From Bacteroidaceae bacterium (lineage in GTDB: Bacteria; Bacteroidota; Bacteroidia; Bacteroidales; Bacteroidaceae): a stretch of DNA of 64,000 nt. A program made the position numbers and the translations under genes. Under the pieces are notes generated by a model. It worked only from the letters and a program-made list of their open reading frames with translations. It had not been told where the DNA came from and made no database searches. Every line of letters starts with the position of its first letter. Position 1 is the first letter of the stretch. The DNA lies in assembly GCA_017483765.1 (NCBI GenBank), contig JAFUVE010000027.1:1-64000 (forward strand). Direction: 5' to 3'. This document shows, in pieces, positions 1 to 64,000 of this stretch.

Positions 1-47
1 TTACTCGCCGGCAGCGATGATATTGATTACGGCCACGATGTCGGAGA
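1..47 (-). repeat. Direct repeat copy L: detached 3' end of a dockerin-type gene
   Basis: Bases 1-47 match the last 47 bases of the pectate lyase gene at 1880-1926 at 46 of 47 positions, including the stop codon. The match ends abruptly at 48. On the minus strand this fragment reads SDIVAVINIIAAGE and stop, but the frame closes within about 30 codons upstream and has no start, so it is a remnant. Together with 1880-1926 it brackets the ATPase/DUF4276 pair. The repeat may extend left of the window. Confidence 0.8.
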
Positions 48-72
48 ACACTTCCACCCTTCTTGGTTCCTC

Positions 73-737
73 TCAGGTCAAAACACTTTTTAATTGCTCT
101 ATCCAAGAACGGAAATGACGACATTTCTCAAGAAGAGTGTCCATCCCTATATACTCTGCCAACATCACACCATATGCCACTTTGTTGTAACCAGGTATCA
201 AACTCTGTATCCGTTTTGAAGGGGCGGTCAAAGGAGAGTCATTGATATCCTCGGGATTGGGAAAAGCGTCTAAAACATTACGAATCCCTTTATAATCCAT
301 CTCACTCTCATCAAACAGAGCCTCAAAGCCTTCTAATGAGGAAAACAGCAGTGACTCAAACTCATGAAGCTGAATATAAGGGATATAATTAGGAAACAAC
401 TGTTTTGACACACTTCGATATCAAGTTTCATTCTCGACTCCAAATAGATTACACGTTCATAATGACTTGTAATTGATCGCGACTCTGCATAACCCGGGAA
501 ACTGGTAGGTAGAGCATATAGGTCAAACATTGTGGTAACAATCACATCACGTTCATAGACCGTATGTAAAACATCACTGCGGACATGGGAATACTTTTGC
601 ATACCCCCTTGGGTATGTTTCACCTTGAAACAATGAACGGGATTGTACAATCCACAAGCAAAAAAATAAGGTCTGACCACCGTATTCACAAACGATTCCT
701 CTGTCTCACCCTCAACAATAAAAATTATCCTCTTCAT
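73..737 (-). pseudogene. DUF4276 (TOPRIM-like) protein, frameshifted
   Basis: Two overlapping minus-strand frames together make one DUF4276 protein of about 221 residues, a normal length for the family. The first frame (start 737) carries the N-terminal IFIVEGETEESFV motif, where the acidic residues resemble a TOPRIM-type metal site. The second frame resumes with YIPYIQLHEFESLLFSS, a hallmark of the family, and ends at 73. The switch lies near 390-396, in a short T/C run after codons for QNSC, and looks like a one-base loss. The start overlaps the stop of the upstream ATPase gene by four bases (ATGA), so the two were translated together. The break could be a real mutation or a sequencing error. 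Function is inferred as the nuclease-like partner of the ATPase, as in OLD-like two-gene defence modules; this is not proven. Confidence 0.75.
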
Positions 738-1792
738 AGATTAACAGGTTGACCGTTTATAACACTCTTTGTCCACAACTCACCCAGGCTATAATCATCC
801 AGCCAGGTCTCTAAAGATTTTGGGTCAAGGCGATTGAAAACAGAATGACCGTCATGACGATCAACGGTTATCAAGTCATCGACATCAAAATGATTGACAA
901 GACTCACCGACTGGGTTGAAATCACTATCTGACACCCCCGGGATGCAGCAGACTTAATCATACCCGACAACTTGCCGATAGCAGCTGGGTGCAAACCCAG
1001 TTCAGGCTCATCAATAAAAATCATCTCCGGAAGGAGCGGTTGCATGAGCAATGCTGACAAGGCAATAAAGCGGACACTCCCGTCTGACAGGTCGTTTACA
1101 GAGAAATACTTGTCTGGAGCATTTCTGTCAATCCAGACCATATTTATCTTATCATCATAAGAGAAAGGATGCAAATCAAAACGTTCAAAGTAAGGCATAA
1201 CGGAACGAATGGTCATCTCAATACGTTTCAGTGCCTTAGGGTAATGCAGTTGAAAATCATAGAGGACAGAACCCAGATTCCCACCGTCGCACCTCAAGAA
1301 TCGATTATCATTCACGTCGGAATCAGTTCTGAGAGGAGATCCTTTGCCCGTGTCATGAAAATGATATATCCTGAAGTTCTGCATATATGACTTTAACGGC
1401 TCGATTTCTGCCGACATGGAGTCTCTTAACACGCTTTCATCACGATTCTTGACACTCTCAGTTTTATCGCCACAAACGAAGTGCTCCTCCGACAAGAACA
1501 TAGAACCATTGTCGCGGGGTTGAAGCGCGGCCGAATAGGAACCAAAATCATAATGAAAACAACCTCTGATTTCATTGGAATGCTTCAAACCGTAATGTAG
1601 CAGCGAATCAGCACGGTTCTGCATTGTATAGTTCTGCAGGCGCTGTTCATAGACTTGGTTGAACAGGCGGAAAAAAGACATGAAATTTGTTTTACCAACA
1701 CCGTTTGAGCCAATAAAAATATTTATCGGCCCCAATTGCAAATCCATGTCTTTTATAGACTTATATCCCTCTATGATGATTTCTTTCAGCAT
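734..1792 (-). CDS. AAA family (OLD/ABC-like) ATPase paired with DUF4276
   Basis: This 352-residue protein has an SMC/ABC-like ATPase fold. It has Walker A GSNGVGKT at 28-35, an ABC-signature-like segment (LSDGSVRF) near 235, Walker B with IDEPELGLHP near 260, and a following switch segment (QIVISTQS). It corresponds to AAA_21/COG4637-type ATPases often found with DUF4276 or TOPRIM proteins in defence islands. The start was moved from 1813 to the ATG at 1792, because a TATATTTG -10 box overlaps the longer start and MLKEIIIEGYKSIKD is the usual family N-terminus. The gene is visibly more AT-rich than the pectate lyase beside it, and the pair is bracketed by a 47-base direct repeat, which suggests acquisition. 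The biological role is inferred. Confidence 0.85.
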   Translation of the reverse strand: MLKEIIIEGYKSIKDMDLQLGPINIFIGSNGVGKTNFMSFFRLFNQVYEQRLQNYTMQNRADSLLHYGLKHSNEIRGCFHYDFGSYSAALQPRDNGSMFLSEEHFVCGDKTESVKNRDESVLRDSMSAEIEPLKSYMQNFRIYHFHDTGKGSPLRTDSDVNDNRFLRCDGGNLGSVLYDFQLHYPKALKRIEMTIRSVMPYFERFDLHPFSYDDKINMVWIDRNAPDKYFSVNDLSDGSVRFIALSALLMQPLLPEMIFIDEPELGLHPAAIGKLSGMIKSAASRGCQIVISTQSVSLVNHFDVDDLITVDRHDGHSVFNRLDPKSLETWLDDYSLGELWTKSVINGQPVNL

Positions 1793-1810
1793 AAAGCATT
1801 GTTTTATTTG

Positions 1811-1841
1811 CAAATATACAATTTATTCTTTTCCCCGCCAA
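1811..1841 (-). promoter_or_regulatory. Bacteroidetes-type promoter for the ATPase/DUF4276 pair
   Basis: On the minus strand TATATTTG (1811-1818) matches TAnnTTTG, and TTGG (1838-1841) lies 19 bases upstream in the -33 position. It overlaps the longer possible start and supports initiation at 1792. Confidence 0.55.
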
Positions 1842-1879
1842 GCATCTTAGCCTGAATTATACGCCTCTATGAGGAAGGG

Positions 1880-1926
1880 TTATTCGCCGGCAGCGATGAT
1901 ATTGATTACGGCCACGATGTCGGAGA
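1880..1926 (-). repeat. Direct repeat copy R: intact 3' end of the pectate lyase gene
   Basis: This is the in-place partner of the remnant at 1-47. Bases 1-47 and 1880-1926 differ only at their fourth base. It encodes the end of the second dockerin repeat and the stop codon. Confidence 0.8.
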
Positions 1927-4900
1927 TATCCACACCCTCGTCCTCGTTCACGTCGGCATCCTCGTATGTGGCTGTGCCGGCTATCTGGTTGATGATGGCA
2001 ACGATGTCAGAGATATCCACGTTGCCGTCGCGGTTCACATCGCCTTTCAGCTTTACCACCGTCGACTTCACACGCAACTTGCCGTCGGTCAGCAGTGTCG
2101 AGATGTCCCACTCCTGGGTCTCCGACGGACGCTCCGGGATGATGGTCTTGATGCCAGTGCCCGACACGGTGCCGAGCGATGAGAAGAGAGTGAAGACCGC
2201 GTCGTCGGGCAGAGGTGCAGTCACCTTGTCCATGTTCAGCTCCAGCGTGGCGTTGCTCACCGTGAAACTTCCGGTCACGGCCATGCGGTTATTGCGCAAA
2301 GCCGTCCCGTCGTAGAAGAGCGGGAAGGCGATGATGCCGCCGCTGCTCACCGTCGCGCCTCCTTTCAGGTTCAGACGGTAAGAGGTGCCTATCAGCGTGT
2401 CGCCGGCCAGGATGGTTCCGCCGTTGTTCACGTTCACCTTCGAGCTGATGCTGCCCTTGCCCATCAGGGTGGCGCCGTCACGGACATAATAGGCACCGCC
2501 TGTGGCATGCGTGCCGTTCACAATCAGGCGGCCACCCTCCACGTAAGTGGACCCGCTATATACATTCGTTCCCGTCAGACGCCAGTCGCCGCTGCCTTCC
2601 TTGTATATCGTGGTCGTTCCGTTATACTTGGAGTTGGTGGAAAGTGCACAGTCGTCAATCACGCCCGCAAATGTCTCGTCGGTGTTTGCGCCGCCGATGC
2701 GCCAGGTCATCTTATGGCCGGCGCTCTGCTTGCTGCTTCCTGACAGGCTTGTTCCCGACACGCCGCTCAGACCACCGATATGCAGGTCGCCGTTGGTCTC
2801 CCAGTAGGCCATGCGGATAGTGCCTTTCAGCTCTACCACTCCGTTAGGAATGCCTTTATTCTGCAGCAGGAAGACGGCATCCTTGCTCGTTCCGTTAGCG
2901 ATAAGCCGGCCGTAGAAGTTGGTGAAGTCGCCCTGGAAATATTCCCTCGACCAGTTGGTCTGGTACTCGATGGTGCCGCTGCCGGAGAACGGGCTCTTGA
3001 TGTAGCAGTTGCGGTGGGGCTGGAAGCCGCTTGTAGTGCCTTCCTCAGCCTCTATCGGGAAGTAGTAGGTGCAGTAGTTGTCGTTGGCGTCGTTCGTCAC
3101 GAGCGTGCCGCCGGCCAGCACCAGCTTCGTCGACACGTCCTGACCCTCGCCCAGATAGACTTTCTTGTCCTCGATATTGCGGAGATAAGCCAGCTTCAGC
3201 GTGCCGCTCCGCAAGATGGTGGCCCCGTCGTAAGCGAAGAATGCAGGGGATGAAGGCTGGACTGTGCCGTTGCCGCCGAGGATAAGGTCGCCGCTGCCTT
3301 CTATCTTTCCGTTCATCGTCACTGTGGATGCCTTGGCCTTCACGTTGAATGCGGTGTTGGCATACATGTTGGCACTGCGGTTGGTGGAAGTCGTCGCACC
3401 GGTGTATTCCCATGTGCCGCCGTCCCAGATCCAGTTCTGTCCGAACTCGGAGGATGCTCCAATCGCGCTGTTCACGTCGCCGTCTTTCAGCGTATTGAAT
3501 GAGAAGGTGCCGCCATGCAGGACGGTCGCCCCTTTATAGCTGTTCGAGGTGGTGACGGTGAGCTTGCCGTCGCCGGCCTTGTTCAACGACCCTTCGCCCG
3601 AGATGCCGCCGGTTCCGGAGAGGGTGATGTCGCCGTCGGTATTGACCACGGTGACGAGAGGGGTGACTGTGGTCTCGACATCCACCTTGATGGTGTCGCC
3701 ACTGTCGAACAGCACGTTCGAACCGTCCTTGAACACCTGGTCATTCTCTTTCCAGTTGGTGGCCTCCAGGTTCCACGCTCCGTCTGTCACGGCCCATGTG
3801 TAGTCGGGACTGTAGTTGGCGATGTCCACCATCTCCACCTGCTTCGGCTGGGTCTTCACGGTGACAGCAGCCGTATAGTCGGAGTAGGTCTCACCCTTGT
3901 AGGCGCGCATACGGACCTGATAAGTGGATCCAGGCTCGAGTCCCTCGACGTTATAGCTTTCCGTGTCTGCATCAATCTTGGCTACCTCCACCCATTCGCC
4001 GTCTTTCTCCATCTCGAGGGAGAAGCCGTCCTCGCCTTCCGTGAAGTCATACCACTGCAGGCTCACGCTGTGGTCGGTGGACGACGCGTACGACAGCTGC
4101 TGGGGCACGCGCAGATAGAGCACACGGTTCGCCTTGCTCAGCCCGTTGATATAGTTCTCGATATTGGCATAGCCGTTGCCGGCGATGCTCATCGCGTCGT
4201 TCTTTCCGGGATCCGTGCCGTTGGCGCTCTCCCATTCGTCGGGCATGCCGTCGCCGTCGGTGTCGGCAGGCTTGTCGAACGACTTGAGTCCCCAGGCGGT
4301 AGGTGCTCCTATTGAAAGCTGAGACTCGGAGGAGATGATGGCGCCTTCCTTGCCGAGCGACCGGCATTGATGCACCATCAGGCAGTCGGCCAGGTCGCGG
4401 TAAGGGAGCGACGCACCTACGTCGGGCAGCAGCGAGTCAATCAACTGCGTCGCGCTCCAGGTTGACAGTTCCGGGTAGTTATAGGGCTTGGAGGCGAACG
4501 TAGGGCCGCCGCCATATTCGCTCTTCGGTATCTCATAGGCGTTGAACTGGCCGTCGGCGTTGCGGTCCTGCCAGTTGTCGTTGGCATAGATGCTGAAATC
4601 GCTGTTACCGCTCGTGATGGCGTTGCCACCGCCGGCAGGGCCGTTGATGAACAGGTTATTCGTCACGTTCACCCAAGACTTGCCCGAGGAGTCACCGCCC
4701 ATCAGGTAGCAACCGTCCTTCCAGTTGTAGACGATGCAGTTCACGTACTGGCTCGTACCCTTCACCTTGTTGTTACGGGTGCTGTTGTCGCAATAGAAGT
4801 TGCGGTACAGCGTGATGGAGTCGCTCTGAATCAAGCCGCCGGCCGAGTGCGTCAGAAGTCCCTGGCCAATCACGCAGTTCGACAGCGTGATATGGGTCGG

Positions 4901-5410
4901 TGCCGTCCCTTTGCTGTCCCAGTTGATGGAGAAGGTCTCGTCAAGGCCCCACGCAAACGAGCAGTGGTCGAAAATCATGTTCGTGCCGTTGGCCACGCCG
5001 GCGCAGTCTTTGCCGGAGCTGCCGCCCTTGCCCATGCGGAACTTCATATACCGCACGATGAGGTTGTTGGCGGCGGAGAACGTCACGCCGTCGCCATACA
5101 CCACCACGCCCTCGCCGGGAGCGGTCTGTCCGGCTACGTAGAGGTTGGACGCGAAACTCATGCGCGACGTGATATTGATCACGCCGCTTACGTCGAACAC
5201 GACGATTCGGTTGGGCTGGCTCACCGCGTCACGCAAGGAGCCGCTGCCGCTGTCCTTCAGGTTGGTCACGTGATACACACTGCCGTAACGGCCGCCAACG
5301 GCATATCGCCCCCACCCCACGGCACCGGGGAATGCCAGCTGCTTCTGCTGGCCTGCAGCCGGCAACAATGAAGCCAGCAGCAATGCTGATGTCAGTAGTA
5401 TTTTTTTCAT
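1880..5410 (-). CDS. Secreted PL1 pectate lyase with FnIII, beta-helix repeats and dockerin
   Basis: This 1176-residue protein starts with a signal peptide ending near AAGQQ. The PL1 parallel beta-helix lyase domain covers about 25-380, with AFPGAVGWGRYAVGG, HVTNLKDSGSGSLR and FDHCSFAWGLDE, which are typical of Bacteroidetes polysaccharide lyase family 1. A TSP3-type calcium motif (DGDGMPDEWE) lies near 385, and a fibronectin type III domain at about 437-518. Residues 543-1110 form Gly/Thr-rich repeats like autotransporter passenger (PATR) units. Residues 1122-1176 are a dockerin type I pair (GDVNRDGNVDISDIV and DVNEDEGVDISDIV). The predicted role is extracellular cleavage of homogalacturonan. 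It lacks the short C-terminal tail of its neighbours and follows the GH59 gene by 85 bases, so co-transcription is likely. No cohesin is visible in the window. Confidence 0.88.
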   Translation of the reverse strand: MKKILLTSALLLASLLPAAGQQKQLAFPGAVGWGRYAVGGRYGSVYHVTNLKDSGSGSLRDAVSQPNRIVVFDVSGVINITSRMSFASNLYVAGQTAPGEGVVVYGDGVTFSAANNLIVRYMKFRMGKGGSSGKDCAGVANGTNMIFDHCSFAWGLDETFSINWDSKGTAPTHITLSNCVIGQGLLTHSAGGLIQSDSITLYRNFYCDNSTRNNKVKGTSQYVNCIVYNWKDGCYLMGGDSSGKSWVNVTNNLFINGPAGGGNAITSGNSDFSIYANDNWQDRNADGQFNAYEIPKSEYGGGPTFASKPYNYPELSTWSATQLIDSLLPDVGASLPYRDLADCLMVHQCRSLGKEGAIISSESQLSIGAPTAWGLKSFDKPADTDGDGMPDEWESANGTDPGKNDAMSIAGNGYANIENYINGLSKANRVLYLRVPQQLSYASSTDHSVSLQWYDFTEGEDGFSLEMEKDGEWVEVAKIDADTESYNVEGLEPGSTYQVRMRAYKGETYSDYTAAVTVKTQPKQVEMVDIANYSPDYTWAVTDGAWNLEATNWKENDQVFKDGSNVLFDSGDTIKVDVETTVTPLVTVVNTDGDITLSGTGGISGEGSLNKAGDGKLTVTTSNSYKGATVLHGGTFSFNTLKDGDVNSAIGASSEFGQNWIWDGGTWEYTGATTSTNRSANMYANTAFNVKAKASTVTMNGKIEGSGDLILGGNGTVQPSSPAFFAYDGATILRSGTLKLAYLRNIEDKKVYLGEGQDVSTKLVLAGGTLVTNDANDNYCTYYFPIEAEEGTTSGFQPHRNCYIKSPFSGSGTIEYQTNWSREYFQGDFTNFYGRLIANGTSKDAVFLLQNKGIPNGVVELKGTIRMAYWETNGDLHIGGLSGVSGTSLSGSSKQSAGHKMTWRIGGANTDETFAGVIDDCALSTNSKYNGTTTIYKEGSGDWRLTGTNVYSGSTYVEGGRLIVNGTHATGGAYYVRDGATLMGKGSISSKVNVNNGGTILAGDTLIGTSYRLNLKGGATVSSGGIIAFPLFYDGTALRNNRMAVTGSFTVSNATLELNMDKVTAPLPDDAVFTLFSSLGTVSGTGIKTIIPERPSETQEWDISTLLTDGKLRVKSTVVKLKGDVNRDGNVDISDIVAIINQIAGTATYEDADVNEDEGVDISDIVAVINIIAAGE

Positions 5411-5433
5411 ATTGTCAGTTTTTTGTTAGCAAG

Positions 5434-5486
5434 TTTTCCGGGCTTTCCGGATTTTCCGGGATATCCGGGTTTTCCGGAATCTCCGG
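5434..5486. repeat. Short tandem repeat, TTTTCCGGG units
   Basis: Six imperfect copies of a 9-10 base TTTTCCGGG-like unit fill the gap between the GH59 stop codon and the pectate lyase start. The unit differs from those in other gaps of this window. Confidence 0.8.
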
Positions 5487-5495
5487 TTAGTTCAA

Positions 5496-7595
5496 TCATT
5501 CATATATCGGAGTCCGGTTGGGTATGTCCGGAGTCGGTTCTGTGATGTCCTTTCCGATTTCGTTGACCTTCAGATTATCGAAATAAGGGGTGCTGGCCTT
5601 ACCATCTTCCACGTCGGCCAGCAGGCCGGCCATACCGTGATGATAGAGGAAGTCCTCCGCTTTCAGCACCTGGACACCGTCAACAAAACCGATAATCTCA
5701 GTCCCTTTGAACTGAAGTTTCAGGGTATGCCACTCGTTGGCGTGGATGTTCTGCAGCGTGGTCTCGCCCAGGATTTTCTCGCCGCCCTCACTGTCGTCGT
5801 TCAGGGCCTTGAGCGTGGCCTGCTGCTCGGCGTCGCCCTCCACTTTCTTCTTGTCCACCTTGCCACGGACCACCACAAGGCGGCAGGTGCCTTTGTCGTC
5901 CAGGCGCAGATAATACCCTTTCGGGATAAATCCCCAGCCGAAGCCGAAGTGATTCAGACGGCCCATCACCGCTGCTGCGTCTCCCTCGTTGAGCAGCACG
6001 TCGGCGCTCACCTCGTAGTCGCTCCACTCATCGTCGCCGATGATGGTGTAATGTTTCCAGTCGGGAGCCCAGCTGATGGTCGGACGGGGCACCACCTGAC
6101 GAACACAGTTGCCATGACGGAGCGGAGCGGAGACGATTTCAAACGCACCGGCGATGTCGGCGAAGTAATGGGGAAGGTAGCCCCACTGCTCAGGACTGCT
6201 GTACTGGTCGAAGTTGTCAAAATAAGGGAACGGGAACGGCTCTGAGGGCGGAACGGCATGGACGGCCTTCTTCTGACCGCGGGTGGTGGACAACGAATAG
6301 ACGGCATTGGTGTCTACGTCCAGCGTAAACTGCTTCCCGTCGGTCTTGATGTCGTCCAGGCGGACGAACTGATCCTCCGCATCGCTCTTCCATACGCACA
6401 AATCCTCCTTCGAGAGCCCTTTGAGTTTGAACGACAACGTCTGCGGCTGTTTCGCCCCCTTGGTCTCGATGATGATGGAATAATCGTCGGCATCCGGCGC
6501 TTTCAGCGTCACCATGGAGCCGCCGCCCTGGAGCAGCTGGCATCCGCTGGGCATATATTTCCACCCGATCTTGGTGAACTGGCCATAGTGGGCATAGCCC
6601 CACAGATTCTCGCGGACGCGGTAATGACCGCTCCACGGCTCGTAGGCCAAAACCATCGGAGGGTCTTCGGCATAGGGCTCGGTGGGATACAGAGCGGCGA
6701 TATCGTACCAATTGACAATCTTGGTCACACCGGAGTTGATGTAGTTCTTATTGAGGCACTCCACGATACCAATCAGGCAGTCATAGCCTTTCAGATACAC
6801 GTGGTCCTCGGTGTTCCAGATCGGCTTGCCATACTTCTCAGCGATTTTCTGGTTCTCTTTCGACACAGGATCAACCTCGTTGAACACGTGGCCGCCGATG
6901 ATGTCGACAGAGATACGCAGGGCCTCGTCAGTCTCCATGTCCTTCACGAAGTTAAGCTTTCCTTTATACCAGTTGTCGAACGCATGGATCTTCACATACT
7001 CAAAGCCGTTGTCATCGAAGGTCTTGCGCATCATCTTCGCAAACTCGTAGCTGTCGCCTTTCTCGTTGCGACAGCCCATGGCGTCCATCTTCAGGCCATA
7101 GTTGCTGTAAAGCCCGCGAAGCCACGACACATAGTAGTCTGCTGCGTCCTGACTCCAGAAATTGCCGTCGCCCACCCATCCGGGAGCGCTCCAGGCCGCT
7201 CCGTCGAGCGACAGATCTGGATTACGTTTCTTGGCTTCCTGCATCACCCACCACGTATAACCGCGCTGGTAATTCAGGTCGTCGCGGGTATGCATGTGGG
7301 AGGGCATAGAACCCTGGGTGGAGTTGCCGTCGCCGGGCACCTCCACGAGCAGCGTGCTCACCGAAGCGCCGTGCATCGGCTTATATACCAGGTCCAGAAT
7401 CTCGCTGCGCTGCGGCTCTGGGTAGTCCTTCAGCAGGGCCGACGTGCCGCCACCGCCGTTCACGATGCCGATGCCGTCGAAACGTTTGCCGGCTTTCTTG
7501 CCGTTCAGTTCAAAATGCTGTACACTCTCAGTCTGCGCCGTCAGCGACAACACAGAAAACAAAATCAGGGTTAATGTAGTTAGTTTTCGTCTCAT
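5496..7595 (-). CDS. Secreted GH59 galactosidase (galactosylceramidase family)
   Basis: This 699-residue protein has a signal peptide (MRRKLTTLTLILFSVLSLTA) and a TIM-barrel domain closely following GH59: GIGIVNGGGGTSALL, YPEPQRSEILDL, PSHMH, RGYTWWVMQEAKKRNP and EPWSGHY. The two catalytic glutamates of the family align with E178 in CRNEKG (acid/base) and E263 in WNTEDH (nucleophile). Residues from about 455 to the end form a laminin-G-like beta-sandwich (EWHTLKLQFKGTEIIGFVDG), as in mammalian GALC. In a pectin-degrading neighbourhood the likely substrate is beta-galactosyl side chains rather than sphingolipid; this is inference. It lies between a small YxKP protein gene upstream and the PL1 gene downstream. 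Confidence 0.88.
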   Translation of the reverse strand: MRRKLTTLTLILFSVLSLTAQTESVQHFELNGKKAGKRFDGIGIVNGGGGTSALLKDYPEPQRSEILDLVYKPMHGASVSTLLVEVPGDGNSTQGSMPSHMHTRDDLNYQRGYTWWVMQEAKKRNPDLSLDGAAWSAPGWVGDGNFWSQDAADYYVSWLRGLYSNYGLKMDAMGCRNEKGDSYEFAKMMRKTFDDNGFEYVKIHAFDNWYKGKLNFVKDMETDEALRISVDIIGGHVFNEVDPVSKENQKIAEKYGKPIWNTEDHVYLKGYDCLIGIVECLNKNYINSGVTKIVNWYDIAALYPTEPYAEDPPMVLAYEPWSGHYRVRENLWGYAHYGQFTKIGWKYMPSGCQLLQGGGSMVTLKAPDADDYSIIIETKGAKQPQTLSFKLKGLSKEDLCVWKSDAEDQFVRLDDIKTDGKQFTLDVDTNAVYSLSTTRGQKKAVHAVPPSEPFPFPYFDNFDQYSSPEQWGYLPHYFADIAGAFEIVSAPLRHGNCVRQVVPRPTISWAPDWKHYTIIGDDEWSDYEVSADVLLNEGDAAAVMGRLNHFGFGWGFIPKGYYLRLDDKGTCRLVVVRGKVDKKKVEGDAEQQATLKALNDDSEGGEKILGETTLQNIHANEWHTLKLQFKGTEIIGFVDGVQVLKAEDFLYHHGMAGLLADVEDGKASTPYFDNLKVNEIGKDITEPTPDIPNRTPIYE

Positions 7596-7731
7596 TATGA
7601 TTATGTTAATTATGTTTGCCTCATCCCTGTGCGGACTTAAGCCTGTAGAAATGCGTCATAGTGCGTCTTGCAACCATATCCATCACCAGAGTAAATACAC
7701 TATTCACTTCGTAGAATCTTGTCACGACTCG

Positions 7732-7758
7732 GCAAAGTTCAAACAAGTTTGACTTTGC
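7732..7758. other. Stem-loop between small gene and GH59 gene
   Basis: GCAAAGTTCAAAC and GTTTGACTTTGC pair as a 12-base stem with one bulged T and an AA loop. It lies just beyond the stop of the small gene at 7781. It may be a terminator or processing site, but no clear U-tract follows on the minus strand. Confidence 0.5.
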
Positions 7759-7780
7759 GCTCGCTGCTCCAAGATTTCAC

Positions 7781-7987
7781 TTAAAACTCCTCTTCGTGCT
7801 CCATCGCCCACAGTGCGTAGGCGGTCTCATTGCCTTCTTCGAGCACCTCAATTTCCACATCGCCGCTCCGCCCTTTCGACGGGCCGTCGGGAGCGGGTTT
7901 GCCACTGCCCGGACCTGAGTCCACAAGCAAGGCATGACTGAACGTGATGACTGATTCTACACTTGGCTTTATATATTTCGCTTTCAT
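7781..7987 (-). CDS. Small acidic YxKP protein, copy A
   Basis: This 68-residue protein begins MKAKYIKPSVESVITFSHAL, continues with a Gly/Pro/Ser-rich middle (GPGSGKPAPDG) and ends in an acidic tail (AMEHEEEF). No known domain is recognised. Copies B, C and D in this window share the layout: an N-terminal Y-x-K-P, a short hydrophobic stretch near residues 15-22, a Gly-rich hinge, then a Glu-rich end. It begins 217 bases after the stop of the C10 protease gene, whose product ends in the NGKKVLVK tail. There is no signal peptide and no transmembrane helix. Function is unknown. Small peptides with a YxxP start are, as far as I recall, frequent in Bacteroidales, but I know of no assigned role. 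Confidence 0.7.
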   Translation of the reverse strand: MKAKYIKPSVESVITFSHALLVDSGPGSGKPAPDGPSKGRSGDVEIEVLEEGNETAYALWAMEHEEEF

Positions 7988-8089
7988 AAATTTTCTTTTA
8001 CTTTTTTGCTAATAATTCTCGCAAACGGCTCATTTGCTGCCTGTTATCATTCACTTATCCAAAAGAATTTCCAGATTAAAAGGACTTCC

Positions 8090-8128
8090 ATTGCCCGTCG
8101 TGTGGCTCGCGATAGCATCGCGGGCAAT
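8090..8128. other. Stem-loop between C10 protease and small gene A
   Basis: ATTGCCCG at 8090-8097 pairs with CGGGCAAT at 8121-8128. Inside and overlapping it lies CGCGAT-AGC-ATCGCG. The element separates the protease stop codon from small gene A and could tune read-through. It is followed by low-complexity 'ttcattcttcattc' sequence. Confidence 0.5.
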
Positions 8129-8204
8129 CAAAGTTTGTCCTGCTCATCCATCCGCATGGCCAATTCTTCATTCTTCATTCCTCATTCTTCATTTAACTCA
8201 CTTT

Positions 8205-11200
8205 TCACTTAACAAGCACCTTCTTTCCGTTATGGATATACACGCCACGGCCTGGACGGCTCACACGCTGTCCCTGCAGGTTATACCAGCCATTGTCCAT
8301 GCTTCTGCCATCTACGGATGTACGTGCCAGCGGCGTACGGATGCCTGTGGCCTGACCGCCACCGTCTCCGATGACGATGCTGACCACGCCGGCGCCTCTG
8401 ATCACATTGCCCTTGTTCTCAAAATAGGCAGAGAACGGATCAACGACCTCTCCGTCGCTGCTCACACGGACGAAGGCGTTACCGTCAGCGTTCAGCACGT
8501 ATCCGTTGGTGATGACAGCGGGCGTGTACGTTCCTTTCATGCTCAGCTGCTGGCCTGTGATGCTGCATTTCGCGTCGGTGCTGAACTCCGTGATGTCGCC
8601 GCTGAAGACGAGCTCCTTACCGTCAAGATTCCAGTTGTCACCGTAGGACTCGTCGGGAACTGCGATGAGATAGGGAATATTGGCCTTGAGCTCGGTTCCT
8701 GCGACATAGTCGAAGTGGGCCTTGCCTCCCTCTTCATACAGGAACTGGTAGAGCCAGAAGTTCTTGCCTGCGTCGCTGGCGCTTTTAAACCACTCGACGG
8801 GCTCTCCCTCACAGCTGACCTGAGTGGCTTCGAACGGAAGCACCAGAGTGCTCCAGCCGTCTTTGCTGTCTTCCTTGCTTCCTTCGAACGAAGCGGTATA
8901 GCTCACGGCGTCGGAGACGAAGTCCCACAGGATATAGAAAGGATAGTTCTGATAGAGATTGATGACGTCGGCCGACGTACCCTTCACCACGTTCTGGCCG
9001 GATAGGCTCGACGGCACCGTCTGCCTGTCATCGAAGTAATAGATGCAGTTCGGATTCGTGCTGGGCACGACGGACGTACTGCTGCTCACACTGCAATGAG
9101 AGAAGTCAACTGCGCAGGTATACTGGGGGATGACCATTTCCGAAGATTTCGGAACGAACGAAACGGCTTCGTCTGCGTCATAGCACAGAAGACCTTCGCT
9201 CACGGTGAACGTGACGGAGGCAAGGATGTCAGGATTGTCGCCAAAAGGATTTCCATTGGTCAGAATAAAAGTATAAGTCTCACCTGGAGTCAAATCGTCC
9301 CGCATCACAGTCCGTGAATAGGAGCTGCCTGCACCGATTGTAGTCTTAAAGCCATTCGCACTTTTGTCGCCCTTCATGATATAATAGAATGAGCCGCCCA
9401 CAGAGGCAGTTGTCGTGTTCGTCAAGGTCACATCTGCTGTGAAGACATCAGAAACCAGGTAGTTCACGCCGTCCGTTTCAATAAGGTTCTCGACATCCAG
9501 AGAGGCGGTGAACTGTCCGGCATCGCTTGACGTCGTTGAAGTGACTGTTGCTGTACCCAGCAAACGGCTGCACACGTCTCCGCTGATTTCCCAGAAATAA
9601 AGTGTGTGTGTTCCGTCACTCGTCGGGGTGAAATAGAAGTAGGCGGTGCCGGGTCCGTTGGCATAGGTATAGACGCCGGCAATGGTGCTTTCCAGATTGC
9701 TTGCCACTGACTCATAATCATAGTTGGCCAGGCTACTGGGATAGTCGGCCACCATCACCACCATCCCGTTGTATTCCTCGTCGGTGTTGTTCTGGAACGT
9801 GGCTTTCACTTCCTGAAACGTACCAGTATAACCCGTCCCGGTGAACGTTGCACCGGTCACGCTGAGATCACATTCTTTCGGATAAACCTCCACGCTGGCG
9901 ACCGCGCCGTTCTCGATGGTCACCACGGCATAGTTTCTCTTGTAGCCGTTTGCCGGTCCCCACTGACCCAGGTCGTTGCTCGCCGTGGTACTCTGCACAC
10001 CAGTGACGGTGTAGGTGCCGTCTGAAAGGCCGGATGCCAGCTGGCGGTAGCTGATGCTGGGTGAATAGTAATAGCCGCTTTGAAGTCCGGAAGCATTGGT
10101 GATGCCGTAAATCCGGGACACCTTACCCTCGCTGTCCACCACGCCGAAGCTGTAGTATATCGTGCCGAGCGTCTGCGTCGTGTTGTTCGACATGTCCATG
10201 GAAAGATTGTTTCCACCGTCGGCCACATTGCTGACGGTCAGCCCGTCGGTGCCGGATATCGGCTCTGTCGCCTCGCGCTGAAGGCCGATCAGCGCGTCCT
10301 GCATGAAGGAATAGCCGTCCTCCGTGCTGCTCGCACCGGCTCCGTCGTTACTCTCGGAATTGAGCACGGAGAGGGAGAAATAGCCGTTGTACGTTCCGCC
10401 CCAGCCCCAGTTGATGTGGTAAAGGCCATCGCCGTCGTAGCCGTCGCAGATAAAGGAATGTCCGCCGCCGGTCGACTGTCCGGAATACAGCACGGGCCGG
10501 TCTGCAGCCAGCTCACTGTAGATTAGGTTTTCCCACTCTGTGTTGGTATAGTCGCTGCGGTCAGCCAGGTAGGCGTTGGGATTATAATGGAAATAGTTGA
10601 TGAAGGCCTTCAGGGCGTCGGGCGAGGAGGCCGACGAACCGCCAGTGCCGTAGTTCATCTTCGCGCCCTGACCGCAGTAGCGCATCAGCGTGCCCACGGC
10701 CTGAGCTGCGGCCGAGTTGACATCTGTCAGGTCCGTACCGATATATTCGTCCTGCATGTTGTCCCAATCAAAGGTGATGGCAGGCAGCTCGTCAAGTGTG
10801 CCGATGGTCGAGTTTGACGTGTACGAAGGCACAACCGTGGTGGCACCCTGCGGCCATTTGTGGTAGTACATCACCTGGGCCATCGCGGTCGCCACACAGC
10901 CGGTCAGGCAGTGGCGGGTTTCACCGTTTGGATAGTTATAATTCGGGCAATTCCAGTTATAGGCTTCTCCCGCTGCCGTCTTGATACTTCCCTGGTTCCA
11001 TTCCGACGTGGTCATCGGGCTGATGGGCGACTTCACCGACACCGGGGCTTTCTGCTTCGAGATTTTCCTGGCACCTCCCGCATTGGCTTGCTGAACCAGA
11101 CGGCCCACATTCGTCACCCAGGCCTTCACGTTATCGGGCATATTGCCAAGGTCGAACGTGCCGTCATAGCCGTAGGCCAAAACCGGCTCTGTCGCCTCTG

Positions 11201-11435
11201 AGTTGGCAACCAGCACGAATCCGCCGTCACTGGCGTTCACGGCATAAAGGCCGTCGTTCACTTTCTCTGCCCGCAGATTTCTCAGTTTCTGAGAGACACC
11301 CCTGCGGCCGGACTGATGACAGCGGGCATTTAAAAACTCTCCCGCACGGCTGACTGCCTCCTCCTGGCTGATCTGAGCAGACGCACCGACCAACAGAACA
11401 AGGCAGCAACAGCATAACATTAAAAATCTCTTCAT
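8205..11435 (-). CDS. Secreted C10 (streptopain/interpain-like) cysteine protease with C-terminal tail
   Basis: This 1076-residue protein has a signal peptide (cleavage near GASAQ), a Spi-type propeptide at about 22-140, and a C10 papain-like domain at about 140-385. The catalytic Cys180 is in HCLTGCVATAMAQVM and the catalytic His326 is in GGGHSFICDGYD, followed by YHINWGWGG. This matches Prevotella interpain A and streptococcal SpeB. The long C-terminal part holds Ig-like beta-sandwich repeats with unclear family membership. The end (WYNLQGQRVSRPGRGVYIHN then GKKVLVK) resembles a short type IX secretion sorting tail. It has its own promoter at 11540-11571 and is followed by small gene A. A protease among pectinases may process or mature the other secreted enzymes, or degrade cell-wall glycoproteins; this is inference. 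Confidence 0.9.
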   Translation of the reverse strand: MKRFLMLCCCCLVLLVGASAQISQEEAVSRAGEFLNARCHQSGRRGVSQKLRNLRAEKVNDGLYAVNASDGGFVLVANSEATEPVLAYGYDGTFDLGNMPDNVKAWVTNVGRLVQQANAGGARKISKQKAPVSVKSPISPMTTSEWNQGSIKTAAGEAYNWNCPNYNYPNGETRHCLTGCVATAMAQVMYYHKWPQGATTVVPSYTSNSTIGTLDELPAITFDWDNMQDEYIGTDLTDVNSAAAQAVGTLMRYCGQGAKMNYGTGGSSASSPDALKAFINYFHYNPNAYLADRSDYTNTEWENLIYSELAADRPVLYSGQSTGGGHSFICDGYDGDGLYHINWGWGGTYNGYFSLSVLNSESNDGAGASSTEDGYSFMQDALIGLQREATEPISGTDGLTVSNVADGGNNLSMDMSNNTTQTLGTIYYSFGVVDSEGKVSRIYGITNASGLQSGYYYSPSISYRQLASGLSDGTYTVTGVQSTTASNDLGQWGPANGYKRNYAVVTIENGAVASVEVYPKECDLSVTGATFTGTGYTGTFQEVKATFQNNTDEEYNGMVVMVADYPSSLANYDYESVASNLESTIAGVYTYANGPGTAYFYFTPTSDGTHTLYFWEISGDVCSRLLGTATVTSTTSSDAGQFTASLDVENLIETDGVNYLVSDVFTADVTLTNTTTASVGGSFYYIMKGDKSANGFKTTIGAGSSYSRTVMRDDLTPGETYTFILTNGNPFGDNPDILASVTFTVSEGLLCYDADEAVSFVPKSSEMVIPQYTCAVDFSHCSVSSSTSVVPSTNPNCIYYFDDRQTVPSSLSGQNVVKGTSADVINLYQNYPFYILWDFVSDAVSYTASFEGSKEDSKDGWSTLVLPFEATQVSCEGEPVEWFKSASDAGKNFWLYQFLYEEGGKAHFDYVAGTELKANIPYLIAVPDESYGDNWNLDGKELVFSGDITEFSTDAKCSITGQQLSMKGTYTPAVITNGYVLNADGNAFVRVSSDGEVVDPFSAYFENKGNVIRGAGVVSIVIGDGGGQATGIRTPLARTSVDGRSMDNGWYNLQGQRVSRPGRGVYIHNGKKVLVK

Positions 11436-11486
11436 AATTTTGTATTTTTTTATTTGTTTCTTCCCTTTCTTTCAACCACCCAGGTA

Positions 11487-11530
11487 ACTAAACTCTAAAC
11501 CCTAAACTCTCAACTCTAAACCCTCAACTA
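11487..11530. repeat. Short repeat of CTAAACYCT type in the protease leader
   Basis: Degenerate copies of 'ctaaactct/ctaaaccct/caactctaaaccc' lie between the promoter and start of the protease gene. The same repeat type recurs at 18070-18085, 29075-29100 and 62580-62650. Confidence 0.65.
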
Positions 11531-11539
11531 ATAAAATTA

Positions 11540-11571
11540 CAAAATTACGAAAAATCCCCCACAACCACAAA
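11540..11571 (-). promoter_or_regulatory. Bacteroidetes-type promoter for the C10 protease gene
   Basis: On the minus strand, TTTG (11568-11571) is followed after 20 bases by TAATTTTG (11540-11547). Both elements fit the TTTG/TAnnTTTG consensus. It leaves a leader of about 100 bases containing the CTAAACYCT repeats. Confidence 0.65.
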
Positions 11572-11594
11572 TAATTACATAAAAAACAAGCACC

Positions 11595-11640
11595 CAACAA
11601 AAATCAGGGCAGGCAAAAACGGATATTCTTGCCTGTCCTG
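11595..11640 (-). terminator. Rho-independent terminator after small gene B
   Basis: CAGGGCAGGCAA (11605-11616) pairs with TTGCCTGTCCTG (11629-11640) over 12 bases with one G-T pair. On the minus strand the stem is followed by a U-rich stretch (complement of caacaaaaat). It closes the unit PL1-CE8 gene plus small gene B, before the separate protease promoter. Confidence 0.75.
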
Positions 11641-11671
11641 ATGATTAAAAAGATAACGGATCTGTCTGAAC

Positions 11672-11875
11672 CTACCAAAGGGAAGCGGTCGTTTTACCAC
11701 CATTCTCCGTCTCTATGACAAACTGCTCAAAGGCTTCTTGCTCCTCAAGTTCCTCCTCGCGCTGACGAGCGTCGCCGCCACCACCTCCTCCGCCGCCATT
11801 AGGAGCGGTCATCGCTATCATATGCGTGGGGGTGAGCAAAGCGGTTTCACAAACTGGTTTTATATAGAATTTCAT
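11672..11875 (-). CDS. Small acidic YxKP protein, copy B
   Basis: This 67-residue protein starts MKFYIKPVCETALLTPTHMI, has a run of eight glycines near residues 27-34, and then a Glu-rich charged stretch (REEELEEQEAFEQF) ending in SLW. The REEELEEQEAF segment resembles REELEEE(D/E)xF of copies C and D, and the final LW is shared with them. It starts only 34 bases after the PL1-CE8 stop codon and is followed by a terminator, so the pair is one transcript. No domain, signal peptide or modification enzyme is seen nearby. Function is unknown. Confidence 0.72.
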   Translation of the reverse strand: MKFYIKPVCETALLTPTHMIAMTAPNGGGGGGGGDARQREEELEEQEAFEQFVIETENGGKTTASLW

Positions 11876-11909
11876 TTTCTTGATTTGTTGGTTTTAATGA
11901 AACAAGGAA

Positions 11910-14900
11910 TTACTTCACGATGAGTTTTTTTCCGTTGACGATATATAGTCCTTTCGACGGTCTTGCCACCCGGCGGCCGCTGAGGTCGTAAACCTGAGGC
12001 TGCGATGTGTCTGAGGTGCCTATGCGTCCGATGCCGGTCGGGGTGTCGTCTGCCTCGAAATTGAGGTCAAGCGACTTGACGCCATCCTGGCTTTCCGTCC
12101 TGAAATAAGCACGGGTCGGTTTGAACCATACGGTCGAAGCGGCATAGACGGCCTTGCTGTCCTGGATCATATAAATGGACAGATCGCCGTCTGGGAATTC
12201 CGTATATTGATAGACGCCGGTCATCGTGATGTTCTCTCCTTCAGTGGAAAGCATGCCGTCTGAAACTGCCACCAAGGTCTTGTCGGTGAAAGTGTAGGTG
12301 GCCTGCCGGCCGTCAGCTCCCGTCACCACCACGAGATAGGGCTTGTTGGCTGCCATCCGGCCGTCAGCCTGCTCGTCGAAGACGATGGCTCCGCCCTTGA
12401 TCTTGCTGACGGTATAGACGCTGAACTCCATGCCTGTCACGTCGAACAGCTCAGCTGCGTCGGTGGCAAACGGAAGGACAAGCGTGTTCATGCCTTCCTT
12501 GAAGGTGCGGGTGAGCTCCACGTCGAAGGTGCCGGAGACGCTGCCGTCGTAGTCCTCGTCCTCGCTCAGCGTGACAACCGTCGACTTCACGGCCTCGGTG
12601 GCTATGCCCAGACCGCCCATGGCGTTGGCGGCACGAACGGAATATGTGGCGTTGGCGTCATCAACGGTGTAGGTCGGCTCCTGCGTGAAGCCTACCACAT
12701 GACCGTCCTTCACAACCGCCCAGCAGAAGGCATAGCTGCTGTCGTCCCAGGTGAGGGTGGTGCCGGTGAGCACTACGTTCTTGGGAGACGGGGCCTGCTC
12801 GGTATAGTCGGTCGGAACCCAGCTGCCGAACATGTTGCTCATGTCGGAAGCCTCAGCGGCCTCGGCGGCAGTGAGAACGGGATTATTGGTATAGCTGCTG
12901 TTGAAAGTTGTCTTACGTCCGCTCAGGTCCACCGCAACGCCATCGGAAGTCCGGGAGTTGTACTCGGCAAAGCGTTTCGGCCAACCGTTGCTCATCTCGG
13001 CCCAGCCAATGCTGGAAGGAATGATGTTCATCGTCGTGTTAATCCACAGCGCAACGGGGGTGCCGTTGCCCCAAGGACGGCCGAGATAGTATTTGGTGTT
13101 GAGGGAAGTGCTCTCGCCGTTGATGGTACATCCGCTGAACACATAGCCGTACTTGATGCTCTTCGACGGAACGGCGATATAGCCACCGGTGTTCATGCAC
13201 ACCTGAATCACCGTCTCGTTGAAGAAGGCGTCGCCCTTGCCGCACAGGAAGTCGGTGCGACCTCTCAGCAGGCCGCCCTCGAAGTAATACAAGCCGTTGT
13301 CGTTGTTTGAGGTCCATGTGTCCTGATAGCCCCAAAGGCACACGTTCTTGTAGATGTTCTTCGTGCCGCGGTCCTGAAGCGCGATGTTGCGGCCCAGACC
13401 GTCCGGAATGCCGCTCTTCACGGTCAAATCCTGGAAGTAGATGCCGCTGATGCCGTTGCTGATCTGCAGTACGTCGCTCTTGCTGATACCGTCATACACG
13501 CTGGTCTGTCCCTGCGACACGCTGGTGTTCGTGTACGTTCCCGCATTAGCCAGGTCGTTGGTGATCACCACGCCGTCGCGGCTCTCACCGATGAACGAGA
13601 TGTTGTTGGCCTTGATGTAGGTGATCGGGCTCGGATAGGTGTTCCCGTCTCCGCCGGCTATCGTCTCGGTGGTGCTCAACGGCAGGGTGTAGGTGCCGTC
13701 ATAAAGGAAGATCCGGTAGCGGGCAGACTTGTCAGAACGTGTGTTAGCGGCGTTGATGGCGGCCACGAGGTCGTCATCGCTCTTCACGTAGTAGTCGTAG
13801 ATGCCTTTCTCGACGGGCTGCTTGTCTGACGCGCTCAACGTGCCGTTCACAACCACGTTGCCGATACACATCTGCTTGTTGTTAGCCACGTTGGAGATAT
13901 AGAAACGCAGCGTGAACACGTCGCAGGCTTTTCCGCTGATCTCGGCCGTGTGGTTCAGGTTGGCCGCATCAGCGTTCGCATTGCTGTTGCGCAGGATGGA
14001 GGTGGCTGGGACTGCCTGGATCGCGCTCTCCACGCCGTCAATCGTGTAGCTCCAGGAGAAATAGGCGTTGTCGGTGCCTACTTTCACGGCGTCAAAGCTG
14101 ACGGAGGTCGGAGTGAACAGCTTGCCGTCGGCTGCGCTCACGGTATATTCGATCATCACGTCTTCTGTCGTACCGGCATTGCTCACCGCAGGCTGGTATT
14201 TCACCATCGTGCCACAGTCGGGAATGGCGGTATAGGAAGCGGTCTCACAGGTCAGGCCGCTGCCCACTTTCACCGTGGTGTTGGACACATAGTCCTGCAG
14301 TTCTTCGGCCACGGTGGCGCTCGCCTCGTCGCCCACCGGCCATACAATGCTGCCGGAGATGCTCGGGATGGTCCAGGTGTAGTTGAAGCCGTAGAAACCG
14401 AGCTTAGAGCCGGTGCAGTAGACCTTATAGGTGGAGCCGGCCTTCACGTCGAAGGTGTAGGTGCCGTAATATTTCTCTGCCGACGTGATGCCGTTGTAGT
14501 CCGGCAGGGCTACGTCGTCCTCCAGGATGTAGAACGCCTTGCCGGCATTGAGCACGACGGCCACGTCGATGGTGCCATTGTACACTGGAGTGATAAGATA
14601 TACGGTGCCGCCGGTGCTGCTGCCGTTCGTCCCGTTTCCGTCTGTGGCGGCCACAAAGCCTTCGGCCAGGCCATTGCTCTTGGCGGCGGTAAAGGCGTTA
14701 CCTCCTGGGAAGCCGTACTGCACGGTGGCGATGACATCTCCGTTATATGTCACGTCGACGGTCTCGCCGGAATCGAAGGCGTCGCCTTCATAGAGCAGGT
14801 AGGTGGCATTGGCGGTCACGCCCTCAGGGTCCTCGTGGGGCTCCTCCTCTTCAGCGGTGGTGGTCCATGTGTAGTTGAAACCGTAGAAGCCGAGTTTCGA

Positions 14901-16928
14901 ACCGGTGCAGTAGACGGCATAGGTGGACCCGCCTTTCACGTTGAAGCTATAGGTGCCATAGTATTTTGTGCTCTCCGTGATGCCGTTATAGCCGTCGAGG
15001 GCCTGTCCGTCCTCCAGGATGTAGAACGACTTGCCGGCATTCAGGACGACGGCCACATCTACGGTTCCGTCATATTCGGGCTTGATGTAATAAACCGTTC
15101 CGCCGGTGGCACTGCCATTCACACCGTTGCCGGCGGTGAAGGCGGCAAAGCCGCTGACACTGCCGTTGGCACTGGCTGCGCCGAAGTCCGCGCCACCCTC
15201 AACGCCGTAGGTCACGGTGGCGACGGTATTGCCGTCACTCTCCACGTTGACAGTCTGACCGGAAGTGAAGGTCTCGCCGGCGGTCAGCGCGTAAGTGGCG
15301 GTGGCGGTGATGGTCTGAGTCGACACGGATTTGGGATAATACTCGTTTACGCTGCTCTGAGCGTCTTTGTTCTCGTTCTTCATGATGCTCTCAACCACGG
15401 AGCTGAGGTAGACTTCCAGGTTGGTGTAGTAGCCTTTCTCGGTGTCGAGGGTATAGGTATGCGCGTCGCTCGCGTCGTTCGGGTTGAGACCGTTCTTGCT
15501 CTCCCATTCGTCGGGCATGCCGTCGCGGTCGGTGTCATAGCCGTCGGGACGGCTGCCGGTGCCGAAGTTGGACTCGGTATAGCCGTTGCAGTCCGACACA
15601 CGGTCGATCAGGCCTCGCTTGCCGGACACGCTGCCGGTATAGGTGGCGGTGCCGCTCTGGGCTTCACGCATATAGCGGGCGTCCACGTTGTCGCGCACCA
15701 ACGACGCGCCGGCATAGGCCATCACCTTGTCGAAGGCATTGGCGGCCGTGTGGGTGGTCACCTCGCCTTTCGGAGCCTCGCTGTCAAGCTTGATCTTCAC
15801 GCAGTCCTCGCCATTCGTGTTCTTCTTGTAAGTGACGTCGCTGCCGTAGTAGTGGTTCACGTCCTTGCAGTAGCGCTCACCGTCGATGGTGTAGACACCG
15901 CTGTCATAGCCCACGCCGCCCCAGTCTTTGTTGGCGGTGCCGTCCAGCTGGTTGCCGCTGATATAGTAGCGGCTGGTGAGGTCGTAATAGGGGCTGTTGC
16001 TACCAGAGTTGTCGGAGTTTGCCACCGACACGGTGGTGATACGTGTGGTCGAGGCCGACGGACCGGTCTTGTAGTAGTTGTTCACCATGTTGATCTGGCC
16101 GCCGCCCGGACCGCCGTAGCAGCCGTTGCCGCAGTTGTAGACCACGCAGTTTCTGAAGTCCACGTTCTCGGCCTGAACGGCATTCTGCCAGTTGTAGGTG
16201 CTGTAGAGCGCGTTGTTGGTATAGTTCGTCCAGTCATAACGGGCACCGCAGAAGCGGGGGGAGCGGTTTGCCACGTGGCATATCAGGTTGTGATGGAAGG
16301 AGGCCAGCTTGCCACCCCATATGCCGCCATAGCCGTGGGCACCCTTGTTGTGGCCGGCCTCCAGGAGGCTCTCACCGATCGTGCACCACTGCATCGTGAA
16401 GTTGTTGTTGTCGTAGAACGAAGCCACCTCGTCGATGCTCCAGGAGAAGGAGCAGTGGTCGAGGATGATGCCGGTCTTATTGCGCTGCCACAACGCATCG
16501 GCACCATCGTCAACGTCTCTCTCCTGGCCGCGCCGGATACGGATGAAACGGATGATGTTGTTGGCACCGGGGCGGACGGTGTAGTAACGGATTGTGATTC
16601 CGGGGTCAGGGGCCGTCTGACCGGCGATGGTTGTGTTATCGCCGATGGTCAGCTCGCTGTTCAGAGCAATCACGCCGCCAACGTCGAACACGATGGTCTT
16701 GTAGGCGTTGCCGCTCACGGCGGCGCGGAGAGAGCCGGTGCCGCTGTCGTTCAGGTTCGTCACATGGATCACGTTCGTGGCACCGGTCGACGGATTTCGT
16801 CCGCCGCTCACATACCGGCCATGGCCTTCAGCACCTGGGAATGCCGGGGCGCCTGTCTGCGCATTTGCCTGTCCGAAAAGCAATGTGGACAGCAGCATAA
16901 GCGCAACAAATTTGATTTCTCTTGTCAT
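11910..16928 (-). CDS. Secreted two-enzyme pectinase: PL1 pectate lyase plus CE8 pectin methylesterase
   Basis: This 1672-residue protein has a signal peptide ending QANAQ. The PL1 domain covers about 25-480 (AFPGAEGHGRYVSGG, HVTNLNDSGTGSLR, LDHCSFSWSIDE), and a TSP3-like calcium motif (DRDGMPDEWE) follows. Two consecutive 145-residue modules (about 539-700 and 703-856) share most positions, each ending YGFNYTW. An unclassified beta-rich domain (about 858-1040) starts IVWPVGDEASATV. The CE8 domain (about 1041-1350) shows GYQDTW near 1199, GRTDFLCG near 1225 and YLGRPWG near 1282, covering the Gln/Asp, Asp and Arg of the active site. A linker and the tail IYIVNGKKLIVK finish it. It would demethylate pectin and then cleave it with one polypeptide. 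It has its own promoter at 17001-17031. Confidence 0.9.
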   Translation of the reverse strand: MTREIKFVALMLLSTLLFGQANAQTGAPAFPGAEGHGRYVSGGRNPSTGATNVIHVTNLNDSGTGSLRAAVSGNAYKTIVFDVGGVIALNSELTIGDNTTIAGQTAPDPGITIRYYTVRPGANNIIRFIRIRRGQERDVDDGADALWQRNKTGIILDHCSFSWSIDEVASFYDNNNFTMQWCTIGESLLEAGHNKGAHGYGGIWGGKLASFHHNLICHVANRSPRFCGARYDWTNYTNNALYSTYNWQNAVQAENVDFRNCVVYNCGNGCYGGPGGGQINMVNNYYKTGPSASTTRITTVSVANSDNSGSNSPYYDLTSRYYISGNQLDGTANKDWGGVGYDSGVYTIDGERYCKDVNHYYGSDVTYKKNTNGEDCVKIKLDSEAPKGEVTTHTAANAFDKVMAYAGASLVRDNVDARYMREAQSGTATYTGSVSGKRGLIDRVSDCNGYTESNFGTGSRPDGYDTDRDGMPDEWESKNGLNPNDASDAHTYTLDTEKGYYTNLEVYLSSVVESIMKNENKDAQSSVNEYYPKSVSTQTITATATYALTAGETFTSGQTVNVESDGNTVATVTYGVEGGADFGAASANGSVSGFAAFTAGNGVNGSATGGTVYYIKPEYDGTVDVAVVLNAGKSFYILEDGQALDGYNGITESTKYYGTYSFNVKGGSTYAVYCTGSKLGFYGFNYTWTTTAEEEEPHEDPEGVTANATYLLYEGDAFDSGETVDVTYNGDVIATVQYGFPGGNAFTAAKSNGLAEGFVAATDGNGTNGSSTGGTVYLITPVYNGTIDVAVVLNAGKAFYILEDDVALPDYNGITSAEKYYGTYTFDVKAGSTYKVYCTGSKLGFYGFNYTWTIPSISGSIVWPVGDEASATVAEELQDYVSNTTVKVGSGLTCETASYTAIPDCGTMVKYQPAVSNAGTTEDVMIEYTVSAADGKLFTPTSVSFDAVKVGTDNAYFSWSYTIDGVESAIQAVPATSILRNSNANADAANLNHTAEISGKACDVFTLRFYISNVANNKQMCIGNVVVNGTLSASDKQPVEKGIYDYYVKSDDDLVAAINAANTRSDKSARYRIFLYDGTYTLPLSTTETIAGGDGNTYPSPITYIKANNISFIGESRDGVVITNDLANAGTYTNTSVSQGQTSVYDGISKSDVLQISNGISGIYFQDLTVKSGIPDGLGRNIALQDRGTKNIYKNVCLWGYQDTWTSNNDNGLYYFEGGLLRGRTDFLCGKGDAFFNETVIQVCMNTGGYIAVPSKSIKYGYVFSGCTINGESTSLNTKYYLGRPWGNGTPVALWINTTMNIIPSSIGWAEMSNGWPKRFAEYNSRTSDGVAVDLSGRKTTFNSSYTNNPVLTAAEAAEASDMSNMFGSWVPTDYTEQAPSPKNVVLTGTTLTWDDSSYAFCWAVVKDGHVVGFTQEPTYTVDDANATYSVRAANAMGGLGIATEAVKSTVVTLSEDEDYDGSVSGTFDVELTRTFKEGMNTLVLPFATDAAELFDVTGMEFSVYTVSKIKGGAIVFDEQADGRMAANKPYLVVVTGADGRQATYTFTDKTLVAVSDGMLSTEGENITMTGVYQYTEFPDGDLSIYMIQDSKAVYAASTVWFKPTRAYFRTESQDGVKSLDLNFEADDTPTGIGRIGTSDTSQPQVYDLSGRRVARPSKGLYIVNGKKLIVK

Positions 16929-17000
16929 GTTGTTTCTATTGTGTTATGTAGTTATGATTTGTGCAATTCCCTTTTTTTGAATCGTACATGGAAATCTTTG

Positions 17001-17031
17001 CAAAGTTACGCAAAATCAAGAACATGGCAAA
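17001..17031 (-). promoter_or_regulatory. Bacteroidetes-type promoter for the PL1-CE8 gene
   Basis: On the minus strand TTTG (17028-17031), a 19-base spacer and TAACTTTG (17001-17008) fit the consensus exactly. The leader is about 65 bases. This is the cleanest promoter in the window. Confidence 0.75.
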
Positions 17032-17169
17032 ATAACCAGCTGACTGATTGCCACTAAAAAAATGTCAACATGTAAAACGCGGAAGTCAATACGCCACAAA
17101 TAATATCTTTTTAACAACTGACGTGGATAGTTTTTCTGTTTTCTGGAAACTACATAAAAGAAAAATATG

Positions 17170-17177
17170 TAACTTTG
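17170..17177 (+). promoter_or_regulatory. Promoter -7 box for the 17218 gene
   Basis: TAACTTTG matches TAnnTTTG and lies 40 bases before the start codon. No convincing -33 TTTG is seen. Confidence 0.5.
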
Positions 17178-17217
17178 TTATCAAATTCTTAATTTCACAA
17201 AAAAACACAAAAAAAAT

Positions 17218-17739
17218 ATGGAACAACACAACGACAATAGCATGCGGCGTCTGGCTTACTACCTGCTCGCCATTGCGGCGGCCATTGCGGCCATCTACAT
17301 TGTCATCTATTTTGCAGGCGGCAACAAATCCTCGGACATCGCACAGCCTGTTTGCGAACAAGATTCTACCACATCTGTTATCTCTACAAAGTCGGTTTCC
17401 ACTGAATCAGATAAACAGTCCACAACGCCCGATGCCATTGCCAAAGAGCCTGACACAACAAAAAAAGAGCTGAACAACGAAGAACTGGACGTGGACAAGG
17501 TCAAGAAAAACGCTTTGGAAGCCATTGAAGAAGCCCAAAAAGCTTTGAAAGAAACGAAGGAAGACAACCCTGGCTCCAAAACAACAAAGCAAACAACTGG
17601 CAGCTCATACAGCAGCTCTTCCTACTCATACTCATCCTACGATGAGGACGACCTGGACTATGAGGACGAGGAAGAAGAATACTACATCGACGACGAATTC
17701 TCTGAAGACGACGAGGACGACGAAATCGACCAGTACTGA
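17218..17739 (+). CDS. Membrane-anchored protein with Ser/Tyr and acidic tail, function unknown
   Basis: This 173-residue protein has a cytoplasmic start, one transmembrane helix at about 13-34 (YYLLAIAAAIAAIYIVIYF), a Ser/Thr/Lys linker, a short helical segment around residues 90-115 (VKKNALEAIEEAQKALKE), then a Ser/Tyr run (SSYSSSSYSYSSY) and an extremely acidic C-terminus of Asp, Glu and Tyr. It stands alone on the plus strand between two minus-strand pectinase units. No family is recognised. The Ser-run-then-acid pattern resembles the tail of FtsH in this window. The start was chosen because it is the first ATG after the TAACTTTG box. Confidence 0.7.
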   Translation: MEQHNDNSMRRLAYYLLAIAAAIAAIYIVIYFAGGNKSSDIAQPVCEQDSTTSVISTKSVSTESDKQSTTPDAIAKEPDTTKKELNNEELDVDKVKKNALEAIEEAQKALKETKEDNPGSKTTKQTTGSSYSSSSYSYSSYDEDDLDYEDEEEEYYIDDEFSEDDEDDEIDQY

Positions 17740-17743
17740 CACC

Positions 17744-17770
17744 GTAGGGACTTACTTCATGTATGTCCGC
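17744..17770 (+). repeat. 27-base dispersed element, copy 1
   Basis: This copy runs GTAGGGACTTAC-TTCAT-GTATGTCCGC and forms an imperfect hairpin with a TTCAT loop. Further copies lie at 23157, 35562, 35639 and 43548, all in the same orientation. This one begins four bases after the stop codon of the 17218 gene. Confidence 0.8.
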
Positions 17771-17812
17771 ATCCGAATCCCTGCATCCGAACCTTTTATC
17801 ATCCCCACTCAT

Positions 17813-17956
17813 CTCCAGTGTGGCACAACCTCCCCCAGCCCTTATCACGCTACCGGTGTCGGGTGGCCATTGCGAATTACATCTGCTCTAACCCCACTGC
17901 CCTCCAGGCTGCCATCTACCTTCCCCAGCCCACAAAACCTCCCCGGTGTTGAGTGG
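17813..17956 (+). repeat. Dispersed CTCCAG...CGGGTG element, one good and one decayed copy
   Basis: Bases 17813-17886 align to 37534-37605 with roughly four fifths identity by eye; shared landmarks are CTCCAGTRTGGCA, CAGCCC, CGGTGTCGGGTG and CATCTGC. A second, decayed copy follows at 17902-17956 (CTCCAGGCTGCCA ... CCGGTGTTGAGTGG). No coding function is evident. Confidence 0.65.
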
Positions 17957-17963
17957 ATACCGC

Positions 17964-18052
17964 CCGTCCGACCCGTCCGACTTGTCTGACCCATCCGACT
18001 TGTCTGACCCGTCCGACCCGTCCGACCCGTCCGACCTGTCTGACCCATCCGA
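17964..18052 (+). repeat. Tandem 9-base repeat CCGACCCGT/CTGACTTGT
   Basis: About ten units of (C/T)(C/T)GAC(C/T)(C/T)(G/A)T are arranged head to tail. The same unit mix occurs inside the DUF5715 coding sequence at 57562-57642. Here it is intergenic. The reading frames it opens on either strand are low-complexity and unsupported. From 17740 to 18170 I see only repeats and AT-rich spacer, no gene. Confidence 0.85.
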
Positions 18053-18174
18053 CCCCATCACCAACATCCACTCTAAACTCTCAACCCTCACAAAAATTGT
18101 AAAAACTACACTTATAAACCTTTCATTATCAATTACTTAATAAAAGTTAAAATTACAACTTTTCTCCAAAATTA

Positions 18175-18206
18175 TTTGTTCGTCAAAAAAAAACTTCGTA
18201 AATTAG
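18175..18206 (+). promoter_or_regulatory. Probable promoter for the 54-residue ORF
   Basis: TTTG (18175-18178), a 20-base spacer and TAAATTAG (18199-18206) fit the consensus except for two bases of the -7 box. The leader to the start codon is about 85 bases. Confidence 0.45.
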
Positions 18207-18296
18207 CACTCGAAAAGATCGGATGGTGTCCCGCCACCCGAAAAGTTCAAACAAAAGGCCTATCGGGACTGTGGCCGTCTATGGAGGAATATTACT

Positions 18297-18461
18297 ATGA
18301 AGACCGTGATGAACTATGACGATGAGTCCTATGAACTCGACAACGTCTACAACGACGACGACATGTATGGCGAATGGTACGGATACCGTAACACGCCCGC
18401 TCAAACCGACGACACGCTCTATCTTATCTCTGGCAACGAAACCTCGATATGGTACAACTAA
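18297..18461 (+). CDS. Small Asp/Tyr/Asn-rich protein of 54 residues
   Basis: The ORF starts MKTVMNYDDESYELDNVYN and ends SIWYN. It is rich in Asp, Tyr and Asn and has no hydrophobic segment. Third codon positions are strongly C-ending (GAC, AAC, TAC), as in neighbouring real genes, which argues for coding. GGAGG lies 11 bases before the ATG. A promoter-like pair lies upstream and a strong terminator begins 20 bases after the stop, so the unit is transcribed alone. An alternative is a small RNA with an incidental frame. No family is recognised. Confidence 0.5.
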   Translation: MKTVMNYDDESYELDNVYNDDDMYGEWYGYRNTPAQTDDTLYLISGNETSIWYN

Positions 18462-18480
18462 CACAAATCTAACAGGGAAC

Positions 18481-18520
18481 GAAAGCCGCAGGCATCATTG
18501 CCTGCGGCTTTCCTTTTTTC
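18481..18520 (+). terminator. Strong rho-independent terminator
   Basis: GAAAGCCGCAGGC pairs perfectly with GCCTGCGGCTTTC across an ATCATT loop, followed by CTTTTTTC. It ends the 54-residue ORF unit. Confidence 0.9.
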
Positions 18521-18594
18521 TGTACTTATTTTGGCCGTATAGGCAGGGCAGCACGTTGCCGGCTGCCCCACCCCATCTTGTATCTGTCTGTCCC

Positions 18595-18780
18595 TTACCA
18601 CAGCGACGTCTGCTCCTCCGCGGCCAAGGCCTCGAGGAAGGTGTCTTCCTCCTCAAGCTCCTCGCGCTCACGGGTCTCGCCGTGGTCCACACCCGTTCCG
18701 CTTACCGGAAGCTGCTCCAGCAGCAGGCTGCCAACAGCCCCGTGTAGCACCGTCTCGGGTTTATGATATGTTCGTCTCAT
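18595..18780 (-). CDS. Small acidic YxKP protein, copy C
   Basis: This 61-residue protein starts MRRTYHKPETVLHGAVGSLL, has the hinge LPVSGTGVDHG, then an alternating charged run (REREELEEEDTF) and ends QTSLW. It is identical to copy D at 50 of 61 positions. It begins 84 bases after the stop of the PL11 gene at 18865. The block covering the end of that gene, the spacer and this ORF is a near-duplicate of the same block at copy D. Function is unknown. It carries no cysteines and no signal peptide, so a cytoplasmic or leaderless peptide is most likely. Confidence 0.75.
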   Translation of the reverse strand: MRRTYHKPETVLHGAVGSLLLEQLPVSGTGVDHGETREREELEEEDTFLEALAAEEQTSLW

Positions 18781-18864
18781 TGTCTTATCCTCAAGTTTTT
18801 ATGTGAACAGCGAAAAGTCCATCCACAAAAGTAAATAAACTTTTCACCATTCACTATTCACTTT

Positions 18865-21800
18865 TCACTTAATTACCACTTTCTTGCCATTCACGATATA
18901 GATGCCCTTACCCGGCTTCGTCACACGGCGACCCGACAGGTCATAGACTACGGCTGCCTTACCCGCAACATCACCCTGAGGAGCGTTGATGCCGGTCGGT
19001 GTATCGTCGTCCAGTTCGTCAGCACCGAACACGATTCCCTTCACGTCCTGACCCGACAGCTGCAGATAGCCCTTTCCATAAGCCACCGTACCATCACTCT
19101 TCAGCTTGTAGAAACCGGTCTTACCGTTCACCTGGTTCAGCACGTAGATATCACCGCTCTCGCCAGTCAGTCCGCCTTCAGGAACGGCTTTCAGGTCGTT
19201 GCCGCTCAAGCTGGCTGCGCTGCGCACCATCGTCCCGGCATAGATATAGTCGGAGGCCAGGTCATTATCTCCCTGCTTGCGGAGCAAAACTGCCTCACCG
19301 GCAGGAACAGCGTCAACCGCAGTCAGTTCTACCGACTTGCCGTCGGCGTTCAAAGCCACTGCATACATGTCCAGTCCGCCGAAAGAAAGACCCACCTTAC
19401 TATAGGCAAAAGTAGAAGCATCGAGCGACGAGAGCTTCGTGCCTATCTCGGAGTCGTAGCTGATGGAAGAGGAAGTAGCTCCCGGATAGGACGACTGAAC
19501 CGTCAATGTGCCCGGCTCAGTAAACGTATAGGCGAAGTCGGACATCGTCTGAGGAACGCTTACCTTCACATTGTCAATCGTAAAGAAAGAATAAGTTTTG
19601 CCAAGCTCCACGTACACGCCCTGAATGCGCATGTCGGCTGCCGAGCCCACGGCATAGGCTCCACTTGCAATCACCAGCCCGCACGACTCTTTCAATGAGA
19701 CGGTGTATGAGACGGTTCGATTGGTCCGGTCAACCGTAAATGCGTAATGATACCAAGGGCCGGTCGCTTCTCTCGGATTCGGGTCGTTCACGGTAAACGA
19801 ACCGCCGTCACCCTCGACCGTATAAACCCGGCCATAATTGCTGCCGCCCGTCATCTTGAACACATAGTTCGTGCCGACACTGAAGGCACTTCCGGCTGTA
19901 CGCTCGCCGAACAGATAGAGGGCATTATTGGCAGAGCCACTGGTGTTGGTGTAATGAATCCGGGCATCAAACTCAAGCGTGTAGACATCTGCATCCCCGT
20001 AAGGATCGCTGCCGGAGCCATAGAAGTTCGTATAGGCACTGCGTGTCCCGCCTCCACCGTTGTTATTCACGTTCACATACTTCCCATAAGTCGCGTCACC
20101 CTCAACCAGTGTGATGTCCAGCTTGTCCCCGCTGACTGCAGTCCAAGAGCCGGCATCGGTGGCGGACTCATAGTCGAGGGCAAACAGCTCACCGGAAGGA
20201 ATGGTCTTATAAACATAAATATTATCGATATTCGTGGTGCCGTTTCCGCGGCCGTCAAGCACGAACAGACCGTAAAGTTCGGAAGAGGTACCGTCAGGCA
20301 GTGCAAAAGTGCCTTTTACAGACGAATTGCCCTGGGCTATCGTATAAGTGACCGTCCTGGCTGTTTGGTCAACCTCCAGTTTATAATGGCTCCAGCCTGC
20401 ACTGATGTCAGCCGTCTCACTTTCATTAATCGTGAACGTCTGGCTGTTTGCCGCTTTCATGCGGAAAAGATAGTTCATGCCTGTCGCATTGCAGTTTCTT
20501 CCGTTATAATTATATCCGATATTTTTTGTTGTGGGAATTACGGCGCCCTTGCTCATGACGACAAAGTCAGTCTCGCTTCGGTCGGCCACATTGCCTGCCT
20601 TTACATATGCGTCAAACTCAACTGCATAGGTCTCAACTGAAGTGAGGTCCAAGTTAAAAAGCGTATACGCTGAGCGGTTTGCTGCAATATTGGTTTTTTC
20701 CATCGTATGATGAATATAATTGCCATAATTGGCATCTCCTCCGACCAGTTCCAATATACCGTCGCCGTTTGTCCAGGAACTTGCATCTACGGCCTGTTCA
20801 TAGTCCTCACCAAACAGCCGGTTCTCATCCACCGTCTCTGTCCTGCCATCAAGACTCGTAAAGGTGGTGCTGACCGATACAGGACGCTGTGCCACTCCGT
20901 TCAAGGTGTACGCCCCAACGCTGACGTCCACATGAGGCATATACACATTGCCTGGCTCTGCGACTACCCAGTCGGTACGGGCGATCTCAGGATTCACCAC
21001 ATTTCCGTCTCCGGGCTCTATCTGGCTCATGTCGTTGAACTGTTCCAGATAGTCTGGGAGATAATAGCCGAGATGGGGGGGCTGGTTGTAAGCCACGTTC
21101 TGCCAGGCCACACTCAGACGGTACACATGGTCGTGCATCAGCGTCGGCACACGGTAAGCGGTCGGTATCACCGTCGAGAAGATATTGAGCGTCGTGTTGT
21201 CGCTGGTGTCATAAAGGATAAGCTCTTCGCGCCAGTCGCCGAAGATGTCGGCGGAGAGACAGGGGGTGTCCTTCGTGCCGTTGCAGGAACCGGAGCTGCC
21301 CAAGTCCGTAAAGAGGGTACCGCCCACTCCTAGGTTGGTCACACTGCAGTCGCGCCCGATTCTCGCAATCGACGTACCGGAGGAGAGATTGTCGTAGGGC
21401 TCACCGTCCCAGTAGGTACGGAAATTCATGCTAACACCTTTCCATGACATCGTCGTGCCGTCCATGAAATGAATATTGTCGACTTTAGCCGACCAGTATT
21501 CGAAACCGCGCTTCTGAGGAAAGATATCAGCCGACAGGCCTCGGCCATTATCGCCACCGCTGGTGGAGAAGTCCAGAATCTCGCCAGTGCTGGCATCTCT
21601 CAGGTGGTGACCGTAATGGGGGCCGTCCTCATGCACCATGAAGAACTCCAGGCCGGGACGGTCGGGGTCTAAGTCTGAAAAATGGTGGGCATCACCATGC
21701 TGAACACCGGTGGAATAGCGTAAGGTACCGTCGGCATTGACGGCAGCACCTCCGAACAGGATCTCGTCTGTGCCGTCCCCGTCGGTATCGCCCGCGGCGA

Positions 21801-23094
21801 TGCTGTGCGTGCCTTGGCCGTAGGCGGTGTAATAGGCGGTGGCGCTTCCGCTCCAAGCCGACTCCTTCACCTTGTTGGTGGAGCAGATGTAGTTGGTCAC
21901 GTCAAAAGTATCATTATTGGATGCCTTAGGCTTATAAAGCTTATAGGTGCTCTTGGAGTCTGAGTAATGGACCCAGCGGTTGGTCAGACGTGTTCCGTCA
22001 AAGTCCACTGCCCAAAGAAACGCATAGGTGTAATAACCGCGGGTGAACACGCCGCTGGCTTTCTTCACCGCACCGTCTAGATGGGCGACGGTGGCAAGAT
22101 AGCGCTCGCCACGGTTGCCATAGGTACCGATATCCGTGTTGCCGGAACGGTCGTCCCAGTCGAAGGTGCCGGCGGCGTCGCTCAGTCCTAACGTTGCGTT
22201 ACGGGTCGGTAGATAGGGAATCGTATGGATAGCGGCGCCGGTCTCGCCGTTGAACACGGTCAGGTACTCATGACCGCCGTTGATACGTCCACCGCTGGTT
22301 CGGTAATCTGCGGAATTATTCACATTGCGAATGGTCGTGTTCGTGGCGGCAGCACTCACGTAATTGCCCCTGCCGTCCACACTGCCGGGAGCGGTCTTGC
22401 ACATCAGCTCTGACTTACCGTCGCCGTCAAAGTCATAAACCAGGAACTGGTTATAATGTGCGCCGGATCGCATGTTGATGCCGAGGTTGATGCGCCACAG
22501 CCGCGTGCACCCGTTGGCCTTCGTGGCGTCAAGCTTGTAGCAGTCAAAAATCGTCTCGCCGGTAAAGCCGCCCTGGGAGTTGTCCTTAGCATTCGAAGGA
22601 TACCATTTCACGATCAGCTCATACTGGCCGTCGCCGTCTACATCACCCACCGAGCAGTCGTTTGGGGTGTATGTGTAGCTTTCGCCGTTCACAGAACCGG
22701 CTGACGGCTGGTCCAGCTTCACCTTCAGATATGACTGGGTCCAGGGCTTCACGGCTGACGAGGTCTCGGTCAGCACCCCGTTCTGATAGGTCTTCACCTG
22801 ATAGCTCGCGCCGCTGCCGGCATCGTCCAGCTCAAGGAAAGTGGCGCCGGTTATACCGGACGCAACGGTCTCACCGTTGCGGACGATATCAAAGGATGTC
22901 TGCATGTCGTCTGTTCCCAGCAGGCGCCAGCTCACATAATGTTTCCCGCCACAAGGAATCACAATCAGGCCGCGGTCCAGACGCTCCATCTGACTCACGG
23001 GGGTCACCTGCCTGAACTGTGCGCTCACGGGAAGGGCACAAATCGCTGTCATCAGGATAACCGACAACAATTTTGTCTGTAGTAGTCTTTTCAT
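18865..23094 (-). CDS. Secreted PL11 rhamnogalacturonan lyase with sandwich modules and C-terminal tail
   Basis: This 1409-residue protein starts at the internal ATG 23094 (MKRLLQTKLLSVILMTAICA), because only this start gives a clean signal peptide. The PL11 beta-propeller covers about 25-640, with NDCSVGDVDGDGQYELIVKW, TIFDCYKLDATKANG, AHYNQFLVYDFDGDGK and DIFGDWREELILYD, very close to YesW/YesX-type lyases that cut the rhamnogalacturonan I backbone and bind calcium through DxDxDG loops. Two laminin-G-like modules follow, each beginning with an LF..DYE-type motif. The end is VTKPGKGIYIVNGKKVVIK, the tail shared with three other enzymes here. Small gene C follows. A TAACTTTG promoter box is at 23201-23208. 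Confidence 0.9.
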   Translation of the reverse strand: MKRLLQTKLLSVILMTAICALPVSAQFRQVTPVSQMERLDRGLIVIPCGGKHYVSWRLLGTDDMQTSFDIVRNGETVASGITGATFLELDDAGSGASYQVKTYQNGVLTETSSAVKPWTQSYLKVKLDQPSAGSVNGESYTYTPNDCSVGDVDGDGQYELIVKWYPSNAKDNSQGGFTGETIFDCYKLDATKANGCTRLWRINLGINMRSGAHYNQFLVYDFDGDGKSELMCKTAPGSVDGRGNYVSAAATNTTIRNVNNSADYRTSGGRINGGHEYLTVFNGETGAAIHTIPYLPTRNATLGLSDAAGTFDWDDRSGNTDIGTYGNRGERYLATVAHLDGAVKKASGVFTRGYYTYAFLWAVDFDGTRLTNRWVHYSDSKSTYKLYKPKASNNDTFDVTNYICSTNKVKESAWSGSATAYYTAYGQGTHSIAAGDTDGDGTDEILFGGAAVNADGTLRYSTGVQHGDAHHFSDLDPDRPGLEFFMVHEDGPHYGHHLRDASTGEILDFSTSGGDNGRGLSADIFPQKRGFEYWSAKVDNIHFMDGTTMSWKGVSMNFRTYWDGEPYDNLSSGTSIARIGRDCSVTNLGVGGTLFTDLGSSGSCNGTKDTPCLSADIFGDWREELILYDTSDNTTLNIFSTVIPTAYRVPTLMHDHVYRLSVAWQNVAYNQPPHLGYYLPDYLEQFNDMSQIEPGDGNVVNPEIARTDWVVAEPGNVYMPHVDVSVGAYTLNGVAQRPVSVSTTFTSLDGRTETVDENRLFGEDYEQAVDASSWTNGDGILELVGGDANYGNYIHHTMEKTNIAANRSAYTLFNLDLTSVETYAVEFDAYVKAGNVADRSETDFVVMSKGAVIPTTKNIGYNYNGRNCNATGMNYLFRMKAANSQTFTINESETADISAGWSHYKLEVDQTARTVTYTIAQGNSSVKGTFALPDGTSSELYGLFVLDGRGNGTTNIDNIYVYKTIPSGELFALDYESATDAGSWTAVSGDKLDITLVEGDATYGKYVNVNNNGGGGTRSAYTNFYGSGSDPYGDADVYTLEFDARIHYTNTSGSANNALYLFGERTAGSAFSVGTNYVFKMTGGSNYGRVYTVEGDGGSFTVNDPNPREATGPWYHYAFTVDRTNRTVSYTVSLKESCGLVIASGAYAVGSAADMRIQGVYVELGKTYSFFTIDNVKVSVPQTMSDFAYTFTEPGTLTVQSSYPGATSSSISYDSEIGTKLSSLDASTFAYSKVGLSFGGLDMYAVALNADGKSVELTAVDAVPAGEAVLLRKQGDNDLASDYIYAGTMVRSAASLSGNDLKAVPEGGLTGESGDIYVLNQVNGKTGFYKLKSDGTVAYGKGYLQLSGQDVKGIVFGADELDDDTPTGINAPQGDVAGKAAVVYDLSGRRVTKPGKGIYIVNGKKVVIK

Positions 23095-23116
23095 TTTAAT
23101 TGGTTTGTTATAGTAG

Positions 23117-23136
23117 AGACGCGCCGTGGTGCGTCT
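23117..23136. repeat. Palindromic element AGACGC...GCGTCT, copy 1
   Basis: AGACGC and GCGTCT pair around GCCGTGGT. A perfect nine-base version occurs at 35599-35618. In both places it lies next to a 27-base dispersed element. Confidence 0.65.
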
Positions 23137-23156
23137 TGTATCTTTTCTCTGCACTT

Positions 23157-23183
23157 GTAGGGGCTTACTTTATGTATGCCCGC
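23157..23183 (+). repeat. 27-base dispersed element, copy 2
   Basis: This copy has GTAGGGGCTTAC, then TTTAT, then GTATGCCCGC. It lies in the leader between the promoter box and start of the PL11 gene. Confidence 0.8.
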
Positions 23184-23200
23184 ACATCTCAACGTCTCTG

Positions 23201-23208
23201 CAAAGTTA
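23201..23208 (-). promoter_or_regulatory. Promoter -7 box for the PL11 gene at 18865
   Basis: TAACTTTG on the minus strand matches the consensus. The -33 element is not clear. The leader would be about 100 bases and contains the 27-base element. Confidence 0.5.
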
Positions 23209-23345
23209 GGTAAAATTCCTCACTTCCGACTTGTCGGATAATCCGATTTTCAAGGGATATTATTCAAAAAAATGCTATTCCATAAAAAGGAGGGCCGACA
23301 CATTGCCGACTCTCCCCTTTCTTGATTTTCTCTGTAAAAAAATCC

Positions 23346-23531
23346 TTACCACAGCGGCGTCTGCTCCTCAGAGGCCATGGCCTCGAGGAACGCCTCTTCC
23401 TCTTCCAGCTCCTCGCGCTCGCGGACCTCACCATGGTCCACGCCTGTGCCACTCACCGGTAGCTGTTCCAGCAACAGGCTACCTAAAGCATCATGCCGCA
23501 CAGTCTCTGGTTTCTGATATGTTCGTTTCAT
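23346..23531 (-). CDS. Small acidic YxKP protein, copy D
   Basis: This 61-residue protein starts MKRTYQKPETVRHDALGSLL and ends EEQTPLW. The start was set at 23531 rather than the longer frame at 23579, because copy C starts at the matching codon and the extra residues have no counterpart. It is 82 percent identical to copy C, most strongly over SLLLEQLPVSGTGVDHGE. It begins 83 bases after the stop of the PL11-like gene at 23615. A weak G-U containing stem (23285-23330) lies after its stop. Function is unknown. Confidence 0.75.
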   Translation of the reverse strand: MKRTYQKPETVRHDALGSLLLEQLPVSGTGVDHGEVREREELEEEEAFLEAMASEEQTPLW

Positions 23532-23614
23532 TGTCTTATTCTCAACTTTTTTTGTGAACAGCGAAAAGCCTATCCACAAATGTAAATAAACTGCTCACTG
23601 TTCACTTTTCACTT

Positions 23615-26600
23615 TCACTTAATTACCACTTTCTTGCCGTTCACGATATAGATGCCCTTACCAGGCTTCGTCACACGGCGACCCGACAGGTCATAAATCA
23701 CAGTCGGCTTGTCAGCCTCATCATCATTCACGCCGATGATGCCGGTAGGAGTGTCGTCGTCGAACATCGACAATGCCTTCGTCGTCAAGCCATTGATCTC
23801 AAGATAGCCACGGCCTACAGTCACCGTTCCTGTATCATTCAGTTTGTAGAAGCCGACTCCCGAAGCACCCGTGTTCAGAACGAAGATATTTCCGTTGCCA
23901 TACACGGTCTCTGTAGTAGGAATCAAGTCGTTGCCTGTCCAGTCTGAAGCATCGGACACAATCTCGGAGGCGAATATCTCGCCGGCAGTGCCTTTGATCA
24001 GGCCGGCGGTACCCTGAGGCAGAATGCCGTCGCTCACGAGCGTGGTCGTCACGTTCTTCTTGTCGCTGTCTACCGCTACCTTATAAAGTTCCAGTCCGCT
24101 CTTCGAGAAGTCAAGCGATGCCAGCTGGTAGTTCAGCGTGCTGTAACCCAGCGTGCCCACCTTGGCGCCTATCTCAGAAGTATAGCTGGTGGACGACGAC
24201 ATACAGCCGTCATAACTTGCTGTCACAGTCAACGTGCCAGGCTCTGTGAAGGTGTAAGTCGACAGGTCGGTGGCTTCCTTTGTGGTTGTGATAGAGATGT
24301 TGTCAAGTTTAAATATTGAATAGTAGCGTCCAGCCACAAGATAGAAACCACGAATATCACCACTGCCAGTATATGTGAATGTGCCAGAATCACCATTACT
24401 GATTGACCATTTCACAGTTTTAGTGGTCTTATTCACATTTAAAGTGTAATGATACCAAGTACCTCCACTCAAAGTTGTAGTAGTCGAAGTGCCATTTATC
24501 GTATAGTTAGTTGACGATTTACCAGCACTGATGTCAAACAACAAATTCTGATAGCTGTTGATGGAAGCATAATTATCCCATGTAGTAGTAGGATTCTTAC
24601 CTCCCTGACTCATCACACAGAACTCAACTCCGTCGGTGTTGCCAGATGTAACAGCTAAATCAAAATCAATATTGTATGTATCCATTTCCGAAACATCAAG
24701 ATTCAATTCATTATATGCATAACGTGTATTGGTGCTACCTGTGTTCACATAGAAATAGCTGCCATAGGTTTCATCGCCTGTTGCAAGGCTCATATTCGCG
24801 CCAGAAGTGACCCATCCCGTCACCCCAGTCTCATTCTCATAATTCTGTGCAAACAGCTCTGTGGTGACACTGGACTTGTAAATATAGATATTGTCGATGC
24901 CTGCACCGCCTGGCTCATAGTTGTAACGTCCATTTCGGATATAGATGCCGTCACATTCAGCACTTTCGCCGTCTAACAGCGTGTATGAACCAGAAGCAAC
25001 CGCAGTGGCAGTTCCTTTCGGGCAAATCTGATACCCAACGGTTCCTGCCTCCACATCAACAGACAGCACAAAATGATACCAAGTAGAGTTGTTGAGTGTC
25101 ACAGTGTTCCCTTCCACTTCATTGATGGTAAATGTAGTAGAGTTCTCACCACGCATCATATAGAATAAATATGGATTATGTCCGAAAGTAGTTGCATTCA
25201 GCCAGTTATATCCATAGTTGTAAGTCCATGAAGCAGCGTGACTTTTACTCATCACGACAAAATTAGTTTGCTTTGAAGCGTTATTGAAGTAAGCGTCAAA
25301 TTCTATATTATAGTTCATCACACCATCATAATCAGCTGTAATTTTCGTCCAGTCCCCCCTGTCACTACTCGATTGCATTCCAATGCACTGACCTTCACTG
25401 TTATCATAAGACGGGGAATAAATATAGCTGCTGTTATTGTTCACCCAATAGTCAGAAGCGGTTGTACTTCCTTCAAAGTCCTCGTAGAACAACGTATTTT
25501 CTATCACCGTTTCCGTTCCGTCGAGTGCGGTGAACACTGCCGACAGGTTCGGGCTTACGGTATTGCCTTTGTATGTGAACGGTGTGCCGCTGATGCTCAC
25601 CGTTGGGTAATAGACGTTCAGGCCTGTCTCGTTCCATGATGTGCGGGCGATTTCAGGAGCCGGACATTCCACAGCCTCTCCTGTACCGATTTTCAGGTAC
25701 CAGTTACCATTCTTATGTACAAGCTCGTAGGTGTAGTTCGAAAGTCCCTCGACCGTAAGGTTGGAGAAGTCAGCCTCGTTGGTGAGCGAGCCTAAGAGAT
25801 ACATGCCGTCGGCCAATGTGCCATGGGGCACGAATTCCAGCACCGGTTTGAGGTATTGCGGTCCGTAAGTCTCCCAGTTGTCTCCCGACACGCTGTTGAG
25901 CACGAGGCTCTCCATATTCACGTGGTCAGCAGAGATGTTGCTGCCATATACGTCCATCTGCAAGCGAGCACCATAGTTAAGGGTGAGCGTCGTGGTTGTG
26001 ATGTCTCCGCGGTTGTCTGCCCCACCCGGCTTAATGGTTGACGCATAGAGCGACTCGATGCCAGCACCGAAAGTTCCGCCATTAGAACTGAGGGTAGTGA
26101 AACGATTCATCCACACCGGGCTGTTCTGCAACGTTCCGTCAAACTCCACTGTTCCAGCCCAGATGTCAGTCTTGCCCGTATAGGTGTGGGTGTTGGTCGC
26201 CATCTTCAGCGTTCCGTCGCCCTGCTTCACCAGGTGCATACCGCCCGTGAGCGCGCCACCGGTAAGCGTGTGGGTGTAAGTGTAAGTAGTTAAAGTACCA
26301 CCATCAGACGTACCTGTAGTCACCCATGTAGGAGCATTGTCAATAAGCATATATGGAGCTGCACCAGAATTGACTGAAACAGACATATTGCCAGTAGCGG
26401 CCAACAAAACCTGCTTACCATCATAGCTTGAATTTATCGTTCCACTATTACTAATTTCAGTACGGTTTCTGTCTGTGTAAGCAGGAGGAGCAACAGTGAA
26501 ATTCTCCAAAGCACCGACAAAATAGCTTACATGAGGAGGTTGGTTATAGACCATCATCTGGTTACTCATTGCTTGTCTATATTGATAATCGAACCACAAA

Positions 26601-28495
26601 CAAGGCATGGTGTACTCAGTACTATATCCTGTTGTAAAAAGCCGCATACTGTTTGAGCCTGTACGCGTTACGATTTCCTCACGCCAGTCGCCGATGAGGT
26701 CACCTTGGAAACATGGATTGTTCTTTGAATCGTTTATCATGCTTCCACCACAATTTGCTGTCCAGAGACGTCCCGTCCCAACTTTCCATACTGCTGCATA
26801 GCTGGCAGTTCCTGGACTGTCCAAGATTTCAGAACACAAATCAGAGTCCCAATATATACGGTTATTCAAATGAGACCAATATAGTGGGTCATTTGTTCCA
26901 GAAGTGGTAACGTCTGTAATTGTGTTATAGTCCCCAACAGATGAAATCAATGCAGAATTAACAGAACGTCCTATGGAGCCTGGATAATCATCAGTAAAAT
27001 TATCCATCAAACACCTTCCATCATCGGATTCCCCAACAGACCGATAATAGATTTCACTGGTAGTTGCATTTCGATAGTTCATGTTTGGACTATCTTCATT
27101 ACATGCAAAAACTTCCAGCCCATGAACATACGGATTCAAGTCTCCAACATGCATAGCATCGCCATGGCCTAATCCAGTAGTTGACAGACCATACCCATTA
27201 TCATCTATACACATTGAGCCGTACACAATCTCATCTCTTCCGTCGCAATCAACATCAGCAACTGTAAAGTTATGATTTCCCTGTCCAAACCAGCTACCAT
27301 CTGATGACGTACCACTATCTGATGAATTCATAGTGTGATATATTTTATAGGAATGGTTAGATTTGGATGTTCCAACATCTTGGGTTTCCCAATACCACCT
27401 AGGAGAACTGATATTCCACACACTACTGGAATTTAAATCCAATGCAATCATCTTTGTACGTGCATAGATTCCACGAGCTAGGAATAAGCTATGTGTCCGT
27501 CCATCAAAAGACGGGGCTGCATAAAAATGTTTTGTCATTCTGTGACCATAACTTTCTGGATTACCTTTAGTATCATAGCCCCAATAGGATGTAAAATCTC
27601 GGCTGTCACTTCGTGCTAATGGATAGGTGACACACTGTTTCAATATTCCATCTCCTGATAAATATATTAAGTATTCTGATCCAGAGTTGGTCCAAGCGTA
27701 TTGGGAACTAGTATACGAAGCCGCCCGTGTATTCACATTGGCATCACCTATTGTTGTGTAAGAAGTCAATGACGAATTCCATAATCTCATATTATCCGCA
27801 CCTCTCATCACCACCTCGGCCTTACCGTCCTCATCCCAGTCAAAAGCAATCACATTAATCTCTGTACTATTAAGACTTATCATATTCGGTCCACAATCTA
27901 TTCTCCACATCAAAGTTGTAGCCCCTGTCTGCCAATTAATATCATAAGCATCAATCACCACAAAAGCCTTACTGTCCTGAGGATATAAATTATTAGCATC
28001 AGTAGTATTCAAACGTTTAACAATCATTTCAAGCTGTCCATCACCATCCAAATCAGCAAATTCTGCGTCATTAGGTTGATAGACATCTGTAACATCGCTA
28101 CCATCCCTATCATAAACATTTGTCAAATTCAAATCTAAATAAGGAACATACTTAGCACTTCCTAAATAATAGGATTCCGTCCATTTTGAGACACTAGATG
28201 ACAATGGTTGTTCAACTCCATTGACTACTGCCGCAATCTGATAATAATTGGAACTTGTGTTATTGCTGTCCGTATAATTGGTTTTTGTCAGGTTCTCTGC
28301 TATTTTCACACCTTTACGATAGACATTATATGTCACATCATAATATTCATCAGACAACCTTCTCCAACTTAGGTACAGAGAGTTGTAAGTTTGACCAACC
28401 ACCAGTCCGCGGTCAAGCGCATCCGTTTTTCGTTGTGCGTTGGCAGTGAGGCAGAAAGAAGCCAGTATCGCCAAGGCCAAAAATAGTTTTTTCAT
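23615..28495 (-). CDS. Secreted divergent PL11-like lyase with beta-helix insert and C-terminal tail
   Basis: This 1626-residue protein starts at the internal ATG 28495 (MKKLFLALAILASFCLTANA). The propeller domain (about 20-690) has PL11 hallmarks such as FADLDGDGQLEMIVKR, FDWDEDGKAEVVMRGAD, GDLIGDWREEIVTR and YNQPPHVSYF, but lacks the GGFTGETIFDCYK and GAHYNQF segments of its neighbour, so substrate specificity may differ. An autotransporter-like repeat segment (about 700-960) follows, then two laminin-G-like modules homologous to those of the 18865 gene, and the tail GIYIVNGKKVVIK. The catalytic half is visibly AT-richer than the parts encoding the tail (one sampled 60-base line has 26 G/C, against 35 in a line of the neighbour gene), suggesting a mosaic origin. 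Small gene D follows. Confidence 0.82.
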   Translation of the reverse strand: MKKLFLALAILASFCLTANAQRKTDALDRGLVVGQTYNSLYLSWRRLSDEYYDVTYNVYRKGVKIAENLTKTNYTDSNNTSSNYYQIAAVVNGVEQPLSSSVSKWTESYYLGSAKYVPYLDLNLTNVYDRDGSDVTDVYQPNDAEFADLDGDGQLEMIVKRLNTTDANNLYPQDSKAFVVIDAYDINWQTGATTLMWRIDCGPNMISLNSTEINVIAFDWDEDGKAEVVMRGADNMRLWNSSLTSYTTIGDANVNTRAASYTSSQYAWTNSGSEYLIYLSGDGILKQCVTYPLARSDSRDFTSYWGYDTKGNPESYGHRMTKHFYAAPSFDGRTHSLFLARGIYARTKMIALDLNSSSVWNISSPRWYWETQDVGTSKSNHSYKIYHTMNSSDSGTSSDGSWFGQGNHNFTVADVDCDGRDEIVYGSMCIDDNGYGLSTTGLGHGDAMHVGDLNPYVHGLEVFACNEDSPNMNYRNATTSEIYYRSVGESDDGRCLMDNFTDDYPGSIGRSVNSALISSVGDYNTITDVTTSGTNDPLYWSHLNNRIYWDSDLCSEILDSPGTASYAAVWKVGTGRLWTANCGGSMINDSKNNPCFQGDLIGDWREEIVTRTGSNSMRLFTTGYSTEYTMPCLWFDYQYRQAMSNQMMVYNQPPHVSYFVGALENFTVAPPAYTDRNRTEISNSGTINSSYDGKQVLLAATGNMSVSVNSGAAPYMLIDNAPTWVTTGTSDGGTLTTYTYTHTLTGGALTGGMHLVKQGDGTLKMATNTHTYTGKTDIWAGTVEFDGTLQNSPVWMNRFTTLSSNGGTFGAGIESLYASTIKPGGADNRGDITTTTLTLNYGARLQMDVYGSNISADHVNMESLVLNSVSGDNWETYGPQYLKPVLEFVPHGTLADGMYLLGSLTNEADFSNLTVEGLSNYTYELVHKNGNWYLKIGTGEAVECPAPEIARTSWNETGLNVYYPTVSISGTPFTYKGNTVSPNLSAVFTALDGTETVIENTLFYEDFEGSTTASDYWVNNNSSYIYSPSYDNSEGQCIGMQSSSDRGDWTKITADYDGVMNYNIEFDAYFNNASKQTNFVVMSKSHAASWTYNYGYNWLNATTFGHNPYLFYMMRGENSTTFTINEVEGNTVTLNNSTWYHFVLSVDVEAGTVGYQICPKGTATAVASGSYTLLDGESAECDGIYIRNGRYNYEPGGAGIDNIYIYKSSVTTELFAQNYENETGVTGWVTSGANMSLATGDETYGSYFYVNTGSTNTRYAYNELNLDVSEMDTYNIDFDLAVTSGNTDGVEFCVMSQGGKNPTTTWDNYASINSYQNLLFDISAGKSSTNYTINGTSTTTTLSGGTWYHYTLNVNKTTKTVKWSISNGDSGTFTYTGSGDIRGFYLVAGRYYSIFKLDNISITTTKEATDLSTYTFTEPGTLTVTASYDGCMSSSTSYTSEIGAKVGTLGYSTLNYQLASLDFSKSGLELYKVAVDSDKKNVTTTLVSDGILPQGTAGLIKGTAGEIFASEIVSDASDWTGNDLIPTTETVYGNGNIFVLNTGASGVGFYKLNDTGTVTVGRGYLEINGLTTKALSMFDDDTPTGIIGVNDDEADKPTVIYDLSGRRVTKPGKGIYIVNGKKVVIK

Positions 28496-28723
28496 TTCTG
28501 TTAAGTATTTGTAGTTTTTGTTAAGATTCAATTGTTATCAGCGTGAAGGAAAGGTATAATTCTCTCCTATAAATATTCGGGAACCATAGTGCCTGCCGGC
28601 AAATCGGTAGCCGCTATAATCCCCGAGTTATAAGTGTCATTCAGTACAGCCAGAAAAGTTCTTTTTTGTTAGTTTTTTAGGTCAAAAGGTTATATTTTGG
28701 AACTTACATTCCTTAAAATCATG

Positions 28724-28731
28724 CAAATTTA
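28724..28731 (-). promoter_or_regulatory. Possible promoter box for the PL11-like gene
   Basis: TAAATTTG on the minus strand matches TAnnTTTG. A poly-T tract lies where the -33 element should be. The leader would be about 230 bases. Confidence 0.4.
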
Positions 28732-28739
28732 GCACATTT

Positions 28740-29099
28740 TCCACACAAAAAAAAAACGATGACGTAAAAAAAAAACAATGAAAGTGAAAATGAAAAACAA
28801 TGCCGTTGTTTTGACAACTACTTGGTTATCCCTCTCCTTAGTTCTTTTGTGTTCACATCCTTTTATTATATTGGTTCTACTAGAATTTGTCTGGGTGGGG
28901 TGATTTTTTCTTCCTTTTTCCAAAATCGTCTCACGATTTTCTTTTTCACCATTTCGTCCGCATGGTTTTTTTTCCCTTTTTTTAAATCATGACGATTTCA
29001 CTTTTTCTTCCTTTTTTATTGTATTATTTTTATCTATGTTCCCAAACTACCCACACAAAATCTACTAGTACCTAAACTTTAAACATTCAACTTTCAACT
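28740..29099. other. Intergenic AT-rich low-complexity stretch
   Basis: Runs of A and T, repeated 'gattttctttttcacc' and 'cgatttcactttttcttcc' phrases, and near the end CTAAACTTTAAAC/CAACTTTCAACTTT repeats fill this gap. I see no convincing gene, RNA or promoter pair. Confidence 0.6.
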
Positions 29100-30374
29100 T
29101 TAATTTCCATTTAAGTACCTCACCACCGTCGAGTTCCGTTTCGTCAGGTACTTCCGTGCAGCTTTTCGCAAGTCCTCTGGAGTAATAGCCTGGTAGCGAG
29201 CCACTTCATTATTTATCCACTCTGCGTTGCCGTAAGCCTCGTAATGCGCCAGGTTCTGAGCCCGCTGAAGATAGTTGATGCACTGCAACTCGTGGTTGGA
29301 CTCAAACTTGTTCTTCAGTTTCTCCAGCTCGCGATCGTCGCTCAAATCCGAAAGCATCGGACGGATCTCATCCCATATTGCCAGCTCACAGGCATCCACG
29401 TCTGCTCCTTCGGGCAACACGCCCTCTATCAGCAACAAGCCACCATCCACGCGGCCCATCACAGAGGCGTCAATCGACAAAAAAAGCTGACGGTCCTCAA
29501 CCAGATGGCGGTAGAAACGGCTCGACTTGCCGTTGGCCATCACGTCGCTCAGCATATCGCAAACACGGAACTCTGGGGCGCTCGCCGATGGTATGTTGAA
29601 CGCAATCACAATCACGCTGTTCGACACCGTCCGCCTCACAGTCCGCCTACGCTGACGCTCCTGCCGAGGCTCCTGCGCTATCTCGGCTGGAGAAGGATAT
29701 GCACCGGCATCCGTCAGCCCCAACAAAGGAAGGCGCTCATCGACATCAATGCCGCCATACCATTTCCTCACCAGCTCCTGCGCGCGCTCCCAGCTGATAT
29801 TTCCGTCCACCGCGATTATCGCATTATCCGGACGGTAGAAGCGGTGGAAGAAGGACTTCACCTGATCCATTGTGGCGTCAGCGATATGACTCAGTTCCAG
29901 CCCTATCGTGGGCCAGCGGTAAGGATGAACCTTATACACCGCGTCGAACAAAATATGACCCAGGTCGCCGTAAGGCTGGTTCAGGTAATTCTGCTTGAAC
30001 TCCTCCATCACCACCTTACGCTGAACTTCAAGCGAATCGGGAGTGAAAGCCAGAGAAAGCATACGGTCGCTCTCAAGCCAGAAGGCAGTCTCGATGTTCT
30101 GAGCAGGGACGGTCACATAATAATTCGTGAAGTCGGCGTCGGTGTAAGCGTTGTTCTCACCACAAGCCGACTGCAATTCCTTGTCGTAGTCCGCCACATG
30201 AATCGAGCCGCCGAACATCAGGTGCTCAAACAGATGGGCAAAACCGGTATGTTCCGGAGACTCGTTGCGAGAACCAACCCTATACAATGTGTTGACCGCA
30301 ACCATCTGGGTGTTACGGTCTTCATGGTGGACCAGCCGCAGTCCGTTATTCAGTGTCGTCCGATTGATTTTCAT
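29100..30374 (-). CDS. M16 family zinc metallopeptidase
   Basis: This 424-residue protein has the inverted zinc motif H47-L-F-E50-H51 (GFAHLFEHLMF) of pitrilysin/insulinase peptidases. The region around ENNAYTDADFTNYYV and the downstream VVMEEFKQN fit the M16B subfamily, as does the second half with the FHRFYRPDNAIIAVDGNI segment. The length suits a single two-domain M16B unit. No signal peptide is seen, so it probably acts in the cytoplasm or as part of a processing-peptidase-like dimer. The gene start overlaps the upstream CNNM/CBS gene by 29 bases, so the two form one transcript. The substrate is unknown. Confidence 0.9.
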   Translation of the reverse strand: MKINRTTLNNGLRLVHHEDRNTQMVAVNTLYRVGSRNESPEHTGFAHLFEHLMFGGSIHVADYDKELQSACGENNAYTDADFTNYYVTVPAQNIETAFWLESDRMLSLAFTPDSLEVQRKVVMEEFKQNYLNQPYGDLGHILFDAVYKVHPYRWPTIGLELSHIADATMDQVKSFFHRFYRPDNAIIAVDGNISWERAQELVRKWYGGIDVDERLPLLGLTDAGAYPSPAEIAQEPRQERQRRRTVRRTVSNSVIVIAFNIPSASAPEFRVCDMLSDVMANGKSSRFYRHLVEDRQLFLSIDASVMGRVDGGLLLIEGVLPEGADVDACELAIWDEIRPMLSDLSDDRELEKLKNKFESNHELQCINYLQRAQNLAHYEAYGNAEWINNEVARYQAITPEDLRKAARKYLTKRNSTVVRYLNGN

Positions 30375-31488
30375 TGGCGTCTAATCCGTTTGTGGCCATG
30401 TCATGCTGAACTTTCTTCCATTGCTGCTTGGCAAGCTCCTGCATGTCAACAACCTCGTCTTTCTCGTCCACTATCTCGAAGCCCAGCATCGTCTCAATCA
30501 CATCTTCCATCGTCACGATACCGCGCATCGAACCATATTCGTCGATGATCACGCTGATATGCTCCTTACGCTCCAGAAGCTTCTCCCAGATGTTCGAAAC
30601 CGACTCATCCTCGGAGAACGTCAGGACGGGACGGCGCATCTCCTTCAACGGGATATCAAACTTGTCCTCGGCCATACGCTCCAGGATTTCCTGCTTCAGC
30701 ACGTAACCGGTCACGTAGTCGTCGTTCTCCTCGCTGTAAAGAGGAATACGCGAGAACTGGCCGAAGTCCTCCGACTCGTAGAACTCCTTGATGGTCATGT
30801 TCTCCTCAGCCATCGAAACCACACTCGAAGGGGTCATGATCTCATGGGCGGTCACGTCGTCAAGACGGAGCAGATTCTGAATCATCTTGTTCTCCTCTTT
30901 CTCCAACACGCCCTCCTCGGCACCGGTTGTCACCATGGCGGCAACCTCCTCACGGCTCACAACCGTCTGGTTGCCGTTTTCAGAAAAACGGTGGGTGAAC
31001 TTCTGCAAAGGCCACACCACAGGATAAGTGATGAAGATCATCCCTTTGATCATGCTCGACGCGGGGATGCAGAGCTTGCGCCAATACGACGAGCCCAGCG
31101 TCTTAGGAATTATCTCGCTGAACATCAATATCAGAAACGTGAACACACCGGAAATCACACCGACGCCGGTGGAGTTGAAGAGGTTCGCGGCCTGGGCACC
31201 TACCAACGACGCGCCGACGGTGTTGGCAATGGTGTTCACCACCAGAATCGACGAGATGGACTTGTCGATGTCGGTCTTCAGGGCCTTCAGCCGCGATGCG
31301 CCTTTCACGCCCTGCTGTTCCAGGGTGTTTATATAATTCATCGGCGTTGAAAGCAACGTGGCTTCCAACAGAGAGCAAATCGACGAGATGACGATTGCCA
31401 ATACTATGTATAATATTAATAATGTTGTGTTTCCCCCATTATAGCCTATGTTAAACAATATTTCCGCGGGGTAAGGGTCTGAATTCAT
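30346..31488 (-). CDS. CNNM/CorC-type membrane protein with two CBS domains
   Basis: This 380-residue protein has a DUF21 (CNNM) transmembrane domain at about 20-185 (four hydrophobic segments, with FSEIIPKTLG typical of the family) and a CBS pair at about 210-335 (EIMTPSSVV, SRIPLYSEENDDYVTGYV, ISVIIDEYGSMRGIVTMEDVIETMLG). Relatives take part in magnesium/cobalt efflux or are annotated as hemolysin-like. The C-terminal CorC_HlyC domain common in the family is missing; the protein stops after a short charged tail. It overlaps the M16 peptidase gene. Confidence 0.88.
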   Translation of the reverse strand: MNSDPYPAEILFNIGYNGGNTTLLILYIVLAIVISSICSLLEATLLSTPMNYINTLEQQGVKGASRLKALKTDIDKSISSILVVNTIANTVGASLVGAQAANLFNSTGVGVISGVFTFLILMFSEIIPKTLGSSYWRKLCIPASSMIKGMIFITYPVVWPLQKFTHRFSENGNQTVVSREEVAAMVTTGAEEGVLEKEENKMIQNLLRLDDVTAHEIMTPSSVVSMAEENMTIKEFYESEDFGQFSRIPLYSEENDDYVTGYVLKQEILERMAEDKFDIPLKEMRRPVLTFSEDESVSNIWEKLLERKEHISVIIDEYGSMRGIVTMEDVIETMLGFEIVDEKDEVVDMQELAKQQWKKVQHDMATNGLDANENQSDDTE

Positions 31489-31617
31489 TGGGTTTGAGAT
31501 TTAAAAAACATATCGACAACAAAAAGCATAGGAGCAAAACTCTATACTTATGCACTGCATAACAATACTATAGTCTTGTCTTATCGTCTTCTTGCCTTCT
31601 TTTATTCATAAAAATAA

Positions 31618-32304
31618 TCAATTTGTCTGAATGGAGAAAGAGTATCCTCCGTTTGTTTCTCCTGCAAAGCAGATGCTCACGTCGCGGCCAAGGCTGTCCT
31701 TCGACAGGTAGTTGTTCTCATCCACCATCTCGTAGCGTACCTGGTCCTTGCTCTTCAACAAAAAGTCGTCGTACAAAGCCTTGTCATAAACCAGGATGTC
31801 GATGCGGGAGCCTTTGTCGTCGAAACGGTCAATCACGCCAACTCCGTCATCGCCCTTCTTCGTGAACGCCGTCAGGTCGCTCTTCGAAGAGTTGAAGTCC
31901 ACATTGTAGCCAAGGTAATAAACAACCGGGGCACTCACATAGTTCTCGTCTGCGTCGGGAATGGCCTCATCAGCGGCATTTTCTCCGGACTCAGCCATTT
32001 CTTCCGTCGTGGCTTCGTCCTGGTATTCGAAGTCGGACTCTTCGGCAGCTGCCAAGTCCACCATCTCCTTCAGGCCGTAGCTCTGCCAGGGGTTATACTC
32101 TGTTCCCTCCCCTTCTTTCTGACGCTCATATTCCACCAAGTCGGCCAAAGACTCGGCAGAGAAGGCATTCGACTGTTCCTCTGGCTCCGACGCACCCTCG
32201 GGCTTCTTGCCGTCGCCACAACTACAGGACACCATCAGCATCGGCAACACCAATGCCATCAGGATGAATAACTTTCTTTTCAACATCATAACTATATTTT
32301 GCAT
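31618..32304 (-). CDS. Acidic lipoprotein, function unknown
   Basis: This 228-residue protein has a lipoprotein signal (KRKLFILMALVLPMLMVSCS) with the lipobox cysteine at residue 27. The region 35-120 is rich in Glu and Ala and looks disordered. The C-terminal part (about 120-228) is likely folded and contains VVYYLGYNVDFNSSKSDL and ICFAGETNGGYSFSI. No family is recognised. The start could also be Met6 or Met7, which would shorten the signal to a more usual length. It lies 34 bases after the CPBP protease gene, so a shared transcript is plausible. Confidence 0.75.
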   Translation of the reverse strand: MQNIVMMLKRKLFILMALVLPMLMVSCSCGDGKKPEGASEPEEQSNAFSAESLADLVEYERQKEGEGTEYNPWQSYGLKEMVDLAAAEESDFEYQDEATTEEMAESGENAADEAIPDADENYVSAPVVYYLGYNVDFNSSKSDLTAFTKKGDDGVGVIDRFDDKGSRIDILVYDKALYDDFLLKSKDQVRYEMVDENNYLSKDSLGRDVSICFAGETNGGYSFSIQTN

Positions 32305-32337
32305 AAATGTTCTACAATTATTAAAAAAAATAAGGGC

Positions 32338-33225
32338 TCATACTGCAGGAGGAGGGGGCACTTGAAACGATGCTGAATCCACTTCCGCAGGGACTTCCAA
32401 AAAGTACAATCGCGCTGAAGACGAACGCTTACGCCACAAGCCGACAAGCAGATATGCAACCAGCGCCGACAACAACAACGCGACGCATAAAGCAGGAATC
32501 ACGCCCATCACACTGTCGATGTGGAAGGACGAGAAGTTCTCGGTCGTCAGCATCAAAACCACCATCACCGTGTTGTTCAGTACATGGCAAACGATCGAGA
32601 TCAACAGGCTTCCGGTCAGGTAATAAACCATGGCAAACACGAAACCGGCAGGGATAGCATAGGCGATCTGAGCCAGATTGCCATGAAACACACCGAAAAT
32701 CACGGCCGACAAGCCTATCGGTATCCAAGGATTCACGCCATGACGGAGAAGAGGACTCATAATCCCGGCACGAAACACAACCTCCTCGCAGACTGGCACA
32801 AACAAGCAGGCAGCCAGCACGCCGGAAGGGGTTTTCATCATCTCACGGTAAAGCGACTCATACTCGGGGGGCATACGCCAGCCCAACTGGGTCTCCAGCA
32901 AGTCATTGAAGATCGTAAAACTCAACAACGTCAGAATCACGGCGATAAAGCCCAACGTCACATTGCCACGGCCACAGGAAGGCAGCGACAAGGAACGACG
33001 GATATGAAACCCACGGATAAGCAACATCGATGCAACCGTCACGACTGACGACACCAATTGAGCCCAACCGGCTAGGCGACCCAGGCTCTGTTCTTCTCCA
33101 CCATTCGGAAATGAAAGAAAAACGGACGTCTGAACCACAAACTGCCCCAACACTTGACAAACGAAATATATCAATATCGCGATCAACGGCCAGAGTATGG
33201 TGTCTACAGACTTACTTATATTCAT
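32338..33225 (-). CDS. CPBP family intramembrane metalloprotease
   Basis: This 295-residue multi-span membrane protein has the CPBP/Abi motifs: E147-E148-VVFR, F-x-x-x-H181 (FGVFHGN) and H214-V-L-N-N. Around seven or eight hydrophobic segments are visible. Family members include CAAX prenyl proteases and proteins tied to bacteriocin self-immunity. The local context (a lipoprotein and no bacteriocin genes) does not suggest a substrate. A TAACTTTG box 20 bases upstream of the start supports the chosen ATG. Confidence 0.88.
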   Translation of the reverse strand: MNISKSVDTILWPLIAILIYFVCQVLGQFVVQTSVFLSFPNGGEEQSLGRLAGWAQLVSSVVTVASMLLIRGFHIRRSLSLPSCGRGNVTLGFIAVILTLLSFTIFNDLLETQLGWRMPPEYESLYREMMKTPSGVLAACLFVPVCEEVVFRAGIMSPLLRHGVNPWIPIGLSAVIFGVFHGNLAQIAYAIPAGFVFAMVYYLTGSLLISIVCHVLNNTVMVVLMLTTENFSSFHIDSVMGVIPALCVALLLSALVAYLLVGLWRKRSSSARLYFLEVPAEVDSASFQVPPPPAV

Positions 33226-33244
33226 CTTTCACGCAAATTATGTG

Positions 33245-33252
33245 CAAAGTTA
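33245..33252 (-). promoter_or_regulatory. Promoter -7 box for the CPBP gene
   Basis: TAACTTTG on the minus strand lies 20 bases before the start codon. The -33 element is unclear. Confidence 0.5.
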
Positions 33253-33326
33253 ACAAATAAAATGAAGAATGAAGAAGGAACCATCAAGAATTTGCCCATA
33301 AATTAGATTTTTGAGTTTTTTTTACG

Positions 33327-33334
33327 TAATTTTG
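33327..33334 (+). promoter_or_regulatory. Promoter -7 box for the Sel1-repeat gene
   Basis: TAATTTTG matches the consensus and is followed by GC. The roughly 165-base leader down to the ATG at 33505 consists largely of the TCCCAT repeat. Confidence 0.5.
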
Positions 33335-33360
33335 CATAACTTTTCATTTCAGCAACCCCA

Positions 33361-33489
33361 TAAACTCCCATAATTCCCATAAACTCCCATAATTCCCATT
33401 AACTCCCATTAACTCCCATAAATTCCCATAACTCCCATAAATTCCCATTAACTCCCATAAATTCCCATAAACTCCCATAATTCCCATAA
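33361..33489 (+). repeat. TCCCAT short tandem repeat in a 5' leader
   Basis: Thirteen copies of TCCCAT occur at 9-11 base spacing, alternating as aacTCCCATaa and attCCCATaa. The tract lies between the promoter box and start codon of the Sel1-repeat gene, ending 15 bases before the ATG. It is a candidate for copy-number variation affecting expression. Confidence 0.9.
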
Positions 33490-33504
33490 AAAAAATCACA
33501 AAAA

Positions 33505-35421
33505 ATGTATAAACATCTAATTGCAACTGCATTCTTTGCTTTTGCCGCAACAGCGACTCAGGCACAAAACGTCGCTGCCGACACGCTCAAAGCATTCAAG
33601 ACGGCGCAGAAAGCGCAGAAACTCCTGAAGTCTGGCAACGAGAAGAAAACGGCAAAAGCCATCGAGCTTTTCAAACAAGCCGGCTCACAGGGACTGCCAT
33701 CGGCATGCCGCTTCCTGGCTGAGCACTACCGCACAACCACACCGCCGGACACTGCGCAGTCCATCCACTGGCTCGAAATACTCGGAGACCTCGGAGACAC
33801 ACAGAGCATCGACAGGCTCGTCGACATCTACAGCGGAAAACTGGCCGACCAGGGATACTATGCCGACAAGAACCCACAGAAACTCGAGGAATGGAGCAAG
33901 ACGCTCGCAAACAAGGGAGAACTCAAAGGTATCGAAGCATACGCCAACTGCTTCCTGCAGAAGGGCGACACCACACAGGCCATTGGGTGGCTCGAGAAGG
34001 CGGTGGAGAAAGAGTCTTTGCCGGCTCTCAAGGAGCTGGCAAATATCTACGCGGCGCCGGGAAGCAATCAGGCACCGGAGCGAGCATTCGATTTCGCTAC
34101 CAAGGCGGCGGAGAAAGGCGACAAGGACTGCATGTACCTGCTCGGCAACATGTACCGCGCGGGATTCGGATGCCAGAAAGACCTCAACAAAGCCATCGAG
34201 ACACTGGAGAAATGCCCAGACACACAGGACGCCAAGCTGGTCTTGGCGGCATGCAAGATGGAAATCAACGACGGGAAAATCGATGAGAACACCTTCCCCG
34301 TTTTCCTCGAAGCGGCACAAAACGGAAACGCCATCGCACAGTACTACATCGCCCATGCCTACTACGACGGCAGCGGAGTGCAGGCCGACAAGCAAAAAGC
34401 CATGGAATGGATGCTGAAATCGGCAGGACAAGACCACCCTTTCGCACAATATGCATGCGGAATGTACTACCTCACCGGACAGGAGCCCGTGCAGCAGGAC
34501 ACAATCAAGGGTATCGAATGGTTGCAGAAGGCGGCGAACGCGGGAATGCCTGAGGCACAGGCGGACCTGGCGGCATGCTACCTGGAAGGACGATATGTGG
34601 AGAAAAACGAGGGCAAGGGAGTGGAGCTGCTCAAGATGGCAGCCGCGCAGGGAAATCCCAACGCGGTAGGAATCCTCGCTAACTACTACATCGGACAATG
34701 CGAGGCGGAGGAAGACCACCAGAACGGTGTGCTGCTCTTGCAGTCACTGGCCACGGCTGGCGACGTGGAGTCTCAATACAACCTCGGCACATGCTATCTC
34801 AACCAAATCGGGACGAAAGGACTCAGCCAGGAGCAGAAAGTCAGCAACGACGACCTCAAGAAACTGGCTGAAGGAAAAGAGCTTACCGACCAGCAAATCG
34901 GAACGTACTGGATGGAGAAGGCTGCGGAAGCGGGTCATCCCATGGCGCAGCAGAACATGGGACTGCTCATCATCAACGACATCATACCGGGCGACAAGGC
35001 CAAGGGCATCGAATGGATCAGAAAGTCGAGCGACGCAGGGCTGCCTCAGTCGCAATACACGCTGGGCGTACTCACACTCATGGGACAGGCCGGCATCAAG
35101 GCAAACCCCAAGGCGGGACTCGAACTACTGCAGAAAGCTGCCAACGCGGGATTCCCGCAGGCACAGAACGACCTTGGCATGATCTTCCTACAGGGGGCAT
35201 ACGGCATCAAGCCCAACCTCGCGCAGGGATTCAGTTGGATGAAAAAAGCAGCCACAGTGGGTATGCCGTCATCCATGTTCTACACCGCCGTTTGCTATGC
35301 CACCGGACAGGGCACTGCCGCCAACAAGGCTGAGGCTCGCAAATGGATGCAGAAGGCTGCCGCACAGAACGACGACCCGCAAGTCAAGCAAGCGGCACAG
35401 GAAGCACTCAAGCAAATGTAA
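33505..35421 (+). CDS. Secreted Sel1-like repeat (SLR/TPR) protein
   Basis: This 638-residue protein has a signal peptide ending ATATQAQ. Nearly the whole mature part consists of Sel1-like repeats of about 36-40 residues, recognisable by phrases such as GNAIAQYYIAHAYYDGSGV, AGMPEAQADLAACYLEG, GFPQAQNDLGMIFLQG and GMPSSMFYTAVCYATGQGT. I count roughly a dozen or more. Such repeats form alpha-solenoids that scaffold protein contacts, probably in the periplasm. It stands alone, with its own promoter box and a strong terminator after the stop. The partner is unknown. Confidence 0.88.
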   Translation: MYKHLIATAFFAFAATATQAQNVAADTLKAFKTAQKAQKLLKSGNEKKTAKAIELFKQAGSQGLPSACRFLAEHYRTTTPPDTAQSIHWLEILGDLGDTQSIDRLVDIYSGKLADQGYYADKNPQKLEEWSKTLANKGELKGIEAYANCFLQKGDTTQAIGWLEKAVEKESLPALKELANIYAAPGSNQAPERAFDFATKAAEKGDKDCMYLLGNMYRAGFGCQKDLNKAIETLEKCPDTQDAKLVLAACKMEINDGKIDENTFPVFLEAAQNGNAIAQYYIAHAYYDGSGVQADKQKAMEWMLKSAGQDHPFAQYACGMYYLTGQEPVQQDTIKGIEWLQKAANAGMPEAQADLAACYLEGRYVEKNEGKGVELLKMAAAQGNPNAVGILANYYIGQCEAEEDHQNGVLLLQSLATAGDVESQYNLGTCYLNQIGTKGLSQEQKVSNDDLKKLAEGKELTDQQIGTYWMEKAAEAGHPMAQQNMGLLIINDIIPGDKAKGIEWIRKSSDAGLPQSQYTLGVLTLMGQAGIKANPKAGLELLQKAANAGFPQAQNDLGMIFLQGAYGIKPNLAQGFSWMKKAATVGMPSSMFYTAVCYATGQGTAANKAEARKWMQKAAAQNDDPQVKQAAQEALKQM

Positions 35422-35488
35422 GAAAAACTTTGGAAGTTTCCAAGCTGACGTAAAGAAAGTGGCGCAAGAAGCGCTCAAGCTGATACAA

Positions 35489-35557
35489 AAAGTGACCCGG
35501 TTCTTTTATCCAATGCATATGCAAAGCAGGATAAAAAAACCGGGTCGCTTTCTTTTT
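35489..35557 (+). terminator. Terminator after the Sel1-repeat gene
   Basis: GACCCGGTT...TTTTATCC pairs with GGATAAAA...AACCGGGTC over a long stem, followed by CTTTCTTTTTC. Between the stop codon and this stem, 35451-35483 encodes VKKVAQEALKLI, an echo of the protein's last residues. Confidence 0.85.
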
Positions 35558-35561
35558 CTTT

Positions 35562-35588
35562 GTAGGGGCTTACTTCATGTACGCCCGC
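35562..35588 (+). repeat. 27-base dispersed element, copy 3
   Basis: This copy has GTAGGGGCTTAC, TTCAT and GTACGCCCGC. It lies directly after the terminator of the Sel1-repeat gene. Confidence 0.8.
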
Positions 35589-35598
35589 CTTGTCGTAG

Positions 35599-35618
35599 AG
35601 ACGCCCCGCGGGGCGTCT
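35599..35618. repeat. Palindromic element AGACGCCCC-GC-GGGGCGTCT
   Basis: This perfect nine-base inverted repeat around GC lies between copies 3 and 4 of the 27-base element. A shorter version is at 23117-23136. Confidence 0.8.
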
Positions 35619-35638
35619 TGTAACTTAATCCGTCACCT

Positions 35639-35665
35639 GTAGGGACATACTTCATGTATGCCCGC
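35639..35665 (+). repeat. 27-base dispersed element, copy 4
   Basis: This copy has GTAGGGACATAC, TTCAT and GTATGCCCGC, giving the best-paired hairpin of the five copies. Confidence 0.8.
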
Positions 35666-35685
35666 AATCTTTTACAACCGAATGT

Positions 35686-35895
35686 TTAATCGCACACGGC
35701 ACGTATGTAATAACCCTCATACCGCGAGCCCCAGTTCACGTTGATGCTTCCTTTGCTGAACTGAAGACGATAAGAGCTGGTATTGTTGTAAGGGGTCGCC
35801 GTCCAGTAAAAACCAGAGACGTTCATTTCCTTGATGCCGTTGTTGTAGTTCACGCCGACTGCGGGGAGGAAAATGTAGTTGCCGTGAAAAACTCT
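35686..35895 (-). pseudogene. 5'-truncated fragment of a Fibrobacter-paralogous (FISUMP-like) domain protein
   Basis: The minus strand reads GNYIFLPAVGVNYNNG, then NVSGFYWTATPYNN, then SYRLQFSKGSINVNWGSRYE and GYYIRAVCD before the stop at 35686. This is the typical C-terminal end of surface proteins with the 'major paralogous domain' (SxGxYWSST...RxVR). The frame is closed by a stop near 35890 and has no start codon, so it is a remnant of about 65 codons. It was found by reading the strand directly, since it lacks an ATG. Confidence 0.7.
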
Positions 35896-35939
35896 TTATT
35901 GAAGTTCAGAGCCATTAGATTCAGCAAATTAGAGGAGGG

Positions 35940-37040
35940 TTATTCCAGAAAACCCTTCATGATGACCGTAGGCGCAGCATTATGGTCGAACGCACCCAGT
36001 TTGTACCCCCCAGGGAGGCACTGAGGTTCCCAGTAGAACACACCGCGGCAATGCCCGCCCGTCTGTGTGCGGGCCTCGCGGATCACACGCGCCAGCTGAC
36101 GTCTGCCCTCCTCCATCACCTCAGGGTGAGCCTCGTCCACCTCATAGCCCGTCTCCACGATCATCACGTCGCAGCCATATTTCTCGCTCACATGGCGGAT
36201 ATTAGCCATGCAGTCAGTGATTACGTCATCCGCATTCACCTCTGGGTGGCCGTCGCGCGCCCAGTAAGGATAGAGCGACATACCCACCATGTCGAACTTG
36301 CCACCGTATTTCAGCACTGTGTCCAGATTGTGGTCATACAGGCTCTGACGGTGACCACGGTCAAGGTGGATGATGACGATGGCATTCGGAAACACCTCCT
36401 TCACTGCGTCATAGCCCGTACGGATAAAGCCGGCATACTGCTCTGGTTCCGTCTTGATATGACCCATCGAATGGGTGATGATCGTATGTCCTTTCTCGTC
36501 CTTCACCTCCCAACCACGCTCGTTGGTCTTCACGCTCCAGAGCATACCGTTCGACGTCTCGTTGCCAACCTGAACCCAGCGGGGCTCTATGCCGTTGTCT
36601 TTCAGCAGTGTCAGCACGTCTACCGTGTGATCGTGAAGGTCTTGCCTCATCTGCTCATAGCTGTGGCCGAGCCAGGCCTTCGGGATAGGCTGCTTCGCAG
36701 GGTCTGCCCACGAGTCGCTGTAGTGGAAGTCCACCATCAGGTCCATGCCCAAGGCCTTCACACGGCGGGCCATCGACAGCAGCTCGTGCTTGTCGCAGCT
36801 ACCGCCACGCGGATTCACCCACACTCGCATCCGGATGGCACTCAGTCCATAGTCGTTCTTCAACAGCTCCAGACACTCCCGGCCATGCCCCAGCGTGTCG
36901 TGAAACACGACGCCACGACGCTCCTGGCCCGTCAGGAATCCCACATCCGCACCCTTCACAAAGTCGTTCTCAGCAGAATGTTGTGCCACCGCCATCAAAG
37001 GCAGCGCCAATAAAAAGATAATAATTGAAAGTTTTTTCAT
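35940..37040 (-). CDS. Secreted GH53 endo-beta-1,4-galactanase
   Basis: This 366-residue protein has a signal peptide (MKKLSIIIFLLALPLMAVAQ) and one complete GH53 TIM barrel: GADVGFLTG, RMRVWVNPRGG, DFHYSDSWADPAKQ, WVQVGNE with acid/base E161, GMSLYPYW, MIVETGYE with nucleophile E296, and FYWEPQC. It cuts beta-1,4-galactan side chains of pectin (arabinogalactan I) and fits the pectin theme of the window. There is no C-terminal NGKKV tail and no small YxKP gene after it. A TAACTTTG box lies 240 bases upstream, leaving a long leader of 'tcgtcttcataaaaaact' repeats. Confidence 0.93.
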   Translation of the reverse strand: MKKLSIIIFLLALPLMAVAQHSAENDFVKGADVGFLTGQERRGVVFHDTLGHGRECLELLKNDYGLSAIRMRVWVNPRGGSCDKHELLSMARRVKALGMDLMVDFHYSDSWADPAKQPIPKAWLGHSYEQMRQDLHDHTVDVLTLLKDNGIEPRWVQVGNETSNGMLWSVKTNERGWEVKDEKGHTIITHSMGHIKTEPEQYAGFIRTGYDAVKEVFPNAIVIIHLDRGHRQSLYDHNLDTVLKYGGKFDMVGMSLYPYWARDGHPEVNADDVITDCMANIRHVSEKYGCDVMIVETGYEVDEAHPEVMEEGRRQLARVIREARTQTGGHCRGVFYWEPQCLPGGYKLGAFDHNAAPTVIMKGFLE

Positions 37041-37139
37041 ATTCAGTTAGTTTTATGTTTCAGTTTCATCACATTATGTGAGATTAAAATAACAACTTGC
37101 CTCACCATCTGTCCCACTTGAACGCAATCCATGGCAGCT

Positions 37140-37256
37140 ATCGTCTTGTCTTCTCGTCTTCATAAAAAAAACTTCTCGTCTTCATAAAAAACTATCGTCT
37201 TGTCTTCATGTCTTCTCGTCTTCCCGTCTTCATAAAAAACTATCGTCTTGAATACT
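37140..37256. repeat. Imperfect repeat of 'cgtcttcataaaaaact' units
   Basis: Four to five irregular copies of 'tcttgtcttctcgtcttcataaaaaact' lie in the GH53 leader. Related phrases occur at 31570-31610 and 47185-47205. Confidence 0.7.
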
Positions 37257-37278
37257 TACAATAATTCCTCAACCATTG

Positions 37279-37286
37279 CAAAGTTA
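37279..37286 (-). promoter_or_regulatory. Promoter -7 box for the GH53 gene
   Basis: TAACTTTG on the minus strand matches the consensus. The -33 element is not evident and the leader is long (about 235 bases). Confidence 0.4.
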
Positions 37287-37384
37287 GTCAAAATCATTTG
37301 TTTTCCCATAAACTATTATCCCAAATCCTTGAAAAAATGTAACAATCTCACCCCACACATATTTAAACCGCATCTACAAAACCC

Positions 37385-37510
37385 ATCGCCTCCATAAAAT
37401 CTATTGCTTCTATTATACCTATTGCTTCTATTATACCCATTGCTTCTATTATATCTATTGCTTCTATTATATCCATTGCTTCTATAAAATCTATTGCTTC
37501 TATTATACCT
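37385..37510. repeat. Seven tandem copies of an 18-base unit
   Basis: Units ATTGCTTCTATTATACCT and variants begin every 18 bases at 37385, 37403, 37421, 37439, 37457, 37475 and 37493, with a partial eighth at 37511. There are no spacers, so this is a minisatellite. The minus-strand frame through it (EAI/DII repeats) has no support as a gene. Confidence 0.92.
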
Positions 37511-37533
37511 ATTGCAACCAAAATCCCCCCAAC

Positions 37534-37605
37534 CTCCAGTATGGCAGAACCGCCCTCAGCCCCACCCACGCTCCCGGTGTCGGGTGCTCATTGCAATCCA
37601 TCTGC
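37534..37605 (+). repeat. Dispersed CTCCAG...CGGGTG element, second locus
   Basis: This is the partner of 17813-17886, directly after the 18-base minisatellite. At the other locus the element is likewise followed by a tandem repeat. Beyond it, to 37730, I see AT-rich spacer with 'tgtaaaatatcgc' occurring twice. Confidence 0.65.
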
Positions 37606-37736
37606 CTAGTCCATACGGGGCTCAAGGCTGGAATTCCCCCTCCTCTGCTCCTCCTCTATCTGTAAGAAAACATGTAAAATATCGCAGTCTAAACACCCCA
37701 AAACTTGTAAAATATCGCGTTTTCAATTATTTTCAC

Positions 37737-37744
37737 TATCTTTG
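37737..37744 (+). promoter_or_regulatory. Promoter -7 box upstream of the GH78 region
   Basis: TATCTTTG followed by CA matches the consensus. It lies 35 bases before the ATG at 37779 and about 130 before the ATG at 37875. Confidence 0.45.
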
Positions 37745-37778
37745 CAACAGGTTATAAACATTTATCACATTGAAGCTT

Positions 37779-37874
37779 ATGAACGACAAAACATACAATT
37801 CTGTAAGAATAGACAAACGTACGCTTGAATTCATTCTCACAGACCAGAAAGAAGAGTTGGAAGCAAAACATAAA
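37779..37874 (+). pseudogene. Remnant N-terminus of another gene fused in frame to GH78
   Basis: The 32 codons read MNDKTYNSVRIDKRTLEFIL and then TDQKEELEAKHK. They are charged and precede the normal signal peptide of the rhamnosidase, so they cannot be part of a secreted N-terminus. The pattern (RxxLxxILxDQKEELE) recalls the first residues of Bacteroidales ATPases of the DUF4143-like group; that link is from memory and weak. The promoter lies at the right distance for this ATG. Confidence 0.4.
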
Positions 37875-40292
37875 ATGAAAATTTGTGTCATTTTAAATAC
37901 GAGACGGCTGGTGGTGAGGCTGGCTGTGGTCATCGTGGCGTTTTGGGGCGGCGGGTTGGACGTCAACTCTCAGCAATGGATCAGCGCACCTGAGTCAGGC
38001 GGCGGGATGCCGTTGTTTCAGAAGACGTTCCGGCTGGAAAAGCCAGTACGTTCGGCTGTGGTGAGCGCCAGCGCATTGGGAGTGTACACCCTTACGGTCA
38101 ACGGCATGGAACTTGACGACGCTGAGCTGAAGCCAGGCTGGACAGACTACCGTAAGGAAATATTCTTCCAGACATCACCCCTGCCGAAACATCTTCTCAA
38201 GACTGACACGCTGAATGTTTCTGCACAGGTGAGCAACGGCTGGTGGATTGGTGGCATCACCCGTGGTGTATATGGAGAACACAACCGCCACGCGTTTATC
38301 TGCTGGGTGGACGTCACCTACAAGGACGGCAGCAGTGTGCGCCTCGTGAGCGACAGCTCATGGCTTTGCTCCACCGACGGCCCGCTGAGGATGGGCGACA
38401 TCTATAATGGTGAGACCTATGACGCCCGTCAGAAGCCTGAGCGTTGGCGGAATGCAGTTGAGAACCAAGAGGTCAAATGCAAGCTGACAGCCCAGATGGG
38501 GCCTGACGTGAAGGTGCGCGACAAGAGCCTGTGGCGTCATCCGCAGTCCGTTACGGTTTATGAGGGCGCTGTCCAGACCGGCACGACATACGGAAAGATC
38601 AACGTGGTGAGGGAGCAGAGCACGCTGTCCTCCCCTGTCCGGCTGAAGAAAGGACAGACCTTGCTTGTGGACTTCGGTCAGAATATGGTTGGTTGGGTCA
38701 ACTTCACGGTCCGTGGAGAGACAGGAACACAACTCACATGGCGCTTCGGCGAGATGCTGAACTACAACGGCGACGAGGGACGTCTTGACAAAGGACCTGG
38801 CGGCAGCCTCTGGACATACAACCTACGTACGGCTGACGCTACGTTGCGATATGTGATGAAAGGCGGTGGTGAAGAGACCTACCATCCTCGCCACACATTT
38901 TTCGGATTCCGTTATGCAGAGCTGACGGCCACCGGCGACGTGGAGGTCAAGCATCTCGAAGGACAGGTTGTCGGAAGCGACATCAAGGAGTGGGGCCGGT
39001 TCGAGTGTTCCAATACCGACATCAACCGTCTGTACCAGAATATATGGTGGAGCCAGCGCGGCAATTTCCTGAGTATTCCCACCGACTGCCCCCAGCGTGA
39101 CGAACGGTTGGGATGGACTGGCGACACCCAGATTTTCTCCGTCACAGCACTGTATAATTCCGACGTGAAGGATTTCTACCGCAAGTGGATGCGCGACCTT
39201 CGGAACGGACAGCGAGAAGACGGATCCTACCCATGCACGGCTCCCTTCGCCAACATGTGGGGATATGGCGGCAGTGCCTGGGGAGATGCCGGCATCATCG
39301 TGCCTTATAACGTATACAGTATGACTGGCGACAAGCAGATACTGGAGGAGAATTACGAGAGCATGCAGCGGTGGGTGGAGCATTGTGCTGAGCAGCGGGA
39401 AGGCGACTGGACCCACATAGGGGCGGAGACGGACTTTGGAGACTGGCTGGCTTACAAGCAGCTGGACAAGCGCTTTGTCTCCTATGCGTATTTTGCTCAT
39501 ATCTGCCATCTGATGTGGAGGATTTCGTGTGAACTCAACAAAGGGGACCACGAGAAATACCTTCACCTCCGGGAGAATATCATTGACGAGTTCCAGCGTC
39601 GTTATGTCACCGACGACCGTCTCAACACAGGACAGGACACACAGACTGCCTATCTTCTGGCACTACGTTTCGGACTGCTGCGTGACGACACGCAGAGGCG
39701 TTATGCCATGGAGTCGCTTCGTAAGAACATCGAGGAGAACGGCTACCGTCTCTCCACCGGGTTTGTCGGCACAGGCATTCTGATGGAGACACTGACGATC
39801 AATGGAATGGACGACCTGGCCTACCGCCTGCTCTTGCAGCGCGAGAACCCGTCGTGGCTCTACAGCATCGACCAGGGGGCGACAACGGTGTGGGAGCGTT
39901 GGGACAGCTATACCCTCGCTGACGGCTTCAACAAGCACGAATGGAACATGAATTCCTTCAACCACTACAGTTATGGTGCCGTGGCTGAGTGGTTCTATTC
40001 CACCATACTGGGCATCCGCCTGAACGAGCCGGGCTTCTGTTCTATCGTCTTCCGTCCTCGTTTTGGAGGTGGCCTCACATGGGCACGTGGCGGGACGATG
40101 ACCCCTTATGGGCGTATCGACGTCCAGTGGTGCAGGATGAAGAACGGAGACTACCGCTATACGGTGAAGATTCCATCTGGACGTGAAGCCCATATCGAAT
40201 ACGACGGAGTGAAGAAGACGTTGCTCAGAGGCGACGGCAGGCAACACACTTTCGTCCTCCCTGGTGAAGGAAAGAATTTAAACGAAGAATGA
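37875..40292 (+). CDS. Secreted GH78 alpha-L-rhamnosidase
   Basis: This 805-residue protein was started at ATG 37875, which gives a signal peptide (RRLVVRLAVVIVAFWGGG). A longer frame opens at 37770/37779 but would bury the signal. The order is an N-terminal beta domain (GVYTLTVNGMELDDAELKPG), a second beta domain (LLVDFGQNMVGWVNFTVRG), an (alpha/alpha)6 barrel and a C-terminal beta domain. The catalytic region has DCPQRDERLGWTGD with D404 and general acid E410, and TTVWERWDS near 673 with the general base. The enzyme removes rhamnose from rhamnogalacturonan fragments made by the PL11 lyases. The terminal NGKKV tail is missing, and no small YxKP gene follows. Confidence 0.93.
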   Translation: MKICVILNTRRLVVRLAVVIVAFWGGGLDVNSQQWISAPESGGGMPLFQKTFRLEKPVRSAVVSASALGVYTLTVNGMELDDAELKPGWTDYRKEIFFQTSPLPKHLLKTDTLNVSAQVSNGWWIGGITRGVYGEHNRHAFICWVDVTYKDGSSVRLVSDSSWLCSTDGPLRMGDIYNGETYDARQKPERWRNAVENQEVKCKLTAQMGPDVKVRDKSLWRHPQSVTVYEGAVQTGTTYGKINVVREQSTLSSPVRLKKGQTLLVDFGQNMVGWVNFTVRGETGTQLTWRFGEMLNYNGDEGRLDKGPGGSLWTYNLRTADATLRYVMKGGGEETYHPRHTFFGFRYAELTATGDVEVKHLEGQVVGSDIKEWGRFECSNTDINRLYQNIWWSQRGNFLSIPTDCPQRDERLGWTGDTQIFSVTALYNSDVKDFYRKWMRDLRNGQREDGSYPCTAPFANMWGYGGSAWGDAGIIVPYNVYSMTGDKQILEENYESMQRWVEHCAEQREGDWTHIGAETDFGDWLAYKQLDKRFVSYAYFAHICHLMWRISCELNKGDHEKYLHLRENIIDEFQRRYVTDDRLNTGQDTQTAYLLALRFGLLRDDTQRRYAMESLRKNIEENGYRLSTGFVGTGILMETLTINGMDDLAYRLLLQRENPSWLYSIDQGATTVWERWDSYTLADGFNKHEWNMNSFNHYSYGAVAEWFYSTILGIRLNEPGFCSIVFRPRFGGGLTWARGGTMTPYGRIDVQWCRMKNGDYRYTVKIPSGREAHIEYDGVKKTLLRGDGRQHTFVLPGEGKNLNEE

Positions 40293-40378
40293 TTTAAAAT
40301 GAAAAGAGAATAGCATAGAAATAGGCATCCACTTCGAAATTTTTCATCAAAATCACGCTGTTTTTAAAAGAATTATCG

Positions 40379-40386
40379 TAATTTTG
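40379..40386 (+). promoter_or_regulatory. Promoter -7 box for the acyl-CoA synthetase gene
   Basis: TAATTTTG followed by CA matches the consensus and lies 33 bases before the start codon. Confidence 0.5.
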
Positions 40387-40418
40387 CATATTGACACTAA
40401 TCTGACAATATTACACCT

Positions 40419-42479
40419 ATGATTAACAAGCAACTACTGACACCTGAGAGCATCGTCGTCATCGGCGGTTCCAACAACATCCACAAGCCGGGAGGATCGG
40501 TCGTGAGAAACCTCATCAACGGAGGATACAAGGGAGTACTGCGAATCGTCAACCCCAAAGAGGACGAGGTGCAGGGAATCATGGTTTTCCACGACGCGAA
40601 AGAACTGCCGCCTACGGACCTCGCCATACTCGTCGTGGCAGCCAGACACTGCCCACCCTACGTGGAGTTCCTCGCCAAGGAGAAGCAGGTAAAGGCCTTC
40701 ATCGTCATCTCTGCCGGATTCGGAGAAGAGACGCAGGAGGGAGCGGCTCTCGAGCAGCAGATGCTGGACAGCTGCGAGCGATACGGATGCGCGCTTATCG
40801 GGCCTAACTGCATCGGACTACTCACCAGGACCCACCATTCCGTCTTCACCCGGCCCATACCCACGCTACATGCAAAAGGCGTGGACTTCATCAGCGGTTC
40901 GGGAGCCACGGCTGTCTTCATTCTCGAGAGCGCCGTCACGAAAGGACTGCCGTTCAATTCCGTCTGGTCTGTGGGCAACGGAAAGCAAATCGGCATCGAG
41001 GCCGTGCTCGAATATATGGACGAACATTTCGACCCGGAGCGGGATTCCATGGTCAAGTTGCTGTATATCGAAAATATCGCTGACCCCGACAAACTCCTCT
41101 TCCACGCCACCTCACTCATCAGGAAAGGATGCCGCATCGCCGCCATCAAGGCAGGGTCGAGCGAGAGGGGAAGCCAGGCGGCGTCAAGCCATACCGGAGC
41201 CATCGCGTCCAGCGACTCAGCCGTTGAGGCGCTGTTCAGAAAAGCGGGCATCGTAAGGTGCTTCTCAAGGGAGGAGCTCACAACAGTTGGGTGTATCTTC
41301 ACCCTCCCCCGATTCTCCGGAAAAAACTTCGCCATCGTCACCCATGCCGGAGGACCGGGCGTGATGCTCACCGACGCACTGTCGAAGGGAGGAATGAACG
41401 TGCCTAAACTCGACGGACAGCGGGCGGAAGAACTGAAGAAGCTTCTGTTGCCCGGCTCTTCTGTCGCTAACCCTATCGACATCCTTGCTACCGGACAGCC
41501 CGAGCACATGGAGGCCGCAATCGACTTCTGCGAAAACCAGTTCGACGAGGCAGACGCCATCATGGTCATCTTCGGAACTCCCGGGCTGGTCAAAGTTTAT
41601 GAGGTGTACGACGTGCTACACCGGAAAATACAGGAATGTAAGAAGCCCATCTTCCCCATACTGCCCAGCGTGAGCACAGCCGGACCGGAGGTGCAGGAGT
41701 TCATGCAGAAGGGACATGTCAATTTCAGCGACGAGGTGACCCTGGCCACCGCACTCACGCAAATCATGCGGACTCCTGAGCCGGCTGAGCAGCACGTGGA
41801 AATCATGGGGGTGGACGTGCCGCGCATCAGAAGAATCATCGACGGCATCGACCACGACGGATATATCGAGCCAAGCCTCGTGCATGAGTTGCTGGAGAGC
41901 GCGGGAATACCCACCGTGCCGGAATTTGTTGGCAGCAACAAAGAGGAAATCACGGAGTTCGCAGAACAATGCGGATACCCGGTGGTGCTGAAAGTGGTGG
42001 GACCGGTCCATAAGAGCGACGTCGGAGGTGTGGCACTGAACATCCGCTCAAAGGGGGTGCTTGAGGCGGAATTCGAGCGCATGATGCAGATCGAGGGCGC
42101 AACGGCCGTGATGGTACAGAAAATGATCAAGGGGACGGAGCTGTTTATCGGTGCCAAGTACGAGCCCAGATTCGGCCATGTCGTACTGTGCGGACTCGGA
42201 GGCATTTTCGTCGAGGTGCTCAAGGACGTGTCGAGCGGACTGGCGCCACTCTCCTATGCAGAGGCGGAAAGCATGATCAAGTCTCTCCGCGCCTACAAAA
42301 TCCTGAAAGGCACAAGAGGACAAAAGGGCATCAACCGGAAGAAATATGCCGAAATCATCGTAAGGCTCAGCACACTTCTTCGCTTCGCCACCGAAATCAA
42401 GGAAATGGACATCAATCCCCTACTCGCCGACGAGAACGATGTCATCGCCGTGGACGCACGAATTTACGTCAAGAAATAA
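40419..42479 (+). CDS. ADP-forming acetyl/acyl-CoA synthetase, fused alpha-beta
   Basis: This 686-residue protein has a CoA-binding domain (about 8-100, IVVIGGSNNIHKPGGSVVRN), a succinyl-CoA-ligase-like domain (about 150-290) with the phosphorylated histidine H258 in AASSHTGAIASSD, and a C-terminal ATP-grasp domain (about 470-680; MIKGTELFIGAKYEPRFGHV). It converts acetyl-CoA (or similar), ADP and phosphate to acetate, CoA and ATP, a fermentation energy step. The order CoA-binding, ligase, ATP-grasp is the usual fused form. It stands alone with its own promoter box. Exact acyl preference cannot be read from sequence. Confidence 0.9.
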   Translation: MINKQLLTPESIVVIGGSNNIHKPGGSVVRNLINGGYKGVLRIVNPKEDEVQGIMVFHDAKELPPTDLAILVVAARHCPPYVEFLAKEKQVKAFIVISAGFGEETQEGAALEQQMLDSCERYGCALIGPNCIGLLTRTHHSVFTRPIPTLHAKGVDFISGSGATAVFILESAVTKGLPFNSVWSVGNGKQIGIEAVLEYMDEHFDPERDSMVKLLYIENIADPDKLLFHATSLIRKGCRIAAIKAGSSERGSQAASSHTGAIASSDSAVEALFRKAGIVRCFSREELTTVGCIFTLPRFSGKNFAIVTHAGGPGVMLTDALSKGGMNVPKLDGQRAEELKKLLLPGSSVANPIDILATGQPEHMEAAIDFCENQFDEADAIMVIFGTPGLVKVYEVYDVLHRKIQECKKPIFPILPSVSTAGPEVQEFMQKGHVNFSDEVTLATALTQIMRTPEPAEQHVEIMGVDVPRIRRIIDGIDHDGYIEPSLVHELLESAGIPTVPEFVGSNKEEITEFAEQCGYPVVLKVVGPVHKSDVGGVALNIRSKGVLEAEFERMMQIEGATAVMVQKMIKGTELFIGAKYEPRFGHVVLCGLGGIFVEVLKDVSSGLAPLSYAEAESMIKSLRAYKILKGTRGQKGINRKKYAEIIVRLSTLLRFATEIKEMDINPLLADENDVIAVDARIYVKK

Positions 42480-42535
42480 CCTTTGGAATTTTCAAAAATT
42501 TCTGTGATAAAACCTTCCGTGAAATCTTTAAAAAA

Positions 42536-43486
42536 TCAGATAAAATACAGATAAATAGCTGCTGCAGGTATCGCCATCAGCGCCGAGTCGAAACGGTCGA
42601 GCCAGCCACCGTGCCCCGGCAGGATATTGCCGGAGTCTTTCACGCCCAGCTTGCGTTTCAGGCGTGACTCAACCAAGTCACCCCATGTGCCAAACACGAC
42701 TACGACCGCTGCCAGACCTGCCCACAACAAACGGTTCATCAACTCGCTGCCGGAATTCAAGTCCATGCTGAAGGTGGCAAACACCTGGGAGGCAAGGATG
42801 GCAACCAAGCCGCCACCAATCGTACCCTCCCATGATTTATTTGGGGAGATACTCGGGAAAAGACGGCGCTTGCCGAACTTCGAGCCAATCAAGTAAGCAC
42901 CTGTGTCGCTGCACCATATAAACACAAATACGGAGAGATTCAGAATGACCACATAGGCGAGACCACCTTCCACACCGATAAACGCCATGACGTTGAGCAT
43001 CGACATCGGAACCGCGATATACAAGAAAGCCATGAAAGCGAAAGCCCAGTTCTCTATCTTACGGAAACCACCGAGATAGAGCTCCGAGATAAGGAGGTAC
43101 ATGTTCGAGATGAGAACCGGAAAGAATGTACCTAACCCCAAGCCAGTCACATTCGTCTGGCAGTCGAAAACGGCAAAGAAGAAATACACGGACATCATCG
43201 TCGTGATCAACGTGTTCACCTGCAGATGAAGCTGGCTGTTCACCAGCGAGCAGAACTCCCAGACCATCAAACCTGTCAGGCTGCCGAACAAGACAACAAA
43301 CGCTATCGGGTTCATTAAGCATAGTACTATTACTGCCACAAAAACCACACCGGTGACGGTACGGGCCACTATCGACGAGAATGCGCCTTTCTTATGTGCC
43401 TCCTGCAGCGGTTCTAAAGGTTGAGGGTCGAGCACACCACCGTCAAGCGGATTGCTCGGTTTGAGTTCTTCTTTCTGAGTCTCCAT
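42536..43486 (-). CDS. cdsA: Phosphatidate cytidylyltransferase
   Basis: This 316-residue integral membrane protein has the CdsA signature at its C-terminal part: CSDTGAYLIGSKFGKRRLFP, SPNKSWEGTIGG, and GDLVESRLKRKLGVKDSGN followed by LPGHGGWLDRFDS. It makes CDP-diacylglycerol from CTP and phosphatidate for phospholipid synthesis. The first 35 residues are a soluble extension. It is the last gene of the rsfS-ftsH-cdsA run on the minus strand. A 27-base dispersed element lies between ftsH and cdsA. Confidence 0.95.
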   Translation of the reverse strand: METQKEELKPSNPLDGGVLDPQPLEPLQEAHKKGAFSSIVARTVTGVVFVAVIVLCLMNPIAFVVLFGSLTGLMVWEFCSLVNSQLHLQVNTLITTMMSVYFFFAVFDCQTNVTGLGLGTFFPVLISNMYLLISELYLGGFRKIENWAFAFMAFLYIAVPMSMLNVMAFIGVEGGLAYVVILNLSVFVFIWCSDTGAYLIGSKFGKRRLFPSISPNKSWEGTIGGGLVAILASQVFATFSMDLNSGSELMNRLLWAGLAAVVVVFGTWGDLVESRLKRKLGVKDSGNILPGHGGWLDRFDSALMAIPAAAIYLYFI

Positions 43487-43547
43487 TAATTTTTTTTGCT
43501 ATGATTTGTATAAGTCTGTTTCTGATCTTTTTCCTGAGCCTCATGAC

Positions 43548-43574
43548 GTAGGGACTTACTTCATGTATGTCCGC
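43548..43574 (+). repeat. 27-base dispersed element, copy 5
   Basis: This copy has GTAGGGACTTAC, TTCAT and GTATGTCCGC, identical over the 27 bases to copy 1. It lies in the 137-base ftsH-cdsA gap. Confidence 0.8.
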
Positions 43575-43623
43575 TACCAGACTCTTTTTTTGAAAATTTC
43601 ACTGTCATAAAGGACTTTGTCTT

Positions 43624-46600
43624 TCAGTCATCCAGAGAGAACGTGAGTTCGTCGTCATCGTCAGCTTTCTTAGAGGCATCCTTCTTGGATTTCTCGTCTG
43701 ACTCCGGAAGCACTTCGTCAAAGTCTATATCCCTGCGACGGCCCTCGCTCACGCCGATATATTCGGTCTCATCATCGGATTCTGGTTCCGCAACAGTGAC
43801 ATCCAGCTCGTCGTCACCAAAAAGCGATGGCTCCGGATTCTGAGTCTTCAAAGCTGCTGATGATGTGGCAGAAGACTGTGAGGACTGCTCAGCTATCTCG
43901 GTCGTGTCCGTTTCAGCTGTCTCTCCTGACTCTGAAGATACTTCTGACTCAACTGGTGCATCTGGCTCAGAGGATTCTTCTGGTTCTGTGGCCACTTCTG
44001 CTTCATCTGAAGGATTTGAGACTGGGCCTGCCTCTTCGTCTTCCTCAGCATCATCTATGATCTCGATAACGTCGTCATCGTCATCGCGCAAGTCAAAGAC
44101 AGGCTCTGACGGGGTTTCATCCAACGAGGAAGAAGCCTCTGAAGGTTCTGACGGGGCTGCGGGCGTAGCACTCTCTTCGTCGTCTGCCACTGCATCCTCT
44201 GCCTCTGGCTCCTCGTCTTCGTAAGGCGAAGATGCCGGAACTTCGTCTTCAGACTCAAGTGGCAGTTCAGGCTCTTCTGGCTTGGACGCGCTTGAAGAAG
44301 ATGAATAGGACGATGAGGACGACCAGCTGTCGAATATCGGGTTGTAGTCATCATCCTCCGGTGTAGAGGAAGCCGCCCCACCCTGCTCTTCTATAGCCGA
44401 GGATGTGTCAGCGGCAGGACGCTGAGGCGTTTCTGCTGGTTCATCCTCTGGGTGGTATAGCTGATTGTCTTGAGTTTCGGAAGGATTCTGAGGCTCTGCG
44501 TCTTGAGGTGCCTCGTTACTGATTCCGGCGGCTCCAGCCATACTGGCTGCTCCTACTGCCGCTCCGGCCGCACCCATGCCTGCACCCGGTCCTTCGGGAG
44601 GAATGGCACCACCCTGGGCGGCCTGCTGCTCCTGCAGACGGCGCTGCTTCTCCATCACGGCGGCTACGGCTTTCTGACGGATAAACTCGGCATTCTCGTC
44701 ATTGAAGTCAGTACCGTCGCCATCGCCTTCACCGTTCTCATTGCCCAGGTTCTTGTTCAGCTCCATGATTTCGTCGGAACGGGAGCGCCACTGGCGAGGA
44801 CCGAAGATCTTCTCCAGGTCGGCTGGATAAATCACTTCTTTCTCGATAAGCACCTGGGCCAGCTGCTGCAAGCCTCGGGAGTGCTGCATCAGAACGCGCT
44901 TGGCGCGGTTATACTCTCGCTCTATCAGCGACTTCACCTCTTCGTCGATCATCTGAGCTGTGCTCTCGCTGTAGGGCTTGGTGAACGAGTTCTCTGCGAA
45001 GTCATAATAATTGACGTTGGGCATCTTCTCACCCATGCCATAAATCGATATCATGCTGTAGACCATATTGGTCACGCGCTGCAAGTCGTTGCTTGCACCG
45101 GTGCAGATATGGCCGGTGAACAGCTCCTCGGCGGCACGGCCACCGAGCAGACCGCATATCTGGTCGAGCAGCTCCTCCTTCGTGGTTACGGGGCGCTCCT
45201 CAGGCATATACCAGTTGGCACCGAGTGCGTTGCCGCGCGGAACGATGGTCACCTTCACCAATGGATTGGCATGCTGGAGGAACCAGGAGATTGTGGCATG
45301 ACCGGCTTCATGGATGGCGATGGTGCGTTTCTCCGACTCGGTCATCACCTTCGTCTTCTTCTCCAAGCCGCCGAGCACACGGTCTACGGCATCGAGGAAA
45401 CACTGCTTGTCAACCCAGTCCTGCTGACGGCGGGCGGCTATCAGGGCGGCCTCGTTACATACGTTGGCGATGTCGGCGCCCGACAAGCCCGGTGTCTGAC
45501 GGGCAAGCATCTCCACGTCTACCGACTCGTCTATCTTGATAGGTTTCAGATGAACATTGAATATCTGCTGACGCTCCTTCAGGTCGGGCAACTCCACGGT
45601 GATCTGACGGTCGAAACGGCCGGCGCGCAATAAAGCCTTGTCAAGGATGTCGGCACGGTTCGTGGCGGCCATCACTATCACACCAGTGTTGGCACCGAAG
45701 CCGTCCATCTCCGTAAGAAGCTGGTTCAGCGTGCTCTCACGCTCATCGTTCGACTGGATGCTGGACTTGCCACTGCGGGCACGGCCGATGGCATCGATCT
45801 CGTCGATGAACACGATGCTGGGAGCCTTGGACTTGGCCTGGTTGAACAGGTCGCGGACACGGCTTGCACCGACGCCCACAAACATCTCCACAAAGTCCGA
45901 TCCGGACAACGAGAAGAAGGCTACGTTGGCCTCGCCGGCAACGGCCTTGGCCAAGAGGGTCTTACCGGTGCCGGGAGGGCCTACAAGAAGGATTCCCTTC
46001 GGTATCTTACCGCCCAACTCGGTATATTTCTGTGGGTTGCGGAGAAAGTCAACGACTTCCTGCACTTCCTGCTTGGCGCCCTGAAGACCGGCCACATCCT
46101 TGAAGGTGATACGGTCCTGTTCGTTGCCACCGCCTTCGAAGAGCTTGGCTTTCGACTTGCCGAACGAGAAGACGCCGCCACCGCCACCGCCGCCCATACG
46201 GCGCATGATGAACATCCAGAACAGGAAAATCAGCAGGAACGGGAACACAAACTGCATAAAGATGCTCCAAAAGCCGCCGCCGCCGTTCTCATACTTCACC
46301 TCGCCTTCGAACTTACCCTCGGCACGCTTGGCGGCTACATACTCCTCCAGCTTGTCCACAGTGGCGAAGTTGCACACCAGCACGGCTTTCGAACGGGCCT
46401 CCTTAGGAAGGATGGAAGCGGCGGGAACGATGCTGTCGGTCTTGAAGTCGAAATAAAGTTCCTGCTCGGTCTTGTCCACCTTGATGTTTGAGACATAACC
46501 GCTGTCCAGACATTCCTGAAACTTGGAATAAGTCACTTTCATCATCGACTCCTCATTGTTTGTCATGATGAAGAAGAACAGGAATGCCAACAGGGCTACA

Positions 46601-46662
46601 TACACCCAAGTAAGATTGAACTTACTTTTACCATTGGTCGATTTATTATTCTGAAGTGGCAT
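43624..46662 (-). CDS. ftsH: ATP-dependent zinc metalloprotease FtsH with very long acidic C-terminus
   Basis: This 1012-residue protein has two membrane segments (about 19-33 and 137-153), an AAA domain with Walker A GPPGTGKT at 228-235, Walker [10 protein letters not shown] at 285-293 and the SRH region, and the M41 protease domain with HEAGH at 451-455 and D526. The standard enzyme ends near residue 640. Here about 370 further residues follow: a coiled segment (about 655-685), a Gly/Ala-rich stretch, and then a low-complexity region of Ser, Glu, Asp and Pro, including [11 protein letters not shown], to the end. FtsH degrades membrane and short-lived proteins. The gene lies downstream of rsfS. 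The tail is in frame and free of stops over a kilobase, so it is likely translated. Confidence 0.95.
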
Positions 46663-46723
46663 CTTGATTTGGTCGTTTTCGTTTGGTTATTGGTATGAAT
46701 CTATTTATGACAAATGGGACTTG

Positions 46724-47104
46724 TCAGTCTAAATCAGGTATCTGCTCCACCTGGGCATCCTCCCACAAGTGGTCGATATCGTAGAACTGACGGGTCTCGG
46801 GAAGAAAAATATGAACCACCACGTCGGCATAGTCCATGGCTACCCACAGGCTGTTGCGGAGGCCGTCAACGGCATTGGGCTTCTCGCCTGTGTGTTTCTG
46901 AGCCATTTCGCGGACGGACTCGTATATCGCCGAGATATGACTCGGAGAATTGCCGTCGCAGATCACAAGATACTGACATATCGTGTCGTCTATATCCGTC
47001 AGGTCTGCCACACTGATATGATGTCCTTTCTTCTCCTGAATGCCTTCTACTATACTGGTTACTAATTGGGTTGCGGTCTTTTCTGTTGTGTTCTCGATTT
47101 TCAT
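46724..47104 (-). CDS. rsfS: Ribosome silencing factor RsfS (Iojap/DUF143)
   Basis: This 126-residue protein covers the whole RsfS family: DLTDIDDTICQYLVICDGNS near the start and GLRNSLWVAMDYADVVVHIF in the centre. It binds ribosomal protein uL14 and blocks subunit joining when nutrients are low. It is first in the rsfS-ftsH-cdsA run, with 61 bases to ftsH. A TAACTTTG box at 47244-47251 lies about 140 bases upstream. Confidence 0.95.
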   Translation of the reverse strand: MKIENTTEKTATQLVTSIVEGIQEKKGHHISVADLTDIDDTICQYLVICDGNSPSHISAIYESVREMAQKHTGEKPNAVDGLRNSLWVAMDYADVVVHIFLPETRQFYDIDHLWEDAQVEQIPDLD

Positions 47105-47243
47105 AAATGTTTGTGTAGTAATAAAATAACTTGATTCAATGCTCGGTTACAGGAGAATGTCGGTCTTGCCTGACTTTTGTCGCGTCTTCATAAAAAACGT
47201 AGCAACGTATTTCTCACGATTTCCTGCAAACACAAATAATTCG

Positions 47244-47251
47244 CAAAGTTA
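47244..47251 (-). promoter_or_regulatory. Promoter -7 box for rsfS-ftsH-cdsA
   Basis: TAACTTTG on the minus strand matches the consensus. The -33 position is AT-rich without a clear TTTG. Confidence 0.45.
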
Positions 47252-47363
47252 GCAAAAAAAGATAAAACTATAAAAAGTAAATTAAAAAATAAAAGATGTA
47301 TAAAGTTTTTTTAACAATAAAAAAAAACTTCAAACATCACATTTGACATTTGAAGTTTCGTTG

Positions 47364-47435
47364 TTGGGATACAAGGACTCGAACCTTGAATAACAGGACC
47401 AGAATCTGTTGTGTTGCCAATTACACCATATCCCA
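47364..47435 (-). tRNA. tRNA-Gln (anticodon CTG)
   Basis: The minus strand folds as a 72-base cloverleaf: acceptor TGGGATA/TATCCCA with discriminator A, D arm with AATTGGCA, anticodon loop TTCTGGT with anticodon CTG, and T arm GGTTCGAGTCC. The innermost anticodon-stem pair is an A-C mismatch (ACAGA with CCTGT). The CCA end is not encoded. A TAACTTTG box lies 27 bases upstream. Confidence 0.95.
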
Positions 47436-47461
47436 AATTGGCTTTTTCTGAAAAGCGAGTG

Positions 47462-47469
47462 CAAAGTTA
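47462..47469 (-). promoter_or_regulatory. Promoter -7 box for tRNA-Gln
   Basis: TAACTTTG on the minus strand lies 27 bases upstream of the tRNA 5' end. Confidence 0.45.
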
Positions 47470-47524
47470 GAGCTTTATTTTCAAACTTCCAAAAAAAAAT
47501 GAGACTTTTTTCAAAAAAAATCAT

Positions 47525-47532
47525 TAATTTTG
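47525..47532 (+). promoter_or_regulatory. Promoter -7 box for surE
   Basis: TAATTTTG matches the consensus and overlaps a possible TTG start at 47530. This argues that translation begins at the ATG 47566 instead. Confidence 0.5.
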
Positions 47533-47565
47533 CAGAAAATTCAAAAAAAATCAACAAAACCACGA

Positions 47566-48369
47566 ATGAAAGAAGCAAAAAAGCCATTAATCCTGCTGTC
47601 AAACGACGACGGATTTGACGCGACAGGAATCGGGGCGCTCATTAAAATATTAAGACCGATAGGCGACATCATTGTCGTCGCGCCTGAAGGAGGACGTTCC
47701 GGAAGCTCTTTGTCAATCACGGGGACTGTACCCGTCAAATATAATAAGGAATATGAGGAGGAAGGAGGAAAGGAGGGAAGCGACTTTGGAAGTCTGACGG
47801 TCTACAGCTGCAGCGGAACTCCCTGCGACTGCGTCAAGATGGCGCTCGAGTTCCTCATGCCCAGAAGGCCGGACATCGTCATCGGTGGCATCAACCACGG
47901 CGACAACGCGGCGACGAACGCACACTACTCCGGCACGATCGGCATCGCCATCGAAGGTACGCTCAAAAGTATTCCGTCGGTTGGATTCTCCAGCTGCGCG
48001 TTCAGCAACGAGGAGGATTTCCTCAGACTGGACAAGCACATCTGCCACATCGTCAAGAACGTGCTCAAGAACGGACTACCGGAAAAGGTATTCCTCAACG
48101 TCAACTTCCCAGACCACTTTCCTTTCAAGGGAACACGAATCTGCAGAATGGGAATGGGTGACTGGGTCGACGAGTGGATCGAGAGAGACCATCCGAGAGG
48201 GGGTAAGTATTTCTGGATTGCGGGCAGCTTCAAAAGTTTCGACGGCCACGACGAAACAACGGACATATGGGCTCTCAACAACGGATTCGTCGCCATCACA
48301 CCTATCACGCTGGACTTCACGGCATACGAGTCATTCCAGTTCCTGAAGGACAACGGATTCGAGGGATAG
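47566..48369 (+). CDS. surE: 5'/3'-nucleotidase SurE
   Basis: This 267-residue protein starts MKEAKKPLILLSNDDGFDAT, with the metal-binding Asp14-Asp15 and the later GINHGDNAA and SGTIGIA segments that define SurE. The family dephosphorylates nucleoside monophosphates in a metal-dependent way. A longer frame from TTG 47530 was rejected because it overlaps the promoter box. It converges with the flippase-like gene, with only 12 bases between stop codons. Confidence 0.94.
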   Translation: MKEAKKPLILLSNDDGFDATGIGALIKILRPIGDIIVVAPEGGRSGSSLSITGTVPVKYNKEYEEEGGKEGSDFGSLTVYSCSGTPCDCVKMALEFLMPRRPDIVIGGINHGDNAATNAHYSGTIGIAIEGTLKSIPSVGFSSCAFSNEEDFLRLDKHICHIVKNVLKNGLPEKVFLNVNFPDHFPFKGTRICRMGMGDWVDEWIERDHPRGGKYFWIAGSFKSFDGHDETTDIWALNNGFVAITPITLDFTAYESFQFLKDNGFEG

Positions 48370-48381
48370 ACTGAGGGATTG

Positions 48382-49383
48382 CTAAACCTCTGGTTGAGAC
48401 TTGGCGGGCTTGCGAAGCGACAGGCACACAAGGGAAAAGACACCAAGAAGGGGTATTAAAGCGGTCTGCAACGTATGGACAATCAGGACAAACGTCTCGG
48501 CGTTCACTGAGGCAACGCCATACAACACAAAGATTGTCTTTACAGCAAAATGCCAAGGACCCATGCCGTTAGGGGTTGGCACTATCACGGCGATACTGCC
48601 CACTACGAAGGCCACCAATGCGGTCATCAAGCCAAGGTCCTTCGTAAAGTCAAAGCAGAAGAACGTGATGTAGAAATGAAGGAAATAGCTCACCCAGATG
48701 CCCAGCGTGTAGGCGATGAAAAGCCATTTGCGCTGGACGGAACCCACCGACCGGATGCCGGCGATGATGTCATCCACAATCTTGCGGAAATGAACTACTG
48801 ACGACAACTTCTTCCAGCCCCAATACAAGAAGAAGCCGGTGATAATCAGGCAGACGGCGGTCACAACATAACCGGTCACCGTGAACTGAGAGAAGAAATG
48901 GCCCAGGTTCGTGCCGGTCTTGCTGAAAAAGCTGGTGAACACACCCAGCTGGGAGATGAACACCAACGCCACGACAACAAGGATCAGAAGACTGTCAATG
49001 ATGCGCTCCGTCACAACCGTGCCCAGCGACTTGGCAAACGACACCTTGTCATAACGGCTCAACACACCGCAACGCGTCACCTCGCCGATACGAGGAATCA
49101 GAAGGCTCGAGGCATACGACAAGAACACGGCATGGACACAGGTGCTTTTGCGAGGATGCTCACCCAGCGGGTCAAGACTCTGTTTCCAACGGAGACCACG
49201 GAACACCTGGGCACTCACGCCAAATACCATCGACAGCAGCATGAATCCCCAATCCATCTCGTGCTGAAGAATCGAATACATGCGGCTGAAGTCATATCCA
49301 CGGTACATCCACCACAGGATTCCTGCGCCTAAAAGCACCGACAGGACCACATTTAAGGTATTTCTTACGCTTTTGTGAGCCAA
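48382..49383 (-). CDS. Flippase-like / lysylphosphatidylglycerol synthase transmembrane-domain protein
   Basis: This 333-residue protein has about eight hydrophobic helices. It has GLRWKQSL after the second helix, FLSYASSLLIPRIGEVTRCG and VPTPNGMGPWHFA, which mark the UPF0104/AglD-like family (the membrane half of MprF-type proteins) without the catalytic synthase domain. Such proteins are suspected to move lipids across the inner membrane. The substrate is unknown. It is divergent from rsmA, with a TAACTTTG box 30 bases before its start. Confidence 0.85.
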   Translation of the reverse strand: MAHKSVRNTLNVVLSVLLGAGILWWMYRGYDFSRMYSILQHEMDWGFMLLSMVFGVSAQVFRGLRWKQSLDPLGEHPRKSTCVHAVFLSYASSLLIPRIGEVTRCGVLSRYDKVSFAKSLGTVVTERIIDSLLILVVVALVFISQLGVFTSFFSKTGTNLGHFFSQFTVTGYVVTAVCLIITGFFLYWGWKKLSSVVHFRKIVDDIIAGIRSVGSVQRKWLFIAYTLGIWVSYFLHFYITFFCFDFTKDLGLMTALVAFVVGSIAVIVPTPNGMGPWHFAVKTIFVLYGVASVNAETFVLIVHTLQTALIPLLGVFSLVCLSLRKPAKSQPEV

Positions 49384-49412
49384 TTTCTTTTCCTTTTGAA
49401 TAATTTTGCGTG

Positions 49413-49420
49413 CAAAGTTA
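49413..49420 (-). promoter_or_regulatory. Promoter -7 box for the flippase-like gene
   Basis: TAACTTTG on the minus strand lies close to the start codon at 49383, implying a very short leader. Confidence 0.45.
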
Positions 49421-49480
49421 GTGTAATTTCATGCTATAAAAAAATAAACGTACACATTTTTTTCTTTTTTTGATAATTTT

Positions 49481-50263
49481 ATGCAAGTCAAACCTAAAAA
49501 ATTCCTCGGACAGCATTTCCTGACGGACTTGGACATCGCCAGCAGAATCGCTGACACGGTCGACGAAGTCAAGGACATACCCGTGCTCGAAGTCGGACCG
49601 GGCATGGGGGTGCTCACTCAGTTCCTCATGAAAAAGAACAGGGAGCTGAAAGTGGTTGAAATAGACAGGGAGTCGGTGGAATTCCTCAATAAAAACTTTA
49701 CTGGGCTACAGGGAAAAATCATTGAGGAGGACTTCCTCAAGATGAACCTCAGCAACACGTTCGAAGGACAGCAGTTTGTGCTCACAGGGAACTACCCTTA
49801 CAACATCTCCAGCCAGATTTTCTTCAAAATGCTGGAATACAAAGAACTCATCCCATGCTGCACGGGAATGATACAGAAAGAGGTGGCGGAAAGAATGGCC
49901 GCGGCCCCCGGAAGCAAAGCATACGGAGTGCTGAGCATACTCATTCAGGCATGGTACGACGTAGAGTATCTGTTCACAGTCGACGAGCATGTGTTCAACC
50001 CGCCCCCAAAAGTCAAAAGCGCGGTCATCAGGCTCAAACGAAACGGGATGCAGAACCTGGGATGCGACGAAAGGTTGTTCAGGCGCATCGTCAAGACCGT
50101 TTTCACCATGAGGAGGAAGATGATGCGAAATGGTATGAAACAGATTGTTGGGGCTGACCACCCCATGCTGGCAGACCCCATTTTCAACAAACGGCCCGAA
50201 CAGCTTTCTATTCAGGATTTTGTGGAGCTGACGAATCGAGTTTCAGACGAACATCCATCATAA
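49481..50263 (+). CDS. rsmA: 16S rRNA dimethyladenosine transferase
   Basis: This 260-residue protein starts MQVKPKKFLGQHFLTDLDIA, typical of RsmA (KsgA). The SAM-binding motif LEVGPGMGVLTQ is at 36-47, and the catalytic motif N104-Y-P-Y is followed by NISSQI. HVFNPPPKVKSAVIRL is the usual C-terminal substrate-recognition segment. It methylates the two adenines at the 3' end of 16S rRNA during small-subunit assembly. Its last 56 bases overlap the convergent small gene at 50208. Confidence 0.95.
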   Translation: MQVKPKKFLGQHFLTDLDIASRIADTVDEVKDIPVLEVGPGMGVLTQFLMKKNRELKVVEIDRESVEFLNKNFTGLQGKIIEEDFLKMNLSNTFEGQQFVLTGNYPYNISSQIFFKMLEYKELIPCCTGMIQKEVAERMAAAPGSKAYGVLSILIQAWYDVEYLFTVDEHVFNPPPKVKSAVIRLKRNGMQNLGCDERLFRRIVKTVFTMRRKMMRNGMKQIVGADHPMLADPIFNKRPEQLSIQDFVELTNRVSDEHPS

Positions 50264-50462
50264 GGCCAATCTGACCGGAAAAGGTCGGATTATTGTATTT
50301 CTCCTTTGCAATATGCTTCACCTGCTCTGAGAATTTCTTCAAGTCTCGGATCAGCACACCGTCGCCTAAGTCCAGCTCACCGCTGGGCTTAAACGTATCT
50401 ATCCATTTCACCAGGTCTTCTGCCTCTTCCTTTGTATAACTGCGTTTGTAGTTTTCGTGCAT
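50208..50462 (-). CDS. Small conserved-looking protein, function unknown
   Basis: This 84-residue soluble protein starts MHENYKRSYTKEEAEDLVKW and contains SGELDLGDGVLIRDLKKFSE. The pattern (E..LV.W.......LDLG.G..I.DL..F) resembles small Bacteroidales DUF6965-type proteins, recalled from memory and not verified. The last 17 codons and stop overlap the end of rsmA on the opposite strand. The C-terminal part after KEKYNNP may therefore be constrained mainly by rsmA. No partner gene is evident. Confidence 0.6.
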   Translation of the reverse strand: MHENYKRSYTKEEAEDLVKWIDTFKPSGELDLGDGVLIRDLKKFSEQVKHIAKEKYNNPTFSGQIGLMMDVRLKLDSSAPQNPE

Positions 50463-50595
50463 TTCTTCTAATTATTTTTCGTGTTTTCTTATTGTTGTTT
50501 TAGTATTCGCTTGTTTTAGTCTCTTTTTGCCTTTATTTTGCCGTTTTAGCCTCTTTTCACCTTTCCTCGTCCTTGCTTTATAGTTGTCTCCTATG

Positions 50596-50612
50596 CCGCA
50601 ACATTGTTGCGG
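50596..50612. other. Stem-loop after lpxB
   Basis: CCGCAAC-ATT-GTTGCGG is a perfect seven-base stem in the gap after lpxB, with no clear U-tract. It may be a terminator or a transcript-end stabiliser. Confidence 0.45.
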
Positions 50613-50649
50613 TCCTCAACCCCATCTACCTCCTCAATCCCTCTCATCC

Positions 50650-51789
50650 TCAATCCGCAGGTCCTTTTCCTTTGTTCAGCAGACCCACCATGGCCTCCGC
50701 AGCACGGCGGGAAGCACCGCTTTCGCCAAGGATGGCGCGCATTCGGGCATAGTCCGACAGCATCGCTTCCCGTTTCGAGCCTCCTGGAAGAATGGCACAC
50801 AACTCACTGTACACGTTTTCCACGGTCATGTCGCAGGCCACCAGCTCCCGGACGGCTTCCTTTCCGCATATCAGGTTCACCAACGACACGTACTCCACTT
50901 TCAGGACCTTCTTCTTCAGCCATTTCATCAGACGACCGGCGGAGATATAGTAACACACCACCTGAGGGACATTCAGCAACGCCGTCTCCAACGTGGCGGT
51001 ACCGCTCGTCACAAGCGCCGCGTCGGACTCAGCCAGCACTTCATAGGTCTGCCCATAACGGACTTCAACGGACATCCCTTCTGGCATATATTTCTTGTAG
51101 GTTTCCAGAGGTATATTAGGTGCTCCCGCGATCACGTACTCATAGCCTTCAACCTGGCTGGCAGCCAACAACATACGGCTCAAGTTCTTACGAATCTCCT
51201 GCACGCGGCTGCCGGCGAGGATGGCTATCTGGCGGCGGGAACTTGTCTCCGGGCGCGGAGAAGGACGGGACGACAGAAATTCCTCTATGGCGTCTACACA
51301 GGGGTTGCCAACATAACGGACCGGGTAATGGTGCTTCTTCTCAAAGTACTCCACCTCAAACGGAAGGATGGAGAACAGCTCGTCAACATAGTTGCGGATG
51401 CTTTTGATGCGGTACTCCTTCCAGGCCCATATCTTCGGAGAGATATAATAGTAGACAGGGATGTCGGTATGGGTCTTCACATATTTTGCTATCGAGAGGT
51501 TGAAGCCCGGATAGTCCACCAGAATCAGAACGTCGGGACGCCAACGGACTATGTCCTCCTTGCAGCACCGCATATTGCGGAGGATGGTTCGGGCATGAAG
51601 AACCACAGGCACAAATCCCATATAGGACATCTCCTTGTAGTGCTTCACCAGCTCGCCACCTTCCGACTGCATCTTCTCGCCACCGTAATAACGGAAAACG
51701 GCAGAAGGGTCTTCTTTTTTCAAGGCGGACATAAGATTCGAGGCATGCAAATCGCCGGATGCCTCGCCAGCTATCAGATAGTATCGCAT
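50650..51789 (-). CDS. lpxB: Lipid-A-disaccharide synthase
   Basis: This 379-residue protein starts MRYYLIAGEASGDLHASNLM, the canonical LpxB N-terminus with the GEASGD motif. Downstream are DYPGFNL, YYISPKIWAWKEYRI and LPFEVEYFEK, and LVTSGTATLETAL in the nucleotide-sugar site. It joins UDP-diacylglucosamine and lipid X to make the lipid A disaccharide. The start was taken at 51789 and not 51837, because a TAATTTTG promoter box (51813-51820) lies inside the longer frame. It is divergent from pepD. Confidence 0.95.
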   Translation of the reverse strand: MRYYLIAGEASGDLHASNLMSALKKEDPSAVFRYYGGEKMQSEGGELVKHYKEMSYMGFVPVVLHARTILRNMRCCKEDIVRWRPDVLILVDYPGFNLSIAKYVKTHTDIPVYYYISPKIWAWKEYRIKSIRNYVDELFSILPFEVEYFEKKHHYPVRYVGNPCVDAIEEFLSSRPSPRPETSSRRQIAILAGSRVQEIRKNLSRMLLAASQVEGYEYVIAGAPNIPLETYKKYMPEGMSVEVRYGQTYEVLAESDAALVTSGTATLETALLNVPQVVCYYISAGRLMKWLKKKVLKVEYVSLVNLICGKEAVRELVACDMTVENVYSELCAILPGGSKREAMLSDYARMRAILGESGASRRAAEAMVGLLNKGKGPAD

Positions 51790-51812
51790 GGGCAGAATCA
51801 GTAAAATACATA

Positions 51813-51820
51813 CAAAATTA
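51813..51820 (-). promoter_or_regulatory. Promoter -7 box for lpxB
   Basis: TAATTTTG on the minus strand lies 24 bases before the ATG at 51789 and decides that start. Confidence 0.5.
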
Positions 51821-51883
51821 GTGTTTTTTATCTTCACTGAGAAAGAAAGAGAAAAATTTTAGCGTACTTTCAGATATTTTTTG

Positions 51884-51891
51884 TAATTTTG
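51884..51891 (+). promoter_or_regulatory. Promoter -7 box for pepD
   Basis: TAATTTTG matches the consensus, 43 bases before the start codon at 51934. Confidence 0.5.
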
Positions 51892-51933
51892 TAGGAAATT
51901 TACAAACAAAAAAAACAAAATAATTTTAATATT

Positions 51934-53394
51934 ATGGAAATATCAGCATTAAATCCACAATTAGTTTGGAAGCATTTCTATGCACTGACCAGAATACCAC
52001 GGCCGTCTGGACATACGGCCGCTGTCGCACAATATCTGGTGGAATTCGGCAAGAAGATCGGTGTCGAGGCGTTCATCGACAACGCAGGTAACGTGGTCAT
52101 GAGAAAACCGGCCACGCCTGGATTCGAAAATCTCGAGACGGCTATCCTGCAGGCTCATATGGACATGGTACCACAGCCGCTCGACGGACCGCATAACTTC
52201 GAGACAGACCCGATCGATACGCACATCGAAGGTGAGTGGGTATACGCCAACGGGACTACCCTCGGAGCGGACGACGGCATGGGGGTTGCTGCTGCAATGG
52301 CAATACTTGAGGACGACAATGTCAAGCACGGACCTCTCGAAGTGCTTATCACGGCCGATGAGGAGACGGGCATGTACGGTGCCAGAGGACTGGAAGCGGG
52401 AACGCTCAAAGGAAAATTCCTCCTCAACCTCGATTCTGAGACCGAAGGGGTCATCACAATCGGATGTGCCGGAGGACAGGACGTCGAAGCGTCTATGGAA
52501 TACGACGAGATGGAGGTCAACCCCACGGGAATGAAGGCTTTCAAAATTGAAATGGACGGAATGAAAGGCGGACACTCTGGACTGGAAATCAACCTCGGAA
52601 GGGCGAACGCAAACAAACTCATGGCCAGACTGCTATCCGTTCTCATCGACGCCGAATGTGCGTGGATCTGCTCTTGGACAGGCGGAACGATGAGAAACGC
52701 CATACCAAGAAGCGGAGAGGCGGTTGTGCTCGTGCCGGAAAAGAAAGAACAGGAATTCAAAAATATCGTCAACGAAAGACTCGGCATATTCAACGAGGAG
52801 TTCAAAGTACAGGAAAACGGAAACATCACCATCAAACTCACGGAGTGTGAGGCACCCAAAAAGGCTATGACCGACGATGTGCAACTCAACCTCGTCAACG
52901 CCATACTTGCAGCTCACGACGGAGTGCTCAGATATATACCCACGATTCCAGACATCGTAGAGACTTCCTCTAACCTTGCCATCGTCAAAGCTGCGGACGG
53001 AAAAATCGAAATCGGTATTCTTGCGCGTAGCTCAAGCGACACAATGAAAGCTTACTTGTGTGAGTCGCTCGCTGCTTGCTTCAGACTGGCAGGTATGGAC
53101 GTTCAGTTCAACGGGGGATACGGTGGATGGCAACCCAACACGGAGTCTCCGCTTGTGGCCAACATGTCCGACGTCTATGAGAAGATGTACGGAAACAAGC
53201 CTGTCGTGGAAGTCTGCCACGCCGGACTCGAATGTGGAATCATCGGCGTCACGTATCCCGACATGGACATGGCTTCGTTCGGACCGACGCTTGAATCGCC
53301 ACACACGCCTAGCGAAAGATGCTTCATCCCTTCTGTAGAGAAATTCTACAACTTCCTCGTGGAGCTCCTCAAGCACATACCTGAGAAAAAATAA
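51934..53394 (+). CDS. pepD: Aminoacyl-histidine dipeptidase (M20C)
   Basis: This 486-residue cytoplasmic protein has M20 metal-site motifs: AHMDMVP with H75, GADDGMGVAAAM, ADEETGMYGA with the catalytic Glu pair, and HAGLECGI near the C-terminus. The length and the inserted dimerisation domain (GMKGGHSGLEINLGRANANK) match Xaa-His dipeptidase PepD. It hydrolyses a broad set of dipeptides such as carnosine. It is monocistronic, with its own promoter box and an inverted repeat after the stop. Confidence 0.94.
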   Translation: MEISALNPQLVWKHFYALTRIPRPSGHTAAVAQYLVEFGKKIGVEAFIDNAGNVVMRKPATPGFENLETAILQAHMDMVPQPLDGPHNFETDPIDTHIEGEWVYANGTTLGADDGMGVAAAMAILEDDNVKHGPLEVLITADEETGMYGARGLEAGTLKGKFLLNLDSETEGVITIGCAGGQDVEASMEYDEMEVNPTGMKAFKIEMDGMKGGHSGLEINLGRANANKLMARLLSVLIDAECAWICSWTGGTMRNAIPRSGEAVVLVPEKKEQEFKNIVNERLGIFNEEFKVQENGNITIKLTECEAPKKAMTDDVQLNLVNAILAAHDGVLRYIPTIPDIVETSSNLAIVKAADGKIEIGILARSSSDTMKAYLCESLAACFRLAGMDVQFNGGYGGWQPNTESPLVANMSDVYEKMYGNKPVVEVCHAGLECGIIGVTYPDMDMASFGPTLESPHTPSERCFIPSVEKFYNFLVELLKHIPEKK

Positions 53395-53402
53395 GATGAA
53401 CA

Positions 53403-53480
53403 GCCAGATAATATAGAAAGTCTAGAACAGATAGAATCCCTAGAACTTCTAGTTCATCTAGAAAAACCAGATTATCTGGC
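53403..53480 (+). terminator. Long inverted repeat after pepD
   Basis: GCCAGATAAT (53403-53412) pairs perfectly with ATTATCTGGC (53471-53480). Inner CTAGAAC/GTTC and TCTAGA phrases can extend the structure. It lacks a U-tract, so it may be a terminator or a transcript-end element. Confidence 0.5.
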
Positions 53481-53512
53481 CTAAACACCAACCCACATAA
53501 AAATCAAGTCCT

Positions 53513-53860
53513 TTGGTGCTCAAGAAAAATAAAAATCTCAAACTTTTCTACTCCATCAGCGAAGTAGCATCGATTATCGGAGTCTCTGAGGTCACTCTGA
53601 GATTCTGGGAAAAGGAGTTCCCCAGCATCAAGCCTCAGAAGGCGGGACGCAACATCCGGCAATACTCTAAAGAGGACATTGAGGAAATCAGAAAAGTGCA
53701 CCATCTCCTCAAGGAGAAGGGCATGACCATTGAAGGTGCCAGGCAGACGCTGACGCAAGCCGGAAAAGGACAGGACGTGAAACTTGAGGCCATTCAAAGA
53801 CTCAAATTCATCAGGGACGAACTCTTGGAAATCAGCAAGGAACTGTCGGAAATGACATAG
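53513..53860 (+). CDS. MerR family transcriptional regulator
   Basis: This 115-residue protein is a single MerR winged-helix domain: FYSISEVASIIGVSEVTLRF, WEKEFPSIKPQKAGRNIRQY and SKEDIEEIRKVHHLLKEKGM, followed by a short helix. There is no effector domain or cysteine cluster. Relatives in Bacteroidales open with M-x-L-x-x-NKNLKLYYSI, so initiation at the TTG 53513 (or GTG 53516) is favoured; no ATG is available. It is followed by the 53932 gene after 71 bases. The target genes are unknown. Confidence 0.88.
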   Translation: MVLKKNKNLKLFYSISEVASIIGVSEVTLRFWEKEFPSIKPQKAGRNIRQYSKEDIEEIRKVHHLLKEKGMTIEGARQTLTQAGKGQDVKLEAIQRLKFIRDELLEISKELSEMT

Positions 53861-53931
53861 GGCTCCCAGCAAAATATTTAAAAGAAGAAGAACAAAAGAC
53901 GAAGTACATACAGAAAAAAAGCAGCAAAGTG

Positions 53932-54387
53932 ATGAAGAACAAAGAGAATATTGCAACTGCGGTCAAGGCATTGCTCGATGAGTGCGTAAAGAAAATGCAC
54001 AATCTTTACAAAGAGGAGGAAATCACGGACTTCTACATTCAGTTCAATCCTTCTGACAACAGCTTACGGATCGTCGACGACGAAGAGACGGTTCTGGCTA
54101 CCGCCAACATCGGCGGCCAGAACTCAGAAGACGAAAACGAAGCGGAAGATATCAACACAAAAATGCTCAAGCCGCTGATACAGGACGAATTGACAAAGCT
54201 CAATGAGGCCAAGGCCTTCGACGACGTCAATGTCTTCCATCCTTTCTCGTTCGTGCTGGAGGACGAGGATGAGACCATGCACGACCTCCTTATTGTCGAC
54301 GACGCTAACCTCATCATCGACGACGAACTGCTTAAAGGACTCGACGACGACCTCGATTCTTTCATCGAAAAACTGCTCAGCGAATAA
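53932..54387 (+). CDS. Acidic conserved-looking protein, function unknown
   Basis: This 151-residue soluble protein is rich in Asp and Glu. It begins MKNKENIATAVKALLDECVK with a predicted helix, then strands (DFYIQFNPSDNSLRIVDDEE) and a C-terminal segment with repeated Asp-Asp (LLIVDDANLIIDDELLKGL). It has no signal peptide or membrane helix. The start was set at ATG 53932 rather than the GTG three bases earlier. No family is recognised. It lies between the MerR gene and malQ on the same strand and may share the MerR transcript. Confidence 0.7.
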   Translation: MKNKENIATAVKALLDECVKKMHNLYKEEEITDFYIQFNPSDNSLRIVDDEETVLATANIGGQNSEDENEAEDINTKMLKPLIQDELTKLNEAKAFDDVNVFHPFSFVLEDEDETMHDLLIVDDANLIIDDELLKGLDDDLDSFIEKLLSE

Positions 54388-54440
54388 CTCACCCCCGCAA
54401 GGGCAGCATTCCGACTGACCACACTATCGTCCACTTCTAC

Positions 54441-54512
54441 TTCCTATTCTACTCCCACTTTTACTTCCTATTCTACTTCCACTTTTACTCCCTATTCTAC
54501 TTTTACTCCCAC
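54441..54512 (+). repeat. Three tandem copies of a 24-base unit
   Basis: Units TTCCTATTCTACTCCCACTT plus TTAC begin at 54441, 54465 and 54489. The tract ends 14 bases before the malQ start codon, so it is probably within its leader. Confidence 0.88.
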
Positions 54513-54525
54513 TTATAAAAAAACT

Positions 54526-57255
54526 ATGCTTTTCAGATTTACAATAGAATACCACACCCAATGGGGTGAGGACTTACGACTTCAGGCCGAAGGTAAAGAA
54601 TACCAGATGAACACGCTCGACGGAATCATCTGGAGCTGCGACATCAATATCCCCGTCAAGCCGGGTATTTTCACATATAACTACGCGCTCTACCGAAACG
54701 GGCAGTTCGTGTGGAAAGAATGGGAAATCGGAGCCCACACACTGCATATCCCGCCTGAGCCCAAAAGCAAGAAAAAAGGGGCTATCAACATGCAGACCTA
54801 TTTCGTCGAAGACTTCTGGAGACCGATCCCGGCCGACCTGCCACTCTATTCATCCGCATACACTGACGTAGTTGCCAGTCACGAACAGAAAAGCCTGGCC
54901 GACCTCAATTACTACACCACGACACTGCAACTCAGGGTTGTGGAGCCCAGACTGCGAAAAAAACAAAGGCTGGCCATTTGCGGAAACGCACAGATTCTCG
55001 GCAACTGGGAAAAACCGGTGGAGATGCAAATGACAGGGCTCCAGGAATGGACGCTCAACATCGACACCAACAACATTTTCCACCCGCTGGAATACAAATA
55101 TGTCATTATCGACGAGAATGGAGACATCACTGCATGGGAAGAGGGAGCGAACAGATTCATCGACAAAATTCTCATCAACGGAAATTTCCAGACTTGGGTG
55201 AAAAATGAAAGACAGCCAAGGTTCAACTTCCAAAATTGGAAATGTGCCGGAGTGGTCATTCCGGTGTTCTCTCTGAGAACCGAGCAAAGTTATGGCGTAG
55301 GTGACTTCGCAGACCTCAAGCAGATGATTTCATGGGCGGCCAGCGTAGGGATGCACGTGGTGCAGATTCTACCCATCAACGACACCATGATGTCAGGAAA
55401 ATGGCAGGATTCATATCCTTACAACGCAATATCTATCTACGCGTTCCATCCGCTATATGCCGACATCAACGCGCTCCCCAAGCTCAAAGACAAGCTCAAG
55501 ATGGAAACGTTCAAAATCAGGCAGCAGGAACTCAACCGGGATCCGTTTATGGACTACGAACAGGCTATTGCTGTCAAGATGGAATATTTCAGACTGGCAT
55601 ACGAGCAGGAATGGGACAAGGTGGCCGAATCCAACGAATTCAAACGTTTCTTCGAAGCAAACAAGACTTGGCTCGTACCTTACGCGGCTTTCAGCTACCT
55701 CAGGGACACTTACCAGACGCCGGACTTCAGAGCGTGGCCGAAACATCATACGTTCTCAAAATCTGACATCAGCAGGCTTTGCTCACAAAAAAGCACCCAT
55801 TACAAGGGGGTGGCTCTTTACTATTATATTCAGTATCAACTACACCTACAGCTCACCGACGTTCACCAGCATGCGAAAGACAACGGGGTCATCATCAAAG
55901 GCGACATCCCTATCGGCATCAGCAAAAACAGCGTGGAGGCGTGGAGCGAGCCACATCTGTTCAATATGGACGAACAGGCCGGAGCGCCGCCGGACGCATT
56001 CTCAACGAACGGACAGAACTGGGGATTCCCCACTTACAACTGGGCTGAGATGGCTAAGGACGGATACTCTTGGTGGAAACGGAGATTCACGAAGATGGCC
56101 GAATATTTCGATGCATACAGAATCGACCATGTGCTCGGGTTCTTCCGTATCTGGGAAATTCCGGAACACTCCGTGCATGGACTGCTCGGGCATTTCGCAC
56201 CAGCGCTGCCGCTCAGTCAAAGCGAAATTGAGGGATACGGCATGCATTTCAACAGGAAACTCATGACGCAGCCCTTCATCAACGATGACATTCTCTACCA
56301 GATGTTCGACTACAAGGCCGACATGGTCAAGATGATCTATCTGGAGAATGCAGGAAATATGGGAGGTGAGCATGCCTTCAATGCCTTTGGGGGCGTCAAC
56401 GGGCTATACAAGCTGAAGGCGGAATACGACACACAACGGAAAATACAGGCTGCATTCGCCGGCAAGGACGACGAGGACTCCATAGCTCTACGCGACGGAC
56501 TTTACGAACTGGTGAGCAATGTGCTTTTCGTCATCGACAACGACAACCCGCATGGCTACCACCCGAGAATCAGCGCAATCGACGACAAGGCATTCCAATA
56601 TCTGTCCGACAGCGACAAGCATGCATTCAGAAGACTGTATGAGGACTATTTCTACCACAGACACAACGACTTCTGGTATCACGAGGCGATGAAAAAGCTC
56701 CCGATGCTGACACAATGCACAAGGATGCTCGTCTGCGCGGAAGACCTCGGCATGATCCCCGCTTGCGTGCCGACGCTCATGGACAACCTCAAGATTCTCA
56801 GCCTCGAAATTCAGAGCATGCCGAAGGCATTCGGAGTGGAGTTCGGAAAACTCAGCGAAAACCCATACCTCTCGGTTGCCACCATATCCACGCACGACAT
56901 GAGCACGCTACGGCAATGGTGGGAGGAGGACTACGACAGAAGCCAGAGATACTACAACAACTCACTGCATATCGACGGACAAGCACCGGAAGTGCTGCCG
57001 GGATGGCTGGCTGAGAAAATCGTGGCCAGACACCTCTACAGCCCGTCCATACTTTGCCTGCTCTCCCTACAGGATTGGCTTGCCATCGACGAGCAAGTCA
57101 GAAATCCTGACGCTAACGGAGAACGTATCAACATTCCGTCAAACCCTCGTCACTACTGGAGATGGAGAATGCACATCAACGTCAGCGACCTGCAAAACAA
57201 TCAGGATCTCTCCAGCCACATTCGAGAACTCATCGACCACGCAGGAAGACTCTGA
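54526..57255 (+). CDS. malQ: 4-alpha-glucanotransferase with two starch-binding (CBM20) domains
   Basis: This 909-residue protein has two N-terminal CBM20 domains (about 1-115 and 128-240; the second with LAICGNAQILGNWEKPVEMQ) and then a GH77 barrel. The catalytic nucleophile is D534 in YRIDHVLGFFRIWE and the acid/base is E739 in CAEDLGMIP; GDIPIGISKNSVEAW and STHDMSTLRQWW are also present. The domain order matches the DPE2-like amylomaltases of Bacteroidetes, which move glucans between oligosaccharides and glycogen. There is no signal peptide, so it is cytoplasmic. The frame stays open past its stop codon into the next gene. Confidence 0.95.
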   Translation: MLFRFTIEYHTQWGEDLRLQAEGKEYQMNTLDGIIWSCDINIPVKPGIFTYNYALYRNGQFVWKEWEIGAHTLHIPPEPKSKKKGAINMQTYFVEDFWRPIPADLPLYSSAYTDVVASHEQKSLADLNYYTTTLQLRVVEPRLRKKQRLAICGNAQILGNWEKPVEMQMTGLQEWTLNIDTNNIFHPLEYKYVIIDENGDITAWEEGANRFIDKILINGNFQTWVKNERQPRFNFQNWKCAGVVIPVFSLRTEQSYGVGDFADLKQMISWAASVGMHVVQILPINDTMMSGKWQDSYPYNAISIYAFHPLYADINALPKLKDKLKMETFKIRQQELNRDPFMDYEQAIAVKMEYFRLAYEQEWDKVAESNEFKRFFEANKTWLVPYAAFSYLRDTYQTPDFRAWPKHHTFSKSDISRLCSQKSTHYKGVALYYYIQYQLHLQLTDVHQHAKDNGVIIKGDIPIGISKNSVEAWSEPHLFNMDEQAGAPPDAFSTNGQNWGFPTYNWAEMAKDGYSWWKRRFTKMAEYFDAYRIDHVLGFFRIWEIPEHSVHGLLGHFAPALPLSQSEIEGYGMHFNRKLMTQPFINDDILYQMFDYKADMVKMIYLENAGNMGGEHAFNAFGGVNGLYKLKAEYDTQRKIQAAFAGKDDEDSIALRDGLYELVSNVLFVIDNDNPHGYHPRISAIDDKAFQYLSDSDKHAFRRLYEDYFYHRHNDFWYHEAMKKLPMLTQCTRMLVCAEDLGMIPACVPTLMDNLKILSLEIQSMPKAFGVEFGKLSENPYLSVATISTHDMSTLRQWWEEDYDRSQRYYNNSLHIDGQAPEVLPGWLAEKIVARHLYSPSILCLLSLQDWLAIDEQVRNPDANGERINIPSNPRHYWRWRMHINVSDLQNNQDLSSHIRELIDHAGRL

Positions 57256-57366
57256 CACAAACTGCAGGGTGTCCATCGATTCCACAACCGGCCCGCAAGG
57301 CCATCTAAACCCCTAACGACTCTGAACAAGAACAGCACAAAAAGGAAAGAACGGCTCAAGTTCCTT

Positions 57367-58293
57367 ATGGTGTTTATCATCACCTTAGGGAGCTTGGCCG
57401 CTTTGCGTCATATTTTCAGTTTCTCTATTCCGGCATACGCCACAGAAGAAACAACCGACAAAGACGAAACAACAGAAGAAGAGGCCACTAAGGACTCAGC
57501 CAACACATCCATCTTGCTGGCTCAAACAGACCAGCCAGCAACCCTGCCCGAACAGTCTGCCCCGTCCGGCTTGTCCAACCCGTCCGACCCGTCCGACTTG
57601 TCTGACCCGTCCGACTTGTCTGACCCGTCCGACCTGTCCGACAAAGACTCGCTGACACTCGCCCTGGAAGACTCTCTCCGACGCGACAGCATCAGAAGAC
57701 GCAACACCGCCCTGTTCAAGAAAAGCGGAAAAATCTGGGACTACGACGAATGTCTGCCCGACACGCAGGACCAGCACATCAGTACGGCGGTAAAATTCGG
57801 AATCACACCCGTGGCTACGCACAAAGCCGTGATGTGGAAAGCGAAACACCATCAGCTGGTGGCAATCACAGAATCACCTTTCTTCGTCGTGGAAAAACTG
57901 GATTATTCCCTACCCTACCTCGTGCCGAAGGCAAAGGATCTGCTCACCACGATATCCGTCAATTTCCTCGACTCACTACAGTCCAAAGGCTACAAGCCCT
58001 ACCTGCCCATCGTCACATCGGTGCTACGAACCACCCTCGACGTCAGAAAACTTACAAGACGAAACAGAAACGCCACGGAAAACTCTTGTCACTCATACGG
58101 AACCACGTTCGACATCACCTACAGCAGATACATGCCTCTAACGGGAATTCCTACGCCGGTTGACAGCGCTGAGTGGAAACGGGGTGAGCTCAAACTCGTG
58201 CTGGCAGAGGTTCTCTTCGACCTAAGGAACCAAGGGAAATGCTTCGTCAAGCATGAGCACCGACAGCCTTGCTTCCACATCACTGTCAGGTGA
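57367..58293 (+). CDS. DUF5715 family membrane-anchored protein (possible peptidoglycan peptidase fold)
   Basis: This 308-residue protein starts with a hydrophobic anchor (MVFIITLGSLAALRHIFSFS). A low-complexity linker (about 66-92) is made of PSD/LSD triplets, encoded by the same 9-base repeat found at 17964-18052. The C-terminal domain (about 130-308) has LPIVTSVLRTTLDVRKLTRR, HSYGTTFDITY and KCFVKHEHRQPCFHITV, which match DUF5715 and recall M15/VanY-like metallopeptidases (SxHxxGxxxDxxY). The upstream codons KNSTKRKERLKF form a natural positive lead, but there is no ATG, GTG or TTG there; a CTG at 57322 is a candidate. The true start is unsettled. Confidence 0.8.
   Translation: MVFIITLGSLAALRHIFSFSIPAYATEETTDKDETTEEEATKDSANTSILLAQTDQPATLPEQSAPSGLSNPSDPSDLSDPSDLSDPSDLSDKDSLTLALEDSLRRDSIRRRNTALFKKSGKIWDYDECLPDTQDQHISTAVKFGITPVATHKAVMWKAKHHQLVAITESPFFVVEKLDYSLPYLVPKAKDLLTTISVNFLDSLQSKGYKPYLPIVTSVLRTTLDVRKLTRRNRNATENSCHSYGTTFDITYSRYMPLTGIPTPVDSAEWKRGELKLVLAEVLFDLRNQGKCFVKHEHRQPCFHITVR
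57562..57642 (+). repeat. 9-base repeat inside the DUF5715 gene
   Basis: Units CCGTCCGAC, CTTGTCTGAC and variants encode the PSD/LSD linker. The repeat type is the same as in the intergenic tract 17964-18052. Confidence 0.85.
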
Positions 58294-58396
58294 ACAGCCA
58301 AAACAGATTATTCACTTTTCTCATAATTATGCCTGGTTAAATGCGTTCTTTCTGGCATAATTAATAATATCTACTGATTTCAGCAAATTTTTGGCC

Positions 58397-58471
58397 ATAA
58401 ATATGATTATCACAAATATAATTATCATAAATATGATTATCATAAATATAATAATCATAAATGTGATAATC
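58397..58471. repeat. Five tandem copies of a 15-base AT-rich unit
   Basis: ATAAATATGATTATC and close variants begin at 58397, 58412, 58427, 58442 and 58457. The tract lies between the convergent DUF5715 and phosphatase genes. Confidence 0.9.
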
Positions 58472-58502
58472 ACCAATATCGCGATTGAACGGACAGAAAT
58501 TG

Positions 58503-58967
58503 TCAGCGGGGAAAGGCTCCTTCCCCAATCCGACGGGCAAGCTGCCTGCAGCCGTCCTGGATGAGGCGGAAAACGGACCGGTAGCGCTCGTCTGTATCAT
58601 AACTCGGATCGGGGACATTGCCTTTCTCGCCAAGACAGACTTCCTGAAACAAATGAAGACGGCCCCATTTGTCGTAATTCAGAATCTTCTGAATGTCGAC
58701 ATAATGTTTCCTGTCCATCACGACGATCAAGTCATACGTGTTTACCTCATCACGGCTGATCTGACGCGACATACCACCCAGTTCATAGCCGGACTCAAGA
58801 GCCAGACGGCGCATCATCTCGTCACGGTTACGACCGGCAAAGTTATCTACTCCAGCAGAGGACACTTCAACGTCCTCAATACCAAGGGACTGAAGTTCAG
58901 ACCTCAGAATCACTTCCGCCAATGCGCTGCGGCATATATTGGCGGAACAAACAAATAACACTTTCAT
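58503..58967 (-). CDS. Low-molecular-weight protein-tyrosine phosphatase
   Basis: This 154-residue protein has the phosphatase loop C7-SANIC-R13-S directly after the first strand (MKVLFVCSANICRS) and the general-acid motif VPDPSYD near residue 118, the complete LMW-PTP layout. The second loop residue is Ser and the third Ala instead of the more common Gly, a mild variation. In bacteria such enzymes often act on tyrosine kinases that control capsule export, but no kinase is visible here. It is cytoplasmic and probably single-gene. Confidence 0.93.
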   Translation of the reverse strand: MKVLFVCSANICRSALAEVILRSELQSLGIEDVEVSSAGVDNFAGRNRDEMMRRLALESGYELGGMSRQISRDEVNTYDLIVVMDRKHYVDIQKILNYDKWGRLHLFQEVCLGEKGNVPDPSYDTDERYRSVFRLIQDGCRQLARRIGEGAFPR

Positions 58968-59008
58968 TTTCTCCCAATTTTTTATAAGTTAATCTTTTTT
59001 ATCATGAT

Positions 59009-59038
59009 AGTGATAGCCATATCCAGATGGCTATCACT
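59009..59038. other. Perfect 12-base stem-loop between phosphatase and L,D-transpeptidase genes
   Basis: AGTGATAGCCAT and ATGGCTATCACT pair around ATCCAG, 14 bases after the L,D-transpeptidase stop. It is probably a transcript end for that gene, though the T-run lies on the wrong side for a classic minus-strand terminator. Confidence 0.6.
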
Positions 59039-59051
59039 CTTATCTCAAAAT

Positions 59052-59945
59052 TTATCCTACTTCTCCCTCGCGAGCCTCACTGTCTCCCTCAACAAAACCA
59101 TCTGACGGTTCCTCAACGTCATCCCCCACATCCTCGTTATCAGGGATTGGCTCATCGTCTGCTACAGGCGCACCTCTTGACACCAGCTTATTGCCGGCCG
59201 TAGGTGCCACATATTTATTGCCAAGTGCCTGCTCGGCCTTCAGCTCAAAAGGAAGCTTCCGCTCTCCCACGCCTTTTATCAGAACCGGCTGGCCCACCTG
59301 GGCATACAAGTCATGGAATGTGTTGATGTCGGCATCGCGTAGGCGGATGCAGCCCTCGCTGTCACGTCCGGGAACGGACTCGGCATTGTTCGTGCTCCCA
59401 TGAATGCCAATTGAGCGGTTCGAAGCCAATGACCCGGTCAGCTTCAGGCGGATAAACCAGTCGCCGTAGGCCTTCAGGCTACCACGGCCGTCACCAAAGT
59501 CATGCTCCCAGTCGGAAGCGGACTTGATCTCGCTGATAGTGAATGGCTCGTTCAAATCAACGCATTCTGGCGTACTCATGTCGCCCTCCTTCGTCTTCGG
59601 ACCGGGATTCTTGGCATAGCATACTGGGAACGAGGCGGCAAGTACGGTATCTGTGTCACACTCATAGACATACAGGCGGAACTCACGCTTCGATATCACA
59701 ACCAGACAATTATCACGGTTCACATCTTTCTTATACACATGCGAATCATCCGTTATGTCTGCCACGTTATAGGTCTTCTGCCCCACTGTCAGAGACTTCA
59801 TCGGAATCTCTGCCTCGGTACCGGGAACAACACTGGTCTCAACCAGCGCATCATCTGGCACGTCCAGTTTCGTACTCTTGCCACCGCAACCACAACTAAC
59901 AGAAATACAACAAATTAGAGTCAATAATAATGAATATATTTTCAT
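59052..59945 (-). CDS. Lipoprotein L,D-transpeptidase (YkuD)
   Basis: This 297-residue protein has a lipoprotein signal with Cys18 (CCISVSCGCGG). The YkuD domain (about 75-235) contains H182 in IGIHGS and the catalytic Cys199 in RDSEGCIRL, with the usual SxGCIR context. It is followed by an Asp/Glu-rich tail of about 45 residues. Such enzymes form 3-3 peptidoglycan cross-links or attach proteins to peptidoglycan in the periplasm. The middle segment CYAKNPGPKTKEGDMSTPE matches the 'pGPKxxEGDxxTPEG' substrate-loop motif. Confidence 0.92.
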   Translation of the reverse strand: MKIYSLLLTLICCISVSCGCGGKSTKLDVPDDALVETSVVPGTEAEIPMKSLTVGQKTYNVADITDDSHVYKKDVNRDNCLVVISKREFRLYVYECDTDTVLAASFPVCYAKNPGPKTKEGDMSTPECVDLNEPFTISEIKSASDWEHDFGDGRGSLKAYGDWFIRLKLTGSLASNRSIGIHGSTNNAESVPGRDSEGCIRLRDADINTFHDLYAQVGQPVLIKGVGERKLPFELKAEQALGNKYVAPTAGNKLVSRGAPVADDEPIPDNEDVGDDVEEPSDGFVEGDSEAREGEVG

Positions 59946-59973
59946 TTAGTAATTTTTAAATGCGTTTCTTAAA

Positions 59974-60158
59974 TTATTTATCATCATAGTGTCCATAGGA
60001 AGACAAGACAATCACATAGACCTCTTGCTCATATATTTCATATATCAGACATTAGTTCATTAAGCAACTTCACAGCCTTTTTAAAGGCATTTGGCTCACT
60101 ATGTCGTAATTTTGCCAAATCCTCCTTGGCTTTATCTGAATATATAATATCGAACATA
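59974..60158 (-). pseudogene. RelE/Txe-type toxin with internal deletion
   Basis: The minus strand from 60158 encodes MFDIIYSDKAKEDLAKLRHS, then EPNAFKKAVKLLNELMSDI, and then stops. A second frame a few bases later reads EIYEQEVYVIVLSSYGHYDD plus K and stop at 59974. These are the first and last parts of a Txe/YoeB-like mRNA interferase. The middle part that normally holds the GTGKPE and WSRRI..HRLVY segments is missing (about 80 bases against the usual gene length), with a frame change at the junction (repeated ATAT at the join). It lies 10 bases after the antitoxin gene, as in an intact operon. Confidence 0.75.
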
Positions 60159-60167
60159 TGCAGAAGA

Positions 60168-60413
60168 TTAAAGAGAATTTAGCCATAAGTTCATTGTGGC
60201 AGGATCAGAAAATCTTGTATATTCACCTTTCTTGATTTGTTCTTTTGCTTCATCAACTTTTGCAAAAAACTCCTCTTTTGACATCAATGAAGAGTCCTTC
60301 TTTTGCGCTGCAAGTTTCTTGATGTATTTTAGGGCTTTATTCATCAAAGTCTCATCTTCTGCAATCTCACTCATCGCTCGATAAATCTCAGCGTTTAATT
60401 GTAATGCATCCAT
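60168..60413 (-). CDS. Antitoxin-like protein, now without a working toxin
   Basis: This 81-residue protein starts MDALQLNAEIYRAMSEIAED, continues with LKYIKKLAAQKK and ends in a segment (EEFFAKVDEAKEQIKKGEYT) typical of Bacteroidales antitoxins paired with RelE/Txe toxins. It is mostly helical and charged. The toxin gene right after it is deleted internally, so this is an orphan antitoxin. Family assignment rests on the toxin remnant and sequence style. It may still bind its promoter or neutralise related toxins elsewhere. Confidence 0.7.
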   Translation of the reverse strand: MDALQLNAEIYRAMSEIAEDETLMNKALKYIKKLAAQKKDSSLMSKEEFFAKVDEAKEQIKKGEYTRFSDPATMNLWLNSL

Positions 60414-60447
60414 AAGTAATGGTTATTATATAATGACACTTAAAAGG

Positions 60448-61680
60448 CTAATAAAAGAAGAAATAACTGAAGAGGATGGCAGCTATGATTCCGGCCAAGT
60501 CGGCAAGAAGACCGCAACCCACGGCATAACGGTATTTCTTGATGCCTACACTGCCGAAGTAAATGGCAAGAATTTTCAGCGTCGTGTCTGTACTTCCCTG
60601 CATCACGCTCGACACATGACCAACAAATGAGTCAGGGCCATAGGTCTGCATGCAGTCGAGCATCATACCGCGGGCGGCACCACCATCCAGTGGCTTCATC
60701 ATGGCCACTGGGATTGCACTGACAAAGTCGGTATTCAACCCCAGGCTGGCAACAGTCCAAGTCAGACCCTCCTGAAACAGATGCATCGCACCGCTGGCCT
60801 TGAACACGCCAATAGCAACCAAGATAGCCAGATAGTATGGAATCAGGCTGACTGCAACCTGGAAGCCGCCTTTCGCACCCTGAATGAACGAGTCGTAAGC
60901 ATTCAGCTTCTTCTTCATGCCATAGCAGATGAACATGATGATCGTTCCCAGAAGCAGCACACTCGTCAACACCTTGCAGAACGTCTCCATCTCACCTTTG
61001 TCCATGCCCCATATCGACCAGAACAAGGCGGCGACCAAGGCCATCACAAATGCAAACAAAACGAGAAAAGCACGCTGGAACAAGTTGATTTTCTGACGGA
61101 TCGACACCGTCACCAACCCCACCAACGTGGAGCACATCGTCGTCAGAAGCAATGGGATAAACACGTCTGTTGGGTCGGCGGCACCCATCTGCTGGCGGTA
61201 GGCCATGATGCTGATTGGGATGATGGTCAGACCTGATGTGTTCAACACCAGAAACATCACCATCGCATTCGTGGCGGTGTCTTTCTTATCGTTCAGCTCC
61301 TGCAACTCCTGCATGGCCTTCAATCCCATAGGAGTGGCGGCATTGTCCAAGCCTAACATATTGGCGGACACATTCATGAAGATGGAACTCAAAGCCGGAT
61401 GATCCTTCGGAACCTCTGGAAACAACTTGGTCAATACAGGACTCAGGAAATGGGCCAACTTGCGGACCATACCACTGTCCTCACCGATCTTCATGATGCC
61501 CATCCACAAAGTCAGCGTACCAGTCAGGCCTAACGCCATCTCAAAGGCTGACTTCGACATCTCGAAGGTAGAGTCCATCATCGAAGGAAGAGCATTGGCA
61601 TCACCAAAAATAAACTGGTTAACCAAACCGACAATCAAGCCTATCACGAACAAGGCTATCCATATGTAATTTAATACCAT
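60448..61680 (-). CDS. Fused SpmA/SpmB nucleoside-recognition (Gate) membrane protein
   Basis: This 410-residue protein has ten or so hydrophobic segments. The first half matches SpmA (FMNVSANMLGLDNAATPMGL, LVLNTSGLTIIP) and the second half matches SpmB (IPYYLAILVAIGVFKASGA, TDFVSAIPVAMMKPLDGGAA). In spore formers these are two proteins; the fused form is normal in non-sporulating Bacteroidetes. The transported or sensed ligand is unknown. A TAATTTTG box lies upstream at 61718-61725. Confidence 0.9.
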   Translation of the reverse strand: MVLNYIWIALFVIGLIVGLVNQFIFGDANALPSMMDSTFEMSKSAFEMALGLTGTLTLWMGIMKIGEDSGMVRKLAHFLSPVLTKLFPEVPKDHPALSSIFMNVSANMLGLDNAATPMGLKAMQELQELNDKKDTATNAMVMFLVLNTSGLTIIPISIMAYRQQMGAADPTDVFIPLLLTTMCSTLVGLVTVSIRQKINLFQRAFLVLFAFVMALVAALFWSIWGMDKGEMETFCKVLTSVLLLGTIIMFICYGMKKKLNAYDSFIQGAKGGFQVAVSLIPYYLAILVAIGVFKASGAMHLFQEGLTWTVASLGLNTDFVSAIPVAMMKPLDGGAARGMMLDCMQTYGPDSFVGHVSSVMQGSTDTTLKILAIYFGSVGIKKYRYAVGCGLLADLAGIIAAILFSYFFFY

Positions 61681-61717
61681 AAAAGATTCTTTCTACCTTA
61701 ATATTTTAAAAATTATG

Positions 61718-61725
61718 CAAAATTA
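61718..61725 (-). promoter_or_regulatory. Promoter -7 box for the SpmAB gene
   Basis: TAATTTTG on the minus strand lies 37 bases before the start codon. Confidence 0.5.
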
Positions 61726-61800
61726 AGCATTCTCGGCCACTTTTCGAAATTTTTCTGGCCTTAATTTTAATGCAAATAAAAAGCAAAAAAACAAAACGAA

Positions 61801-62346
61801 TCATGAGGGTTTGCCAAACTCCTTGATATAGTTATAGTTCACGTCACGAAGGCCGTCAGGAACCTCATGACCTATTGAATCATAAAGAGGTTGGTACTTA
61901 TCAAGAAGACGCTTCCACTTCTCAGCGTAATAATCCTGGCATGTCAGCATCTTGCCGCCGTCGTCCGACTGAAGGAACACCATCTCCTTGTAGTCCTTCG
62001 CGTCGTTGGTCGACACATACAACTTGCGGGCCTCGTCGTATAACGCGTCGTTCAAGATCTCCAAGGCCTCGTCATCCTTGTTCAGAAGATGAAGCTTCAT
62101 CACCTCACTGCGCATGATCGACTTCTCAGCCAAACCTTTGTTGCAAACCTTGGCCTTCAACGACTTGATGTCGTTCGTGGTACGCCAGAACCGAACCAGC
62201 ATGAACAAAAATATGGCAAGCAACACAAACAGAAGGACGGTTATCACCGTCAGGTCGGAACTGATCACAGAATCCGTTGTCTGGCTGCGGCATATCTCTG
62301 AGGGCAGGATGGTGAGAACAAATATGAATAAATAAAATCTACGCAT
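61801..62346 (-). CDS. Membrane protein of unknown function
   Basis: This 181-residue protein has a probable signal sequence (MRRFYLFIFVLTILPSEICR), a transmembrane helix at about 32-53 (LTVITVLLFVLLAIFLFMLV) and a helical cytoplasmic part (about 60-181) with LLNKDDEALEILNDALYDEA, which looks like half of a TPR pair. No family is recognised. It is divergent from uxaA, sharing a 305-base gap with a TACTTTTG box for each direction. Confidence 0.7.
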   Translation of the reverse strand: MRRFYLFIFVLTILPSEICRSQTTDSVISSDLTVITVLLFVLLAIFLFMLVRFWRTTNDIKSLKAKVCNKGLAEKSIMRSEVMKLHLLNKDDEALEILNDALYDEARKLYVSTNDAKDYKEMVFLQSDDGGKMLTCQDYYAEKWKRLLDKYQPLYDSIGHEVPDGLRDVNYNYIKEFGKPS

Positions 62347-62377
62347 AAACGTAATGAATAATAGGTGTTATTGACAA

Positions 62378-62385
62378 CAAAAGTA
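62378..62385 (-). promoter_or_regulatory. Promoter -7 box for the 61801 gene
   Basis: TACTTTTG on the minus strand matches TAnnTTTG, 32 bases before the start codon. Confidence 0.45.
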
Positions 62386-62491
62386 TTAATTTTTTTTGCA
62401 AATCGCAACATTTTCGTCCTTTTTTTTCTTAATTTGGTCTCTTTATGCCATTTAATCGGCCTGGATGCTTGTAAAAATGTAAAAATTAACT

Positions 62492-62499
62492 TACTTTTG
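62492..62499 (+). promoter_or_regulatory. Promoter -7 box for uxaA
   Basis: TACTTTTG matches the consensus, and CTTG lies about 20 bases upstream as a near -33 element. It leaves a leader of roughly 145 bases. Confidence 0.5.
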
Positions 62500-62523
62500 C
62501 AAAACAAAAACTACTAAAAAAAA

Positions 62524-62571
62524 TACCCTCTCACGTTCTTTAAACATTCAACAAAAACCAGAAAGAGGGTA
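62524..62571 (+). promoter_or_regulatory. Stem-loop in the uxaA leader
   Basis: TACCCTCT (62524-62531) pairs perfectly with AGAGGGTA (62564-62571), and TTCT just inside pairs with AGAA. It lies between promoter box and start codon, so it may be a regulatory structure or operator. Confidence 0.45.
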
Positions 62572-62575
62572 AACG

Positions 62576-62650
62576 CACTCTAAACTCGTAACTTTCAACT
62601 CTAAACTCTAAACTCAAAAGAGTAACTTCACTCTAAACTCTAAACTCACT
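62576..62650 (+). repeat. CTCTAAACT repeats in the uxaA leader
   Basis: Seven or so copies of actctaaact/aactctaaactc occur, with the last just before the ATG. It is the same repeat type as at 11487-11530. Confidence 0.8.
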
Positions 62651-62651
62651 T

Positions 62652-64000
62652 ATGACTACATTCATCAAAATCAACAAGGCCGACAACGTTTGCGTGGCTC
62701 TCACGGAGCTGAGCAAAGGCCAGGACATCGAAATCGACGGAAAGTCCATCACATTGAAAGACAATATCCCATACGGACATAAGTTTCTAATCAAGGACAT
62801 CGAAAAAGGGCAAGACGTCATCAAATACGGATACCCCATCGGACACCTGCGGGAGGACCACCAGCAGGGTGAACTCGTCGACGACAGGCACATACAGACG
62901 AATCTGGCGGGACTGCTGGAATATACCTACAATCCAGTATTCAATGAAGACGACCTCAAAGAAGGCAACGACTGCCATGTCGACTGCCCCACGGAAGGAC
63001 TGCCTACAACGTTCATGGGATACAAACGGAAAAACGGGGACGTGGGAGTGAGAAACGAACTTTGGGTCATTCCTACTGTCGGATGCGTCAACGGAGTGGT
63101 CAACCAGATTGTACAAGAGCTCAAAGCTCAGACCGGCTTCGAAAACAACACGCCGGGAGCCGGAATCGACCGAATCGTGGCGTTCAACCATAACTACGGA
63201 TGCTCTCAGCTCAGCGAAGACCACGAGAACACAAGGAAGATTCTACGCGACATGGTACTACACCCCAACGCGGGCGCTGTGCTCGTTGTCGGACTCGGAT
63301 GTGAAAACAATCAGCCAGACAAATTCGAACAACTGCTTGGTGATTACGACAAGCAGAGAATCAGAATCCTCGTCACGCAGAAAGTCGACGGAGACGAAGT
63401 CGAGGAAGGAGTTAAGATTGCGAAAGAGCTCTACGACATCGCATGCCAGGACAAGAGGACAGAGACACCTGTCAGTGAACTCAGGATAGGACTCAAATGC
63501 GGAGGGTCGGACGGTCTGTCGGGAATCACAGGAAACCCGCTGCTCGGTGTGCTCAGCGACTACATCGTCTCCAAAGGTGGAACGTCGGTACTGACAGAAG
63601 TCCCGGAGATGTTCGGAGCAGAGACCATACTCATGAACAGATGTGCCGACAAGCAGCTCTTCGACAAGACGGTAAAACTCATCAACGACTTCAAGAGCTA
63701 CTTCCTCAGCCACGGAGAACCGGTGGGAGAAAATCCGTCACCGGGCAACAAGGCCGGAGGAATCAGCACACTTGAGGACAAAGCGCTCGGATGCACTCAG
63801 AAATGCGGAAAAAGTGCGGTCAGAGGGGTGCTTGACTATGGTGAAAGAATCGAGCAGAAGGGACTCAACCTTCTGTCAGCACCAGGTAACGACCTCGTGG
63901 CTTCTACGGCACTCGCTGCATCAGGATGCCACATCGTGCTCTTCACGACGGGAAGGGGCACTCCGTTCGGAACATTCGTCCCCACTATGAAAATATCCAC
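62652..64000 (+). CDS. uxaA: Altronate dehydratase, 5' part (runs off the window)
   Basis: The gene starts at 62652 (MTTFIKINKADNVCVALTEL) and is open to the window end, giving about 449 residues of an expected near-500. Residues 5-95 are the SAF domain (VIKYGYPIGHLREDHQQGEL), and from about 115 on the UxaA core has GYKRKNGDVGVRNELWVIPT, VGCVN, HNYGCSQL, GLGCENNQPD and LKCGGSDGLSGITGNP. It dehydrates D-altronate to 2-keto-3-deoxygluconate in the galacturonate pathway, downstream of the pectinases encoded elsewhere in the window. The leader holds a hairpin and a short repeat. Confidence 0.93.
   Translation, partial: MTTFIKINKADNVCVALTELSKGQDIEIDGKSITLKDNIPYGHKFLIKDIEKGQDVIKYGYPIGHLREDHQQGELVDDRHIQTNLAGLLEYTYNPVFNEDDLKEGNDCHVDCPTEGLPTTFMGYKRKNGDVGVRNELWVIPTVGCVNGVVNQIVQELKAQTGFENNTPGAGIDRIVAFNHNYGCSQLSEDHENTRKILRDMVLHPNAGAVLVVGLGCENNQPDKFEQLLGDYDKQRIRILVTQKVDGDEVEEGVKIAKELYDIACQDKRTETPVSELRIGLKCGGSDGLSGITGNPLLGVLSDYIVSKGGTSVLTEVPEMFGAETILMNRCADKQLFDKTVKLINDFKSYFLSHGEPVGENPSPGNKAGGISTLEDKALGCTQKCGKSAVRGVLDYGERIEQKGLNLLSAPGNDLVASTALAASGCHIVLFTTGRGTPFGTFVPTMKIS

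Follow-up and report, generated by a model that had tools for sequence, protein, structure and literature searches.

Candidate RiPP-type precursor peptides encoded behind type IX secretion cargo genes in Bacteroidales

Introduction

The precursors of lasso peptides, PQQ and linear polyphosphorylated peptides (LPP) have a common RRE-binding leader, [Y/W]xxPx[LVIAFY], according to the accessible part of PMC13381572. LPP were described in Bacillota in 2026, and the same text calls them restricted to Bacillota; within the core cluster, a kinase phosphorylates one core Ser and a peptidase, aided by the RRE, removes the leader, and the role of these peptides is unknown according to its authors (PMC13381572). 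The other described system that bears on the present locus is the short sorting domain (short CTD) of Prevotella intermedia type IX secretion system (T9SS) cargo, which, as outlined in the available text of PMC11969387, consists of a PT/GI cleavage site followed by motifs B, D and E.

In this work, we analyzed a 64,000-nucleotide stretch of Bacteroidaceae DNA (here called the window) that encodes four small proteins, each behind a secreted enzyme with a short C-terminal tail. The window cargo is like the short-CTD cargo of P. intermedia in having a PT/GI site, Y..G, GxY and a basic end; unlike the window loci, a small downstream protein goes unmentioned for that cargo in the accessible part of PMC11969387. 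The small proteins resemble LPP precursors, as these are portrayed in the portion of PMC13381572 available to us, in their YxxP leader, conserved N-terminus, variable C-terminus and occurrence in polysaccharide loci. The LPP motif YxxPxVLxHQxIxFETxxS, taken from the same portion, is present only in part, as YxxPx followed by an often hydrophobic residue and a Ser/Thr at position 20, and membership of the family in the LPP class is therefore not claimed. We consider it likely that the small proteins serve as precursors in a RiPP-type peptide pathway whose modifying kit acts in trans, and that they are coexpressed with selected T9SS cargo. Within the open-licence PMC literature, we found no report of this small-protein family or of a link between T9SS and RiPPs.

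Results

Small ORFs and their upstream genes in the window

The preliminary description had reported four ORFs of 61 to 68 residues that share Y-x-K-P, and all four were confirmed, as minus-strand ORFs of 68, 67, 61 and 61 residues. They start 217, 34, 84 and 83 bases past the stops of genes 8205, 11910, 18865 and 23615, respectively, and each of these genes ends in an NGKK[VL] tail. The features are as follows.

7781..7987, minus strand: small YxxP protein 1, 68 aa, proposed precursor (family profile, 44.7 bits)
8205..11435, minus strand: cargo gene, C10 peptidase with Spi (Inhibitor_I69) domain, short-CTD tail
11610..11635, minus strand: terminator-like hairpin 3' of protein 2
11672..11875, minus strand: small YxxP protein 2, 67 aa, proposed precursor (family profile, 40.7 bits)
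11910..16928, minus strand: cargo gene, pectate-lyase-like (below the curated cut-off), short-CTD tail
18595..18780, minus strand: small YxxP protein 3, 61 aa, proposed precursor (family profile, 35.5 bits)
18865..23154, minus strand: cargo gene, family 11 rhamnogalacturonan lyase, short-CTD tail
23294..23310, minus strand: terminator-like hairpin 3' of protein 4
23346..23531, minus strand: small YxxP protein 4, 61 aa, proposed precursor, duplicate of protein 3 (family profile, 33.9 bits)
23615..28531, minus strand: cargo gene, family 11 rhamnogalacturonan lyase, short-CTD tail

When the whole window was scanned with a tail profile and a family profile, both of which include window sequences, the former matched exactly four genes (58.7 to 60.4 bits) and the latter exactly four ORFs (33.9 to 44.7 bits) among the six ORFs that start M..Y..P. 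The four secreted enzymes earlier listed as lacking the tail (1880, 5496, 35940 and the frame at 37770-40292 that holds 37875) do lack it, and the proposed rule of four partners behind four tail-bearing enzymes against none behind four tail-less ones held within the window, but not genome-wide. Proteins 3 and 4 (18595 and 23346) are 82% identical duplicates, each 3' of a rhamnogalacturonan-lyase gene; therefore, the window offers about three independent cases. The terminator-like hairpins lie on the coding strand, 3' of two of the four ORFs, and such hairpins were in no excess over the whole region (15 versus 14.3 in shuffled sequence). Contig C79, to which the window belongs, comes from an assembly (G000) that is 3.13 Mb long and 69.9% complete. 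The tail-less pectate-lyase-like enzyme at 1880-5410 has a dockerin-type domain (PF00404) at its end, which is unusual here.

The tail as a short T9SS sorting domain

Judged by its motifs, the NGKKV tail is a predicted short T9SS sorting domain (short CTD) of cargo. The upstream genes carry these C-terminal motifs and the same genome encodes a full-length PorU match (C98:19510-22833), which together place them among short-CTD T9SS cargo. At E ≤ 1, TIGR04183 gave 18 matches in this genome and none on C79; therefore, we built our own tail profiles.

Placement of family ORFs behind tail genes

The four-sequence profile found further members in the genus and family of the window. A YxxP ORF was present in 33 of the 36 loci read, two of the 33 lying at contig edges; the remainder (L009, L011 and L021) had none and were excluded. 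Among 31 evaluable loci, the four of the window included, 30 had the ORF 3' of an NGKK-type or GxN-type tail, and the single exception (L022) followed a gene with another end. A 23-row profile then gave a match at E ≤ 0.01 in 152 of 251 genomes of the family, with a maximum of 19 matches per genome. From a second set of 60 places, taken mostly in table order, 59 were evaluable, and 58 of these lay behind a short-CTD-type gene, counting one frame-shifted tail (L120), one variant (L136) and one ORF at a distance of 511 bases (L147). The exception, L164, lies downstream of a gene without a short-CTD tail that we take to be adenylosuccinate-synthetase-like. Visual inspection was used to judge the tails of both sets, and three loci at contig edges (L018, L026 and L137) were not evaluable. 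The gap between ORF and cargo gene among the 58 places had a median of 29 bases, and six ORFs overlapped the cargo gene by 4 or 1 bases; therefore, a single transcript for ORF and cargo is likely.

An unbiased sample was provided by 800 kb of the complete genome G115, in which 29 of 556 genes of at least 110 aa carry the tail. Sixty-seven ORFs in this sample begin M..Y..P, of which 12 exceed 10 bits against the family profile, the next best reaching 4.8. Of these 12 family ORFs, 11 are found no more than 400 bases 3' of a tail gene, compared with 0 of the 55 other M..Y..P ORFs (Fisher test, 9e-12), so that the association is above chance; the twelfth (1103387) lies 23 bases ahead of a lipoprotein-like gene. 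Counted by gene, 10 of the 29 tail genes carry a partner versus 0 of 527 other genes (Fisher test, 3e-14), a share of tail genes that may be overestimated because the source tails of the profile used (A5) are mostly those preceding small ORFs.

In the window's own genome, 16 of 17 family matches are 3' of a tail, the exception being C78:125419. Among its best 30 tail matches, 13 have a partner and 14 have none by the pattern used, 2 have tails that the pattern did not read and the last one is separated from a contig end by 334 bases. The claim that every tail-bearing enzyme is followed by a small ORF therefore fails genome-wide, both here and in G115. Its counterpart, that no other gene is so followed, nearly holds (none of the 527 non-tail genes in G115), but there are exceptions, namely C78:125419, L164, G115 1103387, L199, L176 and the PorU-negative genomes described below. 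Cargo length was tried as a separator of tail genes with and without a partner and was discarded (no difference; P = 0.20); tail score differed slightly between the two groups (P = 0.03), both tests predating the finding of one more partner.

Two tandem small YxxP ORFs are found 3' of one tail gene in G009 (C5, L027/L033) and in G115 (C1:1155054-1155406). Family members with an in-frame stop occur in G012 (C157, L012) and G005 (C231, L025) and are possibly decaying copies or assembly errors.

Selection and sequence anatomy

The small ORFs are a real conserved protein family that is tied to tail-bearing cargo genes. Close pairs gave dN/dS values of 0.05 to 0.43, where computable, in support of purifying selection; only pairs with at least 60% identity were used, a limit that favors low values. 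Searched against Pfam, the small ORFs had no match, and against NCBIfam they had one weak match (SapB/AmfS; E = 0.22).

The shared leader reads MKKxYxxP...hhAxS, with alternating hydrophobic residues between. In 102 nonredundant members, in which Y and P are fixed by the way that members were selected, residues 6, 8, 9, 11, 16 and 17 counted from the Tyr are hydrophobic, a strand-like alternation, and a Ser/Thr peak (64% of members) falls at position 20. In the window, this position is Ser in protein 1, Thr in protein 2 and Leu in proteins 3 and 4.

The other end of the protein behaves differently. Members of one genus resemble each other in their last 8 residues (z = 18 in 2,000 label permutations), but not in the leader (z = -2.3) or the middle (z = 0.1); genus labels in this test were assigned by hand and L022 was left out. 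In the genus of the window, 26 of 29 members end in LW or IW. This shared end motif suggests that the paralogs of one lineage may have a common partner in trans, and the contrast between a genus-specific end and a leader that does not follow genus is what contact of the leader with a conserved partner would produce.

A candidate modifying kit in related genomes

Since YxxP is common to RRE-binding leaders, we searched related genomes for PqqD and a surrounding kit. The search covered 27 chosen genomes, 18 with precursors and 9 without detected precursors. A standalone PqqD of about 89 aa, that is, a discrete RRE, was present in 15 of the 18 precursor-positive genomes; by this search, no kit was found in the window's own assembly, in G012 of the same genus (both assemblies are about 70% complete) or in G168. 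PqqD of the same type was also present in five of the nine genomes in which no precursor was detected at the thresholds used. The co-occurrence of kit and precursor over these chosen genomes is not significant (15/18 versus 5/9; P = 0.18), and PqqD was dropped as a genome-wide discriminator of precursor carriers.

At all 20 loci fetched, including those of G005 and G009 from the genus of the window, genes for an HprK-like kinase, a signal-peptidase-like protein and PqqD lie together. PqqD matches PF05402 well above the cut-off, and the RRE profile matches the solved lasso RREs TfuB1 (1.6e-7) and TbiB1 (1.3e-4). The kinase, present at 20 of 20 loci, has the P-loop GxSGTGKST and matches TIGR04352 below the cut-off (E from 1.6e-9 in G360 to 3.6e-3 in G115). 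The signal-peptidase-like protein matches the archaeal-type signal-peptidase model TIGR02228 below the cut-off in G360, G025, G219 and G115, without a match in G009, and PF00717 above the cut-off in G025; among 16 aligned sequences, the Ser and Asp motifs are present in 15 and the His motif in 14. An NTP transferase (PF14907) is encoded at the kit loci of G036 (E = 2.8e-43) and G360 and at five of five PorU-negative kit loci; phmmer found none at the other 18 kit stretches. An MsbA-like exporter adjoins the kit in G360, G036, G030, G062 and G025 and is farther away in G013; in most Prevotella-type kit loci none was seen. G360, which belongs to another Bacteroidales family, has a kit and 19 family matches, and at 9 of 10 of its loci that were read the ORF is 3' of a tail. 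The earlier statement that no RiPP-type modifying enzyme is visible holds for the 64-kb window, as judged by a motif scan, but not for related genomes, in which a candidate kit lies elsewhere.

A different PqqD-like type, about 117 aa long, is encoded next to a transporter-like gene in G014 and G021 (L304 and L306).

PorU and linkage in cis

Comparison by hand of two lists covering the 251 genomes showed that PorU and precursors occur together in 144, precursors only in 8, PorU only in 51 and neither in 48 (Fisher test, 7e-16). Three of the eight genomes with precursors only are incomplete members of the window's genus. In genus g8, five T9SS-positive genomes have no family match; one of them, G019, was searched for PqqD, and its sole match belongs to another type than that of the kit.

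Stretches of about 17 to 19 kb were fetched around each of eight hits in PorU-negative genomes. In G025, G071, G182, G169 and G076, the YxxP ORF is 5 to 7 kb from PqqD, with an NTP transferase and an HprK-like kinase between them, and these loci (L335, L336, L337, L340 and L342) are exopolysaccharide loci. A peptidase lies within the stretch in G025 and G071, and an exporter adjoins in G025, where Pfam models identify PqqD, NTP_transf_5, Poly_export, a Wzc-type protein, Peptidase_S24 and an ABC exporter. G182 has one ORF in the kit locus and one elsewhere, and the precursor match in G076 is weak (E = 0.03). Because the kit profiles were built from the 20 kit loci, these five loci, which are absent from the sequences of both the kit and the precursor profiles, are the sole independent test of the kit profiles. 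No kit was found in the other three PorU-negative stretches, which surround weaker hits (L338, L339 and L341).

The five cis-linked loci also hold large lipoprotein-like genes without a family match. The label fimbrillin-like, considered for the gene 3' of PorU-negative precursors, was abandoned: the genes at L335 and L342 are without a Pfam match, and none of the NCBIfam matches of the L335 gene is to a fimbrillin model; therefore, we call it lipoprotein-like.

Discussion

If the small proteins are precursors, the kit indicates how they might be handled. The leader (MKKxYxxP, alternating hydrophobics, hhAxS) would be bound by the discrete, PqqD-like RRE, the HprK-like kinase would probably phosphorylate a Ser/Thr at the boundary of leader and core, and the signal-peptidase-like protein would probably cleave the leader off; export might use the MsbA-type exporter found beside the kit genes in some lineages. 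Prevotella-type genomes have a single kit locus, apart from precursors scattered behind T9SS cargo genes, with each precursor probably made from the same transcript as an individual surface enzyme. In PorU-negative relatives, a similar precursor and the kit share one exopolysaccharide locus. We infer cotranscription with the cargo, and likewise any effect on the cargo. It can be envisioned, as a tentative and rather doubtful extension, that a trans-acting phosphopeptide RiPP pathway is coupled cargo by cargo to type IX secretion, each selected surface enzyme having its own peptide, made from the same transcript, matured by one genome-wide kit and brought to the same surface, where it would aid the attachment, stability or signaling of that enzyme.

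One explanation other than a precursor role is that the small proteins are cytoplasmic partners of T9SS cargo, that is, acidic, chaperone- or adaptor-like proteins that bind either nascent cargo or the secretion machinery at its inner face and are never processed. Their genes do sit behind cargo genes, the family and PorU co-occur over the 251 genomes, and by eye the proteins have no obvious signal peptide; however, just 10 of the 29 tail genes in the G115 sample carry a small ORF, five T9SS-positive g8 genomes have no family match, and the family is also found without PorU in a locus with PqqD, an NTP transferase and a kinase. We regard such a role as unlikely. The preliminary description had proposed that the small protein acts in export, anchoring or tail processing of the enzyme; we found no sign of such a direct role, and the family also occurs in PorU-negative genomes away from T9SS cargo. 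Its further suggestion of a signal released with the enzyme is close to the precursor reading reached here.

It is very improbable that the small ORFs regulate, or act as leader ORFs for, the next downstream gene. Behind T9SS cargo, that gene is unrelated and often hundreds of bases away, in one case (916917) it is on the opposite strand, and in the window terminator-like hairpins lie 3' of two of the four ORFs, even though several members in PorU-negative genomes, and G115 1103387 as well, directly precede a lipoprotein-like gene. An inhibitor cognate to each secreted enzyme, active inside the producer, is scarcely credible: it would agree with one small gene per enzyme and with a C10 peptidase among the window cargo, but the same type of leader is found behind peptidase and lyases alike, and the C-terminus tracks genus.

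For the precursor reading, the nearest parallels are phosphorylated peptides. The core LPP kit, as listed in the accessible part of PMC13381572, shares with the kit described here a discrete RRE and, as judged mostly by matches below curated cut-offs, a signal-peptidase-like protease and an HprK-like kinase; the LPP kit also comes with an NTP transferase and an MsbA-like exporter, which in Prevotella-type genomes are often not beside the core three. Unlike the LPP systems covered in that text, those described here are in Bacteroidales, their leader departs from the LPP leader beyond YxxP, and in Prevotella-type genomes they appear as a single kit in trans, the precursors being numerous and dispersed behind T9SS cargo genes. 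Paeninodin-type lasso peptides are similar, on the same partial source, in their PqqD-type RRE, HprK-like kinase, NTP transferase and YxxP/WxxP leader (PMC13381572). They may differ in that no macrolactam synthetase was seen among the genes listed at the kit loci. Prochlorosins have many scattered precursors and one enzyme set in trans, as in the layout proposed here, but their enzymes and chemistry differ from those of the proposed kit.

If the precursor reading is correct, a RiPP class known from Bacillota alone would extend to Bacteroidales, in an unusual layout in which a genome has a single kit and as many as 19 detected precursors, most of them beside a secreted enzyme. It would name substrates for the conserved locus of HprK-like, signal-peptidase-like and PqqD genes, and it would link protein secretion to a peptide-modification pathway in Prevotella-type bacteria. 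T9SS cargo may have peptide companions that were overlooked because their genes are short and lack a model in Pfam or NCBIfam.

The window's own genome also encodes, on contig C70 (L346, approximately 5135-7182), a radical-SAM-type protein whose N-terminal part has a PqqD-like match, adjoined by a protein of many Gly/Cys-rich repeats (CGSSYxCxGxGxGG); judged by eye, this looks like a different RiPP-like pair.
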